The position numbers and the translations under genes were made by a program. A stretch of 64,000 bases of DNA from contig NZ_CP019450.1 of assembly GCF_001983995.1 (NCBI RefSeq), positions 1,302,001-1,366,000 of the forward strand, in the 5' to 3' direction. The notes under the pieces were generated by a model. It ran no database searches, had not been told where the DNA came from, and saw only the letters and a list, made by a program, of their open reading frames with translations. The stretch's first letter is position 1. Every line of letters starts with the position of its first letter. This document shows, one piece after another, positions 1 to 64,000 of this stretch. This DNA is from Halioglobus japonicus. GTDB lineage: Bacteria; Pseudomonadota; Gammaproteobacteria; Pseudomonadales; Halieaceae.

Positions 1-584
1 AGCGCTCCGGGTTAAAATCGGTGCACCTGAACAAGTGCCCGATTCTGGTGACGGCCAAAATGGCGGACCCTGCCACGGCGCAGCGGCTGGGCATTGACGG
101 CGCTCGCTGTCGCGCCCACCTCGCTGCACTGCGCGAAATGCAGGCCGCTAATCCGCGTGGTTTCACCAGTAATCTACAGGGTGTTTACAGCGGCCGGGTG
201 TTTGATGAAATCACCGACCCGGATCGCATGCTCTATAGCGGCGGCTTTTTCGGCGAGGCCGACAAGCGCCTTATGGATCAGATTCGCAACAGCAGCCCTG
301 AAGACCTCGCCGGCACCAGTTTTCCCTTCGAAGACGCCCGCCTGCCGGACATGTTGTTCCGCTACCGGGCCCGCAATTACCCTGAATCACTCAGCCCCGA
401 TGAGCGCGCTCACTGGGAAGAGTATCGCTTCTCACGTCTCACCGAGCCCGAGGCGGGCGCCAGTATTTGTATGGAGCAATACCAGGAGACCATTGAGGCT
501 CTGGTTGAGTCCGGTGAGCTGACCTTGCCCCAGTGTGAGTTGATGGAGCAACTGCTGGAGTACAGCGACAGCCTGTTGGCCTGA
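1..584 (+). CDS. sbcB: Exodeoxyribonuclease I, C-terminal part (5' end outside window)
   Basis: This is the C-terminal portion (about 190 residues) of the 3'-to-5' single-strand DNA exonuclease that acts in mismatch repair and recombination. The frame is open through the first base of the window, so the N-terminal exonuclease domain lies upstream. The recognisable part begins with HLNKCP, the conserved strand at the start of the SH3-like/C-terminal region of ExoI, and continues with the helical C-terminal domain (YRARNYPESL motif). A GTG at 21 is only an internal valine and not the start. The gene ends 84 bases before pyrB on the same strand. Confidence 0.88.
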   Translation, partial: RSGLKSVHLNKCPILVTAKMADPATAQRLGIDGARCRAHLAALREMQAANPRGFTSNLQGVYSGRVFDEITDPDRMLYSGGFFGEADKRLMDQIRNSSPEDLAGTSFPFEDARLPDMLFRYRARNYPESLSPDERAHWEEYRFSRLTEPEAGASICMEQYQETIEALVESGELTLPQCELMEQLLEYSDSLLA

Positions 585-668
585 GCCAATCCTGTGAAAA
601 GTAGCGCGACTTGAACCGCGCCCACCACTTATAATTCCGGCCAATAGTTTGGGTCTCCTGGGAGGGGA

Positions 669-1685
669 ATGGTGGAATTCGCCGGAAGCAACATACTGTC
701 GATCCAGCAATTCGAGCGCGCCGATGTCGAGCGCGTATTCTCGGTCGCTGACATGATGGAGCCCTATGCCCATCGCCGCAGGCGCACCAAAGTGCTCGAC
801 GGCGCCATTCTCGGCAACATGTTCTTCGAACCCAGTACCCGTACCCGGGTCAGCTTTGGCAGTGCCTTTAACCTGCTCGGTGGCGAGGTGCGCGAAACCA
901 CGGGGTTTGAATCCTCCGCGCTGGCCAAGGGCGAATCCCTCTACGACACGGCCCGGGTGCTCAGCGGTTACTCGGATGTCATCGTCATGCGCCATCCGGC
1001 GGAAGGTTCTGTGGCGGAGTTTGCCGCGGCGAGCCGGGTGCCGGTGCTGAACGGCGGCGACGGTGCCAACGAGCACCCCAGCCAGGCGCTGCTTGACCTG
1101 TACACGATTAAAAGCGAAATGGCTGGTCGCGGTCGGGGCATCGATAACCTGCGCATCGCCATGGTCGGCGACCTGCGCTTCGGGCGTACGGTGCATTCCC
1201 TGTGCAAGCTGCTGTGCCTGTTCGACAACGTGCATGTGACTCTGGTGTCGCCCCAGGAACTGGGTATGCCCGGCGAGATCGTCGAGCGCATGCGCAGTGC
1301 CGGTGTGGACGTGCTGGAATCGGATCAGCTGGAGTCGAGTATTGCTGCGGTCGACATCGTCTATTCCACCCGCATCCAGGAAGAGCGCTTCAGCACCCAG
1401 GAAGAGGCCGACCTGTACCGTGGTCGCTTCCGCCTCAACCAGAGCGTGTACACCGCCAACTGCGAACCGAATACAGTCATCATGCACCCGCTGCCCCGGG
1501 ACTCCCGTGAAATGGCCCGGGAGCTGGACGATGACCTCAACGACAACCCGAACCTGGCGATCTTCCGCCAGACCGACAACGGGGTGCTGGTGCGCATGGC
1601 CCTGTTTGCCCTGGTGCTGGATGTGGTTGACCAGGTCGATGCCCACGCCAGCGATGTGACCTGGTATACCGCGGGCCGCTTTTAA
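669..1685 (+). CDS. pyrB: Aspartate carbamoyltransferase, catalytic chain
   Basis: Transfers the carbamoyl group from carbamoyl phosphate to aspartate, the first committed step of pyrimidine synthesis, in the cytosol. The protein has 338 residues, somewhat longer than the about 310 of E. coli PyrB. Visible motifs are FEPSTRTR (residues 53-60, carbamoyl phosphate binding), HPSQ (136-139) and MHPLPR (272-277). A purine-rich GGAGGGG sits 1-7 bases before ATG 669; GTG 672 is an alternative start with more usual spacing. A TATAAT at 630-635 may be a -10 box, but no good -35 goes with it. Neither pyrI nor the pyrC-like partner found in Pseudomonas lies next to it. The Nudix gene begins on the base after the stop. 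Confidence 0.93.
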   Translation: MVEFAGSNILSIQQFERADVERVFSVADMMEPYAHRRRRTKVLDGAILGNMFFEPSTRTRVSFGSAFNLLGGEVRETTGFESSALAKGESLYDTARVLSGYSDVIVMRHPAEGSVAEFAAASRVPVLNGGDGANEHPSQALLDLYTIKSEMAGRGRGIDNLRIAMVGDLRFGRTVHSLCKLLCLFDNVHVTLVSPQELGMPGEIVERMRSAGVDVLESDQLESSIAAVDIVYSTRIQEERFSTQEEADLYRGRFRLNQSVYTANCEPNTVIMHPLPRDSREMARELDDDLNDNPNLAIFRQTDNGVLVRMALFALVLDVVDQVDAHASDVTWYTAGRF

Positions 1686-2300
1686 ATGCCCGAGCTGACC
1701 TTCGGGGCCGACGACGTTCGCATACTGGCTGAGGAAACGGCTTTCCAGGGCTATTTCCAGGTGCGCCGGGTGACCTTGCAATACCGCGCCTTTGGCGGTG
1801 GCTGGGTGGAACCGCAGGTACGAGAGATTTTTGAGCGCGGCGACGCGGTGGGTGTGTTGCCCTACGATCCTGTCACCGACTCCGTTGTCCTCATCGAACA
1901 ATTCCGTCCGGGCGCCATGCGCGGCGCCAACAGCCCTTGGATGCTGGAACTCATTGCCGGCATTGTCGAACCTGGCGAGGCGGATGCGGAAGTCGCACAC
2001 CGCGAGGCCATGGAAGAGGCTGGTTGTGAGCTGAGCCTGCTCGAGCCGATTGCCACGGTGCTGCCCAGCGCCGGAGCCTGCACGGAGGAGGTGCGCCTGT
2101 TCTGCGGTCGCATGACCACCGCAGCGGTCGGCGGGGTGCACGGCCTGCCGGAAGAGGGTGAGGATATTCTGGTGCACTCGGTGCCGGTCGCCGAAGCCTT
2201 TGACCTGCTCGATCGCAATGCCATGCCCAATGGCCACACGCTTATTGCCCTGCTGTGGTTGCGCAATCACATCGAATCGCTGCGGGAGCGCTGGGCCTAG
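1686..2300 (+). CDS. nudF: ADP-ribose pyrophosphatase, Nudix family (NudF/TrgB type)
   Basis: Predicted to hydrolyse ADP-ribose (and related nucleoside diphosphate sugars) to AMP and ribose 5-phosphate. The 204-residue protein carries a perfect Nudix box (G-x5-E-x7-REU-x-EE-x-G-U) at residues 92-114, followed by the VLPSAGACTE stretch typical of the ADP-ribose pyrophosphatase branch. The ATG directly abuts the pyrB stop codon, so the two are very probably co-transcribed and translationally coupled. Substrate within the Nudix superfamily is inferred from overall resemblance. Confidence 0.87.
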   Translation: MPELTFGADDVRILAEETAFQGYFQVRRVTLQYRAFGGGWVEPQVREIFERGDAVGVLPYDPVTDSVVLIEQFRPGAMRGANSPWMLELIAGIVEPGEADAEVAHREAMEEAGCELSLLEPIATVLPSAGACTEEVRLFCGRMTTAAVGGVHGLPEEGEDILVHSVPVAEAFDLLDRNAMPNGHTLIALLWLRNHIESLRERWA

Positions 2301-2315
2301 CCGCCCGCGGACACT

Positions 2316-3899
2316 ATGAGCGAGGCCACCACTAAAAAACGCCCGGGTCTATTGCGCTCTTCTGCGCTGGTCGGCGCGATGACCATGATGTCGCGCGTGT
2401 TGGGTCTGGTGCGGGATATCGTGGTGGCGGCTTTTGTGGGTGCCAGCGCCAATGCCGATGCCTTTTTCGTGGCCTTTAAAATCCCCAATTTCCTGCGCCG
2501 CCTGTTTGCCGAGGGGGCGTTCTCACAGGCCTTTGTACCGGTGCTGGCGGACTATAAGGAACAGGGTGCCCACCAGGCGGTCAAGGAACTGATCAATCGG
2601 GTGGCGGGGGTGCTCGGAGGCACGCTGCTGCTGGTTACGGCGCTGGCTGTGCTGGCGGCACCACTGGTGGCGGCGCTGTTTGCCCCGGGATTTGTCAGCC
2701 AGCCCTACAAATACCAACTTACCAGTGACATGATCCGGATTACCTTCCCGTATCTGTTGCTGATATCGATGACGGGGTTTTGCGGCGCCATTCTCAATAG
2801 TTACGGGCGCTTTGCGGTGCCTGCGTTCACCCCGGTGTTTCTCAACCTGTCGCTGATCTTCGCCGCCGTGGTAGCGTCGCCCTGGTTTGCTGAACCGGTG
2901 TTTGCGCTGGCCTGGGGCGTGTTCTTCGCGGGCGTAATACAACTGTTGTTCCAGCTGCCATCACTATACCGGCTCGATCTGGTGCCGCGCCCGGTGGTGG
3001 ATACCCAGCACGAAGGCGTTCGGCGCATCATGAAGTTGATGGTGCCGGCGCTGTTTGGTGTCTCTGTCAGCCAGATCAACCTCCTGTTGGATACGGTATT
3101 GGCCTCGTTTCTGCCCACGGGCAGTGTCTCCTGGTTGTACTACTCGGACCGGTTGGCGGAACTGCCGCTAGGTGTGTTTGGCATCGCCATTGCCACGGTG
3201 ATTTTACCCAACCTGTCGGCTCATCGCGCCGCAGCGCGGGAGCAGGAATTCGCGGTGACCCTGGACTGGGCGACCCGCTCGGTACTGCTCATCGGCATGC
3301 CGGCGGCGGTGGCCCTGATTCTGCTGGCGGAGCCGATTCTGGTGACTCTGTTCCAGTACGGAGAACTCACCCCAGGCGATATCCATATGGCCTCGCTGTC
3401 ACTGCGGGCCTACAGCCTGGGCCTGATCGCCTTTATGTTGATCAAGATTCTGGCGCCGGGTTTTTACGCCCGTCAGGACACGGCTACCCCGGTCAAAATC
3501 GGCATTATTGCGATGGCGGCCAACATGGTGATGAACCTGGCCTTTGTGCTGCCCTTGTTGTGGTACCTCAATATTGGCCACGTGGGGCTGGCGCTGGCCA
3601 CCTCCTGTTCGGCCTGGCTGAATGCGGGGCTGCTTCTGCGCGGTCTGCGCCGTGACGGTGTGTTTGTGTTCCAGCCGGGCTGGGGCATGTATGCGGGCCG
3701 TCTGATCGCGGCGACCGTGGCGATGTCGGCGGCGGTGATGTTGCTGGCGGCGCCGACGGAGCAGTGGTTGGCCTGGGGGTGGCGGGAGCGGGCGCTGCAG
3801 ATGGGCATGGTTTGTGGTGCTGGTGTAGTGGCGTATCTAGCGGTGCATTTTGTGCTCGGGACTCGGTTGCGGCATTTGCGGGCGCCGGGGGCGGTTTAG
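2316..3899 (+). CDS. murJ: Lipid II flippase MurJ
   Basis: Moves undecaprenyl-linked lipid II across the inner membrane for peptidoglycan synthesis. The protein has 527 residues, close to the usual 510-530, with about 14 hydrophobic segments. It opens with the conserved LLRSSALVGAMTMMSRVLG-type amphipathic start, then the FFVAFKIPNFLRRLFAEGAFSQAF region, which is highly diagnostic of MviN/MurJ. It follows the Nudix gene by 15 bases on the same strand. The common gammaproteobacterial neighbours rpsT and ribF are not adjacent here; instead a repeat element follows the stop codon. Confidence 0.94.
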   Translation: MSEATTKKRPGLLRSSALVGAMTMMSRVLGLVRDIVVAAFVGASANADAFFVAFKIPNFLRRLFAEGAFSQAFVPVLADYKEQGAHQAVKELINRVAGVLGGTLLLVTALAVLAAPLVAALFAPGFVSQPYKYQLTSDMIRITFPYLLLISMTGFCGAILNSYGRFAVPAFTPVFLNLSLIFAAVVASPWFAEPVFALAWGVFFAGVIQLLFQLPSLYRLDLVPRPVVDTQHEGVRRIMKLMVPALFGVSVSQINLLLDTVLASFLPTGSVSWLYYSDRLAELPLGVFGIAIATVILPNLSAHRAAAREQEFAVTLDWATRSVLLIGMPAAVALILLAEPILVTLFQYGELTPGDIHMASLSLRAYSLGLIAFMLIKILAPGFYARQDTATPVKIGIIAMAANMVMNLAFVLPLLWYLNIGHVGLALATSCSAWLNAGLLLRGLRRDGVFVFQPGWGMYAGRLIAATVAMSAAVMLLAAPTEQWLAWGWRERALQMGMVCGAGVVAYLAVHFVLGTRLRHLRAPGAV

Positions 3900-3900
3900 A

Positions 3901-4107
3901 TCGCTCTCTGGGTGTCGGTTCAGAGACGGGATAATCTGCTCGGAACCACTTCAAGCCCACTGCTGTGCGGTTTTGGTCGTTCTCTGGTTGGCGGTCCAGA
4001 GACGAGAAACCCCTCTCAGAACCACTGCAAGCCCGTCCATGGGTCGTTTCGGCGTCCGCCATCCCTGGCTCCCGACGATTCTGAGAGGGGTGTCCCGCCT
4101 CTGAACC
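3901..4107 (+). repeat. Non-coding repeat element with tandem and inverted units
   Basis: Two direct units with a 76-base period start at 3901 and 3977. Each opens with a TCTCTG-N10-CAGAGA hairpin (3905-3926 and 3981-4002) and contains a shared GAACCACT-CAAGCCC stretch. The last part is in opposite orientation: 3997-4021 pairs with 4079-4103 at 22 of 25 positions, including a perfect 12-base arm, and 3917-3931 matches the reverse complement of 4093-4107 at 14 of 15. This mosaic of direct and inverted copies fits a dispersed palindromic or MITE-like element. No transposase or convincing ORF is present; short frames read through it on both strands with similar peptides, as expected from repeats. 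Confidence 0.7.
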
Positions 4108-4176
4108 TTTATCGAGCAGACTAAAGAGTATCGTTGTTGAGACTGGCGCCTGTGTTGCAGGCGGGACGGTAGGTCG

Positions 4177-4839
4177 TCACGCCTTGAGTGTTTTCTTGGG
4201 ATGTTTTCTATCGGGGTAGCAGGTGGTGCAGATCTCGCAGACACGGCCGTCGCAGCCGCGGGCGGTGCAGTACTCGCGGCCGTAGAAGATGATCTGCAGG
4301 TGGAGTTTGTTCCAGTATTCCTCGGGAAACAGGCGCTTCAGGTCGCGCTCGGTCTGGACCACGCTCTTGCCTGAGGTCAGGCCCCAGCGCTGGGCCAGGC
4401 GGTGAATGTGGGTGTCCACGGGAAAGGCGGGCACGCCGAAGGCCTGGGACATCACAACCGAGGCAGTTTTGTGGCCTACGCCGGGGAGTTTTTCGAGTGC
4501 CTCCATGTCCTGGGGCACTTCGCCATCGTACTCTTCCACCAGAATTTCCGAGAGGCGCTTAATCGCCTTGGACTTCTGTGGCGACAGGCCGCAGGGGCGG
4601 ATGATGTCCTGGATTTCGCCTACGTCCTGGGGGGCCATGTCGTGGGCGTTGTCGGCCAGGGCGAATAGCTCAGGCGTAATCTGGTTGACGCGCTCGTCGG
4701 TGCACTGGGCGCTGAGAAGCACCGCGACCAGCAGGGTGTATGGGTCCTTGTGGTCCAGCGGGACGGGCGTTTCCGGGTAGAGCTCCTGTAGTCGCTTGAG
4801 TATGTAGGCGACGCGATCGGACTTGAGCATATTGGCCAT
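4177..4839 (-). CDS. nth: Endonuclease III (DNA glycosylase/AP lyase)
   Basis: Removes oxidised pyrimidines from DNA and cleaves the abasic site. The 220-residue protein has the helix-hairpin-helix LPGVGHKTASVV with the catalytic lysine K124 and the catalytic aspartate D142 in VDTHIHRL. The C-terminus carries five cysteines at 191, 196, 201, 204 and 207, whereas E. coli Nth binds its 4Fe-4S cluster through C-x6-C-x2-C-x5-C; the spacing here is unusual. The frame stays open for 69 codons upstream, but the ATG at 4839 (MANMLK) matches the family N-terminus. It overlaps the dapC stop by one base (TAATG), implying coupling. Confidence 0.92.
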   Translation of the reverse strand: MANMLKSDRVAYILKRLQELYPETPVPLDHKDPYTLLVAVLLSAQCTDERVNQITPELFALADNAHDMAPQDVGEIQDIIRPCGLSPQKSKAIKRLSEILVEEYDGEVPQDMEALEKLPGVGHKTASVVMSQAFGVPAFPVDTHIHRLAQRWGLTSGKSVVQTERDLKRLFPEEYWNKLHLQIIFYGREYCTARGCDGRVCEICTTCYPDRKHPKKTLKA

Positions 4840-6029
4840 TATAGGGTCTCCAGGTACGCCGCGATGCGCTCGGCGGCTTCTACACACTGGGCCATTTCGG
4901 CGACCAGGGCCATGCGTATGCGGTTGGCGCCGGGGTTGTGGCCGTCCACTTCTCTGGCGAGGAAGCTGCCGGGGAGCACGGTAACGTGCTGCTGGGCGAA
5001 CAGGCCACGGGCGAACTCTGTTTCGCCAATCGGTGTTTCGGGCCACAGGTAAAAGCCGGCGTCGGGGCGAGTCACGTTCAATTTGTCGCCGAGAATGTCC
5101 AGTACGGCGTCGAACTTGGCGCGGTAGCGGGCGCGGTTTTCGATGACGTGTTGCTCGTCATTCCAGGCGGCGATGCTTGCAATCTGGTGATGGGCAGGCA
5201 TGGCGCAGCCGTGATAGGTGCGGTACTGCAGAAACTTGCCGATGATGTCGGCGTCGCCGGCCACGAAGCCGGAGCGCAGGCCGGGCAGGTTGGAGCGTTT
5301 GGACAAGCTGTGGAACACCACGCAGTTGCGGTAGCTGCCATCGCCCATGGCGGCACAGGCCTGCAGTAAGCCGGCGGGCGGGTTGGATTCGTCGCCGTAG
5401 ATCTCGGAATAGCATTCGTCAGAGGCGATCACAAAGTCGTGTTCGCTGGCGAGCTTGATCAGGTCCTGTAATTGCGTCAGTGACATGACTGCGCCGGTGG
5501 GGTTGCCGGGGCTGCAGATGTAGAGCAGTTGGCATTGCTGCCATTGGTCTTCGGTGACGGCGGCAAAGTCGGGCAGGTAGCCGGTGTCGGGGCCGCAATC
5601 CAGGAAGACGGGGGTTGCGCCGGCAAGTAGGGCCGCGCCCTCGTAAATCTGGTAAAAGGGATTGGGGCTTAGCACCAGGGGTGCTTTGTCGCGATCGACG
5701 ATTGTCTGGGCGAAGGCAAACAGGGCTTCGCGAGTGCCGTTCACCGGCAGAATATGGCGCTCTGCGTCGATGCCCTGCAGCTTGAAACGGCGCTGCAGCC
5801 AATCGCCAATGGCTTCACGCAGAGCGTCGCTGCCCCGGGTCAGGGGGTAGCTGGCGAGTTTGTCGAGATTGTCAGCGACGGCCTGCAGTACGAATGCGGG
5901 CGAGGGGTGTTTGGGCTCGCCGATAGACAGGGCAATGGGATTGGTGTCAGCCGGTGCTTCGAGATCGGCGAACAGCGCCCGCAGCTTCTCGAAGGGATAG
6001 GGTTGCAGGCGTTGCAGGTCGGGGTTCAT
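4839..6029 (-). CDS. dapC: Succinyldiaminopimelate transaminase
   Basis: PLP enzyme converting N-succinyl-2-amino-6-ketopimelate to N-succinyl-LL-diaminopimelate in lysine and peptidoglycan precursor synthesis. The 396-residue class I/II aminotransferase shows SPGNPTG (173-179), the SDECYSEIY segment near 204-211 and the PLP-binding lysine K244 in SLSKRSNLPG. Placement directly after glnD and map on the same strand matches the Pseudomonas map-glnD-dapC arrangement, which favours DapC over other class I aminotransferases. It lies 34 bases downstream of glnD and shares one base with nth. Confidence 0.88.
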   Translation of the reverse strand: MNPDLQRLQPYPFEKLRALFADLEAPADTNPIALSIGEPKHPSPAFVLQAVADNLDKLASYPLTRGSDALREAIGDWLQRRFKLQGIDAERHILPVNGTREALFAFAQTIVDRDKAPLVLSPNPFYQIYEGAALLAGATPVFLDCGPDTGYLPDFAAVTEDQWQQCQLLYICSPGNPTGAVMSLTQLQDLIKLASEHDFVIASDECYSEIYGDESNPPAGLLQACAAMGDGSYRNCVVFHSLSKRSNLPGLRSGFVAGDADIIGKFLQYRTYHGCAMPAHHQIASIAAWNDEQHVIENRARYRAKFDAVLDILGDKLNVTRPDAGFYLWPETPIGETEFARGLFAQQHVTVLPGSFLAREVDGHNPGANRIRMALVAEMAQCVEAAERIAAYLETL

Positions 6030-6063
6030 CGTGTACCGTCGTGAAAATTCAGTGGGGGAATGC

Positions 6064-8729
6064 TCAGGCTGTTTCGTTCAGCTCTTCTCGAATGGCCCGC
6101 TGTAATGCCTCACAGCGCTCCGGGTCGGTAATGGGCTGCTGGTCAGCGTCAGTAATAAAGAACACGTCTTCTACCCGTTCACCGAGGGTTTGAATCTTGG
6201 CGGCCTGTAAATCGATGTCGAAGTCGACAAAAATCTTACCAATACGAGCGAGTAGGCCGGGGCGATCGGGGGTGGCAATCTCCAGTACCGAGTAATTTTT
6301 TACCTCATCCACGGACATGCTGGTTTCGGTGGGGATGGAGAATGATTTCTTGGCCCGCGGCGTGCGGCGATTCACTACCTGGGCGCTCGCGTCCTGGCTC
6401 AGGGCGTGGGAGAGAGCTTCGCGGATGTCGTTGATTCGCGCCTGGTCCTCGGCGATCGCCTGGCCGTCAGATCCGAGCACGAAGAACGTGTCCAGTGTCA
6501 TGCCGTCGTTGGCGTTGTAAATGCGCGCATCGTGAATCGACAGATCCAGCTGTTCCAGCTGAGCACAAATACGCGAAAACAGGGCAGCGGAAGAGCGGGC
6601 GTGAATAAAGATCTGGGTGGTATTGGCGACATTGGAATCGAGACTGCTGCGGGCCAGCACCAGCGGCTTGCTTTTGTCATGGTGACCGGCAATGGCTTCG
6701 GTGTGCCAGGCAATGTCCTCGGCTTTCTCGCGCAGGAAGTAGTCTTCGCCGCGCTCTTTCCACACGTCTTCAATTTCCTCGATGGTGAAGCCGCGGTACT
6801 CGAGTGTGTCGATGGCTGCGTCGCGGGTTTCGTCAACCCACACCTGCTTGTCGATGGGATTTTCCAGGCCGCGCCGCAGGGCACGCTTGGTCTCGGTGTA
6901 CAGCTGACGGAGCAGGCTGCCGCGCCAGGCGTTCCAGAGAGTTGGGTTGGTGCCATTAATGTCGGCTACTGTCAGAGCAAACAGGTAGTCCAGGCGATGC
7001 TGGTCGCCCACATGCCTAGCGAACTGCTGGATGACGTCGGGATCGGAAATGTCGCGACGCTGGGAGACGGCAGACATGGTCAGGTGGTTTTCCACCAGCC
7101 ATACGACCAGGTTGGTGTCGCGCTTGCTCAGTTTGTGCAGTTCGCAGAACGCCTGGGCGTCTACCGCGCCGAGTTCTGAATGGTCGCCGCCGCGGCCCTT
7201 GCCGATGTCGTGGAACAGGCCTGCGAGGTATAGCAGTTCGATCTTGGGCAGACGCGCGGTCACCCGGCTGGTCACGGGGAAGCGCTCGGCGAACTCGGGA
7301 ATCTGGAAGCGACGCATGTTTTCAATCACTTCCAGGGTATGTGCATCCACGGTGTAGGTGTGGAACAGGTCGTGCTGCATCTGGCCGATAATCTGGCCGA
7401 ATTCGGGAATATAGCGCCCCATAACGCCGTAGCGAACCATGCGTTTGAGCTGGCGGGTCAGCTTGTAGGGCGAGCGCAGCAGGTCCATGAACATCTTCTG
7501 GTTGATTTCACTGGCGCGGAAACTGTCGTCGATGAGGTCGAGTGATCTGCGCAGCTGGCGGATCGTGGGCGCGGCAATACCGTTTATCGCATCGTTGCGT
7601 GCGCTGAGCAGGAACACCTCGAGTATCGCCGAGGGGTCGATCGAGAACACGTTGTCGTTGCGCGCCTCGATATAACCGTTGCGCATCTGGAAGCGGCCGT
7701 TCAGCTCGAGAATGTTGTGGTCGCCTTCTGCCGTGAGTATGTCTTGGTCGAAGTTCTGGATAAGAACCTCGTTGAGCATGCCCAGGGCCTGGGCCCAGCG
7801 GTAGTAAACCTGCATGAACTGTTCGACGGCGAGCTTCTCGCCATCTTCGAAACCCCACATCTGGGCCAGCTCGCGCTGATGGTCGAACAGCAGACGATCT
7901 TCCTCGCGACCGGTAATCATGTGTAGGGCGTAGCGCACTCGCCACATGAAATCGCGGCCATCGCGCAGGATTTGGGCCTCTACCGGCTCGAGGAACTCGG
8001 CGGCGGTAAGGCGATCCAGCGACTCCACCCCAAAGTGGCGCTCGGCAATCCAGCCAATAATCTGCATGTCGCGGAGGCCGCCTGGTGAGGACTTCACATT
8101 GGGTTCGAGGTTGTATTCGGTGTCGGCAAACTTGGTGTGGCGATTGCGTTGCTCTTCGACCTTGGCGCGGAAGAATGCCGGGCTTGGCCACATCTTCTCG
8201 GTTGAGGTGCCCTGTTGGACTTCCTCCATCAGCCGCTGAGGCCCGCGAATCACCCTTGCCTCCATCAGGTTGGTGAGGATGGTGATATCGCCGGCGGCAT
8301 TCTCAATACACTGCGCTACCGTGCGCACGCTGTGACCGATGTCCAGGCCGATGTCCCACAGCAGGGTCAGGAAACCCTCCAGCTTTGCCTCAGCGTCGCC
8401 AGCGTTCTCATCCAGCAGTAACAGAATGTCGATGTCAGAGCAGGGGTGAAGTTCGCCGCGCCCGTAGCCGCCCACAGCCACCAGACAGTGCTCGCTGTCC
8501 GCGCCGATGTTTTGCTCCCACAGCTGGCCCAGCAAAGCGTCGACGAAAGCGGCGCGTTGGCGGATCAGTGATTCAACGGGGCGCCTTCGCGAAATTGCTG
8601 GTGCAGGTATTCTGTGGCCTGAACAATGGCGCCTTTGCAGGCGGCGATGGCATCGGTGCCGCCCAGGCGGTCGCGCAGAGCGGTGGAGTCAAATAGTTCT
8701 GTGGGCAGAGGGGCGAGGGATGAGGGCAC
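6064..8729 (-). pseudogene. glnD: Bifunctional uridylyltransferase/uridylyl-removing enzyme GlnD, interrupted by an apparent 1-base frameshift
   Basis: GlnD senses glutamine and adds or removes UMP on PII proteins, controlling nitrogen assimilation. The long frame (to 6064) carries the nucleotidyltransferase motif GGYGRGELHP-SDID, the HD-type motif LFHDIGKGRGGDHSELG and two C-terminal ACT domains. Its natural N-terminus is in another frame: a GTG at 8729, preceded by AAGGAA and 8 bases after the map stop, encodes about 50 residues ending in FREGAP. The correct continuation (VESLIRQRAAF) begins in the next frame. Adding one G to the run 8578-8581 joins both parts into an 888-residue protein of normal GlnD length. 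A TTG at 8535 would give only a truncated 823-residue form. A sequencing error seems likelier than true inactivation. Confidence 0.88.
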
Positions 8730-8737
8730 TGGATTCC

Positions 8738-9508
8738 TTAGAAAGTCTCGTTACTGCGACGGGTAAAGATTTCGCAGCCGTCTGCGGTGACGCCAATGGT
8801 GTGTTCCCACTGTGCCGACAGGCGGCCGTCCTTGGTGGTTACGGTCCAGCCATCTTTCTGGTTCAGGCGAGTGTGACGTTTACCTGCGTTAACCATGGGC
8901 TCTATGGTAAAGGTCATGCCTTCTTCGAGCGTGAGGCCAGCACCTTTGCGGCCATAATGCAGTACCTGTGGATCTTCGTGGAATACCTTGCCGATGCCGT
9001 GGCCGCAGTACTCGCGCACCACTGAGTAATAGTTTTTCTCAGCGTGGGCCTGGATGATGGCGCCGATATCGCCCAGTGTGGTGCCGGGGCGGACAATATC
9101 CAGAGCTTTGTACAGGCATTCCTGAGTAATCTGGATCAGGCGGGTTGCATGGGGAGCGACGTCGCCGACTTCCACCATAATACTGGTGTCGCCGTGGTAC
9201 TCATCTTTAATCACGGTGACATCGATGTTAACGATATCGCCGTTCTTGAGCTTCTTGTTGTCCGACGGAATGCCGTGACACACCACGTCATTCACCGACG
9301 TGCAGATCGACTTCGGGAAGCCGTGGTAATTCAGGGGCGCTGGTATCGCTCCTGCGGCGATAATATAGTCGTGACAGATGCGATCCAGGTCACCGGTGGT
9401 GACGCCCACTTGTACGTGGGGTTGGATCATCTCCAGTACTTCGGCGGCCAGGGCGCCGGCGGCGCGCATCTTTTCCAGCTCGTCCGCAGTCTTGATACTT
9501 ACTGCCAT
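8738..9508 (-). CDS. map: Type I methionine aminopeptidase
   Basis: Cytosolic metalloprotease that removes the initiator methionine from new proteins. The 256-residue protein has all five metal ligands of the family: D96, D107, H170, E203 and E235, with H79 in the substrate pocket. I chose ATG 9508 (MAVSIKTADE), which fits the family N-terminus; a TTG two codons upstream is possible. It is the first gene of map-glnD-dapC-nth and is divergent from rpsB, as in many gammaproteobacteria. Confidence 0.95.
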   Translation of the reverse strand: MAVSIKTADELEKMRAAGALAAEVLEMIQPHVQVGVTTGDLDRICHDYIIAAGAIPAPLNYHGFPKSICTSVNDVVCHGIPSDNKKLKNGDIVNIDVTVIKDEYHGDTSIMVEVGDVAPHATRLIQITQECLYKALDIVRPGTTLGDIGAIIQAHAEKNYYSVVREYCGHGIGKVFHEDPQVLHYGRKGAGLTLEEGMTFTIEPMVNAGKRHTRLNQKDGWTVTTKDGRLSAQWEHTIGVTADGCEIFTRRSNETF

Positions 9509-9636
9509 TTGCAACCTATTGAAATATATAAGAAATATGGGTCCGGCCTGCGCTTGGCGAGGGCCGGAGGAGGCACATTCTACATGAATCAGGGTGGCAA
9601 AAGGTAACGCGGCGTGAATTTGCGATGATTTAGCGC

Positions 9637-9665
9637 TTTATCCACCCATCGCTCTGTGGTATAAA
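9637..9665 (+). promoter_or_regulatory. Candidate promoter of rpsB-tsf
   Basis: A -10 box TATAAA at 9660-9665 lies 17 bases downstream of TTTATC at 9637-9642, which matches the -35 consensus only partly. The position, about 55 bases before the structured S2 leader, supports a role in driving rpsB. The 320-base gap between map and rpsB otherwise holds the leader RNA described below and presumably a map promoter on the other strand that I cannot define. Confidence 0.45.
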
Positions 9666-9720
9666 GCGCGCCTCGTTGCCCTGGCGTGGCTGATTTTTGG
9701 TCGCCCAGAGGGGATCGGGC

Positions 9721-9812
9721 ACTAATTGACACACACATATCGACACCTGTTCCAGGGTGCCAACGGCTTGGCCTGCGGTTTGGAATCGGGGATATGTGGA
9801 GGACTAACCCAA
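9721..9812 (+). ncRNA. rpsB leader RNA (S2-binding autoregulatory element type)
   Basis: The untranslated region before rpsB can form a closing helix between CACATATC (9734-9741) and GATATGTG (9791-9798). Inside it are ACACC/GGGTG-type complementary segments, and it is followed by GGAGG and a conserved TAACCC. This arrangement resembles the known gammaproteobacterial rpsB leader through which protein S2 represses its own synthesis. The pairing is seen directly; the regulatory role is inferred from the family. Confidence 0.75.
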
Positions 9813-9828
9813 ATACAAGGTATTTATT

Positions 9829-10578
9829 ATGTCGCAAGTAAGCATGCGCGACCTGCTGCAGGCAGGCGCCCACTTCGGTCACCAGACCCGCTACTGGAAC
9901 CCCAAAATGGACCAGTACATCTTCGGTGCCCGCAACAAGATCCACATCATCAACCTCGAGCACACCGTTCCTGCGTTCAACGAAGCGTTGAACCTGGTGA
10001 AAGGCCTCGCGGGTAACAAGAATAAGATTCTGTTCGTTGGCACCAAGCGCGCCGCCGGCAAAATCATCAAAGAGCAGGCGGAACGCGCCGGCCAGCCCTA
10101 CGTCAGCCACCGCTGGCTGGGCGGCATGCTCACCAACTACAAAACCATTCGCGCGTCCATCAAGCGTCTGCGTGACCTGGAAGCCCAGCAGGCCGACGGC
10201 ACTTTCGATCGCCTGACCAAGAAAGAAGCCCTGATGCGCACCCGCGACATGGAGAAGCTTGAGCGCTCCATCGGTGGTATCAAGGAAATGGGCGGTCTGC
10301 CCGACGCGCTGTTTGTCGTTGACGTTGATCACGAGCGCATCGCGATCACTGAAGCCAACAAGCTGGGTATCCCCGTGATCGGCATCGTCGACACCAACTC
10401 CAACCCTGACGGTGTTGACTACGTTATCCCCGGTAACGACGACGCGATCCGTGCGATCAAGCTGTACGTCACTGCCGTGGCTGATGCGTGCCTGGCTGGC
10501 AAGGCTGAATCTGGCGAAGCGATTCCTACCAAGGATGAGTTCGTCGAAGAAGCCGCTGCTGAAGAAGCCGCCGAGTAA
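9829..10578 (+). CDS. rpsB: 30S ribosomal protein S2
   Basis: Component of the 30S platform/head junction, needed for S1 binding and translation initiation. The 249-residue product starts [19 protein letters not shown] and keeps the RWLGGMLTN and VIGIVDTN segments characteristic of S2; the C-terminus is rich in Glu and Ala. It is followed by a hairpin terminator and then tsf, the normal partner. Confidence 0.98.
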
Positions 10579-10628
10579 GTTCAAGCCCCGGCGCTGCAGA
10601 AACTGTAACGCCGGGCACCTAGAATCTC

Positions 10629-10660
10629 CCCCGGCGCATCGCTGCCGGGGTTTTTATTTT
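10629..10660 (+). terminator. Rho-independent terminator/attenuator between rpsB and tsf
   Basis: A 7-base GC-rich stem (10629-10635 with 10644-10650) with an 8-base loop is followed directly by a run of Ts broken by one A. Placed in the 120-base rpsB-tsf gap, it probably lowers read-through from rpsB into tsf. Confidence 0.8.
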
Positions 10661-10698
10661 CAGATCCAATCACCCGGGATTGCATAGGAGGACAATCA

Positions 10699-11556
10699 AT
10701 GTCAGCAAAACTGGTTAAAGAACTGCGTGATCGTACAGGCCTGGGCCTGCTCGAGTGCAAGAAGGCACTGGCCGCTGCCGACGGCGACGTCGACAAGGCA
10801 ATTGAAGAACTGCGTAAGTCCAGCGGCATGAAAGCTGCCAAGAAAGCTGGCCGCACCGCCGCCGACGGCGTTGTTGTGACTCGTCTGGCTGAAGACGGCA
10901 GCTACGGCATGCTGGTTGAAGTTAACTCTGAAACCGACTTCGTTGCTCGCGACGATAACTTCCTGGCTTTCGTAAACAGCGTTGCCGATGCGGCTTTCGC
11001 TGCCAAGCAGACTGACGTTGCCGCCCTGATGGACGGCGACCTGGAAGCAGCACGTGAAGCGCTGGTACAGAAAATCGGTGAGAACATCGGTGTACGCCGC
11101 ATTGAGCTGGTTAACGCTGACGCCGGTGTAGTTGGTGCCTACGTACACGGCAACAACCGCATCGCGGTACTGGTTGAGCTCAAGGGCGGCGACCAGGATC
11201 TGGCCAAAGATGTGGCTATGCACGTTGCAGCGGTTAACCCCCAGGTTGTATCCCCCGCGGATATGCCCGAAGAGGTTGTCGCCAAGGAGAAGGAAATCTA
11301 CACCGCACAGGCCGCTGAATCCGGCAAGCCCGCCGAGATTATCGAGAAGATGATTGGCGGTCGTGTGAAGAAGTTCCTGGCCGAGAACTCTCTGCTGGAG
11401 CAGGCGTTCGTTAAAGATCCCGACGTAACCGTTGGCAAGCTGGTTTCTGCCGCTGGCGCAGAAGTGGCTTCATTTGTCCGCTTCGAAGTGGGCGAAGGCA
11501 TTGAAGTCGAGAAAGTTGACTTCGCTGATGAGGTTGCGGCCCAGCTCAACGGCTAA
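10699..11556 (+). CDS. tsf: Elongation factor Ts
   Basis: Nucleotide exchange factor that recycles EF-Tu-GDP to EF-Tu-GTP. The 285-residue protein begins with the UBA-like domain ([20 protein letters not shown]) and contains the [13 protein letters not shown] motif near residues 74-86 that contacts EF-Tu. A GGAGG-type ribosome binding site precedes the ATG. The usual downstream genes pyrH and frr are absent; a terminator and an unrelated gene follow. Confidence 0.97.
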
Positions 11557-11591
11557 GGCGCAATCACGCAGATATCCACCGCGTGGATGGG

Positions 11592-11620
11592 AAAGGGAGC
11601 TTCGGCTCCCTTTTTCTTTT
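11592..11620 (+). terminator. Rho-independent terminator after tsf
   Basis: A stem of AAAGGGAGC with GCTCCCTTT closed by a stable TTCG tetraloop (11601-11604) leads into a T-rich run at 11611-11620. This should end the rpsB-tsf transcript. Confidence 0.92.
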
Positions 11621-11727
11621 TCTGGCCCTGATTCGACTAAAAGTCGGGGCCAATTGCATGGAATTCCTGTTGCTCGAACAGGTCCTATGTATAATTCCAG
11701 CAAAGACCGACGTGTTAGTAATTCCCA

Positions 11728-12498
11728 ATGTCCAGAGACGATATCGACCACATTCCCTCTATTGTGCCATCGCGCGATAACGAACACACCATGGTCCGCC
11801 CCACGCCGGGCGCCACGCGCGGCAAGCCCGGAGGCTCGGGCGGTGGCAGTCGCCCGCCAGCCAAAGCGTCGTCTGGCGGTGGCGTGTTCGGCAAGCTGGT
11901 TGCCGTTGTGGCGCTGGTGGTTGCGGCCGTGGCCTGTGCCTGGGCCTGGCAATTGCAGGAGCAGCTCCGGCAGAGCGAGTACGCCCTGCAGGGGCACGAA
12001 ACGCGTATTGCCGATTTGGAGGCTCGCCTGTCTGATACGGACGAGGGCATGAGCCAGAACGCGGCGGTGCAGGCGGCCAAGCTGCGCGAACTGGATTCAG
12101 AGGTTCGCAAACTCTGGGACAATGTGTGGAAAAAGTCCAAGGAGCGCCTGGGTAAGCTGGAGGCGACGACCAAGAAGCAGGGCACCCAGATTGCGGCGAA
12201 CGAAAAGTCGATTTCCTCGACGTCGTCAAAGGTGAACAGTGCAGCGGCCGACCTCGCCAAGCTTAAGAGTGTGTCGGGTGACCTGAGCCGCTTGATGAAC
12301 AGCGCCAAGACCAATCAGGCGGAAGTCGAGCGGGTGGCCGATACTCTGAATCGCATCAATCTGGATATGGCCAAGCTCAATCGCCTGGTGAAGGCCAACG
12401 AGGAAGCGGTGCGCTCCACCGACGCGTTCCGGCGCCAGGTGAACGCGTCTATCGCAGAACTTGAGAGCTCGGTGCGAATTCTACAGGCGGCGCCTTGA
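11728..12498 (+). CDS. Unknown membrane-anchored coiled-coil protein
   Basis: I do not recognise this family. The 256-residue protein has a Gly/Pro/Ser-rich cytoplasmic N-terminus of about 50 residues, one transmembrane segment at about 53-75 (FGKLVAVVALVVAAVACAWAW), and then an almost purely helical tail with heptad-like spacing, predicted to be a long coiled coil in the periplasm. No cysteines or catalytic motif stand out. TATAAT at 11690-11695 is a plausible -10 box. It is convergent with the aminotransferase gene, with the stop codon inside a perfect 8-base hairpin. A structural or scaffold role is only a guess. Confidence 0.8.
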   Translation: MSRDDIDHIPSIVPSRDNEHTMVRPTPGATRGKPGGSGGGSRPPAKASSGGGVFGKLVAVVALVVAAVACAWAWQLQEQLRQSEYALQGHETRIADLEARLSDTDEGMSQNAAVQAAKLRELDSEVRKLWDNVWKKSKERLGKLEATTKKQGTQIAANEKSISSTSSKVNSAAADLAKLKSVSGDLSRLMNSAKTNQAEVERVADTLNRINLDMAKLNRLVKANEEAVRSTDAFRRQVNASIAELESSVRILQAAP

Positions 12499-12509
12499 TG
12501 GCGCCGCGG

Positions 12510-13784
12510 TCAGGCCAGCGCCTGACGAATGCTGGCGAGTTTCACGCAGATCACAAAGGCCTCCGCCGTTGCCTGCACGTCCTTCAGTGAGGGGTAGCTG
12601 GGCGCCAGGCGGATATTGCTGTCCTCGGGGTCGTTTCCGTAGGGGTAGGTGGCACCGGCAGGGGTGAGCGCCACGCCAATATCCGCCGCAAGTTTCACCA
12701 CGGTTTGGGCCAGTCCCGGACGGGTATTGAAGGAAATAAAGTAACCGCCCTGTGGCGACAGCCACTCGCCCATGCCTGTGTCGCCCAGTTCATTTTCCAG
12801 CGTTGCCAGTACGGCGGCGAATCTAGGCCGCAGTAGTGCGGCGTGCTTTTCCATATGGGCCGCGATGCCGGCCGGTGACTGCAACAGTTTAACGTGGCGC
12901 AGCTGGTTGACCTTGTCCGGACCGATGCTCTGAAACCCCAGGTGTTGCTTGAAGGCCGCGAGGTTGGCCGGACTACTGGACAGGAAGGCTACGCCCGCGC
13001 CGGCAAAGGTGACCTTGGAGGTAGACCCGAACTGGAACACGCTCGACTCAGTGCCATGCTTGACGCTGTAGTCCCTGATATTGGCAAGCTCGGGGGCATC
13101 CGCGTCGATGGTGTGCACTGCGTAAGCGTTGTCATACATCACGATAAAGTCATCGCTGGCGATAGTGCCCAGCCTGGCCAGGCGCTCCACTGTCTCTTCG
13201 CTGTATACACAGCCAGTGGGGTTGGAGAAGCGCGGCACGCACCAGATGCCTTTAATGGCAGGATCGGAGCTAACCAGGCGTTCGACTTCGTCCATATCCG
13301 GGCCGTTTGCATCCATCGCCACCGGGATCATTTCAATGCCGAGATGTTCGCAGATGGCGAAGTGACGATCGTAGCCGGGCACCGGGCACAGGAATTTCAG
13401 TTCATCAGAGTTCCCCCAGGCCGATTCAGCACCGCGCAGGCCGACATTGAGGGCGAAGTCGATCACGCTGTACATCAGGGTCAGTGACGAGTTACCGCCG
13501 ATCACAATGTCTGACTCAGGCACACCCATCACCTTGCTGAACAATGCCTTGGCCTCTGGCAGGCCATCGAGGCCGCCATAGTTGCGCACGTCGGTGCCGT
13601 TGCTGGCGCGATAGTCGCCTTCGAGAATACCGTCGAGGGCGTCGGACAGTGACACCTGCTCGGTGCCGGGTTTGCCACGGGTCAGGTCCAGTGATAACTG
13701 GCGCTCTGCCAGGGCCCGGTACTGTGCTTCCAGGGTGTCGAGTTGGGCGCGTAATTGGTCGGCCGACATTTGCTCGATATGCAC
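12510..13784 (-). CDS. Aminotransferase of the aspartate aminotransferase Ic subgroup
   Basis: PLP-dependent, cytosolic, probably aspartate transaminase. The 424-residue protein belongs to the subgroup known from actinobacterial aspartate aminotransferases: it opens with LDLTRGKPG, contains GGNSS (96-100), SNPTG (187-191), YDNAYAVH (217-224) and the Schiff-base lysine K257 in STSKVTF. The start is GTG 13784, preceded by AGGA; the first ATG is five codons later. It is divergent from the Lon-like gene. Exact substrate is not fixed by sequence. Confidence 0.85.
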   Translation of the reverse strand: MHIEQMSADQLRAQLDTLEAQYRALAERQLSLDLTRGKPGTEQVSLSDALDGILEGDYRASNGTDVRNYGGLDGLPEAKALFSKVMGVPESDIVIGGNSSLTLMYSVIDFALNVGLRGAESAWGNSDELKFLCPVPGYDRHFAICEHLGIEMIPVAMDANGPDMDEVERLVSSDPAIKGIWCVPRFSNPTGCVYSEETVERLARLGTIASDDFIVMYDNAYAVHTIDADAPELANIRDYSVKHGTESSVFQFGSTSKVTFAGAGVAFLSSSPANLAAFKQHLGFQSIGPDKVNQLRHVKLLQSPAGIAAHMEKHAALLRPRFAAVLATLENELGDTGMGEWLSPQGGYFISFNTRPGLAQTVVKLAADIGVALTPAGATYPYGNDPEDSNIRLAPSYPSLKDVQATAEAFVICVKLASIRQALA

Positions 13785-13870
13785 GGTGGCTTCCTTGTGG
13801 TGGTCTAGAATTCAGGGCAGGGGAGTATAGCCGCGGTGCGCCTGCGCGAACAGGTGACCAATGTCACAAG

Positions 13871-13898
13871 CTTGAATTCAGCACTGGTGCCCGCATAT
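13871..13898 (+). promoter_or_regulatory. Sigma-32 (heat shock) type promoter of the Lon-like gene
   Basis: CTTGAA at 13871-13876 and CCGCATAT at 13891-13898 are separated by 14 bases. The sigma-32 consensus is CTTGAA, 13-14 bases, CCCCATNT; the match is 6 of 6 and 7 of 8. The predicted transcript would start about 25 bases before ATG 13930. A heat-shock promoter is expected for a Lon-family protease. Confidence 0.72.
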
Positions 13899-13929
13899 CT
13901 GTGTCACAGACATTGCCTTGAGGATAAGC

Positions 13930-16353
13930 ATGAACGAGCACGAAGAAGCGCTGGAACCCGAAGTACTGGAACCGGAACAGGCCGCCGGTGCACCGGCGGT
14001 AGCCGACGACGTGCTCCCGGATACCCTGTACCTGATGCCGGTGCCGAATCGTCCGTTTTTTCCTGGGCAGGTGCAGCCGGTTGGCATGAACCCGCAGGAG
14101 TGGGCGACCACGCTTAAAGCGGTGGCCGATTCCGGCACGCGTTTGATCGGGCTGTCCTATGTGCCGCCGGGCGAGAACGGCGAGATTGATATTCGTCGTT
14201 TCCCGGAAATCGGCTGCGCGGTGCGCCTGCATCGTCCCCCGGGTGGGGCGGACCAGCCCGGCCAGTTTATGGCCCAGGGCCTGCGGCGTTTTCGAATTGT
14301 TCGCTGGTTGAATGACAAGCCGCCCTTCCTGGTGCAGGTAGAGTATCCACGCAGCCAGGGTGAAAAAGACTCGGACGAGATCAAGGCCTACGCCATGGCG
14401 TTGATCAAGGCCATTAAGGAACTGCTGCCTCTCAACCCCTTGTACAGCGAGGAATTGAAGCAGTACCTGTCCAACTTCAGCCCCAACCAGCCCAGCTTGC
14501 TGGCCGATTTCTCGGCTGCCCTGACCACGGCTTCGGGCGAGCAGCTCCAGGAAATATTGGATACCTTGCCATTGCGGTCACGCATGGAGAAGGTCCTCAC
14601 GCTGTTGCGCAAGGAGCGCGAGGTAGCGGAGTTGCAGGGGCAGATCACCAGTCAGGTAAATGACAAGGTCAGCGATCAGCAGCGGGAGTTCTTTCTGCGT
14701 GAGCAGTTAAAGATCATCCAGAAAGAGCTGGGTATCTCGAAGGACGATCGCACCTCCGATGCCGACATGTTTGAGGAGCGTATTGCCGGGCTGGAGCTGC
14801 CTGAGGTGGTGGCAAAGCGTATCGATGACGAGCTGCAAAAGCTCTCGGTGCTGGAGACCGGTTCACCCGAGTACGGCGTGACGCGCAATTACCTGGACTG
14901 GGCCACTTCCGTGCCCTGGGGTGTGCACTCCGAGGACAATCTCGATCTCAAACACGCCCGCGGTGTGCTGGCGGAGCATCACGATGGCCTGGAAGATGTA
15001 AAAGAGCGCATTCTCGAATTCTTGGCGGTAGGCTCATTCAAGGGTGAAATCGCCGGCTCCATCATGTTGCTGGTCGGGCCACCCGGAGTAGGCAAGACCA
15101 GTATCGGCCGCTCTGTGGCAGATGCCTTGGGGCGCGAGTTTTATCGTTTCAGTCTGGGCGGCATGCGTGACGAGGCCGAGATTAAAGGCCACCGGCGCAC
15201 CTATGTCGGCGCCATGCCCGGTAAATTCGTGCAGGCCCTGAAAGAGGTGAAGGTATCTAACCCCGTTATCATGCTCGATGAGATCGACAAGATCGGGGCT
15301 TCCTATCAGGGTGATCCGGCGTCGGCTTTGCTTGAGGTGCTGGACCCGGAGCAAAACAGCGAGTTTCTCGATCACTACCTCGACCTGCGGGTGGATCTGT
15401 CCAAGGTGTTGTTTATATGTACGGCAAATCAGCTGGATACTATCCCCGGGCCTTTGCTCGACCGGATGGAGGTGACCCGCCTGTCCGGTTATGTGGCCGA
15501 AGAAAAGCTGGCAATTGCGCGCAACCATCTGTGGCCGCGGCAGTTGGAGCGTCACGGACTGGGCGAGGATCAGCTCAAGATCAACGATGCCGGGCTCAAG
15601 TATGTGATTGATTCCTACTGTCGCGAGGCCGGCGTGCGCAACTTGGAAAAGCAGCTGTCACGGATTATGCGCAAGTCGATTGTGCGCATGCTCGACACGG
15701 GCGAGGAAAAGCTGCGGGTTGGCAAAAAGGATATCGACGACCTGTTGGGCAAGCCGCATTTCATGCCGGACAAGCCTGTGCGAGGCCTTGGTGTTGCCAC
15801 AGGCCTGGCCTGGACCGCCATGGGCGGCGCGACCCTGGCCATTGAGTCATCGCAAATCCATACCTTGAACCGCGGCTTCAAATTAACCGGGCGTCTGGGC
15901 GAGACCATGCGTGAATCCGCGGAAATCGCCTACAGCTATGTGATTGCCCATTTGAAAGACTATGGTTGCGATCGCGACTTCTTTGATATGTCGATGGTGC
16001 ATCTGCATGTCCCGGAGGGGGCCACGCCCAAGGATGGTCCCAGTGCCGGCATTACGATGGCGACGGCGCTGGTCTCATTGGCCCGCAAGGAGCGTATCAA
16101 GCGCCCTCTGGCCATGACAGGCGAGCTGACGTTGACCGGCCAGGTGCTGCCCGTTGGGGGGATTCGTGAAAAGGTGATCGCCGCCCGACGCAGCAAAATC
16201 ATGGAGTTGATTCTACCCCATGCCAACCGGCGCGATTTTGAGGAGCTGCCCGAGTACCTGCGTGAAGGTATCAATGTGCACTTTGCGCGCAATTATCGCG
16301 AGGTGTTTGAGTTCGTGTTCCATGAGCACCGCAAGGATAAGTCGCTGCATTGA
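13930..16353 (+). CDS. lon: ATP-dependent Lon-family protease, AsrA-like
   Basis: AAA+ serine protease that degrades misfolded and regulatory proteins. The 807-residue protein has an N-terminal substrate-binding domain (LYLMPVPNRPFFPGQ, about 30-45), a P-loop GPPGVGKT at 383-390, Walker B LDEID at about 449-453, and the Ser-Lys dyad S705 (PKDGPSAG) and K748, spaced 43 residues as in E. coli Lon. The N-terminal NRPFFPGQ form resembles the second Lon of Pseudomonas (AsrA) more than classical Lon. ATG 13930 has a GAGG six bases upstream; the upstream TTG lacks such support. A sigma-32 promoter precedes it. Naming as lon versus asrA is uncertain. Confidence 0.88.
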   Translation: MNEHEEALEPEVLEPEQAAGAPAVADDVLPDTLYLMPVPNRPFFPGQVQPVGMNPQEWATTLKAVADSGTRLIGLSYVPPGENGEIDIRRFPEIGCAVRLHRPPGGADQPGQFMAQGLRRFRIVRWLNDKPPFLVQVEYPRSQGEKDSDEIKAYAMALIKAIKELLPLNPLYSEELKQYLSNFSPNQPSLLADFSAALTTASGEQLQEILDTLPLRSRMEKVLTLLRKEREVAELQGQITSQVNDKVSDQQREFFLREQLKIIQKELGISKDDRTSDADMFEERIAGLELPEVVAKRIDDELQKLSVLETGSPEYGVTRNYLDWATSVPWGVHSEDNLDLKHARGVLAEHHDGLEDVKERILEFLAVGSFKGEIAGSIMLLVGPPGVGKTSIGRSVADALGREFYRFSLGGMRDEAEIKGHRRTYVGAMPGKFVQALKEVKVSNPVIMLDEIDKIGASYQGDPASALLEVLDPEQNSEFLDHYLDLRVDLSKVLFICTANQLDTIPGPLLDRMEVTRLSGYVAEEKLAIARNHLWPRQLERHGLGEDQLKINDAGLKYVIDSYCREAGVRNLEKQLSRIMRKSIVRMLDTGEEKLRVGKKDIDDLLGKPHFMPDKPVRGLGVATGLAWTAMGGATLAIESSQIHTLNRGFKLTGRLGETMRESAEIAYSYVIAHLKDYGCDRDFFDMSMVHLHVPEGATPKDGPSAGITMATALVSLARKERIKRPLAMTGELTLTGQVLPVGGIREKVIAARRSKIMELILPHANRRDFEELPEYLREGINVHFARNYREVFEFVFHEHRKDKSLH

Positions 16354-16385
16354 TCAGCGCGGCCTGAGGCCGCGCCGTAACCGGA

Positions 16386-16814
16386 TCAGTACTGGTTGTT
16401 TGCGTCCGAGAGTTGCTCGTTGAGCGTCAGGAAGTCCCACAGTACGCCGAGCAGGAAGAAGCCACCGGTGCACAGGTAGATGACACCGGTAATCCACTTG
16501 CCCATGTACATGCGGTGGATACCGAAGATGCCCAGGAACGTGAGCAGAATCCAGGTCAGGTCATAATCCTTGGGCCCGGGGACAAACCGGCGATCCGCAT
16601 CGCGGGACATGCCCGGGATAAGCAGTAGATCGATAATCCAGCCGATAAAGAACAGGCCCAGGGTGAAAAACCAGATAACGCCCGATATCTGCCTGCCGTA
16701 GTAAAACCTGTGGGCCCCAATGAATCCGAAGATCCATAGCAAATATCCCATAAAGACCGAATGCGTACCTTCCTGGCGTTCCAAGTCGCTGCTCCCGCAA
16801 GTGTGTATTGCCAT
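16386..16814 (-). CDS. TM2-domain membrane protein
   Basis: A 142-residue protein of the TM2 family, whose function is unknown. It has hydrophobic segments at about residues 20-37, 41-59, 81-98 and 103-122. The TM2 signature is duplicated: GFIGAHRFYYGR and GIFGIHRMYMGKWITG. The frame remains open upstream, but ATG 16814 (MAIHTCGSS) is a sensible start, and no strong ribosome binding site is visible. It is convergent with the Lon-like gene 32 bases away. Confidence 0.78.
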   Translation of the reverse strand: MAIHTCGSSDLERQEGTHSVFMGYLLWIFGFIGAHRFYYGRQISGVIWFFTLGLFFIGWIIDLLLIPGMSRDADRRFVPGPKDYDLTWILLTFLGIFGIHRMYMGKWITGVIYLCTGGFFLLGVLWDFLTLNEQLSDANNQY

Positions 16815-16949
16815 GGTGTTGGCTCTGGTGGGCCGCGTCAAGAGGCTGGCGCCCGCGTCAGAGTGACTATAATGATCTGGTTCATGGCCCCGCGCCGGTA
16901 AAGCGGTACGCTGGTAAGCAACCCTGTAGGTCACCCCAGAGGACCTCGA

Positions 16950-17189
16950 ATGTCTGTTGAGCACCGCGATCTGCACCACGAATTTCCTGAACTGCATGAC
17001 CGCATCCACGAACTCAAGATGAATGATGCCCATTTTCGGCGCCTGTTCGATGAGTGCCACGAGCTGATTACCAGTATCAAAAAGATGGAAGATGAAGTGA
17101 CCCCGGTAGCGACCCGCACCGAGGAGGAGGCCAAGATCCGGCGTTTGCACCTCAAGGATGAGCTCTACCGCATGCTCACGGCGGCCTGA
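16950..17189 (+). CDS. YdcH/DUF465 family small protein
   Basis: A 79-residue, highly charged helical protein of the DUF465 (YdcH) family; its function is unknown. The signature is the N-terminal FPELHDRIHELKMNDAHFRRLFDE stretch followed by a basic and Lys/Arg/Leu-rich C-terminal helix (RRLHLKDELYRML). It sits 2 bases upstream of the DksA-type gene. A TATAAT at 16868-16873 could serve as -10 box, with no clear -35. Confidence 0.85.
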   Translation: MSVEHRDLHHEFPELHDRIHELKMNDAHFRRLFDECHELITSIKKMEDEVTPVATRTEEEAKIRRLHLKDELYRMLTAA

Positions 17190-17191
17190 CC

Positions 17192-17506
17192 GTGGCGAAC
17201 GAAACGCTTCGCGCCGAACTGGAGCAACGCCTGGCGACCATGCAGCGGCGCCTGGCCAGCATTAAGGCTGACGTCACGCACGAATACTCAGGTGACTCCG
17301 CGGAGCAGGCCCAGGAACGTGAGAACGACGAGGTGGTGGACCCCATTGGCAACGAAACCCGTCAATCCCTGCGCGATATCCGGATGGCGCTGGACAAGAT
17401 TGAAGCTGGTACCTACGGCGAGTGCGAGCACTGCGGCGAAAACATCGCGGAGGTGCGCCTGCGGGCAATCCCTGAGGCCACGCGGTGTGTGGGTTGTGCT
17501 GACTAA
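17192..17506 (+). CDS. DksA/TraR-family C4 zinc finger protein
   Basis: The 104-residue protein has an N-terminal coiled-coil helix pair and a C-terminal zinc finger with cysteines C78, C81, C99 and C102 (CEHC...CVGC). It is shorter than DksA (about 150) and lacks a clear DxxDxA tip, so it is more like the short DksA-like proteins than the ppGpp cofactor itself; it may still bind the RNA polymerase secondary channel. The start is GTG 17192, two bases after the YdcH-type gene, which implies co-transcription. Confidence 0.82.
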   Translation: MANETLRAELEQRLATMQRRLASIKADVTHEYSGDSAEQAQERENDEVVDPIGNETRQSLRDIRMALDKIEAGTYGECEHCGENIAEVRLRAIPEATRCVGCAD

Positions 17507-17545
17507 GCACTTATGTGGGTGGTTTTTATAGCTGTATGGAATAAA

Positions 17546-17566
17546 GGGGGCTTGAGCCTCGTTTTT
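17546..17566 (+). terminator. Weak terminator candidate after the DksA-like gene
   Basis: A short GGGG-CTTGAG-CCTC hairpin is followed by GTTTTT. The stem is only four base pairs, so it is a weak candidate, but it falls between the DksA-like stop codon and the S10 promoter where an end signal would be expected. Confidence 0.35.
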
Positions 17567-17683
17567 CATGCATGATCCGCGACTCGAAGGCGCTGGTGGT
17601 GGCCGGTAGTGGCCTTTCTGGGGCCCGGGAAATGGTAAAAGTCCCCCTTCTCGAATTCCCCCTAAAATAATCCCAAACCCGCC

Positions 17684-17712
17684 TTGACACTGCCGGGGCT
17701 GGTCCTTAGAAT
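17684..17712 (+). promoter_or_regulatory. Strong sigma-70 promoter of the S10 operon
   Basis: A perfect -35 TTGACA (17684-17689) and TAGAAT -10 (17707-17712) are separated by exactly 17 bases. Transcription would start near 17719, about 60 bases before rpsJ. This lies at the end of the 273-base gap after the DksA-like gene; the rest of that gap (17567-17683) shows no gene that I can support. Confidence 0.85.
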
Positions 17713-17731
17713 TCGCCTTCCTTTTTCGGGG

Positions 17732-17758
17732 GGTCCCTTTGCGGGCCTCTGGTTTTTT
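17732..17758 (+). promoter_or_regulatory. Attenuator-like hairpin in the rpsJ leader
   Basis: The leader contains GG(T)CCC-TTTGC-GGGCC, a five-pair stem with one bulged T, followed shortly by six Ts (17753-17758). In E. coli the S10 leader is the site of L4-controlled attenuation; the leader here is far shorter. The hairpin is seen; an attenuation role is inference. Confidence 0.35.
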
Positions 17759-17779
17759 ATTTGATTGGAGTTAGGTCAG

Positions 17780-18091
17780 GTGCAGAATCAACGTATTCGT
17801 ATCCGTCTCAAGGCTTTTGACCACAAGCTGATCGACACGTCGACTCAGGAAATTGTGGAAACTGCGCGCCGTACCGGTGCCCAGGTCAAAGGTCCTATCC
17901 CCCTTCCTACCCGGAAGGAAAAGTACACCGTGCTGGTTTCCCCGCACGTAAACAAGGACGCACGTGACCAGTACGAAATTCGTACGCACAAGCGTCTGTT
18001 GGACATCGTGGAGCCTACAGAAAAAACTGTAGACGCCCTGATGAAACTAGACCTGGCAGCAGGTGTAGAAGTACAGATCAGTCTTGGCTAA
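17780..18091 (+). CDS. rpsJ: 30S ribosomal protein S10
   Basis: Small-subunit head protein and NusE antitermination factor. The 103-residue product begins [19 protein letters not shown], matching E. coli, which fixes the start at GTG 17780; the frame extends to a TTG at 17765 that is not needed. GGAG lies about nine bases upstream. It is the first gene of the S10 operon, and tuf, fusA, rpsG and rpsL are not upstream as they are in most relatives. Confidence 0.98.
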
Positions 18092-18151
18092 CGACAAATC
18101 GTAAGCAAGACCTGCTCGGGGCAGGCAAATAACTGTCCCGGGTGTGTAATT

Positions 18152-18182
18152 GCTTAAGTTGGGAACAGGTTCCAATTTAAGC
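18152..18182 (+). promoter_or_regulatory. Hairpin in the long rpsJ-rplC spacer
   Basis: An 11-base stem (18152-18162 with 18172-18182, ten Watson-Crick pairs and one G-U) encloses a 9-base loop. A smaller CCTGC/GCAGG hairpin lies upstream near 18110-18125. The 135-base rpsJ-rplC spacer is longer than every other gap in the S10-spc part of the cluster. There is no T-run after it, so it looks like a structured RNA or processing site and not a terminator. Confidence 0.5.
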
Positions 18183-18226
18183 GGCCATAGAGGGTATGTA
18201 GCCCCGTACACTGAGAGGTTAGCAAA

Positions 18227-18862
18227 ATGGCTATTGGCTTAGTCGGCCGTAAGTCCGGTATGACTCGTGTTTTTACCGAAGACGGCGCATCCATTCCAGT
18301 AACCGTAGTGGAGGTTTCTCCAAACCGCGTTACTCAAATCAAAGAGCTCGATACCGATGGGTATCGTGCAATTCAGGTCACTGCGGGCAGCCGCAAGGCC
18401 TCTAAAGTGAGTAAATCCGAAGCGGGACACTTCGCGAAAGCGGGTGTCGAAGCAGGCGCAAGCCTGTCGGAGTTCCGTCTGGAAGAAGCAGACGAAGCGC
18501 CTGAAGTTGGCTCTGAGCTGACTGTTGAGCGTTTTGAAGCGGGCCAGATCGTGGACGTTACTGGTAAGTCCAAGGGTAAAGGTTTCCAGGGCGGTGTTAA
18601 GCGCTGGAATTTCGCCATGCAGGACGCCACGCACGGTAACTCTATTTCACACCGCGCTCCTGGTTCTATCGGTCAGTGTCAAACACCCGGCCGTGTTTTC
18701 AAGGGCAAGAAGATGGCGGGCCACATGGGTGCCGAGCAGGTAACTACCCAGGGTCTGGAAATCGTCCGTGTTGATGCCGAGCGCAATTTGCTGCTCATTA
18801 AGGGTGCCGTACCTGGTGCCCCCGGTGGTGACGTCGTAGTGCGCCCCACCATCAAGGCATAA
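18227..18862 (+). CDS. rplC: 50S ribosomal protein L3
   Basis: Early-assembly 23S rRNA binding protein near the peptidyl transferase centre. The 211-residue product shows the [16 protein letters not shown] start and the long loop ([20 protein letters not shown]) that reaches the catalytic centre; its glutamine is the PrmB methylation site in relatives. It follows rpsJ after a structured spacer. Confidence 0.98.
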
Positions 18863-18880
18863 GGTTAGGGGGGCTCTAAC

Positions 18881-19498
18881 GTGGAACTGAATGTAGTTAA
18901 GCCGGGTAACAGTGATGCAGGCAAGTTGTCTGTCTCCGATGTTGCCTTTGCTAAAGAGTACAACGAAGACCTGGTTCACCAGGTTGTAACTGCCTTTCTG
19001 GCAGGCGCACGCCAGGGCACTCGTGCCCAGAAGAACCGCTCAGCGGTTTCCGGCGGTGGCAAGAAGCCTTGGCGTCAAAAGGGTACCGGTCGCGCTCGTG
19101 CGGGAACTATCCGTTCTCCGATCTGGCGCTCCGGTGGTGTGACCTTCGCGGCTCAGCCGCAGGATCACTCTCAGAAAGTGAATCGTAAAATGTATCGTGC
19201 AGCGCTGCGCACCATTATGTCCGAGCTCGCTCGCCAGGATCGCCTGGTTGTTGTAGAGAGCATGGATCTGGAGCAGCCCAAGACCAAAATGCTGGTTCAG
19301 CAGCTGGGCGAGTACGGTGTGGATAACGCGTTGATCGTGTCCACTGAAGTTGGTGAGAACCTCTACCTGGCGTCTCGCAACCTGCACAAGGTTGACGTTC
19401 GCGACGTAGACGGTGTCGACCCTGTCAGCCTGATCGCTCACGACAAAGTGATCGTCACTGTTGACGCGGTCAAGAAGTTTGAGGAGATGCTGGGATGA
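18881..19498 (+). CDS. rplD: 50S ribosomal protein L4
   Basis: 23S rRNA binding protein lining the exit tunnel; in E. coli also the autogenous repressor of this operon. The 205-residue product has the loop motif [15 protein letters not shown]. It starts with GTG 18881 behind a GGGGGG-rich ribosome binding site, and its stop codon overlaps the rplW start (ATGA). Confidence 0.98.
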
Positions 19499-19791
19499 AC
19501 CAGGAGCGCGTATTCCAAGTGCTGGTAGGCCCGCACGTTTCCGAGAAGGCCGCCATCGTAGCTGACGAAAACAACCAGTTTGTTTTCAAGGTTGCCGTTG
19601 ATGCAACCAAGGCAGAGATCAAGAAGTCTGTTGAGCAGCTGTTCAAGGTTAAGGTCGACAAGGTCTCCACCCTGAAGGTGAAGGGTAAGGTTAAGCGTAA
19701 CCGTTTCGGTTATAGCACCAAGCCGACCTGGAAAAAAGCATATGTACGACTGGAGCAGGGTCAAGACATCGACTTTGCGACTGTTGAGTAA
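19495..19791 (+). CDS. rplW: 50S ribosomal protein L23
   Basis: Exit-tunnel rim protein that docks trigger factor and SRP. The 98-residue product includes the [21 protein letters not shown] extension typical of bacterial L23. It overlaps rplD by four bases, indicating translational coupling. Confidence 0.98.
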
Positions 19792-19805
19792 GGAGTCGGA
19801 TCACA

Positions 19806-20633
19806 ATGGCAGTTTTGAAGAGTAAGCCCACTTCACCCGGTCGTCGTCACGTCGTCCGCGTTGTCAGTGAGGATCTGCACAAAGGAGCACCGCACAAGCC
19901 CCTGCTGGAAAAGCAGAGCCGCAACGGTGGTCGTAACAACAACGGTCGTATCACCACTCGCCACGTTGGCGGTGGTCACAAGCAGCACTACCGTATCATC
20001 GATTTCAAGCGCACCAAGGACGGTATCCCCGCCAAGGTAGAGCGCCTGGAATACGATCCGAACCGCACTGCGCACATTGCGCTGCTGTTGTTCGCCGACG
20101 GTGAGCGTCGCTATATCATTGCCCCTAAGGGTGTGAAAGCGGGTGACGTTCTGCAGTCCGGTTCCGCTGCTCCGATCAAGACAGGTAACTGTCTGCCGCT
20201 GCGCAACATCCCTGTGGGTTCTGTTGTGCACGCGATTGAGCTGAAGCCCGGTAAGGGTGCTCAAATGGCTCGCTCCGCTGGTGCTTCCGTTCAGCTGGTT
20301 GCCCGCGAAGGTCAATACGCCACCCTGCGTCTGCGCTCCGGCGAGATGCGCAAGGTACTGGCTGACTGTCGCGCTACCCTGGGTGAAGTGTCCAACTCAG
20401 AGCACAGCCTGCGCAAACTGGGTAAAGCTGGTGCCGCTCGCTGGCGCGGTGTTCGCCCGACTGTTCGCGGTGTTGCGATGAACCCGGTTGATCACCCCCA
20501 TGGTGGTGGTGAAGGCCGCACCTCCGGTGGCCGTCATCCGGTCAGCCCCTGGGGTACGCCTACCAAGGGTTACAAGACTCGTAAGAACAAGCGTACCGAC
20601 AAGCTTATCGTGCGTCGTCGCGGTAAGAAGTAA
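19806..20633 (+). CDS. rplB: 50S ribosomal protein L2
   Basis: Core 23S rRNA protein needed for subunit joining and peptidyl transfer. The 275-residue product has [19 protein letters not shown] near the N-terminus and the conserved [13 protein letters not shown] with the functionally important histidine. Spacing of 14 bases after rplW. Confidence 0.99.
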
Positions 20634-20662
20634 CGGTTGACTAGAGATTAGAGGAAGAGATT

Positions 20663-20938
20663 GTGCCGCGTTCACTTAAAAAAGGTCCTTTTATCGACCT
20701 GCACCTGATGAAGAAGGTAGAAACTGCGCTTGAAAGCAACGATCGTCGTCCGATCAAGACCTGGTCGCGCCGTTCAATGGTTTCTCCGGACATGGTTGGT
20801 CTGACTATCGCCGTACACAACGGCCGTCAGCACGTACCTGTACTGATTAACGAAGACATGGTTGGCCACAAGCTGGGCGAGTTCGCAGTAACTCGTACCT
20901 TCAAGGGCCATATCGTAGACAAGAAGGCGAAGCGCTAA
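20663..20938 (+). CDS. rpsS: 30S ribosomal protein S19
   Basis: Head protein contacting 16S rRNA and S13. The 91-residue product starts [15 protein letters not shown] from a GTG at 20663, preceded by GAGGAAGAG. The KTWSRRSMV and NGRQHVPV motifs confirm S19. Confidence 0.98.
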
Positions 20939-20962
20939 GCGCCGCGTAACGAGGTTTAGGAA

Positions 20963-21301
20963 ATGGAAGTTGCAGCAAGACTGAAAGGCGCGCGAATTTC
21001 TGCGCAGAAAGCCCGTCTGGTCGCTGACCAGGTCCGCGGCAAGCCTGTGGAAGAAGCGCTTAACCTGCTGGAATTCAGCAATAAAAAGGCAGCTCACATT
21101 GTCAAGAAGGTTCTTGACTCTGCGATCGCCAATGCTGAAAACAACGAAGGTGCAGATGTAGACGAACTGAAAGTCTCTACTGTCTTCGTTGACGAAGGTA
21201 TGACTATGAAGCGCCTGCGTCCCCGTGCTAAGGGCCGCGCAGACCGAATTTTGAAGCGTAGCTGTCACATTACTGTGAAAGTTGCAGACGGCGAAGGCTA
21301 A
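20963..21301 (+). CDS. rplV: 50S ribosomal protein L22
   Basis: 23S rRNA protein whose loop lines the exit tunnel constriction and interacts with macrolides. The 112-residue product has [12 protein letters not shown] near the start and the loop [19 protein letters not shown] standard member of the operon. Confidence 0.98.
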
Positions 21302-21313
21302 GGAGACCAAGAC

Positions 21314-21979
21314 ATGGGTCAGAAAGTACATCCCGTCGGTATCCGCCTGGGTATTGTTAAAGACCATAACTCTATCTGGTACGCCGACAGCAAGAACTAC
21401 TCCAAGCAGTTGATTACTGATCTGGAGGTGCGTGAGTACATCGAGAAGGCACTGGAGCACGCTTCCGTGAGCCGTGTTGTTATCGAGCGCCCCGCACAGA
21501 CTGCTCGCATTACCATCCACACTGCCCGTCCCGGTATCGTGATTGGTAAGAAGGGTGAAGATGTCGACGCTCTGCGCAAGGAACTCACCAAGAAGATGGG
21601 TGTGCCCGTGCACATCAACATCGAAGAGATTCGCAAGCCGGATCTGGACGCCAAGCTGGTAGCTCAGAACGTAGCCCAGCAGCTGGAGCGTCGCGTTATG
21701 TTCCGTCGCGCTATGAAGCGCGTCGTACAGAACGCCATGCGTCAGGGCGCCGAAGGTATCAAGATCCAGGTCGGTGGTCGTCTGGGCGGTGCAGAAATCG
21801 CGCGTACTGAATGGTACCGCGAAGGTCGTGTGCCTCTGCACACTCTGCGTGCCGATATCGACTACGCAACCTACGAAGCCTCCACTACCTACGGCATCAT
21901 CGGTGTGAAGGTTTGGATCTTTAAAGGCGAAGTGATCGGTGGCGAAGAAGCCGCTGAGAAGAAGTCAGCAACTAATTAA
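21314..21979 (+). CDS. rpsC: 30S ribosomal protein S3
   Basis: Forms the mRNA entry channel with S4 and S5. The 221-residue product starts [13 protein letters not shown] and contains the KH-domain [12 protein letters not shown] motif and the C-terminal S3 domain ([12 protein letters not shown]). Confidence 0.98.
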
Positions 21980-21990
21980 GGGTTACGCAG

Positions 21991-22404
21991 ATGCTTCAAC
22001 CAAAGCGTACAAAATTTCGCAAAACTCAGAAGGGTCGTAACCGCGGCCTGGCCCATCGCGGCAGCAAAGTGAGCTTTGGCGAATACGGTTTGAAAGCGAC
22101 AGGTCGCGGCCGCATTACTGCGCGTCAGATCGAAGCGGCTCGTCGTGCCATGACTCGTCACATTAAGCGTGGCGGTAAAATCTGGATTCGTGTCTTCCCG
22201 GACAAGCCTATTACAGGTAAGCCTCTGGAAGTACGTCAGGGTAAAGGTAAAGGTAACGTTGAATACTGGGTAGCCCAGGTTCAGCCCGGCAAAGTACTTT
22301 ACGAAGTGCAGGGCGTATCTGAAGAGCTGGCGCGTGAAGCGTTCGAGCTGGCTGCTGCCAAGATTCCGGTTGCCACAACATTTGTTAAACGGTCGGTGAT
22401 GTGA
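21991..22404 (+). CDS. rplP: 50S ribosomal protein L16
   Basis: Binds 23S rRNA and supports A-site tRNA placement. The 137-residue product begins [19 protein letters not shown] and has the arginine in [12 protein letters not shown] that is hydroxylated in some relatives. Its TGA overlaps the rpmC start by one base. Confidence 0.98.
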
Positions 22405-22595
22405 TGAAAGCTAGCGAATTGCGTGAAAAGTCCGTAGAGGACCTGAACAAGCAGCTGCTCGACCTGCGTGAAGAGCAGTTCAAACTGCGTATGCAGTCGT
22501 CCACTGGTCAGCTGGGGCAGACTCACCTGCTCAAGCAGAACCAGCGCGACATCGCACGCGTTAAGACTGTACTTACACAGAAGGCAGGTAACTAA
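22404..22595 (+). CDS. rpmC: 50S ribosomal protein L29
   Basis: Small two-helix protein near the exit tunnel. I take ATG 22404 ([10 protein letters not shown]), which gives 63 residues and overlaps the rplP stop as TGATG; a GTG one codon earlier is possible but is not needed. The [16 protein letters not shown]-terminus is typical. Confidence 0.96.
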
Positions 22596-22597
22596 GT

Positions 22598-22864
22598 ATG
22601 TCAGCTGCAGAAAAACGTACACGGACGGCAACTGGTCGAGTTGTCAGCAACAAGATGGACAAGACCATTGTTGTACTGGTCGAGCGTCGGGTTAAGCACC
22701 CGGTATACGGCAAGTACATCACTCGTTCGTCCAAAATCCATGCGCACGATGAAAACAACCAGTGCGGCATCGGTGACACAGTAACTGTTGCCGAGTCTCG
22801 CCCGATTTCCAAGAGCAAGACCTGGAAGCTGGTAGAAGTAGTAGAGAGCGCCGCCGCGGTTTAA
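22598..22864 (+). CDS. rpsQ: 30S ribosomal protein S17
   Basis: 16S rRNA binding OB-fold protein. The 88-residue product has [18 protein letters not shown] and a basic HPVYGKY loop. It follows rpmC after two bases and is the last gene of the S10 part of the cluster. Confidence 0.98.
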
Positions 22865-22916
22865 TCCCGGCACAGGGTAGAGATTTTGCGGCGGAAGCCG
22901 CAGTTTGGAGTAAGAG

Positions 22917-23285
22917 ATGATTCAGACACAGTCGTATTTGGAAGTCGCAGACAACAGCGGCGCACGTCGTGTGATGTGCATCAAGGTGCTGGGTGGTTCC
23001 AAGCGTCGTTACGCGCGCGTCGGCGACCTGATCAAGGTTACCGTTAAGGAAGCTATCCCCCGCGGTAAGGTCAAGAAGGGTCAGGTAATGACTGCTGTAG
23101 TTGTACGCACCAAGAAAGGTGTTCGTCGCAACGATGGCTCCCTGATCAAGTTTGACGATAACGCCGCAGTACTGCTGAACACCCAGGAAGCGCCTATCGG
23201 TACCCGTATCTTCGGCCCGGTAACTCGCGAACTGCGCGGCGAAAAGTTCATGAAGATTATTTCCCTGGCCCCTGAAGTAATTTAA
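22917..23285 (+). CDS. rplN: 50S ribosomal protein L14
   Basis: Intersubunit bridge protein and binding site of RsfS. The 122-residue product starts [19 protein letters not shown] and contains [16 protein letters not shown]. It opens the spc part of the cluster; no separate promoter is evident in the 52 bases before it. Confidence 0.98.
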
Positions 23286-23306
23286 GGCCGAGGAGAGGAA
23301 AGAGAA

Positions 23307-23618
23307 ATGTTGAAGATCAAGCGCGATGACGAAGTGATTATCCTGGCCGGCAAGGACAAGGGTAAGCGCGGCAAGGTTCGCAAGGTACTGGATAACGACA
23401 AGCTGATTGTCGCTGGTATCAACATGATTAAGAAGCACACCAAGCCCAACCCCCAGGCGGGAGTTGCCGGCGGTATCGTGGAAAAAGAAGCGCCCATCCA
23501 GGTTTCTAACGTGGCGATCTTCAACCCTGCGACCGGCAAGGCTGATCGTGTTGGCTTCAAGGTCGAAGGCGACACCAAGACTCGTATCTTTAAATCCAGC
23601 GGCGAAGCGATCAGCTAA
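23307..23618 (+). CDS. rplX: 50S ribosomal protein L24
   Basis: Assembly initiator protein binding the 5' end of 23S rRNA. The 103-residue product has the KOW motif ([18 protein letters not shown]) near the N-terminus and the IKKHTKPNP segment. Confidence 0.98.
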
Positions 23619-23643
23619 GCGCAAGGGTTAACAGGTAATAGAA

Positions 23644-24183
23644 ATGGCAACTTTGCAAGACAAGTACAAGAACGAGATCGCAGCTCAGCTGAAAGAAGAG
23701 CTGGGTCTGGATAACGTGATGGAAGTTCCCCGCATCACCAAGATCACCCTGAACATGGGTGTTGGTGAAGCACTGGGCGACAAGAAGGTTCTGGAAGCCG
23801 CTGTTGCTGACATGGAGAAGATCTCCGGTCAGAAAGCAGTAGTGACCAAGGCGCGTAAATCAATCGCGGGCTTTAAAGTTCGTGAAGGTTGGCCCATCGG
23901 TTGTAAGGTAACTCTGCGCTCTGAGCGTATGTATGAGTTCCTGGATCGTCTGATCAGCATCGCGATTCCCCGTATCCGTGACTTCCGTGGCATCAGCCCG
24001 AAGTCGTTTGACGGCCGCGGTAATTTCGCAATGGGTGTGACTGAACAGATCATCTTCCCTGAAATTGATTACGACAAGGTAGATGCCCTGCGCGGCATGG
24101 ATATCACTATCACTACCACTGCTCGTACGGACGATGAAGGCCGCGCTCTGCTGCGTGCTTTCAACTTCCCCCTGAAAGGTTAA
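23644..24183 (+). CDS. rplE: 50S ribosomal protein L5
   Basis: 5S rRNA binding protein of the central protuberance. The 179-residue product shows [29 protein letters not shown] and the FPEIDYDKV motif. In E. coli S8 represses the operon near this start; I see no clear S8 site by eye. Confidence 0.98.
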
Positions 24184-24195
24184 GAGGCTTTATTC

Positions 24196-24501
24196 ATGGC
24201 TAAGAAATCTATGATTGCGCGTGAAAACAAGCGTGCACGTCTGGTAGCTAAGTACGCTCAGAAGCGCGCCACTCTGAAAGCGATCATCGCTGATGTGAAC
24301 GCCTCTGACGAAGAGAAGTGGGACGCCCAGATCGCCCTGCAGAAGCTGCCCCGTGACGCCAGCCCGGTTCGCCAGCAGCGTCGCTGCCAGCTCACCGGCC
24401 GTCCCCACGCGGTATATCGTAAGTTTGGCCTGAGCCGTAACAAGCTGCGTGAAGCAGCGATGCGCGGTGATGTGCCTGGCCTGGTTAAAGCCAGCTGGTA
24501 A
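24196..24501 (+). CDS. rpsN: 30S ribosomal protein S14, long zinc-free form
   Basis: Head protein of the 30S subunit. The 101-residue product is the long C-minus form: it has only one cysteine and lacks the two CxxC pairs of the short zinc-binding type. [18 protein letters not shown] is diagnostic. Confidence 0.98.
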
Positions 24502-24516
24502 CGGAGAGATATTGAA

Positions 24517-24912
24517 ATGAGCATGCAAGATCCGCTGTCAGATATGCTGACCCGTATTCGCAACGCCCAGATGGCTGGCAAGACTGGTGTAGAAATGCCC
24601 GGTTCCAAGCTGAAGGCTGCTGTTGCAAACGTGCTGAAGGAAGAGGGTTACATCGCTGACTTCAACGCAACCAACGATTCCGGCAAGCCCCGCCTGGCCA
24701 TTGAGCTGAAGTACTACCAGGGCAAGCCTGTTATCGCTGAAATCGATCGCATCAGCCGTCCCGGTCTGCGCAACTACGCAGGCAAGGATGAAATGCCCTC
24801 CGTTCGCGGTGGCCTGGGCGTTGCAATCGTGTCCACCTCCAAGGGTGTGATGACTGATCGCGCTGCGCGCGCTGCCGGTGTCGGCGGTGAAGTGCTGTGC
24901 ACAGTATTCTGA
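24517..24912 (+). CDS. rpsH: 30S ribosomal protein S8
   Basis: 16S central-domain binding protein and, in E. coli, repressor of the spc operon. The 131-residue product begins [16 protein letters not shown], like E. coli, so ATG 24517 is preferred over the in-frame ATG two codons later. It ends with the conserved GGEVLCTVF. Confidence 0.98.
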
Positions 24913-24944
24913 TTTATTAACGTTAGATTTAAAGAGCATTCACA

Positions 24945-25469
24945 ATGTCTAGAGTCGCAAATAATCCGGTATCACTGCCGAGCGGCGTAGAGGTCAAGAT
25001 CGATGGTCGCGACCTCTCCGTTAAGGGCAGTAAAGGTACCCTGGCCATTTCACTGGTCGAAGGTGTACAGGTATCTCAGGATGACAACGTCTTGACCATT
25101 GCCTACGACGAGAAGAACAAAGCTATGGCTGGCACTACTCGCGCGCTGGTAAACAACATGGTCAAGGGCGTCAGCGAAGGCTGGGAGAAGAAGCTGGTAC
25201 TCAACGGTGTTGGTTACCGTGCCAAAGCTTCCGGCAAGTCAGTCAACCTGACCGTGGGCCTGTCCCACCCTGTAGATTATCAACTGCCCGAAGGCGTTTC
25301 TGCGGAAACTCCCAGCCAGACCGAGATCGTGGTCAAGGGCATCGACAAGCAGGCCGTAGGCCAGGCAGCTGCCGAGATCCGCAGCTACCGTCCGCCGGAG
25401 CCTTACAAGGGTAAAGGTATTCGCTACGCCGACGAGTATGTCCGTCGTAAAGAAGCCAAGAAAAAGTAG
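24945..25469 (+). CDS. rplF: 50S ribosomal protein L6
   Basis: Binds helix 97 of 23S rRNA near the factor-binding site. The 174-residue product has the duplicated alpha/beta fold and the C-terminal [17 protein letters not shown] signature. Confidence 0.98.
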
Positions 25470-25479
25470 GTAAGTTGAG

Positions 25480-25830
25480 ATGAGTGCAAAGAATGATTCA
25501 AGGTTGCGTCGCGCACGTCGCGCTCGCGCCCGTATGCGTACCCTGGGTGTTAACCGCCTGAGCGTGCACCGTACTCCTCGGCATATCTATGCCCAGGTGA
25601 TTGCACCGGAAGGTGACAAGGTACTGGCCAGCGCTTCTACCCTGGACGCTGAACTGCGTAAGAACGCCACTGGCAATACTGACGCCGCTGCCGCCGTAGG
25701 CAAGCTGGTTGCAGAGCGTGCCAAGGCTGCAGGCATCGAGCAGGTTGCCTTCGATCGCGCAGGTTACAAGTATCACGGCCGCGTCAAGGCTCTCGCCGAC
25801 GCCGCACGTGAAAGTGGACTGGAATTCTAA
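25480..25830 (+). CDS. rplR: 50S ribosomal protein L18
   Basis: 5S rRNA binding protein. The 116-residue product has a basic N-terminus, [15 protein letters not shown] and the [20 protein letters not shown] end that is typical of L18. Confidence 0.98.
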
Positions 25831-25842
25831 GGGTACGAGTAA

Positions 25843-26358
25843 ATGGCTTTTAACGACCAGAAAAAGCAGCAGCAGACCGAAGGCGATCTCCAGGAGAAGC
25901 TGGTACAGGTCAACCGCGTAGCTAAAGTAGTTAAAGGTGGCCGTATCTTCGGTTTCACCGCACTGACTGTAGTAGGCGATGGCAACGGCAAAGTTGGCTT
26001 CGGCCGTGGCAAGGCGCGCGAAGTGCCTGTTGCGATCCAGAAAGCAATGGAAGCTGCCCGTCGCAACATGATCCAGGTAGAGCTGAACAACGGCACTATC
26101 CAGTACCCTGTAACCGCCACCCACGGCGCTTCCAAGGTTTACATGCAGCCTGCATCTGAAGGTACCGGTGTTATCGCCGGTGGTGCGATGCGCGCCGTGC
26201 TGGAAATCGCGGGTGTACACAACGTACTGGCCAAGGCCTACGGCTCCACCAATCCGGTGAACGTGGTTCGCGCAACCTTTAATGGCCTGCGTGATATGGC
26301 TGCTCCCGAAGACGTTGCTGCCAAGCGCGGCAAGTCTGTCGAAGAAATTTTGAACTAA
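25843..26358 (+). CDS. rpsE: 30S ribosomal protein S5
   Basis: Decoding-fidelity protein at the mRNA entry site. The 171-residue product contains [19 protein letters not shown] and [16 protein letters not shown]. The N-terminal ten residues are unusually Gln-rich (QKKQQQTEG), a small lineage-specific extension. Confidence 0.98.
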
Positions 26359-26376
26359 GTATTGGGTTGATTCGTC

Positions 26377-26559
26377 ATGGCAAAAGCAATGATCAAAGTT
26401 ACCCAGGTTAAGAGCACCAACGGTCGCCTGAAGAACCACAAGGCGTGCGTTGCTGGCCTCGGCCTGCGTCGTATTGGTCATACCGTAGAAGTGGAAGACA
26501 CTCCTTCCGTTCGCGGCATGATCAACAAAGTTAACTACCTGGTACGGGTTGAGGACTAA
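26377..26559 (+). CDS. rpmD: 50S ribosomal protein L30
   Basis: Small large-subunit protein of 60 residues. The [24 protein letters not shown] stretch (about residues 30-53) identifies it. It sits between rpsE and rplO as in other gammaproteobacteria. Confidence 0.97.
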
Positions 26560-26562
26560 ATC

Positions 26563-27009
26563 ATGTCAGAAGTAATGCGACTGAATACCCTGAGCCCCGC
26601 CCCGGGTGCTCGGAAAGACAGCAAGCGCGTTGGCCGCGGCATTGGCTCCGGTTACGGCAAAACTGCCGGCCGTGGTCACAAAGGTCAGAAGTCTCGTTCC
26701 GGCGGCAGTGTTCGCCCCGGTTTCGAGGGTGGCCAGATGCCCCTGCAGAAGCGCCTGCCCAAGTACGGTTTCACCTCACGCATCGCGCGCACTACTGCGC
26801 AGATCCGTCTGGGTGAGCTGAATGCAGTAGAAGCTGAAGTGATCGATCTGGAAGCCCTGAAGGCTGCCGACCTGGTCAAGCAGAACGTAACCCGCGCTCG
26901 TGTTTTCCTGTCAGGTGAACTGAGCAAGGCCGTTACGGTCAAAGGCCTTGCGGTCACCAAAGGTGCCCGCGAAGCTATCGAAAAAGCTGGCGGAAAGATC
27001 GAGGACTAA
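26563..27009 (+). CDS. rplO: 50S ribosomal protein L15
   Basis: Late-assembly 23S rRNA protein. The 148-residue product has [19 protein letters not shown] and the glycine-rich [16 protein letters not shown] loop. It ends directly before the secY start. Confidence 0.98.
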
Positions 27010-28335
27010 ATGGCGGGACAGGCGCCCTCAGTAAATAAGGCAGGCATGGGCGAGCTTTTTGCTCGCCTTCGTTTTGTCTTACTGGCAATTATCGTTTATC
27101 GGATCGGGACTCATATTCCCGTTCCGGGAATTGACCCCAACCAGCTGCAGGCACTGTTCAACCAGAACCAGGGAACCATCCTTGGTCTGGCCAACATGTT
27201 CTCCGGTGGCGCCCTGGAACGTATGTCGATCCTGGCGCTGGGCATCATGCCTTACATCTCTGCATCGATCATTATGCAATTGATGGCGGCAGTCACGCCC
27301 CAACTGGAGCAGCTGAAGAAAGAAGGCGAGTCTGGCCGCCGTAAAATCAGCCAGTACACGCGCTACCTGACAGTAGTGCTGGCTATTATCCAGGCCACTG
27401 GTATGACCGTGGGTATGGCCAATCAGGGAATGAGCTACGACACATCGATGTTGTTCTATGTGATCGCAATCACTTCTCTGGTAACCGGCGCAGTCTTCAT
27501 GATGTGGCTCGGTGAGCAGATTACAGAAAAGGGCGTAGGTAACGGTATCTCACTGTTGATCTTCGCCGGTATCGTAGCGGGCCTGCCCGCGGCGATCGGC
27601 CAGTCTCTGGAGCAAGCGCGCCAGGGCGAGCTGAACATTCTGCTGCTGCTGGGCATTCTGGCATTCGCGATTGTGATGATCTTTGCGATTATCTTCATCG
27701 AGCGTGGCCAGCGTCGCATCACGGTGAACTACGCCAAGCGCCAGCAAGGCCGCAAGATGTACCAGGCGCAGAGCTCGCATCTGCCCCTGAAGGTGAACAT
27801 GGCGGGTGTTATCCCGGCTATTTTCGCCAGCAGCATCCTGCTGTTCCCGGCGTCTATTGCCCAGTGGTTTGGCTCGGGTGATGGCGCAGACTGGCTGCAA
27901 GACCTTGCCGTGGCGATTGGCCCCGGCCAGCCGCTGAACATTTTGTTGTTCACGGTGTTTATTGTGTTCTTCTGCTTCTTCTATACGGCGTTGATGTTTA
28001 ACCCGTCAGAAGTAGCTGACAACCTGAAGCGGTCCGGTGCATTCGTACCTGGTATTCGCCCCGGTCAGCAGACCGCCAATTACATTGACGGCGTGCTGAC
28101 TCGACTGACGGTATTTGGCTCGGCGTATATCGCCATTGTGTGTCTGATTCCTCAGTTCCTGGTAGTAACAGCCAACGTGCCGTTCTACCTTGGCGGCACC
28201 TCACTGTTGATTGTGGTTGTCGTTGTAATGGACTTTATGGCCCAGGTGCAGAGTCACCTGATGTCTCACCAGTACGATTCGGTGATGAAAAAGGCCAACC
28301 TGAAAAATATTGGTAGTTCCGGTCGCGTTCGCTAA
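27010..28335 (+). CDS. secY: Protein translocase subunit SecY
   Basis: Pore subunit of the SecYEG translocon in the inner membrane. The 441-residue protein has ten hydrophobic segments; typical stretches include [11 protein letters not shown] in the first periplasmic loop, [15 protein letters not shown] and the cytoplasmic loop [20 protein letters not shown]. The ATG follows the rplO stop with no gap. Confidence 0.98.
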
Positions 28336-28361
28336 GCGCCGGATGATACGGAGAAGTAACG

Positions 28362-28478
28362 ATGAAAGTACGTGCATCAGTAAAGAAGATCTGCCGCAAC
28401 TGTAAGGTTGTGCGCCGCAACGGTGTGGTGCGGGTAATCTGCAACACCGATCCGCGTCACAAGCAGCGCCAGGGTTAA
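28362..28478 (+). CDS. rpmJ: 50S ribosomal protein L36, zinc-binding form
   Basis: A 38-residue protein starting [14 protein letters not shown] at ATG 28362 and ending in HKQRQG with TAA at 28476-28478. Cysteines 11, 14 and 27 and histidine 33 make this the zinc-binding (C-plus) form. It lies 26 bases after secY and closes the spc section. Confidence 0.97.
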
Positions 28479-28490
28479 TTCCCGGCGTAG

Positions 28491-28519
28491 TTGATTTTTA
28501 GTAACGATATCGCTAGAAT
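28491..28519 (+). promoter_or_regulatory. Candidate promoter of the alpha operon
   Basis: TTGATT (28491-28496) and TAGAAT (28514-28519) are separated by 17 bases, directly after rpmJ and about 109 bases before rpsM. The -10 box is identical to that of the S10 promoter. It would allow rpsM-rpsK-rpsD-rpoA-rplQ to be transcribed independently. Confidence 0.65.
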
Positions 28520-28538
28520 GCTGCGCCTTTCGCGCGCT

Positions 28539-28577
28539 CCACTGGCTGATTTTCGGAAAACCGAAGAAAATCAGTGG
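28539..28577 (+). promoter_or_regulatory. Structured leader before rpsM (candidate S4-responsive element)
   Basis: CCAC + TGATTTTC pairs with GAAAATCA + GTGG, with a four-base bulge and a further CGG-AAAA-CCG tip. In E. coli the alpha-operon leader folds into a pseudoknot bound by S4. The hairpin here is clear; equivalence to the S4 target is inference from position only. Confidence 0.5.
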
Positions 28578-28627
28578 TTTGCGTAAACCGCAGTTAAGCG
28601 AAAAAGAGAGTAATTGGAGAAAGTTGG

Positions 28628-28984
28628 ATGGCTCGTATTGCCGGTGTCAACATACCTGATAACAAGCACGCTGTTATCTCACTGACTTACATCTACGGTG
28701 TAGGTCGCACCACTGCCAAGGAACTGTGCGCCGCTACTGGTGTTGCAGAGAACGCCAAGATCGGCGATCTGTCCGAGGAAGACATGGATGCACTGCGTGG
28801 CAAAGTAGCTGAGATGACCGTCGAGGGTGACCTGCGTCGGGAAGTCTCCATGAACATCAAGCGTTTGATGGACCTGGGCTGCAACCGCGGCCTGCGTCAC
28901 CGTCGCAGCCTGCCGCTGCGCGGGCAACGCACCAAGACCAATGCGCGTACCCGTAAGGGCCCGCGTAAGCCGATTCGCAAGTAA
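28628..28984 (+). CDS. rpsM: 30S ribosomal protein S13
   Basis: Head protein contacting P-site tRNA and the 50S subunit. The 118-residue product starts [14 protein letters not shown] and ends with the basic [18 protein letters not shown] tail. First gene of the alpha section. Confidence 0.98.
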
Positions 28985-29084
28985 GGAGCGACCCTAACGG
29001 GTTCGGGCCTCGGCCCACTCACAGCGAATCCTTTTTAGTGTAGCTGCACCGAGTGCAGTGTTGATATTAAAGTAGGAAAACGAC

Positions 29085-29477
29085 ATGGCGAAGCCAGGTG
29101 CCAAAGGCACTCGTAAGAAAATCACCAAGACTGTTGTCGACGGTATCGCGCACGTACACGCGTCCTTCAACAACACCATCATCACTATCACTGACCGTCA
29201 GGGCAACACCCTGAGCTGGGCTACCGCTGGTGGCTCCGGTTTCCGTGGTTCTCGCAAAAGCACCCCGTTCGCTGCCCAGGTTGCAGCTGAGCGCGCCGGT
29301 GAAGCGGCCAAGGAATACGGTCTGAAGAATCTGGACGTGCAAGTTAAAGGCCCCGGCCCTGGTCGTGAGTCTGCCGTACGTGCACTGAATGCCTGTGGTT
29401 ACAAGATCAGCAACATCACCGATGTTACACCGATCCCCCACAACGGCTGCCGTCCGCCCAAGAAACGTCGCGTATAA
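29085..29477 (+). CDS. rpsK: 30S ribosomal protein S11
   Basis: Platform protein near the mRNA exit. The 130-residue product has [19 protein letters not shown] and the C-terminal [18 protein letters not shown] signature. The 100 bases before it are non-coding, with no clear additional promoter. Confidence 0.98.
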
Positions 29478-29501
29478 CAGCGCTCAGAGGAAGAACTAGA
29501 C

Positions 29502-30122
29502 ATGGCTCGATATATTGGACCCAAGTGCAAGCTCTCCCGTCGTGAAGGAACTGACCTGTTCCTGAAAAGCGGTGTGCGCGCACTCGAAAGCAAGTGTAAA
29601 GCAGAAACCCAGCCCGGCCAGCACGGCGCCCGTCGCGGCCGCCTGTCTGACTACGGTGTACAGCTGCGTGAAAAGCAGAAAGTACGTCGTATCTACGGTG
29701 TTCTGGAAAAGCAATTCCGCAACTACTACAAGGAAGCCGCCCGCCTGAAAGGCGCCACCGGCGAAAACCTGCTGCAGCTGCTGGAATCTCGTTTGGATAA
29801 TGTTGTTTACCGCATGGGCTTCGGCTCTACCCGCTCTGAAGCGCGCCAGCTGGTAGCGCACAAAGCGATCCTGGTAAACGGCCAGGTAGTGAACATTGCT
29901 TCCTACCAGGTAAAAGCAGGTGATGTTGTGTCCCTGCGTGAAAAGGCCAAGAAGCAGCTGCGCGTCCAGTCTGCCCTGGCCCTGGCTGCCCAGCGCGGCG
30001 AACCCGAGTGGATCGAAGTTAACTCTGACAAGCTGGAAGGTACTTTCAAGTCTGTACCCGATCGTGCAGATCTCTCCAGCGAGATCAACGAAAACCTGAT
30101 CGTCGAGCTTTACTCCAAGTAA
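29502..30122 (+). CDS. rpsD: 30S ribosomal protein S4
   Basis: Assembly initiator of the 30S subunit and fidelity protein; known repressor of this operon in E. coli. The 206-residue product begins [21 protein letters not shown] and contains the S4 RNA-binding domain ([15 protein letters not shown]) in its middle. Confidence 0.98.
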
Positions 30123-30157
30123 TCCACGTTAGGAATTAACCTACAAAGGTGCCCCGT

Positions 30158-31162
30158 ATGCAGAGTGCAGTGACTGAATTTTTGACCCCGCGAGTAATCA
30201 ACGTTGATGAAAAGAACGCTACTCGCGCCCAGGTAACCCTGGAACCCCTGGAGCGCGGCTTTGGCCACACTCTGGGTAACGCCCTGCGCCGTATCCTGCT
30301 GTCTTCCATGCCCGGTTGTGCAATCACCGAGGTGGAGATCGACGGCGTATTGCACGAGTACAGTGCAATCGAAGGTGTTAACGAAGACGTTATCGAAATC
30401 CTGCTGAACCTCAAGGGCGTTGCCCTGGTGATGAACGGCAAGGATGAAGCAGAGCTGACCCTGACCAAGAAAGGCCCGGGTGCAGTAACTGCCGGCGACA
30501 TCCAGGTGGACCACGACATCGAGATCCGCAACCCGGATCACGTGATCTGCCACCTGAATGGCGACAGCGAAATCAACATGAAGCTGACTGTGGCCCGTGG
30601 CCGCGGCTACTCTCCCGCCGATTCTCGTGAGAATCCGGAAGAGGAGACCCGCTCGATTGGTCGCCTGCAGCTGGACGCCACCTTCTCGCCAGTACATCGC
30701 GTGTCCTACGTGGTTGACGCGGCTCGTGTAGAGCAGCGCACCGACCTGGACAAGCTGATTCTGGACCTGGAGACCAACGGCACTATCGACCCGGAAGAGG
30801 CGATCCGTCGCGCCGCGACCATCCTGCAGCAACAGCTGGCCGTGTTTGTTGACCTGGAGAGCGAATCTGAGTCTGAGTCTGTTGAGGAAGAGGACGAAGT
30901 AGATCCTATTCTGCTGCGCCCTGTGGACGATCTGGAACTGACCGTTCGCTCCGCCAACTGTCTCAAGGCAGAAAACATTTACTACATCGGCGACCTGGTG
31001 CAGCGCACTGAGGTTGAGCTGCTGAAAACCCCGAACCTGGGTAAGAAGTCGCTCACCGAGATCAAGGATGTACTGGCTTCACGTGGTCTGTCCCTGGGTA
31101 TGCGCCTGGACAACTGGCCGCCCGCCAGCCTGAAAAACGACGACCGGGTACTGAGCGTTTAA
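30158..31162 (+). CDS. rpoA: DNA-directed RNA polymerase subunit alpha
   Basis: Assembly scaffold of RNA polymerase and contact for UP elements and activators. ATG 30158 ([12 protein letters not shown]) matches the E. coli start and has AAAGGTG upstream; an in-frame GTG at 30149 is not needed. The 334-residue product has the N-terminal dimerisation domain ([22 protein letters not shown]) and C-terminal domain ([20 protein letters not shown]). The linker between them carries an acidic Ser-Glu repeat followed by EEEDEVD, more acidic than in E. coli. Confidence 0.98.
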
Positions 31163-31223
31163 GCTCCCCGGTCAACTGAATAGCAGTGTGCTGAGATAGC
31201 ACCTTAATAGAGAGATTGGAAAA

Positions 31224-31610
31224 ATGCGTCATCGTCACAGTGGACGTCAACTGAATCGCAACTCCTCCCACCGCAAGGCCATGTTCCGTAACATGACCAA
31301 CTCACTGGTGGAGCACGAGCTGATCAAAACCACCCTGCCCAAGGCGAAAGAGCTGCGCAGCTATGCTGAGCCGCTGATCACCCTGGCCAAGGAAGACAGC
31401 GTGGCTAACCGCCGCCTGGCTTTCGACCGCACCCGCGACAAGGCGACCGTCGGCAAGCTCTTCAATGAGCTGGGCCCGCGCTACGAGTCTCGTCCCGGCG
31501 GGTACATTCGCATCCTGAAGTGCGGCTACCGCGCTGGCGACAAGGCTCCCATGGCCTACGTTGAGCTGGTGGATCGCCCCCAGGTTGAGGCTTACGACGA
31601 CGAGGATTGA
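31224..31610 (+). CDS. rplQ: 50S ribosomal protein L17
   Basis: Exit-tunnel rim protein. The 128-residue product begins [20 protein letters not shown] and has the [20 protein letters not shown] signature. It is the last gene of the ribosomal block. Confidence 0.98.
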
Positions 31611-31647
31611 TTCCTCGGCCGTTGTCAGCGTCAGTCTGACAGACAAT

Positions 31648-31676
31648 AAAAAAGCCGGGCTATGCCCGGCTTTTTT
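31648..31676 (+). terminator. Strong rho-independent terminator after rplQ
   Basis: A perfect 13-pair stem, A6-GCCGGGC with GCCCGGC-T6 and a TAT loop, spans 31648-31676. With A- and T-runs on both sides it works on both strands and also ends the convergent minor-pilin operon. Confidence 0.96.
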
Positions 31677-31695
31677 GTGCCTCATTTAAATAGGC

Positions 31696-32004
31696 TTAAC
31701 GTGGAAGTGACTTTCGCCAGGACTCGAAGCTGCTGTCGCTGAAGGACTGGCCATCCATGACACACTCGGTAACATCGACAGCAGCTTCACGTGTGCCGGT
31801 CATGGTGCGGGCGATCTGCCCTGCAGCGTTCGCTTCGGCAATATCAAGTGAGTTCGCCTGAAGCGTGACAAGGCCTCGTGTGCCTTTTTCAGTGATGACC
31901 TGACAGTCGACACTGTGCTTTGGGTATACGCGCTCCTGTGCGTGAGAGGCGCTCTGGACTAATAGTAATCCCAGTGCCAGTGCAGTCAGCTTGGATACTT
32001 GCAT
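31696..32004 (-). CDS. Small secreted protein of unknown function in the pilin operon
   Basis: I do not recognise the family. ATG 32004 (MQVSKLTALALGLL) with AGGAG eight bases upstream gives 102 residues. Residues 1-22 form a signal peptide with likely cleavage after ASHAQ or just before it, leaving about 80 residues with two cysteines (VDCQV and TECVM) that could form a disulfide. It starts 16 bases after the pilE stop on the same strand and ends at the terminator shared with rplQ, so it appears to be the last gene of the pilin operon. Confidence 0.75.
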   Translation of the reverse strand: MQVSKLTALALGLLLVQSASHAQERVYPKHSVDCQVITEKGTRGLVTLQANSLDIAEANAAGQIARTMTGTREAAVDVTECVMDGQSFSDSSFESWRKSLPR

Positions 32005-32020
32005 GGTGAATCTCCTATGC

Positions 32021-32467
32021 TTACCAACAAAGGGCAGTTGCGGCGGTGCCATCTTTCTTCAATGCCCGCTTGCTGCCTGATGAATCGAGTGAGAAGGTGA
32101 AACAATCTTCATCGCCATCTTGGGGAGAAGTCCCAGTTGGTGTGGCAGTGAGGACATAACAACGGGTCAAATCGCCACTTGCGCACGCAGAGGCAGTCAC
32201 CGTGTAATGCCCTTCATCAGACTGTGTTCCCAGGCCCAGTTCGCTTAGTGTTGTCGTGTATGTGCTTCTGTCGAGCATGTATTGTTCCTGGCGGTTAGCG
32301 GCTTCCGTCAGGAAAGCTTTGCCGTCAGCCCTTCGACCTTTCTGCAGCGCCTCTTGATAAGAGGGTAGGGCGACTGCCAGCAGGATGCCGACAATCACCA
32401 CCACAATCATGACTTCGATAAGGGTGAAACCCTGCTCTGCCCGGCGTTTCTGTGTTGGCATATCCAT
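32021..32467 (-). CDS. pilE: Type IV pilin-like protein PilE
   Basis: Minor pilin. The 148-residue prepilin has a short leader ending at G-FTLIEVMIVVVIVGILLAV, the prepilin peptidase site followed by the hydrophobic stalk, with the family glutamate at mature position 5. C-terminal cysteines (CFTF ... ALCW) fit the pilin D-region. ATG 32467 lies three bases after the pilY1 stop, with AGGAGG inside the pilY1 end; a second ATG two codons on is possible. Confidence 0.9.
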   Translation of the reverse strand: MDMPTQKRRAEQGFTLIEVMIVVVIVGILLAVALPSYQEALQKGRRADGKAFLTEAANRQEQYMLDRSTYTTTLSELGLGTQSDEGHYTVTASACASGDLTRCYVLTATPTGTSPQDGDEDCFTFSLDSSGSKRALKKDGTAATALCW

Positions 32468-32470
32468 TTA

Positions 32471-35400
32471 TTAGTAGTCCTCCTGGTACCAGTAGTTGCC
32501 GTAGGGTGGACGCAGGCTCTCGCCCAGGTCGCAGACGCCGCTGGTGCAATCGACCGTGCCAGGCTCGTCTAGACTGTTCGGGGGTGCACCAGGGGGCAGT
32601 AGTACGCGGATCGAGCCATCTTCGGAGAAGTGCAGCGATGGCGCGTCGGGAATGATCGAACCGAGAATGATGGTATCCCGATCACCGGTATAGAGGTCGA
32701 TAACATACATCTGACCAGTACCCGCCTGAGGTTCACAGATATTGATGTCGCTCACTATATTTGACGGGGTAAATGTACTTGCAAAGACACGCCCGTTAAT
32801 AGTGAGCGTTTCTGCGAGGCTCTTTTCGCCTGGCGCTTCGAGACCCATCATCCAGCCGCTGGCTGCGTCAAGCGCGCCTTGCGCAGTAGCCTGCTCAGTT
32901 TCGTCCCCCGTGTTAATGAGATCAGCCGTGATGTCATACAGGAGGTTTTCACGCAGCGGCAGCACGCAACGGAAGTCATCGGGGGCACTTCCACCAGAGC
33001 ATGTAGCGTCGCTCGGGCGGTTCGTGCTGTAAATGCCGATGGCCTCGTCCCTTAGCATGTACAGGCGATTTTGAACATCTAGCGCAATCGGGTTGGTTCG
33101 GTCACCAGATCCGATAATAACTGCATCGATGGCGATGCCTTCTTCGCGGATGCGAACAACATCAGGTGCATTGAAGAAGCGTCTGTCGTTGTCTTCATCA
33201 TTGCCATTGAGTGCCGCGAACTGAACAATGCGCCATGGCTTGTTACTGGCGTCGGGAATGGCGTTCCCCGCCAGATCAATGCGCCATATGTTGCCACCGG
33301 TGTCACCGAAGTAGATCCGGTCGGTCAGACCGTCGGCGTTGCTGTCGAATGCTTTCACCTGACCGGGTACTGAGTGAGTCAGGCCGGTTTCCTGAAGATT
33401 GGTGGCGCTGTTTGCACCGGGCGTGAAGCTGTAGATCAAGGAGCCAGTGGCGGCATCGACGATAAACACGCCACGACCCTGGGAGTCGGCAGTGCCAAGC
33501 CCGGTCAGATCCTTGTTGGTGTCGTAACCTGCACCGAAAATGAGGGCAGGCTTGGGAACACCGTTTGCATCCACATGCCCCGGGATCTGGGTTACCACTG
33601 GTTCCGACCAGGTCTGGCCAAGCTCGGCAAAGGCCGTCATATCCGAACCGATGCGCCACAGGAACGAAGGTGTATCCGGAGTCGAGATATCCAGCGCGTA
33701 GTAGGATTCGCCGCCCCGGCGCATGCCAAGGAAAACCCATACTTTGTCGCCATCGCTCGACTTGAGCGTACCATCGCTGTTGCTATCGAAAGTGTACGAG
33801 ACGGGGGTTAGGTCCATGCCGTACACGTTGTCGTTGGACGATTGGTCGCGGCGTCGCACTGGCAGAATCTCGGCCAGTTCTTTCGGGAAGAAGGCCCAGT
33901 CTTCCTGGCCGTCGCCGTTACCGAACATGTGCACGAAGCCGTGGTTGGTGCCCGAGATGATCCGCATATCCGGGTTGTCATTGGTAAAGGCATTGGTGCG
34001 TGCACCGTAGTTCACCACCAGAGGCTGGCTGTGGAGAATATCGCCCATGATCCAGCTTCTGACCGTGGTGCTGGGTTCATCGTCCTCGTCATAGGTATCG
34101 TAGCCCAGCGCCCAGTTCAGCTGCTTGTTGAAAGCGTCACTGGTTGATGCCCCGAACAGGTTCCACAGTGCCAGGTCGTCTATTGTGCCCATACTGGTGG
34201 CGTTGATATTGGTTGAATTGAAGGCCTGCAGAGCACCGGCGTTGCCGGTATTGGTCAACACATTGCGTGTCGCCGGATCTCGGGCGGCGAGCAGCGCGCC
34301 TACGCCACCTTCGCCGACCCGGCCACCGTCTGCACTAGTGCTCCAGAAGGTGGTTGCGGTCTCGAGGATGTCGCCAGAGGCTGAATCGATGGCCGGCGTG
34401 GTGCCGTCGGCCTGGACGATGACGGCGGAATCACCGTCAATTTTGACCTTGAGCTTCTTGATATTGCCGATCCAGTCGACCGTCAAACTGGGTTCAAACA
34501 TCGCGTAGAACACCTCGTCCCGGCTGCGTGTGCGGGTGAAGGTATCAACCGCTACCGCCGGTGAGGTGAAGGTGGTTTCTCGAGAGAGAATGCCCACTAG
34601 GGCGCCCTGGAACGCGTCGGCGAGTTCCTGGGAGTTGGTGGCAGTGTAGTAATCGCCCTTGCCCTTGTCCGCGGTGTCTTCCAGCAGCTGCTGATTGGTG
34701 GCAAAACCAATCGTGTACGTAATGCCGTACTGGTCGCCGTTGGTTGAGTCATTGTCCAGGTCGGTTTTGGCCATGTACTCGGCCAGTTCCGGCATACAGC
34801 TCTCGCGGTTGCCCTGGTTCGAGAACGGATAGGAACCGCAACTGGTAGCGCCAGTCAGGGTCTTGATATACGAGTTGGCCGAGCTGTCGTTCTGCGGTTC
34901 ACCGTCTGTCATCAGAATGATGTAGGTGTAGGCACAGCTGGAGTTGGGCTGGATATAGGTGCCGCCAGATTCCGCCGCGGTATCCTTGGGGGCGATGTCG
35001 GAGGTGGAATAGCTACTGGTCGGGGCAGCGTCGTTGCCCCACAGCACATCCTTACCCGCAATGTAGCGATAGGCCTCATAGAACGATTCGCAAAGCGGGG
35101 TACTGCCCGATGCCTGAATACTTTCCACCAGCGTTACCATGTTTTCACGTTGGGTTGTGTTCATGTCGCTTACAATGCCCTGAATGATGCGGCCGCCATC
35201 GTAGACATCCTCGTCACCCACACTGTTTTGCGCGTTGCGGTTGAATTCCATCAGGCCGAAATCAATGCTGGTATTGGTTTCGATCATGGTGCCGATGACA
35301 TCCTGGGCAATCTCCAGGCGCGACCGGGTAACAATGAGGCTGTCATCGTTTAGGTAGTCGATGTAGTGCGACGTGAAGAAGGTCAGCGCCTCGCTGCCCC

Positions 35401-36430
35401 AGTCGATGGAATTATCGATGTCCGGACCGTACTCATTGCCGGTGGCGACGTTGTCCTGAGGGAAGCCGTCTGCCTGGCCGCTGCCGTTGCTGGGATTGGG
35501 CGTCTCTCCAGTAAGGTCGTCGCGGCACTCAACATGGGTGGTATTGCGTGAGGAGGAACTTTCGCTCAGGTCTTCCCATGTGCCGGGAATGAGGGTGTCG
35601 TCTTCACACACCTGAACCCGATCGCCCTGGAATACCCAGCCATCGCTATAGGCCGGGCCGCTCACCCATTCGAAACAAGCGTCGTAGTCATTATCGGGGC
35701 CGGGAATCTCGATATCGAGATAGGTGAGCCCTCCGCTACAGTCGTTTCCGCTGTCATTGTCACGGTAGACCCATCCGGAAGTGCTGTTGCTGCTGACTAC
35801 CTCCTGATAGCAGGCGTCATTGTTGGGGCCTTCTGGGTCCACATAGTACAAAGAACCAGGGCAGTCATTGCCGGAGTCATCCTGGACCCAGACCAATACA
35901 TTCAGCGGTACCGTACCGGTCTCATAGGTATAACAACCGGCGTTGTTGGGGCCAGGGGGGTTGCGATAGGTCTGACCATCCGGGCACACATACTCGCACT
36001 GGCCCTCTTCAATCGATGAATCAACCCAGCGCAGTGCGCGTTCCGGGGTAAAGCGGCCGTTGTTGGTCAGTGGGGTGTATGAGGCATCACAGCGGTTGGC
36101 ACTGGCTGAAAAGTATTGGCTGCTGTCGGGCGCCGGCGCGGTGACCGTGCCGTCATCATTGCGTCGTGCCCAGTAGACGCGTCCATCCGGGGCGCCGCCG
36201 TCATAGGACTCGGTGGGGTCATAGGGTGGGCGCTCCTCAGTGACCTGAGTGGCCATACTGCCCGAGTCATCGAAAACAATAAGGACCTTGGGGCGGGCGC
36301 CGGAGGAGGCGTCAAACTCAGATTTGTAAATCTCTGTGTCGTCGGCACTTGTGCCCAGGCTGGCTGCGAGCAGCGCCAGGGCGGCGCCGCGGGCCCAGTG
36401 CCCGAGGGTGGTGAGTTTCTCAGTGTTCAT
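32471..36430 (-). CDS. pilY1: Type IV pilus tip adhesin/assembly protein PilY1
   Basis: Large secreted protein that caps or primes type IV pili and acts in surface sensing and adhesion. ATG 36430 with GGAGGA six bases upstream gives 1319 residues beginning with a signal peptide (about 1-30). A VWA-like domain follows, with MIDAS motif DDSGS at 54-58 and ILMTDGEPQ at about 505-513. A C-terminal beta-propeller of the PilC/PilY1 type carries a calcium loop DSNADGLTD at 1029-1037. Residues about 145-275 hold a Cys-rich module repeated about three times (GPNN..CY...DDSGNDC), inserted inside the VWA domain. Frames upstream of 36430 lack support. Confidence 0.93.
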   Translation of the reverse strand: MNTEKLTTLGHWARGAALALLAASLGTSADDTEIYKSEFDASSGARPKVLIVFDDSGSMATQVTEERPPYDPTESYDGGAPDGRVYWARRNDDGTVTAPAPDSSQYFSASANRCDASYTPLTNNGRFTPERALRWVDSSIEEGQCEYVCPDGQTYRNPPGPNNAGCYTYETGTVPLNVLVWVQDDSGNDCPGSLYYVDPEGPNNDACYQEVVSSNSTSGWVYRDNDSGNDCSGGLTYLDIEIPGPDNDYDACFEWVSGPAYSDGWVFQGDRVQVCEDDTLIPGTWEDLSESSSSRNTTHVECRDDLTGETPNPSNGSGQADGFPQDNVATGNEYGPDIDNSIDWGSEALTFFTSHYIDYLNDDSLIVTRSRLEIAQDVIGTMIETNTSIDFGLMEFNRNAQNSVGDEDVYDGGRIIQGIVSDMNTTQRENMVTLVESIQASGSTPLCESFYEAYRYIAGKDVLWGNDAAPTSSYSTSDIAPKDTAAESGGTYIQPNSSCAYTYIILMTDGEPQNDSSANSYIKTLTGATSCGSYPFSNQGNRESCMPELAEYMAKTDLDNDSTNGDQYGITYTIGFATNQQLLEDTADKGKGDYYTATNSQELADAFQGALVGILSRETTFTSPAVAVDTFTRTRSRDEVFYAMFEPSLTVDWIGNIKKLKVKIDGDSAVIVQADGTTPAIDSASGDILETATTFWSTSADGGRVGEGGVGALLAARDPATRNVLTNTGNAGALQAFNSTNINATSMGTIDDLALWNLFGASTSDAFNKQLNWALGYDTYDEDDEPSTTVRSWIMGDILHSQPLVVNYGARTNAFTNDNPDMRIISGTNHGFVHMFGNGDGQEDWAFFPKELAEILPVRRRDQSSNDNVYGMDLTPVSYTFDSNSDGTLKSSDGDKVWVFLGMRRGGESYYALDISTPDTPSFLWRIGSDMTAFAELGQTWSEPVVTQIPGHVDANGVPKPALIFGAGYDTNKDLTGLGTADSQGRGVFIVDAATGSLIYSFTPGANSATNLQETGLTHSVPGQVKAFDSNADGLTDRIYFGDTGGNIWRIDLAGNAIPDASNKPWRIVQFAALNGNDEDNDRRFFNAPDVVRIREEGIAIDAVIIGSGDRTNPIALDVQNRLYMLRDEAIGIYSTNRPSDATCSGGSAPDDFRCVLPLRENLLYDITADLINTGDETEQATAQGALDAASGWMMGLEAPGEKSLAETLTINGRVFASTFTPSNIVSDINICEPQAGTGQMYVIDLYTGDRDTIILGSIIPDAPSLHFSEDGSIRVLLPPGAPPNSLDEPGTVDCTSGVCDLGESLRPPYGNYWYQEDY

Positions 36431-36493
36431 TGAGCTATCCTCCGGTGGATTGCTGAGGTGCTGACCTTTCTGAAAGTGAAATATGCGCATGGA

Positions 36494-36997
36494 TCAGCCA
36501 CTGCCAATCACAGTTTTGACGACGCCGAGCTCAACCTGCGTGCGGGCACGGCCCGGCAGCCTGTGTTCGGACTGAATGTGGTAGTAGTCGCAATCAAAAA
36601 CACCAACGCTGCTGCCGCCTCTGCCACCTGGTGGTCTGGGGCAAGTGCGATCAATACCGATGAGTATCACGTCGACGTCAACATTGCTCGCGTCGGGGTT
36701 GTTGGGGTCGTCGGCGACATTCCTGAGCGGGTGGGCGCCACTTAAGCCTGTGAACGGGTCGTTGACTATCGGTTGCCGGTTAAAGGGATCCTGGGCTGTG
36801 CCTGCCAGCGCCATAGTCCCGTAAATGCCTGCCTCGGCCGCCTGAAAGGACTTGTAGGAGTCCTGCATATTGGTGGACATCTTTAAGCCCAGCGCACTGT
36901 TGTTGGCGGCGGTGACTGCGATGATGGTCACCACCAGCAGGAACAGCAGCGCTGTCGCGAGTGCGATGCCCGATTGATGTTTATAGCTCTTCAGCAT
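36494..36997 (-). CDS. pilX: Type IV pilus minor pilin PilX
   Basis: The 167-residue protein has the PilX N-terminal signature QSGIALATALLFLLVVTIIAV followed by ALGLKMSTNMQDSYKSFQAAEAGI, which identifies PilX/PilX_N. Unlike FimT or PilV the cleavage motif is degenerate, as usual for PilX. The start overlaps the pilW stop by one base (TAATG), and pilY1 follows 63 bases later. Confidence 0.9.
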   Translation of the reverse strand: MLKSYKHQSGIALATALLFLLVVTIIAVTAANNSALGLKMSTNMQDSYKSFQAAEAGIYGTMALAGTAQDPFNRQPIVNDPFTGLSGAHPLRNVADDPNNPDASNVDVDVILIGIDRTCPRPPGGRGGSSVGVFDCDYYHIQSEHRLPGRARTQVELGVVKTVIGSG

Positions 36998-38010
36998 TAG
37001 GAAGCACCTCCGCGGAGCACGATTCTGGGATTACGCAGGGTGATATCGGCATGTAATAGAACGCGGCGGAACGTGTCATTTGGGGTAACGGTGCGATCCC
37101 CGAGCGTGTAGGTCTTCTCGTTGGTGTAGTCGTAGTCGTCGTTTTCCGCGCGCATCAGGATGTAGGCTTGCATTGACGTTGCCTGGTCCCAGCCGCTGCT
37201 CCCCACGTCGTTAGGGTCAGCGGCGACCGCATCGGCGGTGCCATCCACGCCAGTGTCAAAGCCAAACAAAAAGCGCATGTCTTCAACGCCCTGTACCAGG
37301 TCCTGGCGTTGCATGGCCATTCCCGAACCATCCCAGGTCAGCACCATCCGGCTTAATGTCGGAATGGCCGAATCGCGGATATAGTAAACCTCGACGTTGT
37401 AGGGCCAGGCGTTGGCCAGGGCGTATGACGTCCCGGTGCCGATGGACGGCATTGAGTCGGCGCCATCAACCAGCATGCCCGCTTCGGAGTTGGCCACCAG
37501 ATAGGTGGTCTTAACGTCGATCTCACCTGACGGGAAGGTGTTGCCCGTGCTGTCATTCGGGTCAGCGGCGATGGGAGCTGGGATGACGTTCTTGATCACG
37601 AGCACGTCGGTGTTTTCCCGTGCGTCGGTAATGCAGCCGTACGCTAGATTGTCTGCGCCTACGGTCATCGCCATCAGCGATTCGCCGGTGTTGTAGGCAG
37701 CCGCATCACCGGTGCAGTCGTTGGTGATTGATGTGTTTAGAGAACCGTCCTTAACAATATCCTCGTGATAAACCCCACCGAAGAATCCCACATGTTTGGC
37801 GGAATAGCTGATCAGTTGAAGTGCAAACTGGCCGTTCTCGGAGATGCCCGCTACCTGGTCGACCTCTGTGAGTGAGCGAGTGGATGCCAGATAGACTGAT
37901 ACAGCGCCCGCGATGACGATGATGCCGAGCACCATTGCCACCATAAACTCAATGAGTGAAAAGCCGCCGTGATGTGTTGTTCTTGCATAGTGTCTTTGCC
38001 GAATTTTCAT
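36997..38010 (-). CDS. pilW: Type IV pilus minor pilin PilW
   Basis: The 337-residue prepilin-like protein has the peptidase site G-FSLIEFMVAMVLGIIVIAG near residue 16, with glutamate at mature position 5. The remaining part is the extended PilW domain. It shares one base with both pilV (upstream) and pilX (downstream), so the genes are translationally coupled. Confidence 0.9.
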   Translation of the reverse strand: MKIRQRHYARTTHHGGFSLIEFMVAMVLGIIVIAGAVSVYLASTRSLTEVDQVAGISENGQFALQLISYSAKHVGFFGGVYHEDIVKDGSLNTSITNDCTGDAAAYNTGESLMAMTVGADNLAYGCITDARENTDVLVIKNVIPAPIAADPNDSTGNTFPSGEIDVKTTYLVANSEAGMLVDGADSMPSIGTGTSYALANAWPYNVEVYYIRDSAIPTLSRMVLTWDGSGMAMQRQDLVQGVEDMRFLFGFDTGVDGTADAVAADPNDVGSSGWDQATSMQAYILMRAENDDYDYTNEKTYTLGDRTVTPNDTFRRVLLHADITLRNPRIVLRGGAS

Positions 38011-38612
38011 TACATATCGCCCTCGTCAAAGATGAAGCTGCTGATCACGACTTGCCGCCGGTAGGGTTTATCCTCGTTGGCAAAATCCGTGCCGCAAATC
38101 GTGTCGCCGGTGGCTGCGTCAAAGGTTTCACTAATGCCGCGCCACTGGATGACAATGTCGATAATCCCGGTGTTGGTCTTACCCGTGTCCGCGGTGAAGT
38201 TCACGCAGGCAGCAACGTCACGCAGCACTGCGGTGCTGCTGGCATCGCCGTTCGGATCGGGGGCGGTGACGGCTGAGCCTGCAAGGAGACTTTCCCAATT
38301 GTCCAGATCGAATTTTGCGAGATCTTCAGCTGTGCAACTTGTGGTGGCACAGTTGGTGACCATGGCCGGACCGCTCGAGCCGTTCAGCGGGTTGTGAGCT
38401 GTGTATTCGGCAACGCCCTCAGGGTTGCGACGGATGCGTTCCAGCAAATCATCGGCCAGTGACACAGCGCGAGTTCGCTGCACGGTGTCGTGTTGAGCCA
38501 CCTTCGATACGCCTAATAGGCTAACGATACCGAGAATGCCGATGGCCAAAATCACTGCAGCGATCAGTGCTTCAATCAGGGTCATTCCCTGCTGTTTTGT
38601 TGTGGTGTTCAT
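38010..38612 (-). CDS. pilV: Type IV pilus minor pilin PilV
   Basis: The 200-residue protein starts MNTTTKQQG-MTLIEALIAAVILAIG, with a prepilin peptidase site at G9/M10. The open frame extends 88 codons further upstream into fimT in another reading frame, but those residues do not look like a pilin; ATG 38612 lies one base after the fimT stop. In Pseudomonas the PilVWX minor pilins form the pilus initiation complex with PilY1. Confidence 0.9.
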   Translation of the reverse strand: MNTTTKQQGMTLIEALIAAVILAIGILGIVSLLGVSKVAQHDTVQRTRAVSLADDLLERIRRNPEGVAEYTAHNPLNGSSGPAMVTNCATTSCTAEDLAKFDLDNWESLLAGSAVTAPDPNGDASSTAVLRDVAACVNFTADTGKTNTGIIDIVIQWRGISETFDAATGDTICGTDFANEDKPYRRQVVISSFIFDEGDM

Positions 38613-38613
38613 G

Positions 38614-39210
38614 TCAGGGGCACTCACTGGAGAAATTGGCGGCGGCGGCAGATACCTCAGCGCCAATTGCAGACCTGACCGAGCCGACAGGAGTAAGCTG
38701 CAGACCGCGTGCTTCGGCTGCGCCGCGTTCATCGCAGAACAGGAAGGTGCCTTCCGAACCGAGTGCAATGCCGCGCGAGCTGAAGGCCACGGTCTGAGCG
38801 CCCGATACACTATCAAAGAGCACTTCCATGGCGCGACTGCGAGGCTCCCACTGAATGAGTTCTTCAGCTGGGTCATTGGGGTCCGGAACGGTGTTTTGAT
38901 CAGTATCCACGAACGTCATGTAGCCGGTACTCCAATCAGAGGATGAAACACAGGCGCTGCCATCGGTCGTTGGGCATACAACGACACGCGCGCGACGCGT
39001 GATTGCCTCTGAGCGAGCGTTATTCAAAGTGGCTCTCAGTGCATAGGTGTCAGTGACCATCTGATTGTTGCGAATCAGGCTGGATAGTCCAGGCACCGCG
39101 ACCACGAGTAACACCAGCAGAACGGTGATCACCACCATCAGCTCCACGAGGGTAAACCCTTGCTGCAGTGAGCCGGTGAGCGAATTTTTTTGTTTCGTTG
39201 TTTCGAGCAA
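38614..39210 (-). CDS. fimT: Type IV pilus minor pilin FimT/FimU (GspH family)
   Basis: First gene of the minor-pilin operon. The protein has the peptidase site G-FTLVELMVVITVLLVLLVVAV and the GspH/FimT domain (RSEAITRRARVVVCP). I place the start at TTG 39210, which has GGAG six bases upstream and gives 198 residues; a TTG four codons earlier would overlap that ribosome binding site. No ATG is available near the leader. Confidence 0.85.
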   Translation of the reverse strand: MLETTKQKNSLTGSLQQGFTLVELMVVITVLLVLLVVAVPGLSSLIRNNQMVTDTYALRATLNNARSEAITRRARVVVCPTTDGSACVSSSDWSTGYMTFVDTDQNTVPDPNDPAEELIQWEPRSRAMEVLFDSVSGAQTVAFSSRGIALGSEGTFLFCDERGAAEARGLQLTPVGSVRSAIGAEVSAAAANFSSECP

Positions 39211-39242
39211 TTTGCACTCCAAAAGTACTCATCCCCATACGT

Positions 39243-39289
39243 AGTTTAGAAACTCACTTGGGACAAGCAATATGCTTATTGATAAACGG
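39243..39289 (-). promoter_or_regulatory. Candidate fimT promoter with an AlgR-like site
   Basis: On the minus strand TTGCTT (39265-39270) and TAAACT (39243-39248) are 16 bases apart, about 35 bases before the fimT start. Upstream, CCGTTTATC (39281-39289) matches the AlgR consensus CCGTTNGTC at eight positions of nine. Because algZ and algR lie next to this operon and AlgR activates the homologous operon in Pseudomonas, a binding site is plausible, but one short match is weak evidence. Confidence 0.38.
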
Positions 39290-39322
39290 TAAGAAACCGC
39301 GATAAGCGGCGGGAATCAAAGG

Positions 39323-39348
39323 AAAAATGTGATTTTAATCACTTTTTT
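39323..39348 (-). terminator. Terminator of algZ (bidirectional)
   Basis: A GTGAT/ATCAC stem with a four-base loop is flanked by an A-run on one side and a T-run on the other. The algZ stop codon (39335-39337) lies inside it. It should separate algZ from the minor-pilin operon promoter. Confidence 0.7.
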
Positions 39349-40402
39349 GGTCGGGATAGCGGAGTTCGACAATAAACCTTCCGGCGGCGTGGCTGGCGAC
39401 CAGGGTGGCGCTGGCGCCGAACATGGCCTTCAGGCGCAGCTCCACATTGGCCAGGCCCACCTGATTTCCCTCAGAAGGGGGGGCTTTAGCAGGGGTAGGG
39501 TTTTCAATGCGGGCGTGAAGACAGTGTTCTTCGCGCCAGATGCGTATGACTATCTCGCCGCCCGCTGGAATCGCCGCCACGCCGTGATATACCGCATTTT
39601 CCACCAGCGGTTGCAGCAGCAGGGAAGGCATGGCGACCGGGAGGCAGTCAGGCTGTACGTCCCGGGTTACCGCCAGTCTGTCCCCCAGGCGCAGCTTTTC
39701 AATCGCCAGATAGAGGTCGACCAGATGCAACTCGTCTGCCACGGTCGTGCGGTTGTTGCTGTCCTTGAGGCTTGCCCGAAACAGCTCGGCCAGGTCCTCC
39801 ACAGCCTGTTCGGCCCGCTCTGGGCGGGTTTCGATGAGGCTGGCAATGCTGTTCAGTGTATTGAACAGGAAATGCGGGTGGATTCTGGCGCGCAGCGAGT
39901 CCAGGCGGGCCTGCAACTCGGCGCGTTGTTGGATCTGTAATTGCTGTTGCAGGGAGAAGTACCGCAACACGATACCGCCTAGCACGTTGGCGATGACCAC
40001 GTTGCGCACAATCCAGCTGACCTGCTGGGGCACCTCTGTCAGCGGCGCCAGCAGGGTCTGGCCGAGATAGCTGCTCAACGCAGTGACCAGACTGATGATG
40101 ATCAGGCACAGGATGGTGGCTATGGGGAGCGAGAAGCCGGAGAGGGGTTCACGCAGCCAGCACAGCAAGGCACCGCTGAGCAGTACAATCCACTGCGCCA
40201 GCATTGAACCGCCGGCCAGCAGGGGCCAGTCGAAGCCCCGCAGGCTGCTGCTCGCCAGTACATGGACCATCACAATGAGCTCGGTGAGCAGTACCATAAA
40301 CAGCACCGCATGGGGGCTGCACAGATTGGGAATAAAGAGTGCGCCGCCCTCGCTGGCGTCACTGCCAGTGGGGTCTGTTTGCGAGGGCAGGCCTGCGGAC
40401 AT
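39335..40402 (-). CDS. algZ: Sensor histidine kinase AlgZ/FimS, LytS family
   Basis: Membrane sensor partner of AlgR. The 355-residue protein has four hydrophobic segments at about 32-50, 62-82, 92-112 and 130-148. Then comes the His_kinase domain with H175 in RARIHPHFLFNTLNSIASL and an ATPase region (PSLLLQPLVENAVYHG; glycine-containing NQVGLANVELRL) typical of LytS/AlgZ kinases. ATG 40402 has AAGGA six bases upstream. It lies just upstream of the fimT operon, and in Pseudomonas AlgZ/AlgR controls that operon. Confidence 0.88.
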   Translation of the reverse strand: MSAGLPSQTDPTGSDASEGGALFIPNLCSPHAVLFMVLLTELIVMVHVLASSSLRGFDWPLLAGGSMLAQWIVLLSGALLCWLREPLSGFSLPIATILCLIIISLVTALSSYLGQTLLAPLTEVPQQVSWIVRNVVIANVLGGIVLRYFSLQQQLQIQQRAELQARLDSLRARIHPHFLFNTLNSIASLIETRPERAEQAVEDLAELFRASLKDSNNRTTVADELHLVDLYLAIEKLRLGDRLAVTRDVQPDCLPVAMPSLLLQPLVENAVYHGVAAIPAGGEIVIRIWREEHCLHARIENPTPAKAPPSEGNQVGLANVELRLKAMFGASATLVASHAAGRFIVELRYPDQKSD

Positions 40403-40571
40403 GCCAATTCCTTCGTTCGGGGGTTTGGCATCATCATGACCGGGCTTGCTCCAGTCGTCCAGTGCGGTTCAAAACGTGCGCTGGGTCACGTTTTTTGACC
40501 GGGGGTTAGCGGGTGCTTGTGCTACAGTTTGAGGTGTATTCACTGACTCTCTCAGCGACAGACAAACGGCC

Positions 40572-40826
40572 ATGACAGAACGACGCAAAAGCGACCAGGA
40601 AGAGAAGAGCTTTTTTCGCTCAGATCGCTTTTTCGAGCACAATGGACAGTGGTTTTTCGCGACCCGCGAGGGTACGATGGAGGGACCTTTTGGCGACCGA
40701 ATGCAGGCTCAGGCCCGCCTTGAGGCCTATATCAAAGTCGCTAATTCGGGGATTCTCGGCGATGGTGCCACGGATGACCACGCGGCCGCACCGGGGCACA
40801 GTGACTGGTCGCTGAAGCCCAAGTAA
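40572..40826 (+). CDS. Small DUF6316-like protein
   Basis: An 84-residue soluble protein with FFRSDRFFEHNGQWFFATREGTMEGPFGDRMQA, which resembles the DUF6316 family of uncharacterised proteins (the family name is from memory). It has no signal peptide or membrane segment. It sits on the plus strand between algZ and algR, both minus strand, and ends three bases from the end of algR. Its presence separates two genes that are adjacent in Pseudomonas. Confidence 0.75.
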   Translation: MTERRKSDQEEKSFFRSDRFFEHNGQWFFATREGTMEGPFGDRMQAQARLEAYIKVANSGILGDGATDDHAAAPGHSDWSLKPK

Positions 40827-40829
40827 ACC

Positions 40830-41561
40830 CTACTCGGGGTTCGCCACTCTCGCTTTGACTTCACTCAAATGGCGGCGGCTGATAATCGGTTTGTCGTCCA
40901 TGCCACCCAGTACCACGCACCAGCTGCCTTCATCGCTTTTTTCCAGGCGTTGAATATGGGCAGTTGCTACCAGTGTATTGCGGTGGACGCGTAAAAAGCG
41001 GTCACCGTAACTCTCTTCAAGATCCCGCAGGCTCTGTTGAAGCACCAGCTGTGAAGCGGGTGTGTGCGCGGTTACGTATTTGTGCTCCGCGACGAAACAG
41101 CGAATATCCTTGAGTGGCAGGGTGGCGACACCCCGGTGAGTCTGGCTGGAAATCAGCTCGATATCGCCGCTGCCAAGGCTATTCAGCTCCGCCAGTTGCA
41201 GGCGGTTGACCTTGCCTGCGGTTAGCAGCGCTTTTTCCAGGTCGGCCTCGCGCACCGGTTTTAGCAGGTAGGCCACGGCCTGCTGCTGGAAGGCCTGTAG
41301 TGCGTATTCGTCGTAGGCGGTGCAGAACACGATAGCTGGCGGGGCTTCCAGTTCTGCCAGTGCCGCAGCAACCTCGATACCGCCCAGTCCGGGCATGCGA
41401 ATGTCGAGCAAAATCAGTTCGGGCAGGTGTTGCCTGGCCAGTTGCAGTGCGGCCTCCCCGTCACTGGCCTCCAGGCAGTCTGCGTCGGGGCGTAGGCGCG
41501 CCACCAGTCTCAGTAACCGCTCGCGCGCCAGGGGCTCGTCGTCGACGACCAAGATTTTCAT
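40830..41561 (-). CDS. algR: LytTR response regulator AlgR
   Basis: Two-component regulator. ATG 41561 (MKILVVDDEPLARERL) gives 243 residues: a receiver domain with D53 in LLDIRMPG and K-containing LLKPV, and a LytTR DNA-binding domain in the last 100 residues (RFLRVHRNTLVATAHIQRLE). Frames upstream of this ATG read into uvrA and are not part of the gene. It begins four bases after the uvrA stop, so it is likely co-transcribed with uvrA, an uncommon partner for algR. Confidence 0.9.
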   Translation of the reverse strand: MKILVVDDEPLARERLLRLVARLRPDADCLEASDGEAALQLARQHLPELILLDIRMPGLGGIEVAAALAELEAPPAIVFCTAYDEYALQAFQQQAVAYLLKPVREADLEKALLTAGKVNRLQLAELNSLGSGDIELISSQTHRGVATLPLKDIRCFVAEHKYVTAHTPASQLVLQQSLRDLEESYGDRFLRVHRNTLVATAHIQRLEKSDEGSWCVVLGGMDDKPIISRRHLSEVKARVANPE

Positions 41562-41565
41562 GGCT

Positions 41566-44412
41566 TCAGGCGGCCTTTTTGCCCCGTTTGGGTTTGAGCA
41601 TGGGGGCGAGGAACTGGCCGGTGAAGGAGCCCTTGGTCTTGGCGACCTCTTCGGGCGTACCAGTGGCGATAATCTGGCCGCCGCCGGAGCCACCCTCGGG
41701 GCCGAGGTCGATAATCCAGTCGGCGGTTTTAATCACGTCAAGGTTGTGTTCAATGATGACCATGGTGTTGCCGTGGTCACGCAGGCGGTGAAGCACCTCC
41801 AGCAATTGCTTGATGTCCTCGAAGTGCAGGCCGGTAGTGGGTTCATCAAGAATATACAGGGTTTTGCCTGTGTCGCGCTTGGAGAGCTCGCGGGATAGCT
41901 TGACTCGCTGGGCTTCACCGCCGGAAAGCGTGGTCGCCGCCTGGCCCAGGCGAATATAGGACAGGCCAACATCCATTAGTGTCTGTAGCTTGCGGTTGAT
42001 GGCGGGCACGGCTTCAAAAAACTCCAGCGCGTCTTCCACGGTCATCTCGAGCACTTCGTTGATGTTCTTGCCCTTGTAGCGGATTTCCAGGGTCTCACGG
42101 TTGTAGCGTTTCCCCTTGCACACGTCGCAGGGTACATAGATGTCCGGCAGGAAGTGCATCTCCACCTTGGTCACGCCGTCGCCCTGACAGGCCTCGCAGC
42201 GTCCACCTTTCACGTTGAAACTGAAACGTCCCGGCTTGTAGCCGCGTGAGCGCGCTTCCTGGGTGCCGGCGAACAGCTCGCGCACGGGCGTGAAAATGCC
42301 GGTATACGTGGCCGGGTTGGAGCGCGGTGTGCGGCCGATCGGGCTCTGGTCGATGTCGATACATTTATCGATATGGTCCATGCCCTCGATACTGTTGTAG
42401 GCCGCCGGGGTAAGGGTCGTGGCGCCGTTGAGCTCGGTGGCCGCCAGTGGGTAGAGCGTGCTGTTAATCAGCGTGGATTTCCCTGAACCTGAGACGCCGG
42501 TGACACAGGTGAGCAATCCCACCGGCACCTCCAGAGTGACGTCCTGCAGGTTGTTGCCGCGCGCACCGGACAGGACCAGTTGTTTCTTCGGGTCTGCTTC
42601 GGTCCGCTTTTTCGGTACCTCAATTTTGCGTCGCCCGGAGAGGTAGTCACCGGTGAGGGACGCTTTATTGGCCACAATGGCTTTCATCGGGCCTTCCGCG
42701 ACTACCTGCCCACCGTGCACACCGGCGCCGGGGCCAATATCGATAATGTGGTCGGCGGTGCGAATCGCGTCCTCATCGTGCTCGACCACCAGCACGGTGT
42801 TGCCGAGGTCACGCAGGTGCGTCAGGGTGTTGAGCAGGCGTTCGTTGTCGCGCTGGTGTAGGCCAATAGAGGGTTCGTCGAGGATATACATGACGCCGAC
42901 AAGCCCGGCGCCAATCTGTGACGCCAGACGGATACGCTGGGCTTCGCCGCCTGACAGCGTCTCTGCGCTACGGTTCAGGGTCAGGTAGTTGAGGCCTACG
43001 TCGACCAGGAAGCGATATCGGGCGCGTAACTCCTTTAGAATCTTGTCGGCAATTTCGCCTTCGCGACCCTCCAGTTCCAGTGCATTGAAGTAGTCCTCAG
43101 CTTCACCCACAGACATATCGGTAATGGCCGGCAAATTTCGCTCATCCACGAATACGTGGCGGGCATCCTCGCGTAGGCGCGTGCCGCCACAGTCGGGGCA
43201 GGGGGCTGTGGTCAGGAACTTGGCCAGGTCCTCGCGCACAGAGTTCGAATCGGTGTCGCGATAGCGCCGCTCCATGTTGGGGATAATGCCCTCGAAGGGA
43301 TGGGTGCGCTTGAACACGTCGCCGCGATCGTTCACATAAGCGAAGGCGATCTCAGTCTTGCCCGACCCGTGCAGGATTACCTGGCGATGTTTCTTGCTCA
43401 GTGATTCAAATGGCGCATCGATGTCAAATCCGTAGTGCTCAGCCAGCGACGTGAGCATGTGGAAGTAGTAGACGTTACGCCGGTCCCAGCCGCGAATTGC
43501 GCCCTCGGCGAGGCTCGCCTCGGGGTGCAGGACAATACGCTCGGGGTCGAAGTACTGTTTGACACCCAGGCCGTCACAGCTCGGGCAGGCCCCTGCTGGG
43601 TTGTTGAATGAGAACAGGCGTGGTTCCAACTCGTCGATGCTATGGCCACAGGTGGGGCAGGCAAAGCGAGCCGAAAAGGCGATATCGTCGCCTTCGCCGT
43701 CCATCCACGAGACGGAGGCCAGGCCGTCAGTGAGGCCGAGTGCGGTCTCGAAGGACTCGGCCAGGCGCAGGCCTAGGTCAGCGCGGACCTTGAATCGGTC
43801 TACCACCACCTCAATGCGGTGCTTCTTATTCTTCTCCAGCTCTGGCACGTCGTCCAGGTCGGTGACGATGCCGTCGATGCGCGCGCGCACAAAGCCCGAT
43901 GCGCGAAGTTCTTCAAAAACGTGCAGATGCTCACCCTTGCGGTCGCGGACAACGGGCGCCAGCAGCATCAGTTTACTGCCCTCTGGCAGTGCCAGCACGC
44001 TGTCCACCATTTGGCTCACCGTCTGCGCCTGCAGGCTGAGCCCGTGCTCAGGGCAGCGGGGCTCTCCCACCCGTGCAAACAGCAGACGCAGGTAATCATA
44101 GATCTCGGTGATGGTGCCCACGGTGGACCTTGGGTTGTGCGAGGTCGACTTCTGCTCGATCGAAATCGCTGGCGACAGGCCTTCGATGTGGTCCATATCG
44201 GGCTTTTCCATCATTGACAGGAACTGCCTGGCATAGGTGGACAGGCTTTCCACGTAACGTCGCTGCCCTTCCGCGTACAGAGTATCGAAGGCCAGTGATG
44301 ACTTGCCCGAGCCGGACAGACCCGTAATCACCACCAGCTTGTCGCGGGGGATGTCCAGGTCAATGTTCTTGAGGTTGTGCGTGCGTGCGCCGCGAACGTG
44401 AATAGTGTCCAT
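41566..44412 (-). CDS. uvrA: Excinuclease ABC subunit A
   Basis: Damage-recognition ATPase of nucleotide excision repair. The 948-residue protein has two Walker A motifs ([10 protein letters not shown] at about 31-40 and [10 protein letters not shown] near 640), two ABC signatures (LSGGEAQR) and zinc-binding cysteine pairs (CPTCGHS...CPSCDG and CEACQGDG...CDVCKG). The gene order uvrA, divergent MFS transporter and ssb equals that of Pseudomonas. I found no canonical LexA box in the 119-base divergent region. Confidence 0.98.
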
Positions 44413-44531
44413 GTCTGGGCCTTGATACCGCTGTGAAACCGAAACGGATCAGTGTACTGCTACCGGTACTGGGCATGCAAAGAGTAGTTGGGAACTGTTA
44501 TTATTGAGCTCTGTATTTTGGCCACTAACCC

Positions 44532-45743
44532 ATGATCACTGAACACCCCATGAGCCAACAGGAGCGGCGCACCGTCAGCTCCCTGGCGCTGCTTTACAGT
44601 TTCCGTATGCTCGGCCTCTTTATGGTCCTGCCACTGCTTGCGCTCTATGCCGAGGGGTTGGAGGGAGTGTCGCCCACTGCCATTGGCCTGGCACTGGGTA
44701 TATATGGCTTGAGTCAGGCGCTGTTGCAGATCCCCCTGGGCTGGTTATCCGACCGCATTGGTCGCAAACCGGTGATTATCGGTGGCCTGCTGGTGTTTGC
44801 CCTGGGCAGCGGTCTGGCCGCGATGGCCGATGATATTTACGGCATTATCGCCGGGCGCGCGCTCCAGGGAGCCGGTGCCATTGCCAGCACTGTCATGGCT
44901 CTGGCCGCAGATCTGACCCGCAATGAGCAGCGCACCAAGGCTATGGCGGTGATAGGGATGAGTATTGGCATGTCGTTCGCGCTGGCGCTGATCCTGGGGC
45001 CTGTACTGGCCACGGCCGGTGGTTTGTCGCTGGTGTTCTGGTTCACCGCGGTACTGGCGCTTGGCGGTATCTTGATTGTGGTAGCACTGGTACCCACGCC
45101 GCCGCGGGGCATGCAGCACGATGAGGTTGGCCTGCGCGGCGCCTTGTTGGCACGCAGCCTGGCCAATACCCATCTGCTGCGGCTGAATTTTGGGGTGTTC
45201 TGCCTGCATTTCGTCTTGATGGCCTGCTTTCTGGTGGTGCCCCAGCTGCTCCGTGATGTGGCGGGTCTGGGGCGAGACAGTCATTGGCAGGTGTATCTAC
45301 CGGCTCTCGCCCTGTCGCTGCTGGGTATGGTGCCATTGATGATACTCGCCGAGCGCAAGGGTAGGCTCCGCGAGGTCTTTCTGGTGGCAATTACGCTGGT
45401 GGTAGGCGCACTGGGCCTGATGGCGAGCACCCCAGCTCCGCTCGCGATCTACCTTGGCCTGTGGGTGTTTTTCATCGGCTTCAACTACCTCGAAGCCACG
45501 CTGCCATCTCTGGTGAGCAAGGCTGTATTCCCCGGCGGCAAGGGAACCGCGTTGGGCGTGTTCTCCACCTGCCAGTTTCTCGGTGCTTTTGCCGGTGGCG
45601 CGGCCGGTGGCTGGCTGCTGCAAACCGGTGGCCAGTCGGCCTTGTTTGCCGCCTGCGTGGCGCTGGGCGGGCTTTGGTGGCTGCTGTCACTGCCCGGGTT
45701 CGCGAGCGTGAACCTGGCGGCTTCTGCGCCCGCGAGAGACTAG
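44532..45743 (+). CDS. MFS transporter (YajR-like), between uvrA and ssb
   Basis: Major facilitator superfamily efflux-type transporter of 403 residues with about 12 hydrophobic segments. The motif GWLSDRIGRKPVIIGG (loop 2-3) is classical MFS motif A. The substrate is unknown. A second ATG at 44550 (MSQQERRTVSSL) is an equally possible start. Conserved position between uvrA and ssb in Pseudomonas relatives is known, though function there is also unclear. A 7-pair GCCGCCT/AGGCGGC hairpin (45750-45772) follows the stop, without a T-run. Confidence 0.88.
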   Translation: MITEHPMSQQERRTVSSLALLYSFRMLGLFMVLPLLALYAEGLEGVSPTAIGLALGIYGLSQALLQIPLGWLSDRIGRKPVIIGGLLVFALGSGLAAMADDIYGIIAGRALQGAGAIASTVMALAADLTRNEQRTKAMAVIGMSIGMSFALALILGPVLATAGGLSLVFWFTAVLALGGILIVVALVPTPPRGMQHDEVGLRGALLARSLANTHLLRLNFGVFCLHFVLMACFLVVPQLLRDVAGLGRDSHWQVYLPALALSLLGMVPLMILAERKGRLREVFLVAITLVVGALGLMASTPAPLAIYLGLWVFFIGFNYLEATLPSLVSKAVFPGGKGTALGVFSTCQFLGAFAGGAAGGWLLQTGGQSALFAACVALGGLWWLLSLPGFASVNLAASAPARD

Positions 45744-45851
45744 GCGCACGCCGCCTTTTGATGACAGGCGGCGGTCGCTTTCACGGCAGGGGATTGTTAT
45801 AGTCCTGCGTTCGCAAAAATAATCTTATTACCAGTATTGAGAGGAACCTCC

Positions 45852-46370
45852 ATGGCGTCACGCGGAGTCAATAAAGTGATCATCGTCGGCAATCTGGGTA
45901 ACGACCCGGAGACCCGCTTCTTCCCGGACGGTGGGGCAGTGACCAACGCCAGCATCGCTACCAGTGAGACCTGGAAGGATCGCCAGACCGGCGAACAGAA
46001 AGAGCGCACCGAGTGGCACCGGGTCGTGTTCCGCGATCGGGGCAACTATCGCCTGGGCCAAATTGCCGGTGAGTACCTGAAAAAGGGCTCCAAGGTGTAT
46101 GTGGAGGGTTCTCTGCAAACCAGGAAATGGCAGGATCAGTCCGGCCAGGACCGTTACACCACCGAAATCCTCGTCAACGAAATGCAGATGCTCGACCCCC
46201 GCGGTGCTGGCGGTGGTCAACAGGGTGGTTACGGCGGTGACAGTGGCTTCAGCCAGGCACCGCAAGGACAATCCGGTGGCGCCGCGGCAGTGCCGCAGAG
46301 CGCGCCGGCTTCCGCGGCACAACCTGCCCCTCAGGATTTCGGCGATTTCGACGACGATATTCCGTTCTGA
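45852..46370 (+). CDS. ssb: Single-stranded DNA-binding protein
   Basis: Homotetrameric SSB protecting single-stranded DNA in replication and repair. ATG 45852 ([16 protein letters not shown]) with GAGAGGAA upstream gives 172 residues. The OB fold spans about 1-110; a Gly/Gln/Ala/Pro-rich linker leads to the acidic C-terminal tip DFDDDIPF that docks partner proteins. An in-frame TTG at 45837 is not supported. Confidence 0.97.
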
Positions 46371-46392
46371 CGAAACCGTGTTTCGCTCCCTT

Positions 46393-46430
46393 GAAAGGCC
46401 GCATTTAGCGGCCTTTCTGGGTTTTGGGGG
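46393..46430 (+). terminator. Terminator-like hairpin after ssb
   Basis: A perfect 10-pair stem GAAAGGCCGC/GCGGCCTTTC (46393-46402 and 46408-46417) with a 5-base loop is followed by CTGGGTTTT. The T-run is short and delayed, but position and stem strength fit transcription termination after ssb. Confidence 0.65.
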
Positions 46431-46529
46431 CTCCCACCGGTACTTTTTCCGAATTTACCGGCCGCGACGCCCACTGGCCGGCAAATATGTTACCTTTCTG
46501 GCATCCATACTCACGACAGTTGTTACATT

Positions 46530-47392
46530 TTGCGCGTTCTTCTTCTCGGTTCTGACAGCCCGCTGGGGCGTGCCCTCGGCGAATTTCTCGCTGACAAGGG
46601 GCGGCACGAGGTCACCAGTGTGACGTGGGCGGCATCGCGTTGGAAAAGTGAGCGCCAGGCCAAGAAGGCTATTCGCCGCGTTGATGCAGAATTGGTAGTG
46701 GATATTCGCATTGAAGCGGTGGCTGACAGTGGTCAGGAGATTGGCGATCTCGATCTGAAACGCAGTCACTGGGTGGCAAAGTGCTGTCAGCGTGATGGCG
46801 CCGCCCATTTGTTTGTGTCCAGTGCCCGGGTGTTCTCCGGGAAGCTCGACCGCATGTACAACGAAGACGATATTCCCGATAGCGAGGAGGGGGTGGGTCC
46901 GTTACTGGCTGCCGCTGAACAGGTCGTGCGAGAGAATTGTGACCGTCACCTTATTCTGCGGCTGGGGCCGGTCTTCGCCAGTGATGGACCCAACCTGGTG
47001 ACGCAGATGCTGGGCGATATGCGCCGCGGCAAGCAGCTGGTGCTGGATAACAACCTGCGCGGTTGCCCGGTGTCTTCGGATGACGGCGCCCGGGTGGTCT
47101 CGGCGATTATCGACCAGCTCAGCAGGGGGCTGAACTGTGGGGCTTTTTCCACTACTGCAGCTCCGAGACGGCGACCTACTACGAATTCGCCGAATCCGTG
47201 CTGGCCGCGGCTACGCAGTTTAGCGACGTCAGCCCTGAGCCGGTGGAACTGCAGCAATTGTCGGAAGATGCTCCCAGTCTCAACCGCTCTCTGGAGTGCA
47301 GCAAAATCCGCAATACCTTCGCGATCAAGCAGTTGCCCTGGCGCAATACGATCGGCGATATGGTCAAGCAATACTACGAACAGCAAGCATAA
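46530..47392 (+). pseudogene. RmlD-like sugar-nucleotide reductase-type protein, interrupted by an apparent 1-base frameshift
   Basis: Resembles dTDP-4-dehydrorhamnose reductase family (extended SDR) proteins: MRVLLLGSDSPLGRAL at the start is a Rossmann nucleotide loop and LFVSSARVFSGK fits the SDR active-site strand. After about residue 203 (RGLNCGA) the frame turns into low-complexity Ser/Arg/Pro sequence. The proper continuation (FHYCSSETATYYEFAESVLAAA and an end in YYEQQA) is in another frame and stops at 47392. One extra base at the G run 47139-47142 restores a 287-residue protein. Start is TTG 46530 without a strong ribosome binding site. moaB follows after 12 bases. Role in the cell unknown; the rhamnose function is not implied. 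Confidence 0.8.
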
Positions 47393-47404
47393 GGAGTTCT
47401 CTCC

Positions 47405-47935
47405 ATGGCCAAGGCCACCGACGACAGCCCCCAGTCCCTGGGTGTGGCTGTGCTGACAGTTTCGGACACCCGTACCGATGAAAATGACACCTCCGGACAA
47501 TTTCTGGTGGAGGCATTGGGCGACGCCGGCCACGCGCTGCGGGACAAGCAGATAGTGATCGACGATATTTACCAGATTCGAGCGGTACTCTCGGCCTGGA
47601 TTGCCGATGATGCGATTGAGGCGGTGCTGGTGACCGGCGGTACCGGCTTTTCAGGGCGTGATTCGACTCCGGAAGCGGTTGCGCCGCTGTTCGATAAGTC
47701 CATCGACGGATTTGGCGAAGTGTTTCGCGCCCTGTCTTATGAGGAAATCGGTTCCTCCACAGTCCAGTCTCGGGCACTCGCGGGCCTGGCCAATAACACG
47801 GTGATCTTCTGTATGCCGGGCTCCACCGGTGCCTGTCGCACTGCCTGGGGCGGCCTGATCCGCGACCAACTCGATTCGACTTACCGCCCCTGTAATTTTG
47901 TCGGTGTATTGCGCGTCAGGAGCCAGCACGCTTGA
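47405..47935 (+). CDS. moaB: Molybdenum cofactor biosynthesis protein MoaB/MogA family
   Basis: Acts in adenylylation of molybdopterin. The 176-residue protein shows [16 protein letters not shown] (about 16-31), [18 protein letters not shown] and [12 protein letters not shown], the MoaB/MogA signatures. It overlaps the moeA start by four bases (TTGA), which suggests a moaB-moeA operon. Confidence 0.92.
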
Positions 47936-49128
47936 GCGGCCTGACTCCGCTGGCTGATGCGCTGGCCCAGGTAGTCAGCCAGGCACCTGTGCCGCCCGAA
48001 CCTCAGTATGTCTGCGTTATGGATGCCCTGGGGCTGACCCTGGCGGAAGATGTCGCTTCGCCGATAGATGTGCCGCTCAATGACAACTCTGCCATGGACG
48101 GTTATGCCCTGCGCGCTGCTGATGCGGGACAATTATTGCCGGTCGCGCAGCGTATCGCGGCGGGTCAGGTAGGTGAACAACTTGAGCCGGGTACGGCAGC
48201 CAGAATATTTACCGGTGCTGAGATCCCTCCCGGCGCTGATGCTGTGGCCATGCAGGAAAACTGTACTGAGGAAGAAGGCCAGCTGCGTATTCATCATCCC
48301 CTCGAGGCGGGGGCCAATGTCCGCCCTCGCGGCCAGGATATTGCCCGCGGCGCAACCGTGTTGGTGCGCGGCCGCCGTCTCAGGCCGCAGGACCTTGGCC
48401 TGCTGGCCTCGGTCGGGCGTGCGCAGGTGGCGGTGTACCGGCCGCTGCGCGTGACCGTGCTGTCGACGGGCGATGAGCTGGTTGAGCCTGGGCAGGGCGA
48501 ACTCGCTCCGGGTCAGCTCTACAATTCCAATCGCTATACGTTGGCGGGCCTGGTGCGTTCGCTGGGTATGGAGTTTGTCGACGGTGGCATGGTGGCGGAT
48601 ACCCCTGAGGCTACCGGAGATGCCCTGGAGGCTGCGGCACAGCGCGCCGATGTGGTTATCACCTCTGGCGGCGTTTCCGTTGGCGAAGAAGACCACGTGA
48701 AAGGACAGGTAGAGCGCCTTGGTGCACTGTCGCTGTGGAAACTCGCCATTAAGCCCGGCAAGCCCCTGGCCTTTGGCCGCATCGGTGACACGCCGTTTAT
48801 TGGGCTGCCCGGCAACCCCACATCGGTATTTGTCACCTTTCAACTGGTGGCAAGACCTTTTCTGCAGCGTATGCAGGGCCTGGCGGAAGCGCCCGCACCC
48901 TCGCTGGTGGCGCGGGCCGACTTTGCCGTCAAGCGTGCCGGTAGCAGGCAGGATTACCTGCGGGTGATTGTCGAGCGAGACAGCACTGGCCTGGTTGCAA
49001 AGCGCCTCTCCAACCAGAGTTCAGGCGTGTTGAGTTCTGTCAGTTACAGCAATGCCCTGGCGGTCATTCCTGTGGGGACAACGGTTGCCCCTGGTGATGA
49101 GGTCGAGGTCTTGTTGTTGGATTTGTGA
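47932..49128 (+). CDS. moeA: Molybdopterin molybdenumtransferase MoeA
   Basis: Inserts molybdate into adenylylated molybdopterin. The 398-residue protein has [11 protein letters not shown] (about 50-60), [16 protein letters not shown] and [16 protein letters not shown], plus the C-terminal barrel domain. The start is TTG 47932, overlapping the moaB stop, with AGGAG nine bases upstream inside moaB. Confidence 0.94.
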
Positions 49129-49148
49129 GGTCTGTCGAGCTGGGGCGG

Positions 49149-50629
49149 TCAGGAGATGCCCAGCTCGTCCCATAGCTCGTCGACCCGGTCTTTTACGGCC
49201 TGGTCCATGGCAATCGGCTCACCCCATTCGCGGTCGGTTTCTCCTGGCCACTTGTTGGTCGCATCAAAGCCCACCTTGGAGCCAAGGCCAGCCACAGGTG
49301 ACGCGAAATCCAGATAGTCGATGGGGGTGTTCTCGATGAATACGCTGTCGCGCTGCGGGTCCATGCGCGTGGTCATGGCCCAGATCACGTCTTTCCAGTC
49401 GCGGGCATTCACGTCTTCATCGGTGACGATGACAAACTTGGTGTACATGAACTGGCGCAGGAATGACCACACGCCGAGCATGATCCGTTTGGCGTGGCCG
49501 GGATATTCCTTGCGCATGGTGACGACGGCCATCCGATAGGAGCAGCCCTCGGGCGGCAGGTAGAAGTCCACGATCTCGGGAAACTGCTTCTGCAGCAGCG
49601 GCACGAAGACTTCGTTCAGGGCGACGCCGAGTACGGCCGGTTCATCGGGCGGTCTGCCAGTGTAGGTACTGTGGTATATGGGATCTTCGCGGTGCGTAAT
49701 CGCCTCAACGGTAAATACCGGGAAGCGCTCGACTTCGTTATAGTAGCCGGTGTGATCGCCAAAGGGGCCCTCGTCGGCCTCTTCTCCGGGTTCCAGATAG
49801 CCTTCGAGTATGTACTCTGCGCTGGCGGGTACCTGCAGGCCGTGTTCCCTGCATAGTGGTGTGAAGCACTCTGCTAGCTCGGTTTTGGAACCCCGCAGCA
49901 GGCCGGCGAAAGCGTACTCAGACACCGGGTCAGGAATAGGCGTTACCGCTCCCAGCGTCGTGGCCGGATCTGCGCCCAGGGCAATCGCCACAGGGTAGCG
50001 TTTGCCCGGGTGCTTCAATTGCCATTCGCGATAGTCCAGAGCGCCACCGCGGTGCGAGAGCCAGCGCATGATCAGCTTGTTTTTGCCGATCAACTGCATG
50101 CGGTAAATGCCGAGATTCTGGCGTTCCTTATCGGGACCGCGGGTAATCACCAGCGGCCAGGTGACCAGCGGGCCCGCATCGCCGGGCCAGCAGGTCTGGA
50201 TCGGCAGTTGATACAGATCGACTTCGTCGCCCTGCTTGGCGTGATACTGGCAGGGTGGGTTGCGGACCATCTTCGGGCCCATGTTGAGGACTTTTTTGAG
50301 TACCGGGGCCTTGTCGGCCAGGTCGCGAAAGCCTTTGGGGGGTCCGGTTGGCGTAGATAGGCCAGTAGCTCCCCGATCTCGCGCAGGGCGGTGACATTCT
50401 CTCCACCCATGCCCAGTGCCACCCGCTGCTCGGTGCCGAACAGGTTGGCCAGCACCGGTGTGTCGAACCCCTTGGGATTTTCGAACAGCAGCGCCGGACC
50501 GCCGGCCCGCAGGGTGCGGTCGGCGATTTCCGTCATCTCAAGATTAGGGTCGACCTCCGCGGTAATGCGCACCAGCTCGCCGCGCTGTTCAAGCTCGGCA
50601 ATAAAGTCGCGGAGGTCTTTGTATTTCAT
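49149..50629 (-). pseudogene. ubiD: 3-octaprenyl-4-hydroxybenzoate carboxy-lyase UbiD, interrupted by an apparent 1-base frameshift
   Basis: Prenylated-FMN decarboxylase of ubiquinone synthesis. The N-terminal piece (ATG 50629, [19 protein letters not shown]) runs to about DPPKAF and then loses sense. The remainder, closely matching UbiD from [10 protein letters not shown] to the end ([14 protein letters not shown]), lies in another frame. Adding one base to the six-G run at 50337-50342 joins them into 493 residues, against 497 in E. coli. All conserved UbiD parts are then present, including [10 protein letters not shown] and the [12 protein letters not shown] motif. Apart from this point nothing suggests decay. 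It is downstream of rho, as in Pseudomonas, and convergent with moeA. Confidence 0.9.
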
Positions 50630-50639
50630 TTCTGCTCCC

Positions 50640-50667
50640 CGTCATTCCCGCGCAGGCGGGAATTCAC
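50640..50667 (+). repeat. Dispersed palindromic repeat, copy 1 (ubiD side)
   Basis: CGTCATTCCCGCGCAGGCGGGAAT-type unit: an inverted repeat TTCCCGC-GCA-GGCGGGAA preceded by GTCA. Short palindromes of this GTCATTCCCGCG...GGCGGGAAT kind are known as dispersed extragenic repeats in many proteobacteria. It lies ten bases upstream of the ubiD start. Confidence 0.7.
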
Positions 50668-50757
50668 TGGCCTTTTGGACAAAGAACAAGTATTCATCGG
50701 GAATTGAACCGGCTCTTTGATTAATTGTCTGGTTCGAGATGATCTATGACTGCAGAA

Positions 50758-50788
50758 CCCCTGGATCCCTGCCTTCGCAGGGATGACA
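50758..50788 (-). repeat. Dispersed palindromic repeat, copy 2 (rho side), inverted relative to copy 1
   Basis: Read on the minus strand this is GTCATCCCTGCGAAGGCAGGGATCCAG, the same type of unit as copy 1 with some changes. The two copies face each other about 90 bases apart in the 174-base rho-ubiD gap, giving a REP-pair or BIME-like arrangement. It may also act as a hairpin at the end of the rho transcript, 16 bases past the stop. Confidence 0.7.
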
Positions 50789-50803
50789 TTGCCGAGGGCA
50801 ACG

Positions 50804-52072
50804 TCACTTGCGCTTCATGGACAGGAAGAACTCGTCGTTGGTCTTGGTGTCCTTGAGCTTGTCGATCAGGAATTCCACCGCGGGCAGATCTTCCATGCCG
50901 TGCAGCAGCTTGCGCAGGATCCACATGCGCTGCAGTTCTTCATCGCCGGTCAGCAGTTCTTCGCGGCGAGTGCCGGAAGAGCGGATGTTGATTGCGGGAT
51001 ACACGCGCTTTTCAGCCACCTTGCGATCCAGATGCAGTTCCATGTTACCGGTGCCCTTGAACTCCTCGTAAATCACCTCGTCCATTTTGGAGCCGGTATT
51101 GATCAGGGCGGTAGCGATGATGGACAGGCTGCCGCCTTCCTCGATGTTCCGCGCGGCGCCAAAGAAGCGCTTGGGGCGTTCCAGAGCGTGGGCGTCTACA
51201 CCACCGGTAAGTACCTTGCCGGACGAGGGGATAACCGTGTTGTACGCACGTGCCAGACGGGTGATGGAGTCGAGCAGGATCACAACGTCACGCTTGTGCT
51301 CCACCAGGCGCTTGGCCTTTTCGATAACCATATCCGCCACCTGCACGTGGCGCGAGGGTGGCTCATCGAAGGTCGACGCAACGACCTCGGCACCGCGGGC
51401 ACCGACAGAGCGCTGCATCTCTGTCACTTCTTCGGGACGCTCGTCGATCAGCAGTACGATGATGTAGCACTCAGGGTTGTTGCTGATAATCGCCTGGGCG
51501 ATGTTCTGCATCATGATGGTTTTACCGGCCTTGGGCGGTGCTACTAACAGGCCACGCTGGCCTTTACCAATCGGGGCCACCAGGTCGATGATGCGGCCGG
51601 TGAGGTCCTCGGAGCTGCCGTTGCCCTTTTCAAGAGTCAGGCGCTCATCCGGGAACAGCGGCGTCAGGTTTTCGAACAGGATCTTGTTCTTGGATTGTTC
51701 AGGTTTACTGAAGTTAACCTCGCCAACCTTGAGCAATGCGAAGTAGCGCTCGGAATCTTTCGGCGGGCGAATCTTGCCGGAAATGGTGTCGCCGGTGCGC
51801 AAGTTGAAGCGGCGGATCTGGCTCGGCGAGACATAAATGTCGTCGGGGCCAGCCAGGTAAGAGCTGTCAGCGCTGCGCAGGAAGCCGAAGCCGTCCTGGA
51901 GAATTTCCAATACACCGTCACCGTAGATATCTTCACCGCTTTTGGCGTGTCGCTTGAGAATGGCAAAGATGATGTCCTGCTTCCGTGAGCGGGCCATGTT
52001 TTCAATGCCCATCTCCTTGGCAATATCGATGAGTTCCTGGGTGGGTTTGTTCTTCAGATCAGTAAGATTCAT
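50804..52072 (-). CDS. rho: Transcription termination factor Rho
   Basis: Hexameric RNA helicase terminating transcription. The 422-residue protein starts [21 protein letters not shown], has the RNA-binding cold-shock-like domain ([19 protein letters not shown]), the P-loop VAPPKAGKT near residue 178-186, and the Walker [16 protein letters not shown] segment. Length and sequence are typical; no insertion. A candidate promoter lies in the 180-base gap to ppk2. Confidence 0.98.
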
Positions 52073-52202
52073 AAATGCGATGCAATAGAGGCGTGAAAGG
52101 AAAAAGAATTAGATACATGCGCGCGGCTGCTGCCGGCCGGGTGAAGCTAAAAAGTTGAGTAGCAGAGTTTTTATTGCTGCACAGAAGTGTGCGACAGACC
52201 AA

Positions 52203-52231
52203 AATGTAGCACGGGTCGGTAAGGGCGTCTA
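52203..52231 (-). promoter_or_regulatory. Candidate rho promoter
   Basis: On the minus strand TAGACG (52226-52231) and TACATT (52203-52208) are 17 bases apart, each matching four of six consensus positions. The transcript would carry a leader of about 125 bases before rho; a long leader is common for rho, which is autoregulated in E. coli. Weak support. Confidence 0.35.
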
Positions 52232-52251
52232 TAGCTATTTTAGATCGTTTT

Positions 52252-53151
52252 TTAGCCGATGGCGTATTCGCTCTGACCGACGATAAGCGGGTCCATATGG
52301 AGCAAATCGTCACGCTTTTCCGGGTATTCCAGTGAGCTCAGAAAGTGTTGCAGGCAGGCGATGCGGGCGCGTTTTTTGTCTGAGGATTTCACAATCGTCC
52401 AGGGCGCGTGGGCCGTATCGGTATAAAAAAACATATCTTCTTTTGCCTGGGTATAGTCATCCCAGCGGCTTTGGGCCGCCTCGTCGATAGGAGACAGCTT
52501 CCACTGCTTCAGCGGATCCTGGCGACGTTTATTGAACCGCGCTTGCTGCTCTTCCTGGCCAACGGTCAGCCAGAACTTGAACAGGTGGATGTCGCTGCGA
52601 ACCATCATGAGTTCCAGTGCAGGCGCCTGCAGCATAAATTCCTGATACTGCTCCTGAGTGCAAAAATCCATTACCCGCTCGACCCCGGCGCGGTTGTACC
52701 AGCTGCGATCAAACAGCGCGATATGACCGTTGCTGGGAAAGTGGCGGATGTAGCGCTGGAAATACCACTGGCCCTGTTCCTCGGGGGTGGGCTTGTTCAG
52801 GGCGACCACGTGGGTGTGACGCGGATTGAGATGCTCGACAAAGCGCTTGATGGTGCCACCTTTGCCGGCGGCATCGCGGCCCTCAAACAGGATAACGATT
52901 TTCTGCTCTGTGGCGATGGCCCAGCGCTGCGCCTTGAGCAATTCGATCTGCAGCAACTGGAGATGCGATTCGTAGGCCTTCTTGCGGAGTCGGTCAGCGT
53001 AGGGGTGCTGGTCGCTGGCAAAGTGGGCGATGATGTCTTTGCTGCTGAGCATCTGCTCAGCGAGGCCGGGGTGCAGCGCGTCGCGCGCTATGGCCTGGGG
53101 ATTGATCGCACGGCGCGCGGGTCTGGATGAAGGCGCCGTGCGAGAGGTCAT
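52252..53151 (-). CDS. ppk2: Polyphosphate kinase 2 family protein
   Basis: PPK2 proteins transfer phosphate between inorganic polyphosphate and nucleotides, usually making ADP/ATP or GDP/GTP. The 299-residue protein has Walker A FEGRDAAGKGGTIKRF (about 91-106) and the Walker B/lid DRSWYNRAGVERVM (about 151-164), both diagnostic. It belongs to the one-domain class; the acceptor nucleotide is not predicted here. It starts 6 bases after the trxA stop on the same strand and precedes rho, breaking up the trxA-rho neighbourhood usual in related genomes. Confidence 0.93.
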   Translation of the reverse strand: MTSRTAPSSRPARRAINPQAIARDALHPGLAEQMLSSKDIIAHFASDQHPYADRLRKKAYESHLQLLQIELLKAQRWAIATEQKIVILFEGRDAAGKGGTIKRFVEHLNPRHTHVVALNKPTPEEQGQWYFQRYIRHFPSNGHIALFDRSWYNRAGVERVMDFCTQEQYQEFMLQAPALELMMVRSDIHLFKFWLTVGQEEQQARFNKRRQDPLKQWKLSPIDEAAQSRWDDYTQAKEDMFFYTDTAHAPWTIVKSSDKKRARIACLQHFLSSLEYPEKRDDLLHMDPLIVGQSEYAIG

Positions 53152-53157
53152 CCCGGG

Positions 53158-53484
53158 CTATACCACTTCCTGGATGAACTCGGTGAGCTGTGACTTGGAC
53201 AGGGCACCCACTTTGGTGGCTTCAGCGTTACCGCCTTTGAAGACGATCAGCGTGGGGATGCCGCGGATGCCGAACTTGGGCGGAATTTCCGGGTTGGCGT
53301 CCACGTCCACTTTGGCAATCTTCAGCTTGCCTTCGTACTCGGCCGCGATTTCGTCCAGCACGGGCGCAATCATTTTGCAGGGACCGCACCATTCGGCCCA
53401 GAAATCCACCAGCACGGGGATATCGGAATTGAGGACTTCGGCATCAAATGATGCGTCGGTAACGTGTACGATCTGGTCTGACAT
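53158..53484 (-). CDS. trxA: Thioredoxin 1
   Basis: General disulfide reductase. ATG 53484 ([13 protein letters not shown]) gives 108 residues with WCGPCK at about 32-37 and the cis-proline segment [11 protein letters not shown]. The frame is open upstream for 27 codons, but these do not look like thioredoxin. First gene of trxA-ppk2-rho; divergent from the TVP38 fusion gene. Confidence 0.96.
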
Positions 53485-53656
53485 TGTGTTCTCCGGTTGA
53501 TCTGCGAGGCCTGGCCCCGCGTAGTTTTGACGTCGGTCATCATAGCCAGCCACCCGTAGCGGCACAAGCAGCGCATCCAGAGTTTTTCGTAATGCTCTAA
53601 TTGCCCTATGTTATAAACACAGCTGGCTATACTCTTGCGATCTTTATGGGGGCGTC

Positions 53657-55770
53657 TTGAATAAAAAACAACTGTTGCTGGGCATTATTGTCGCGGCATT
53701 CATAGCCTGGTTCGGCCTGGATCTGGGGCAGTACCTGCAGCTGTCCTGGGTGCAGGGCAAAATGGGTGAACTGCGGAGCTGGTACGCGGCCAATCCGCTC
53801 CTCGCGGGCGCCCTATACTTCGGCCTCTATGTGGCCGTGACGGGCTTGTCGATACCCGGGGCTGCGGTCATGACCCTGGCGGGCGGCGCGCTGTTCGGCT
53901 TCTGGTACGCCTTGGTGCTGGTGTCTTTTGGCAGCAGCATCGGTGCCACCATTGCCTTCCTGATCTCCCGTACGCTACTGCGCGACTGGGTGCAGCAGCG
54001 CTTTGGGCAGCAGTTACGGCCGGTGAATGAGGGGTTTGCCAAAGACGGTGCCTTCTACCTGTTTGGCCTGCGCCTGGTGCCGCTGTTTCCGTTTTTCGTG
54101 ATCAATCTTGCCATGGGCTTACTACCCATTGGCACCTGGCGTTATTACTGGGTATCGCAGCTGGGCATGTTGCCGGCCACGGCGGTCTACGTGAACGCGG
54201 GAACCCAGTTGGGGCAACTGGATTCGCTGGCCGGCATTGTGTCTGCGCCGCTGCTGATTTCCTTTGCCCTGTTGGGCGTGTTCCCACTGCTCGCGCGGCG
54301 GACGCTCAATGCACTGCAGAATCGCCGGGCGCTTGCCAAGTGGGATAAACCGAAGTCGTTCGATACCAATATGGTGGTGATTGGCGCCGGGTCCGCGGGG
54401 CTCGTCTCGGCCCTGATTGCTGCTACTGTGCGGGCGAAGGTGACCCTGGTCGAGCGCGACCGCATGGGGGCGATTGTCTGAACACCGGGTGCGTGCCCAG
54501 CAAAGCGCTGATTCGCTCGGCGCGCATGGCCCATTACGCCCAGCGCGCCAGCGAGTTTGGTCTGGTGCCGATGGACGTTCAGGTGCGCTTTGCAGACGTC
54601 ATGAGCCGAGTGCGCTCGGTGATAGCGACTATCGAACCACACGACTCGGTAGAGCGTTTCACCGGTCTTGGTGTCGACTGTGTTCAGGGCGAGGCCCAGC
54701 TTGTATCTCCGTGGGAAGTGGAGGTGAACGGCGACCGCATTGCCGCGCGAAACATTGTCGTCGCCACCGGTGGCAGGCCCCGGGTGCCGGATATTCCCGG
54801 GCTTGAGGACGTGGGGTACCTGACCTCAGATACCGTCTGGGAGCTGGAACAGTTGCCCGAACGCCTGCTGGTGCTGGGCGGTGGCCCCATCGGCTGTGAG
54901 TTGGCTCAGGCCTTTGCCCGCCTCGGCGCATCAGTGAGTATCGCCACCCGCGGCTCTCGCCTGCTGCCGCGCGAGGACAGCGAGGTCTCTGACGTGGTCG
55001 AAGCTGCGTTCACCGCAGAGGGTATTTCACTTCACCTGGGCAAACAGCCCGAGGCGTTTGCGCCAGGCGTGTGCCGGCTCGAAGGCGGCGAGAGCATCGC
55101 CTTCGATGCCGTATTGCTGGCGGTGGGCCGCAGTCCCAATGTCGAGGGCCTGGGTCTCGAAGCGCTTGGCGTTGAGCTGAATCCGGCCGGTCATCTTGAT
55201 GTGGATGACTTTCTGCGCACTCGAGTGCCCTCCATTTATGCTGCGGGCGATGTTGCGGGCCCCTACCTGTTTACCCATATGGCCAGCCACCAGGCCTGGT
55301 ATGCCTCGGTCAATGCGTTGTTTGGGCGCTTTCGCAAATTCCGGGTCGACTACTCGGTGGTGCCCTGGGCGACGTTTATCGACCCCGAGGTTGCCCGGGT
55401 GGGCCTGAATGAGGCCGATGCTCAGGCTCAGGGTATTGCCTACGAGGTCAGCCGCTACGATCTGGATGATCTCGACCGCGCCATCGCCGACGGCGAGGCA
55501 AAAGGCTTTGTGAAAGTGCTGACCAAGCCGGGCAGTGACCGTATTCTGGGTGCCACTATCGTTGGCTATCATGCGGCTGAATTGATCAACGAGTTTGTGC
55601 TGGCGATGAAACACGGCCTGGGACTCAACAAAATTCTCGGCACTATTCATATTTATCCCACGCTGTCCGAGGGCAACAAATTCCTCGCCGGTGAGTGGCG
55701 CAAGGCGCGCAAGCCGGAGAAACTGCTCGATATCGTGGAGCGCTATCACCGCTTTAATCGCGGTGCTTAG
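53657..55770 (+). pseudogene. TVP38/TMEM64-flavoprotein disulfide reductase fusion, interrupted by an apparent 1-base frameshift
   Basis: The first frame (TTG 53657) encodes a membrane domain of the SNARE-associated TVP38/TMEM64 type (residues about 1-225; GAAVMTLAGGALFGF, ISRTLLRDWVQQRFG). A Rossmann FAD-binding start (NMVVIGAGSAGLVSALIAA) follows, then VERDRMGAIV and a stop. The second frame, from about 54471 to 55770, holds the rest of a class I pyridine nucleotide-disulfide oxidoreductase: NAD motif LVLGGGPIGCELAQAF, the IYAAGDVAGP motif and the dimerisation domain (HIYPTLSEGNKFLAGEW). Adding one G to the run 54466-54470 restores GGDCLNTGCVPSKAL, the CxxxxC redox site, and a 704-residue protein. 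TVP38-mercuric-reductase-like fusions of this length are known; the substrate is not. Confidence 0.87.
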
Positions 55771-55815
55771 CTGCTAAAGTAAGGTTTTTGAGCGGTAACT
55801 ATTGGAGAAACAACA

Positions 55816-56469
55816 ATGGCAAATGTAGCGGTTATTCTCGCCGGCTGTGGCGTGTACGACGGCGCCGAGATTAACGAGGCAGTGTTGACCCTGCTCAGTC
55901 TGGAGCAGCAGGGCGCGAGCTACCAGTGTTTCGCGCCCGACCGCGAGCAGTTGCATGTGATTAATCACCTCACCGGTGAAGTGGTGGAGGGAGTGACACG
56001 CAATGTGTTGGTGGAGGCGGCACGCATTGCCCGTGGCAATATCAAACCGCTGACCGAACTGAATGTGACTGACTACGATGCGCTGGTGGTTCCGGGCGGG
56101 TTTGGTGCTGCCAAGAACCTGTGTGACTTTGCGGTGGAAGGCGCGCAGATGTCAGTTCAGGAGGATTTTTTGGCCGTTGCGCGGGGATTTCACCAGGCTG
56201 ACAAGCCGATCGGGCTGATCTGCATTGCGCCGGTCATGGCGGCGGCTATTTGCGGTGCAGGCACTGAGTGCACCATTGGTAATGATGCCGATACCGCGGC
56301 GGCGATTGCGGCGATGGGCGGCGTGCATCTGGATTGTCCGGTCACAGAGGCTCGTGTTGATGCCGCCAAGAAAATGGTAACGACGCCGGCCTATATGCTG
56401 GCCGGCCAGGTGTCGGAGGCGTATGCCGGCATCGCTGATTGTGTCAAAGAAGTGCTCGCCCTGGCTTGA
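55816..56469 (+). CDS. elbB: ElbB/glyoxalase III-type DJ-1/PfpI family protein
   Basis: The 217-residue protein matches the ElbB branch of the DJ-1/PfpI superfamily: AVILAGCGVYDGAEINEAVL at the start, VPGGFGAAKNLCDFA and IGLICIAPVMAAAI with the nucleophile-elbow cysteine. E. coli ElbB has glyoxalase activity in vitro and was once linked to isoprenoid synthesis; its real role is uncertain. The stop overlaps the start of the GIY-YIG gene. Confidence 0.9.
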   Translation: MANVAVILAGCGVYDGAEINEAVLTLLSLEQQGASYQCFAPDREQLHVINHLTGEVVEGVTRNVLVEAARIARGNIKPLTELNVTDYDALVVPGGFGAAKNLCDFAVEGAQMSVQEDFLAVARGFHQADKPIGLICIAPVMAAAICGAGTECTIGNDADTAAAIAAMGGVHLDCPVTEARVDAAKKMVTTPAYMLAGQVSEAYAGIADCVKEVLALA

Positions 56470-56714
56470 GCTGGCAGGTTTACATTCTCGCCTGTAGTGA
56501 CGGCACGCTGTATACCGGCATTGCCCGCGACCTGGAGCGGCGCCTGCGACAACACAATGGTGAGCTTGCTGGCGGGCCGAAATATACCCGGGGACGCAGG
56601 CCGGTGCGATTAGTGTGGTCAGCCGAAGCGGTTGATCGGAGCGCTGCGTCACAGCGCGAAGCGGCGATCAAACAGCTTTCCCGGGAGGAAAAACTGAGGC
56701 TCATAGCACAATGA
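56466..56714 (+). CDS. GIY-YIG domain protein, UPF0213 (YhbQ-like)
   Basis: An 82-residue single-domain GIY-YIG nuclease-type protein: WQVYILACSDGTLYTGIARDLERRLRQHN and GPKYTRGRRPVRLVW. Start TTG 56466 overlaps the elbB stop (TTGA); the frame reads back into elbB to 56439, but this is not needed. Its stop overlaps the next ATG (ATGA). DNA nuclease function is assumed from the domain only. Confidence 0.85.
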   Translation: MSWQVYILACSDGTLYTGIARDLERRLRQHNGELAGGPKYTRGRRPVRLVWSAEAVDRSAASQREAAIKQLSREEKLRLIAQ

Positions 56715-57091
56715 ATGGGCAGGATACTCTGGCAGGTTTGGGCTGGCAGCCCTGCTTTCAACAGCAATTGAGCCTCGATGAGTGGGAGGATGCAGTACCT
56801 GCACGGGTAGTCGCCTTTCACCGCAGCGAGATGCAGGTGGCCACCGAGGATCTCCAACTGACCGTGCCGCTGCACAAGGATATGCCAAAGATGGTGGTCG
56901 GAGATTGGGTGCTGCTGGATGCCGAGCAGCGTTTTGTGCGTCTGTTGGACAGAAAAACCCTGTTTCAGCGCCGGGCGGCGGGCACCGAAATGCGCAGTCA
57001 ATTAATCGCTGCCAATGTCGATACCGCGCTGGGCAAAGACTATAAGCGCACCCAGAGCGAGGCGGGAAAATTGAAAGGGCGCGATAGCTGA
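56711..57091 (+). pseudogene. rsgA: rsgA-like gene with in-frame deletion of the GTPase domain
   Basis: RsgA is a 30S-assembly GTPase of about 340 residues. This 126-residue frame has the complete N-terminal OB domain (LGWQPCFQQQLSLDEWED, VVGDWVLL, LLDRKTLFQRRAAGTE) through QLIAANVDTA, and then jumps to LGKDYKRTQSEAGKLKGRDS, a typical C-terminus. The circularly permuted GTPase domain and the zinc knuckle, about 210-230 residues, are missing without a frameshift. Such a protein could not hydrolyse GTP. It may be a deletion mutant paralogue or an assembly error. It overlaps the GIY-YIG stop by four bases. Confidence 0.8.
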
Positions 57092-57122
57092 ATCGCCGCG
57101 CCAGACCAGCCTCCAGGCGAGC

Positions 57123-59015
57123 TCAGCTGGCTTCAAGTTGCTCCAGTTCTTCCTGTAGCTCCAGCCATTCCATCTCCAGTGCCTCAGCCTGTGGTTTCAG
57201 ATCGGCCTCCTGCGCCAGTAGTGCAGCCAAATCGTTTTTGCGCGCCACCTCATACAGACTGGTATCCGCGAGCTTTTGCTGGATCGATTCGAGTTCGCGT
57301 TCAACCCGGGCCATGTCCTTCTCCACCGTGTCGAGTCGCTTTTTGAGAGGCCGCAGTCGCTCTCGCTGGGCGGCGGCCTGCTGGCGCTTCTCTTTGGCGC
57401 TAGGCTCATTGGCGCTACTGGCCTGGGTTGCGGGTTTGTCTTCTCGCAGCTGCTTGAGAATCCACTTCTCGTAGCCTTCCAGATCGTCCCGGTATTCCTC
57501 TACACAGCCGTCGTGAACCAGCAGCAGTTCTTCCACGGTGTTGCGCAGCATGTGGCGGTCGTGGCTCACCAGAACCAGCGCACCCTCGTAGGCCTGCAGC
57601 GCTACTTCCATAGCGTGGCGCATCTCCAGGTCCAGGTGGTTGGTGGGTTCGTCGAGCACCAGCAGGTTGGGTTTCTGCCACACGACCATGGCCAGCGCCA
57701 GACGGGCTTTTTCGCCTCCGGAGAAAGGAGCGACGGTACTGGTGGCAGCGTCGCCGCGGAAATTGAAACCGCCGAGAAAGTTGAGAATCTCCTGCTCGCG
57801 CACGTCCGGGCTGAGTCGCTGGATATGCTGGGTGGGGCTGGCCTCCATGTCGAGGGCCTCGAGCTGCTGCTGATCGAAGTAGCCAATGCGCAGGTGTTCG
57901 CCCGCGCTGCGCTCACCCGCGAGCAGCGGAAGCTCGCCGACCAGCGATTTGAGCAGAGTGGATTTACCCGCGCCGTTGCGTCCCAGCAGGCCGTAGCGGC
58001 TACCCGGGCGCAATTGCAGCTCGACCTGGTTGAGAATGCGCGTGTCACCGTAGCCCAGGCTGGCCTCGTCCAGCCGCAATAGGGGATCGCTGAACTTGTC
58101 GGGCACCGGGAAGCTGAAGTCAAAGGGTGAGTCCGCGTGGGCCGGGGCGACTGTTTGCATGCGCTCCAGTTCCTTGAGTCGGCTCTGGGCCTGCTTGGCC
58201 TTGGTCGCCTTGTAGCGGAAACGGGCGACAAACGCATCAATTTCGGCAATCCGGCGCTGCTGTTTCTCGAAGATGGCCTGTTGATTGGCCAGTCGCTCTG
58301 CGCGCTGGGCCTCGAACTGCGAGTAATTGCCCTTGTAGCTCTGCAACTGTTGTTGCTCGATATGCAGAATGCGTTCGCAGGTGGCGTCGATGAAATCGCG
58401 GTCGTGAGAAATCATCAGCAGGGTGCCCGGATACTGCTGCAGCCACTGCTGTAGCCAGATAGTGGCGTCGAGATCCAGATGGTTGGTTGGTTCGTCGAGC
58501 AATAGCAGGTCTGAAGGTGTCATCAGTGCGCGGGCGAGATTCAGCCGAATACGCCAGCCGCCGGAAAAGTCGCTGACCGGGCGCTCATAGGCCTCGTCAG
58601 CAAAGCCCAGCCCTTGCAGCAGCAGCCGCGTGTGACGCTCCGCACTGTAGCCGTCCATAGCCTCAAGTTCGCTGTGGATACGGGCCGCTGCGGTGTAGTC
58701 CTCGCGTGCCTCGCAGGCTGCCAGGCGGTCGAGCAGGTCGGCCAATTGTTGGTCGCCGCGCCAGACGTATTCGCCGGCGGGCAGGTCGGTAGCGTGCACC
58801 TCCTGAGCCATATGAGCCAGGCGAAGAGTGGACAGGCCTTCAATGTCGCCCTGGTCCTGGTGCAATTTACCCAGCAACATGGCGAACAAGCTGGATTTGC
58901 CGCTGCCATTGGCGCCGATTAATGCCAGGCGCTGGCCAGGCTGGATAGTCGCACAGGCGTCACCGAGGAGCAGTTTGCTACCCCGGCGTAATTCGATGTC
59001 TTTGAGGATGATCAT
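57123..59015 (-). CDS. yheS: ABC-F family ATPase (YheS-like)
   Basis: Soluble ATPase of the ABC-F class acting on ribosomes, not a transporter. ATG 59015 (MIILKDIELRRGSKLLLGDA) gives 630 residues. It has two ABC domains, Walker A GANGSGKSSL (about 33-42) and GRNGAGKSTL near 345, signatures SGGWRIRL and SGGEKARLAL, a PtIM linker rich in Gln/Arg between them, and a coiled-coil C-terminus. The linker and the C-terminal coiled coil fit YheS/Uup; YheS is favoured by LARALMTPSDLLLLDEPTNHLDLDATIWL. Frames upstream of 59015 lack support. Confidence 0.88.
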   Translation of the reverse strand: MIILKDIELRRGSKLLLGDACATIQPGQRLALIGANGSGKSSLFAMLLGKLHQDQGDIEGLSTLRLAHMAQEVHATDLPAGEYVWRGDQQLADLLDRLAACEAREDYTAAARIHSELEAMDGYSAERHTRLLLQGLGFADEAYERPVSDFSGGWRIRLNLARALMTPSDLLLLDEPTNHLDLDATIWLQQWLQQYPGTLLMISHDRDFIDATCERILHIEQQQLQSYKGNYSQFEAQRAERLANQQAIFEKQQRRIAEIDAFVARFRYKATKAKQAQSRLKELERMQTVAPAHADSPFDFSFPVPDKFSDPLLRLDEASLGYGDTRILNQVELQLRPGSRYGLLGRNGAGKSTLLKSLVGELPLLAGERSAGEHLRIGYFDQQQLEALDMEASPTQHIQRLSPDVREQEILNFLGGFNFRGDAATSTVAPFSGGEKARLALAMVVWQKPNLLVLDEPTNHLDLEMRHAMEVALQAYEGALVLVSHDRHMLRNTVEELLLVHDGCVEEYRDDLEGYEKWILKQLREDKPATQASSANEPSAKEKRQQAAAQRERLRPLKKRLDTVEKDMARVERELESIQQKLADTSLYEVARKNDLAALLAQEADLKPQAEALEMEWLELQEELEQLEAS

Positions 59016-59143
59016 AAGGCCGCGAATTCTACGCGGGTGCCCGCTTACCTGCCAGCCCACAGGGGCTGGTACTGGCTGGGGGCGGGTAGTATAGTGTTCC
59101 GCCATCGCGATCGCGGTTTTTCAATAAATAACGGAATGATTCT

Positions 59144-59893
59144 ATGAAGAAGTATGCACTGCCTCTTGCGCTGGCCGGCGTGGTCAGCCTGCAAGCGTGT
59201 AATCAACAAGAACCCGCCGTCGAAGGTGCCGCTGCAGCTGCGCCCGCTGCGGAAGTCACCCTCGAAGGTGCTGAGTCCCGCCTGAGCTACGGCATGGCCT
59301 TTGGCCTGGGTAAGCGCATGTCCATGGACGCTATGCCCCTGGATGTCGATGCGTTTGTTGCGGGCTTCCGCGACGGTATTAGCGGTGCTGAAGGTCGCAT
59401 GAGCGAAGAAGAAATCGCCGCCGAAATGCAGGCTTTCCAGGAAAAAATGATGGCCGAGCAGCAGGCTGCCCAGGCGTCACTGGCTGACGCCAACCTGGCT
59501 GCAGCGGTCGCTTTCCTTGACGAAAACAAGGCCCGTGAAGGCGTGGTAGTGACAGAGTCTGGTCTGCAGTACGAAGTGATTGAAGCCGGCGAAGGCGAGA
59601 TGCCTGGTGCTGAGGACACCGTTGAAGTGCACTACACCGGTACTCTGGTGGATGGCACTGAGTTCGATTCCTCACACAAGCGTGGCGAGACGGTAACCTT
59701 TGGTGTTGGCCAGGTCATTGCCGGCTGGACTGAGGCCCTGCAGTTGATGCCTGTTGGCTCCAAGTACAAGCTGTACATTCCGCCAGAGCTTGGCTATGGC
59801 GCAGGTGGTGCAGGCCAGATGATTGGTCCCAACGCAGCGCTGGTATTTGAAGTTGAGCTGATCTCTATTCCCAGCCAGGCGGCTGCGGAGTAA
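59144..59893 (+). CDS. fkpA: FKBP-type peptidyl-prolyl isomerase lipoprotein (FkpA/Mip-like)
   Basis: Periplasmic or outer-membrane folding helper. The 249-residue protein has a lipoprotein signal with lipobox LQAC at about residue 16-19, an Ala/Glu-rich N-terminal dimerisation domain (about 40-125), and an FKBP domain from about 135 (VEVHYTGTLVDGTEFDSSHKRGETVTF ... IPPELGYGAGG...IGPNAALVFEVELI). A single gene between the ABC-F gene and rsd; no clear promoter was assigned. Confidence 0.9.
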   Translation: MKKYALPLALAGVVSLQACNQQEPAVEGAAAAAPAAEVTLEGAESRLSYGMAFGLGKRMSMDAMPLDVDAFVAGFRDGISGAEGRMSEEEIAAEMQAFQEKMMAEQQAAQASLADANLAAAVAFLDENKAREGVVVTESGLQYEVIEAGEGEMPGAEDTVEVHYTGTLVDGTEFDSSHKRGETVTFGVGQVIAGWTEALQLMPVGSKYKLYIPPELGYGAGGAGQMIGPNAALVFEVELISIPSQAAAE

Positions 59894-59908
59894 ACGGTTG
59901 TTCCGGCG

Positions 59909-60376
59909 TCAGCCTGCCTGACGCCGGTGGCTGTTGTGTAGGCCGGCAATGAGCTGGTCTTCCAGGGCGAAGCGCGCTTCCAGTGCTTCACCCAGGGCGG
60001 AGAGGTCGCGCTTCAGCTTCTTCTCCGTACCCACACCCTCCCCATATTTTTCATCGTAGGCCATGATCACCTCAGTGGTGTCAGCAATGGCCGGCATAAC
60101 ATTCTGAGCCAGTGAGCTGGTGCCATCGCCAAAGCTTTCGGCCTCGGCCAGCAATTCGTGAAAGACTTCGAAGTGCCCGACGGACACGTAGTCCACCAGA
60201 ATCTGGCAAAGCGCTGCCTGGCGGGTGGCGACACCATCGGGGCCAAGTACGCCATCGATCGCGACCGCGATCTCTGTGTATTTGCCCAGGACTTCGCGGC
60301 GTTCTTTCAGCCATCGGGTGAGGAGTTCCTCCACTGCGGCAAATTGTACTTGGGGGTCCGGGCTGGCATTGGGCAT
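59909..60376 (-). CDS. rsd: Regulator of sigma D, Rsd/AlgQ family
   Basis: Anti-sigma-70 factor that lowers housekeeping transcription in stationary phase; the Pseudomonas homologue is AlgQ. The 155-residue helical protein has LVDYVSVGHFEVFHELL and LGEALEARFALEDQLI, which align with E. coli Rsd. ATG 60376 (MPNASPDPQ) is chosen because AGGA lies eight bases upstream; an earlier ATG at 60394 has no such site. Confidence 0.88.
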   Translation of the reverse strand: MPNASPDPQVQFAAVEELLTRWLKERREVLGKYTEIAVAIDGVLGPDGVATRQAALCQILVDYVSVGHFEVFHELLAEAESFGDGTSSLAQNVMPAIADTTEVIMAYDEKYGEGVGTEKKLKRDLSALGEALEARFALEDQLIAGLHNSHRRQAG

Positions 60377-60445
60377 GGCACTTATCCTTTGCATGTTCAG
60401 TGAAAGTCTGCCACAGCCACGGGGCTGTGACTACGGTGAGGTGGG

Positions 60446-61042
60446 TCAGTTGTCGGCGGCTAAATCGCTGCGCTGTTGGCCGGCATAGGCCAGTAGCTTG
60501 GGGTAGAAGTCCAGAAAGGCAGATTCGAGCTCGGGTCTGAGCTTTTCCAGGGCCGGGGCGGTGGCCGTCAGCGGATTGCCGCGACGCAGCCTTTCACCAA
60601 CGCGGCTGGCGCTGGCCGGTACTGCATGCCAGTCGCCATAGGCGCTCAGAATGTCGTAGTCCTGCATGCGCTGTGCCATGCGCCGGGCTGGCGGGCTGAG
60701 CAGTGAGCGGTGCTCCTGCAGGCTCAGGTAAGTCATTTGGGTGAAGTCCTCGAGCCTTAAGTCTGAGTATGTCTCCCAGTGTCTTGTCAGGTAGTGGTCG
60801 AAGGCAAGATCCGTGAGAATTCCGGCAAAGCGACGCAACTCCGGCGGAAACTTTGCGCGCAGCGCCGCAAGCGTGGGGTGATGATCCGTATAGGCGTCGA
60901 CAAGGCGATGCAGGCGAACGCCGCGGCGTAGCCCTGCATCAATGTCATCCGGCAATGGCCCTTTGAGGTAATCCCCTTCCAGGCCGCCGACCACGAGCGC
61001 CCGGTCAGGCCAGGCGAGGTGGAAGTGCGCCAGGTGATTCAA
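60446..61042 (-). CDS. acpH: Acyl carrier protein phosphodiesterase (AcpH family)
   Basis: Removes the 4'-phosphopantetheine arm from ACP. The 198-residue protein begins MNHLAHFHLAWPDRALVVGGLEGDYLKG and has LHRLVDAYTDHHP and FAGILTDLAFDHYL, the histidine- and aspartate-rich motifs of the HD-like AcpH fold. The start is TTG 61042, four bases after the gshA stop; no ATG fits. The frame reads much further upstream antisense-free within gshA but that is not coding for this protein. Confidence 0.85.
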   Translation of the reverse strand: MNHLAHFHLAWPDRALVVGGLEGDYLKGPLPDDIDAGLRRGVRLHRLVDAYTDHHPTLAALRAKFPPELRRFAGILTDLAFDHYLTRHWETYSDLRLEDFTQMTYLSLQEHRSLLSPPARRMAQRMQDYDILSAYGDWHAVPASASRVGERLRRGNPLTATAPALEKLRPELESAFLDFYPKLLAYAGQQRSDLAADN

Positions 61043-61046
61043 GGCG

Positions 61047-62627
61047 CTACAGGAGTTGGTACTGGGCGTAGAAGTTGCGCAGGTACTGTTCGAAGCTGAT
61101 GTCGTCAGTCGCCTCAATCTCCGCCTGGCGAACCAGGGAAGCGTCGGCCTCCTGCTGCAGGCGCGCCACTGCATCTTCGTCCAGTTCCAGCTCCCGGAAG
61201 TACTGGGCCCAATGTTGACTGTACGCCATGGCGAGACGGAAGAAGGGCAGGTTCTTCTCGCGCATCTCCCGCAGCACCCGTGCCGACGGGGTGAGCTCAG
61301 GGTCCTCGACCTTAGCCTGTTGGGTGGCCATGGACTCGCTGTAGTCGACGGTCTCGTGGACGTCGTCGAGCAGGGCAGCAATTGGCTGCATCTCTTCCAG
61401 CAGGGCCTGGGCCCAGTCACTGAGGGCGCGGGGGCCGTCATCACACTCGAGCATGAGTTCAGGGTCACGGCCGCGATTGACGACGGCAGTGAGGTTCGCC
61501 GTCTGTATTCTCTGGACATTCTCATTGCAGGCATCGCTGGGGGCCAGCAGGCAGTGCAACAGGAAAATATCCATGAAGCGGATTTGTTCAGCGTCCAGGC
61601 CCAGAGGTGCGAAGGGGCTAACGTCGACGCATCGCACTTCGATGTACTGGATGCCCCCACGGCGCAGCGCTGACAGGGGCGTTTCTCCCGAGTTGGCCAC
61701 ACGCTTGGGGCGGATGGGGCTGTAGAATTCGTTCTCGATCTGCAGCAGGCTGTCATTCAGCTGCTGATAGTCGCCGTTCTCACCGTGGGCAATGTCGGCG
61801 TACTCCGCATGCGGAGTGGTAATGGCCGTGCGCAGCGTTTCGACGTAGTTGTCGAGCGAGTTGTAGCAAATACTGAGGCCGGACTGGGCGTTGCTGGTGT
61901 AGCCGAGATCGCCCATGCGCAGCGACGTGGCATAGGGCAGATACAGGCTGTTGCCGTCGTCGCTTTTCTCGAGGGTGTGCTCGCGCCCTTGCAGGAAGCT
62001 GGGGCAAAGGGCTGGTGATGCACCGTACAGGTACACCAATAGCCAGGCGTGGCGACGAAAATTTCGTATCAGATCAAGATAGCGCTCGGTAATGAAATGC
62101 TTGAGCTTGCCGGGGCTGCCCGTGGCTTCCCATTCCAGCTCCCAGTAGCGATGGGGCATGGAAAAGTTGTAGTGGATACCGGCAATGGTCTGCATGGCCC
62201 GACCGTAGCGATGCCCCAGCCCATAGCGATAGGCTGTTTTCATCTGGGCGACGTTGGAGCTGCCATAGCGGGCGACCGGAATGCTGTCGTCACCGCCAAC
62301 CACGCAAGGCATGGACGTCGACCAGAGCAACTCCTCGTCGATATTGCGGTAGGTAAAGGCGTGGATGTCCGACAGTTGCGCAAGGCTCTGATCGATATCT
62401 GCACTAACTGGCGTAATAAATTCCAGGAGTGCTTCCGAGTAGTCGGTGGTAATCGAGCCGTGGGTCAGCGCCGAGCCCAGTGCCTGCGGATGGGGTTGTT
62501 GGGAGAGCTTGCCGGAGGTGCTGACTCTCAGGCTTTCCTTCTCAATGCCCCTGCCGATCTGGCCGAGTAGCTGCTTGCGCTCGGGTTGCGCCAGTTGAGT
62601 GACTTGCGCTTGCAAAAATGAGGACAA
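61047..62627 (-). CDS. gshA: Glutamate-cysteine ligase, type 1
   Basis: First and rate-limiting enzyme of glutathione synthesis. The 526-residue protein has GIEKESLRV (about 28-36), TDYSEALLEFITP, MQTIAGIHYNFS and YIEVRCVDVSPFAPLG, all characteristic of the enterobacterial/gammaproteobacterial class. The start is TTG 62627, with AAGGAG exactly six bases upstream. No ATG is near; the frame further upstream has no GshA likeness. acpH follows after 4 bases, which suggests an operon. Confidence 0.95.
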   Translation of the reverse strand: MSSFLQAQVTQLAQPERKQLLGQIGRGIEKESLRVSTSGKLSQQPHPQALGSALTHGSITTDYSEALLEFITPVSADIDQSLAQLSDIHAFTYRNIDEELLWSTSMPCVVGGDDSIPVARYGSSNVAQMKTAYRYGLGHRYGRAMQTIAGIHYNFSMPHRYWELEWEATGSPGKLKHFITERYLDLIRNFRRHAWLLVYLYGASPALCPSFLQGREHTLEKSDDGNSLYLPYATSLRMGDLGYTSNAQSGLSICYNSLDNYVETLRTAITTPHAEYADIAHGENGDYQQLNDSLLQIENEFYSPIRPKRVANSGETPLSALRRGGIQYIEVRCVDVSPFAPLGLDAEQIRFMDIFLLHCLLAPSDACNENVQRIQTANLTAVVNRGRDPELMLECDDGPRALSDWAQALLEEMQPIAALLDDVHETVDYSESMATQQAKVEDPELTPSARVLREMREKNLPFFRLAMAYSQHWAQYFRELELDEDAVARLQQEADASLVRQAEIEATDDISFEQYLRNFYAQYQLL

Positions 62628-62748
62628 CGGGAACTCCTTGTGCGGGGAAGAGAGCGGTGCTATCGGGTGGCGCCGATCTTCGAGTGGGCCAATTCTAGCC
62701 CTCATTGCCAGGGTAGTACAGAACCCCGCGCAAGGCTGCTTTCTCGGC

Positions 62749-63816
62749 TCAGGCGCCGATTTGGTCGAGATGGCGCGCCAGTAGCTGGCAGACAAAGTTG
62801 CCCTGGACCTCGCCATCCTGACCGGTCGCCAGCATGATACGCGAGAGGATAAGCGCAAAACGGGCGCCGGCGAAAATCAGGTAGTAGTCGTAGTGTTCAG
62901 CACTGAAGCCCGATGCCTGCTCCCAGCGTCTGACGGTTTCCTCGTAGGATGGCAGTCCCTCCAGCCGCGGCAATCCCAGCCCTTCGGCGAAGGCGGCATC
63001 GAGGAAGTTGTACCAGGCGATGTCCTGCACAGGGTTGCCGAGTACGGCCATTTCCCAGTCGAGCAGGGCCGCAACGCCGTCCAGGGACTCAGTGAAAATG
63101 ACGTTGCCAATGCGCGCATCGCCCCAGCACAGCACCGTGGGTTCCTGCGCGGGCTGATTCGCCTGCAGCCAATTGAGCGCCCGCTGGCCAATCTCATGTT
63201 GTGCCCCCTCCAGGCCCCAGTCGTGGTAGTTCTGCCAGTACGTTAACTGTTGCTGCATTGGGGTCACGCCTGGCTGGCCAAGGTGTTCGAAGCCCAACGC
63301 TTGATAGTCGAGTTGGTGGAATTTTGCCATGGCGTCGACGGCGGCGAACCACGCGGTTTGGCGCTGCTCTTGGTTGGCTTCGTGCATGAGCCAGCCGTCC
63401 ATATTGTAGGGTGGCATGTCGGGCGGAATACGTCCCGGTGTGTGGGCCATGACGTAGAATTGTACGCCCAGTACAGTGAGGTCGGTCTCCAGGCCTAGTA
63501 GTGTCGGTACGGGCACATCACTGAGCCTGCCAACGCTTTCCATCACCTGATACTGCAACGTGAGGTCGTAGTCGGGAAACACCGGGCGTTCAATTTCGGG
63601 CTGCAGGCGACCGACACAGGCCATGGTGTGCCGCTCGCCGTGTTCTTGCCACTCAATATCGAACAACAGGGTTACGTTGGACATGCCGGTGCCTTCGGGG
63701 ATGTTCAGGTCGCCAATCGTAATGTCGGTGCCGCGGCGTTCACTGAACCAGGCTTCCAGTTTGCGACGGGTGCCGCCGATGTCGTCCACCAGTGGCGTGG
63801 GGCGTTCGCTGTCCAT
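62749..63816 (-). CDS. Phosphotransferase family protein (APH fold)
   Basis: The 355-residue protein is an aminoglycoside phosphotransferase/kinase-fold family member. It has VLCWGDARIGNVIF (Trp in place of the usual His before GD) with the catalytic Asp and Asn, and VAALLDWEMAVLGNP with the metal-binding DWE. This form is common in bacteria that degrade acyl-CoA compounds, beside acyl-CoA dehydrogenases; antibiotic resistance is not implied. A perfect inverted repeat lies 21 bases upstream of its ATG. Confidence 0.85.
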   Translation of the reverse strand: MDSERPTPLVDDIGGTRRKLEAWFSERRGTDITIGDLNIPEGTGMSNVTLLFDIEWQEHGERHTMACVGRLQPEIERPVFPDYDLTLQYQVMESVGRLSDVPVPTLLGLETDLTVLGVQFYVMAHTPGRIPPDMPPYNMDGWLMHEANQEQRQTAWFAAVDAMAKFHQLDYQALGFEHLGQPGVTPMQQQLTYWQNYHDWGLEGAQHEIGQRALNWLQANQPAQEPTVLCWGDARIGNVIFTESLDGVAALLDWEMAVLGNPVQDIAWYNFLDAAFAEGLGLPRLEGLPSYEETVRRWEQASGFSAEHYDYYLIFAGARFALILSRIMLATGQDGEVQGNFVCQLLARHLDQIGA

Positions 63817-63836
63817 TGAGTGTCTTCCCGTTATTA

Positions 63837-63854
63837 ACTATACGCTTGTATAGT
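63837..63854. promoter_or_regulatory. Operator-like inverted repeat ahead of the phosphotransferase gene
   Basis: ACTATAC-GCTT-GTATAGT is a perfect 7-base inverted repeat with a 4-base spacer, in the divergent gap between the phosphotransferase gene and the next gene. Size and symmetry suit a TetR- or GntR-type repressor; the family is inference. Confidence 0.55.
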
Positions 63855-63929
63855 CTAATCCCAGGCAGCGATCCTCGCCAACTACCCCCTATGGGACGGT
63901 AGGAGGCGGGCGGGCAAACTGCTAGAGTA

Positions 63930-64000
63930 ATGGCAGTGAGTGCGCAATCAGGGATTGAAATGCGAATTGTCGAGTGGCTCAAAATCCTTTCCCAGGAGAA
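63930..64000 (+). CDS. Start of a divergent gene, unknown (runs off the window)
   Basis: An open frame from ATG 63930 continues to the window end and reads MAVSAQSGIEMRIVEWLKILSQE. An ATG at 63960 is a second possible start. Too short to identify. Its position beyond the inverted repeat and divergent from the phosphotransferase gene would suit a local regulator, but the visible residues do not show a clear DNA-binding motif. Confidence 0.35.
   Translation, partial: MAVSAQSGIEMRIVEWLKILSQE

Follow-up and report, generated by a model that had tools for sequence, protein, structure and literature searches.

Four genes in the window have a broken reading frame

The window, i.e., the entire 64,000-bp stretch of the Halioglobus japonicus genome analyzed here, contains four genes whose reading frame breaks at a short run of G:

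6064..8750, minus strand, glnD (protein-PII uridylyltransferase), frame break at the GGGG run 8578-8581; the downstream piece is an 823-aa ORF (6064-8535) and the upstream piece lies within the open frame 8568-8750, both on the minus strand
46395..47389, plus strand, rmlD-like sugar reductase gene, frame break at the GGGGG run 47125-47129
49149..50641, minus strand, ubiD (4-hydroxy-3-polyprenylbenzoate decarboxylase), frame break at the GGGGGG run 50337-50342
53546..55770, plus strand, fusion gene for a TVP38 domain and a pyridine-nucleotide-disulfide oxidoreductase (TVP38-flavoprotein gene), frame break at the GGGGG run 54466-54470

In searches against family models, the downstream glnD ORF covers positions 64-887 of 895 in NCBIfam PRK00275, and the rmlD family match of the rmlD-like upstream ORF stops at profile position 203 of 285. 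The two ubiD ORFs, which are in different frames, cover positions 4-106 and 121-490 of 497 in PRK10922, and the family models matched by one half are matched by the other as well. In the TVP38-flavoprotein gene, the oxidoreductase family is divided between ORFs 53657-54481 and 54493-55770. Using a frame-tracking model, we found that coding character persists on either side of each break. In the rest of the window, this model raised two additional overlaps, at 61033 and 4839. The overlap at 61033 is not a split gene but two genes, for a glutamate-cysteine ligase and an ACP phosphodiesterase; at 4839, Halioglobus maricola has a comparable overlap.

Relatives have one more base at the breaks

The initial annotation had claimed that each of the four genes is one base short, and base-by-base comparison with relatives bears this out. 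One more base is present in all 13 listed ubiD loci (from 12 genomes, with L009 and L156 on the same contig), in 10/10 listed loci of the TVP38-flavoprotein gene (9 genomes), and in all six listed relatives for the rmlD-like gene. For glnD, the net length exceeds that of the window copy by one base in all 11 listed relatives, as a lone one-base gap in 6 and as several gaps summing to one base in the other 5. The runs to which the losses had been assigned at 8578-8581, 50337-50342, and 54466-54470 are consistent with these alignments. The assignment for the rmlD-like gene has to be corrected: the GGGG run at 47139-47142 is of equal length in relatives, and in 6/6 of them the gap falls at 47123-47129, i.e., in or beside the GGGGG run at 47125-47129.

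We also aligned six sites outside the window, in panC, sdhA, the fumarase gene, dnaE2, an oligopeptidase B-like gene, and a gene for a xanthine/uracil-type permease. Together with those in the window, 10/10 aligned sites display the loss of one base in a short G/C run, and the affected runs have lengths of 2-3 to 7 bases as assembled. For the junction in tamB, no nucleotide alignment to relatives was obtained. The initial annotation had pointed to the reading frames of relatives as a check, and all eight genes tested in this way (glnD, panC, sdhA, fumarase, dnaE2, oligopeptidase B-like gene, permease, and tamB) are single open frames in relatives; the single stops inside four of these matches are upstream of the start. 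Among six congeners, the oligopeptidase B-like gene was found in one and the permease gene in four. Where compared, the pieces are 72% (tamB) to 95% (ubiD) identical to the nearest relative. By eye, a G precedes the C run in 9 of the 10 aligned sites; for C runs of 3-6 bases overall, the share is 46-50%. This bias was noticed post hoc, and we treat it as a lead only, because the lost base cannot be placed unambiguously at several of the sites.

Intact versions of two of the four products exist

In the protein collection, two of the four window genes have intact counterparts that are nearly identical. GlnD has an intact 888-aa counterpart (P0002) that differs from the window product by two substitutions. 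The TVP38-flavoprotein has four near-identical intact counterparts of 704 aa (P0242-P0245); one of them, P0243, departs from the window product only at the start residue and at the break. All five proteins may be from the same species, and the records may represent other strains. Among the matches listed for UbiD, the best is 95% identical and none is near-identical.

Similar breaks occur across the assembly

A genome-wide look at homopolymer frameshifts had also been proposed, and we sampled 864 kb (21%) of the 4.12-Mb assembly, comprising a 464-kb block and a 400-kb spread sample, using the frame-tracking model followed by confirmation by homology. The model was used because synteny with H. 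maricola covered too little: only three blocks, together about 15 kb of the 464 kb, aligned to the 400 kb compared. In the 464-kb block, two rules gave 24 candidates, all of which were examined; 10 were confirmed, 7, including the overlap at 61033 in the window, proved to be two distinct genes each and were rejected, and 7 were neither confirmed nor rejected (ThiF with rhodanese, two sites in a DUF11 protein, a DJ-1 family gene, a DUF1631 gene, a DinG-like helicase, and a PQQ-repeat gene). Another 12 candidates came from a rule restricted to the one-base-loss shift; 3 of them were examined and 1, the TVP38 gene, was confirmed. The spread sample gave 35 candidates, and the shift-bound rule accounts for 10 to 11 of these. 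Of the 35, 24 were examined as pairs, with 9 confirmed, 4 rejected, and 11 neither; in one additional case, the scan covered a single piece. All nine confirmed events in this sample stem from the shift-blind rule. Because natural gene overlaps also favor the one-base-loss shift class, unconfirmed candidates are uninformative on sign. On recheck of the five candidates in the spread sample that have the opposite shift, three turned out to be different genes and two were neither confirmed nor rejected.

Altogether, 20 events in 18 genes were confirmed in 864 kb, i.e., a density of about 2.3 per 100 kb, which is a floor. Fourteen of these genes are outside the window, and the broken genes include panC, sdhA, ispF, dnaE2, and the gene for a class I fumarase. 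The events are dispersed across the genome irrespective of gene function; one break was detected in 16 of the 18 unrelated genes and two breaks in the other 2, in one case within about 400 bases. The shift is that of a one-base loss in 19/20 confirmed events. Outside the window, this applies to 15/16 events, an outcome with a probability of 2.6e-4 under equal chances of gain and loss. The odd event, in a gene with a glutamate-synthase domain (near 3410 in L102), shifts the frame as a one-base gain or a two-base loss would; it was classed by shift alone, the alignments to relatives covering 10 other sites, and no homopolymer longer than three is present there.

As a control, the same scan on 395 kb of H. 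maricola, the genome of which is a PacBio assembly (as described in the available text of PMC10100682), gave six selected candidates, with 15 further candidates left out; five of the six were scanned and none is a split gene. Thus, the confirmed breaks exceed chance, with 20 in 864 kb, as opposed to 0 of the 5 candidates checked in the 395-kb control. G/C runs of 6 bases are only mildly scarce (8.8 per 100 kb versus 12.7 in the congener), which counts against an artifact as does the frequency of runs of 7, which are not scarce (2.8 versus 2.0). With the deficit of 6-base G/C runs only mild, run-length depletion was dropped as a stand-alone test.

The breaks are very probably assembly errors

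Judged from the sequence comparisons, the four broken frames are very probably errors of the genome assembly, in which short G/C runs were called one base short in the consensus. The shortening of a G or C run by one base would create a false frame break; the errors probably derive from incompletely polished long reads, if the platform is as we suppose; the raw reads would be expected to contain the longer runs; and in the living organism, the genes are most likely intact. We favor this reading because 14 further genes outside the window are affected, because one sign prevails in 19/20 events, because the genes are unrelated and include sdhA, panC, and ispF, and because relatives are without the losses and near-identical intact proteins exist for two of the four genes. 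The homopolymer undercalling in the source data proposed initially is thereby supported beyond the window. In the literature as available, most errors in long-read consensus sequences are homopolymer indels, which give rise to false frameshift pseudogenes (PMC12007338, PMC8011154), and nanopore calling is poorer for C and G homopolymers than for those of A and T, with lengths tending to be underestimated (PMC8486125). The latter source also describes lengths below 5 as mostly called well, and the shortness of the runs affected here counts against an artifact. So does the L102 event.

A true recent origin of the null mutations in a mutator lineage that has lost mismatch repair is very improbable. 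Homopolymer frameshifts rise when mismatch repair is lost, and the dispersal of the events across the genome as well as the one possible gain would fit. However, mutS (profile positions 1-840 of 840; open frame of 873 aa) and mutL (1-554 of 555; 643 aa) are intact, the events are nearly all of one sign, sdhA, panC, ispF, and the fumarase gene are broken in a genome rated 99.98% complete, and intact near-identical proteins exist elsewhere. The related possibility that the strain truly carries a burst of one-base losses restricted to G/C runs, from a replication defect that is nearly one-signed with mutS and mutL intact, its proteins being made by slippage, is similarly improbable. Ordinary pseudogene decay under relaxed selection is still less likely. 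Decay often begins with a frameshift, but a single break was detected in most of the genes, the pieces, where compared, retain 72% (tamB) to 95% (ubiD) identity to the nearest relative, central genes are broken, and none of the five checked candidates in the control congener is split.

Phase variation and programmed slippage were deemed unlikely in the initial annotation, and run length, gene content, and conservation speak against both. Poly-G and poly-C tracts are a known substrate of phase variation (PMC3711429), and 6-base runs are also present in some relatives (3/13 ubiD loci and 1/10 TVP38 loci). That the four genes were turned off through slipped-strand mispairing is nevertheless hardly credible: their runs of 4, 5, 6, and 5 bases as assembled are under the 7-base repeat minimum given in the available text of PMC3711429, the affected genes encode housekeeping enzymes, the run is interrupted in most relatives, and a long tract is not kept. 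Programmed ribosomal frameshifting or transcriptional slippage that rescues the proteins would agree with the coding character on either side of the breaks. We consider it scarcely conceivable, as it would be required in 18 unrelated genes, the break is not conserved in the eight genes tested in relatives, and slippage sites, as described in the same source, often span at least eight bases and usually consist of A or T.

Consequences and comparison with known cases

Thus, the breaks in the window are most likely an artifact and no real biological feature, and their relevance is to users of this assembly rather than to biology. Extrapolation from the 20 confirmed events in 864 kb gives some 95 or more false frameshifts in the assembly; consequently, core genes including sdhA, panC, ispF, ubiD, and glnD would be annotated as pseudogenes, and metabolic reconstructions would be wrong. 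The analysis also demonstrates a read-free test for such artifacts, based on sign, base type, run length, and a congener control.

As far as the available text of these sources allows a comparison, this assembly resembles those treated with Kastor (PMC12007338) and Homopolish (PMC8011154) in its one-base homopolymer deletions, in pseudogenes that are absent from relatives, and in the assembly-wide spread. It differs from the Kastor example in that the 10 aligned sites are all G/C, whereas A/T-run deletions outnumber G/C ones there, a difference that counts against an artifact, and in its density of confirmed events, which is lower than the 1101 frameshifted genes of that example. The breaks are also like the singletons of the GeneTack survey (PMC3711429), i.e., nonconserved, homology-validated frame transitions expected in that study to be sequencing errors; that survey spanned 1106 genomes, whereas here the transitions pile up in one assembly.

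Four genes in the window are each one base short

The host genome comprises 4,116,357 bases in 4 contigs and is 99.98% complete, and the window corresponds to bases 1302001-1366000 of contig 1. Family scans found four of its genes interrupted as follows:

ubiD: two ORFs share one family (profile 4-106 and 121-490 of 497)
glnD: ORF match begins at profile position 64 of 895
rmlD-like gene: match stops at position 203 of 285
TVP38-flavoprotein gene: oxidoreductase half divided

We aligned ~700 bases around each of the four sites to the nearest relatives, i.e., Halieaceae, among them Halioglobus maricola, Pseudohalioglobus sediminis, P. lutimaris, and Seongchinamella sediminis. The window was one base shorter than all 13 listed ubiD loci (from 12 genomes), all 10 listed loci of the TVP38-flavoprotein gene (from 9 genomes), and all 6 listed relatives for the rmlD-like gene. 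For glnD, the net length was one base less than in all 11 listed relatives, and 6 of these alignments show a single gap of one base. Scans and alignments thus support the claim of the initial annotation that each gene lacks one base, while one of its coordinates was wrong: the run at 47139-47142 in the rmlD-like gene is equally long in relatives, and the gap is at 47123-47129.

The protein collection contains an unbroken 888-aa GlnD (P0002), in which residues 2-51 equal the upstream frame of the window and only two substitutions occur beyond residue 51. It also contains four 704-aa TVP38-flavoproteins (P0242-P0245), among which P0243, found on contigs as long as 835,615 bases, is identical to the window at all residues save the start residue and the break. 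Based on this near-identity, P0002 and P0242-P0245 probably derive from the same species as the window genome. For ubiD, the best listed match in the collection was 95% identical.

Upstream of ubiD, we noticed a 20-base inverted repeat (ATTCCC-N8-GGGAAT; window 50644-50663), the shape of which we take to be like that of the Neisseria dRS3 element. The exact pattern occurs once in the 864 kb sampled from the own genome and is absent from the 395 kb of H. maricola. For window 50637-50666, the congener G001 gave 11 short matches and G003 one.

Frameshifts recur across the genome

To locate further breaks, we used an order-4 phase-specific frame-tracking hidden Markov model in which in-frame stops are forbidden and same-strand frame switches permitted. 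The model was trained on long ORFs, separately per genome, and then applied to a 464 kb block of the own genome (the window plus 400 kb) and, as a control, to 400 kb of H. maricola (395 kb without N). H. maricola IMCC14385 is described as PacBio sequenced, with one contig of 4,306.4 kbp (PMC10100682), which makes the control a long-read assembly as well. Same-strand switches numbered 115 and 109, respectively. Using two fixed rules, we considered a switch suspicious if it lay at least 40 bases ahead of the upstream stop or if there was no start codon near that stop; 24 of the 115 switches in the own genome but only 6 of the 109 in H. maricola were suspicious (15 and 3, respectively, by the first rule alone). 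In a spread sample (400 kb; 20 stretches across the chromosome, 20 kb each), the first rule gave 21 candidates. Scanning gene pieces separately against Pfam or NCBIfam confirmed the following split genes:

Split genes outside the window (profile positions of successive pieces)
464 kb block
panC: Pantoate_ligase 2-100, then 91-267
dnaE2: PHP, then DNA_pol3_alpha, different frames
class I fumarase: Fumerase, then Fumerase_C, different frames
citrate/sulfate-type symporter: CitMHS 1-165, then 166-328
xanthine/uracil-type permease: 3-211, then 228-386
glutamate-synthase-domain gene (stretch L102:3179-3823): middle (221-271) in other frame than both sides
Spread sample
CaiB-type CoA-transferase: 6-105, then 110-389
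oligopeptidase B-like gene: 3-549, then 546-674
rtcR-like regulator: 63-279, then 279-504
tamB: 198-735, then 727-1239
sdhA: 2-300, then 299-584
ispF: YgbB 1-113, then 103-155
RND-family transporter: 7-656, then 672-1019
purine nucleoside permease family gene (stretch L165:9492-10563): 2-134, 142-271, 264-313

Because its middle is in another frame than the two flanks, the glutamate-synthase-domain gene has two breaks, the frame being left near L102 3410 and regained near 3570. The purine nucleoside permease family gene is also broken twice, at sites ~400 bases apart or less, both of the one-base-loss type. Including the window genes, 20 events were confirmed in 18 genes over 864 kb (2.3 per 100 kb); in H. 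maricola, none of the 5 scanned of 6 selected candidates was split. Scaled to 4.12 Mb, this corresponds to about 95 events, which is a floor because the pair check spanned 24 of 35 spread and 3 of 12 extra block candidates and because 18 of all the candidates examined may be further splits. Homology was undecided for candidate frameshifts in a ThiF plus rhodanese gene (L101:10945-12047), a DUF1631 gene (L111:2280-3566), a DinG-like helicase gene (L112:15972-18109), a PQQ-repeat gene (L116:13713-15769), and a DJ-1 family gene (L103:7695-8461), all in the 464 kb block.

Nearly all events share one sign, and the aligned ones lie in G/C runs

Of the confirmed events, 19 of 20 are one-base-loss shifts (15 of 16 outside the window; probability 2.6e-4 if gain and loss are equally likely). 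The sole exception, the break near L102 3410, is a one-base gain or a two-base loss, and no homopolymer of more than three bases is present there. In base-by-base alignments to relatives, each of the ten events compared lacked one base within a G/C run whose present length is 2-3 to 7, the exact missing position being ambiguous at several sites (sdhA, fumarase, glnD). A/T and G/C runs of at least 4 bases are nearly equally common in the 464 kb (2050 and 2367); for the six alignments from outside the window, the chance of meeting G/C alone would be ~0.536 to the sixth power, i.e., 0.02. Judged by eye, 9 of the 10 aligned sites have a G before the affected C run, or the reverse complement of this arrangement, compared with 46-50% among C runs of 3-6 bases overall; this excess, noticed post hoc, is possibly a base-caller context effect.

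An assembly artefact is the most likely cause

Relatives keep one open frame in all eight genes tested, a check that the initial annotation had proposed, and all 6 congeners encode fumarase in a single frame (511-520 aa); the one stop within matches (dnaE2, 2 of 6 congeners; permease, 2 of 4) is located before the start. A mismatch-repair mutator as the source of the losses is very improbable, as mutS and mutL are both full length. Even less credence is due to phase variation, given that the runs are short and interrupted in most relatives and that the affected genes are housekeeping genes. Pseudogene decay, which we consider just as implausible as phase variation, would have to account for broken sdhA, fumarase, panC, and ispF in an otherwise complete genome, and an aerobe alive without these genes would be hard to explain. 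We conclude that the broken frames are not a real biological feature and that they most likely stem from an artefact of the assembly, one that extends across the genome.

Comparable errors are described for long-read data. One report states that deletion errors in long-read assemblies track homopolymers, mostly after four to five bases, with A/T deletions outnumbering G/C deletions in its example, and that they inflate frameshift pseudogenes (PMC12007338); inflation of pseudogene counts by homopolymer indels that survive polishing is also described elsewhere (PMC8011154). For nanopore data, run lengths are reported to tend toward underestimates, lengths below 5 being mostly well estimated, and C and G to be sequenced worse than A and T in longer runs (PMC8486125). 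Errors remaining after polishing are said to lean to A/T or G/C runs depending on the tool (PMC11232133). Finally, slippage sites are described as often having at least 8 bases, and singleton frameshifts validated by homology as expected to be sequencing errors (PMC3711429).
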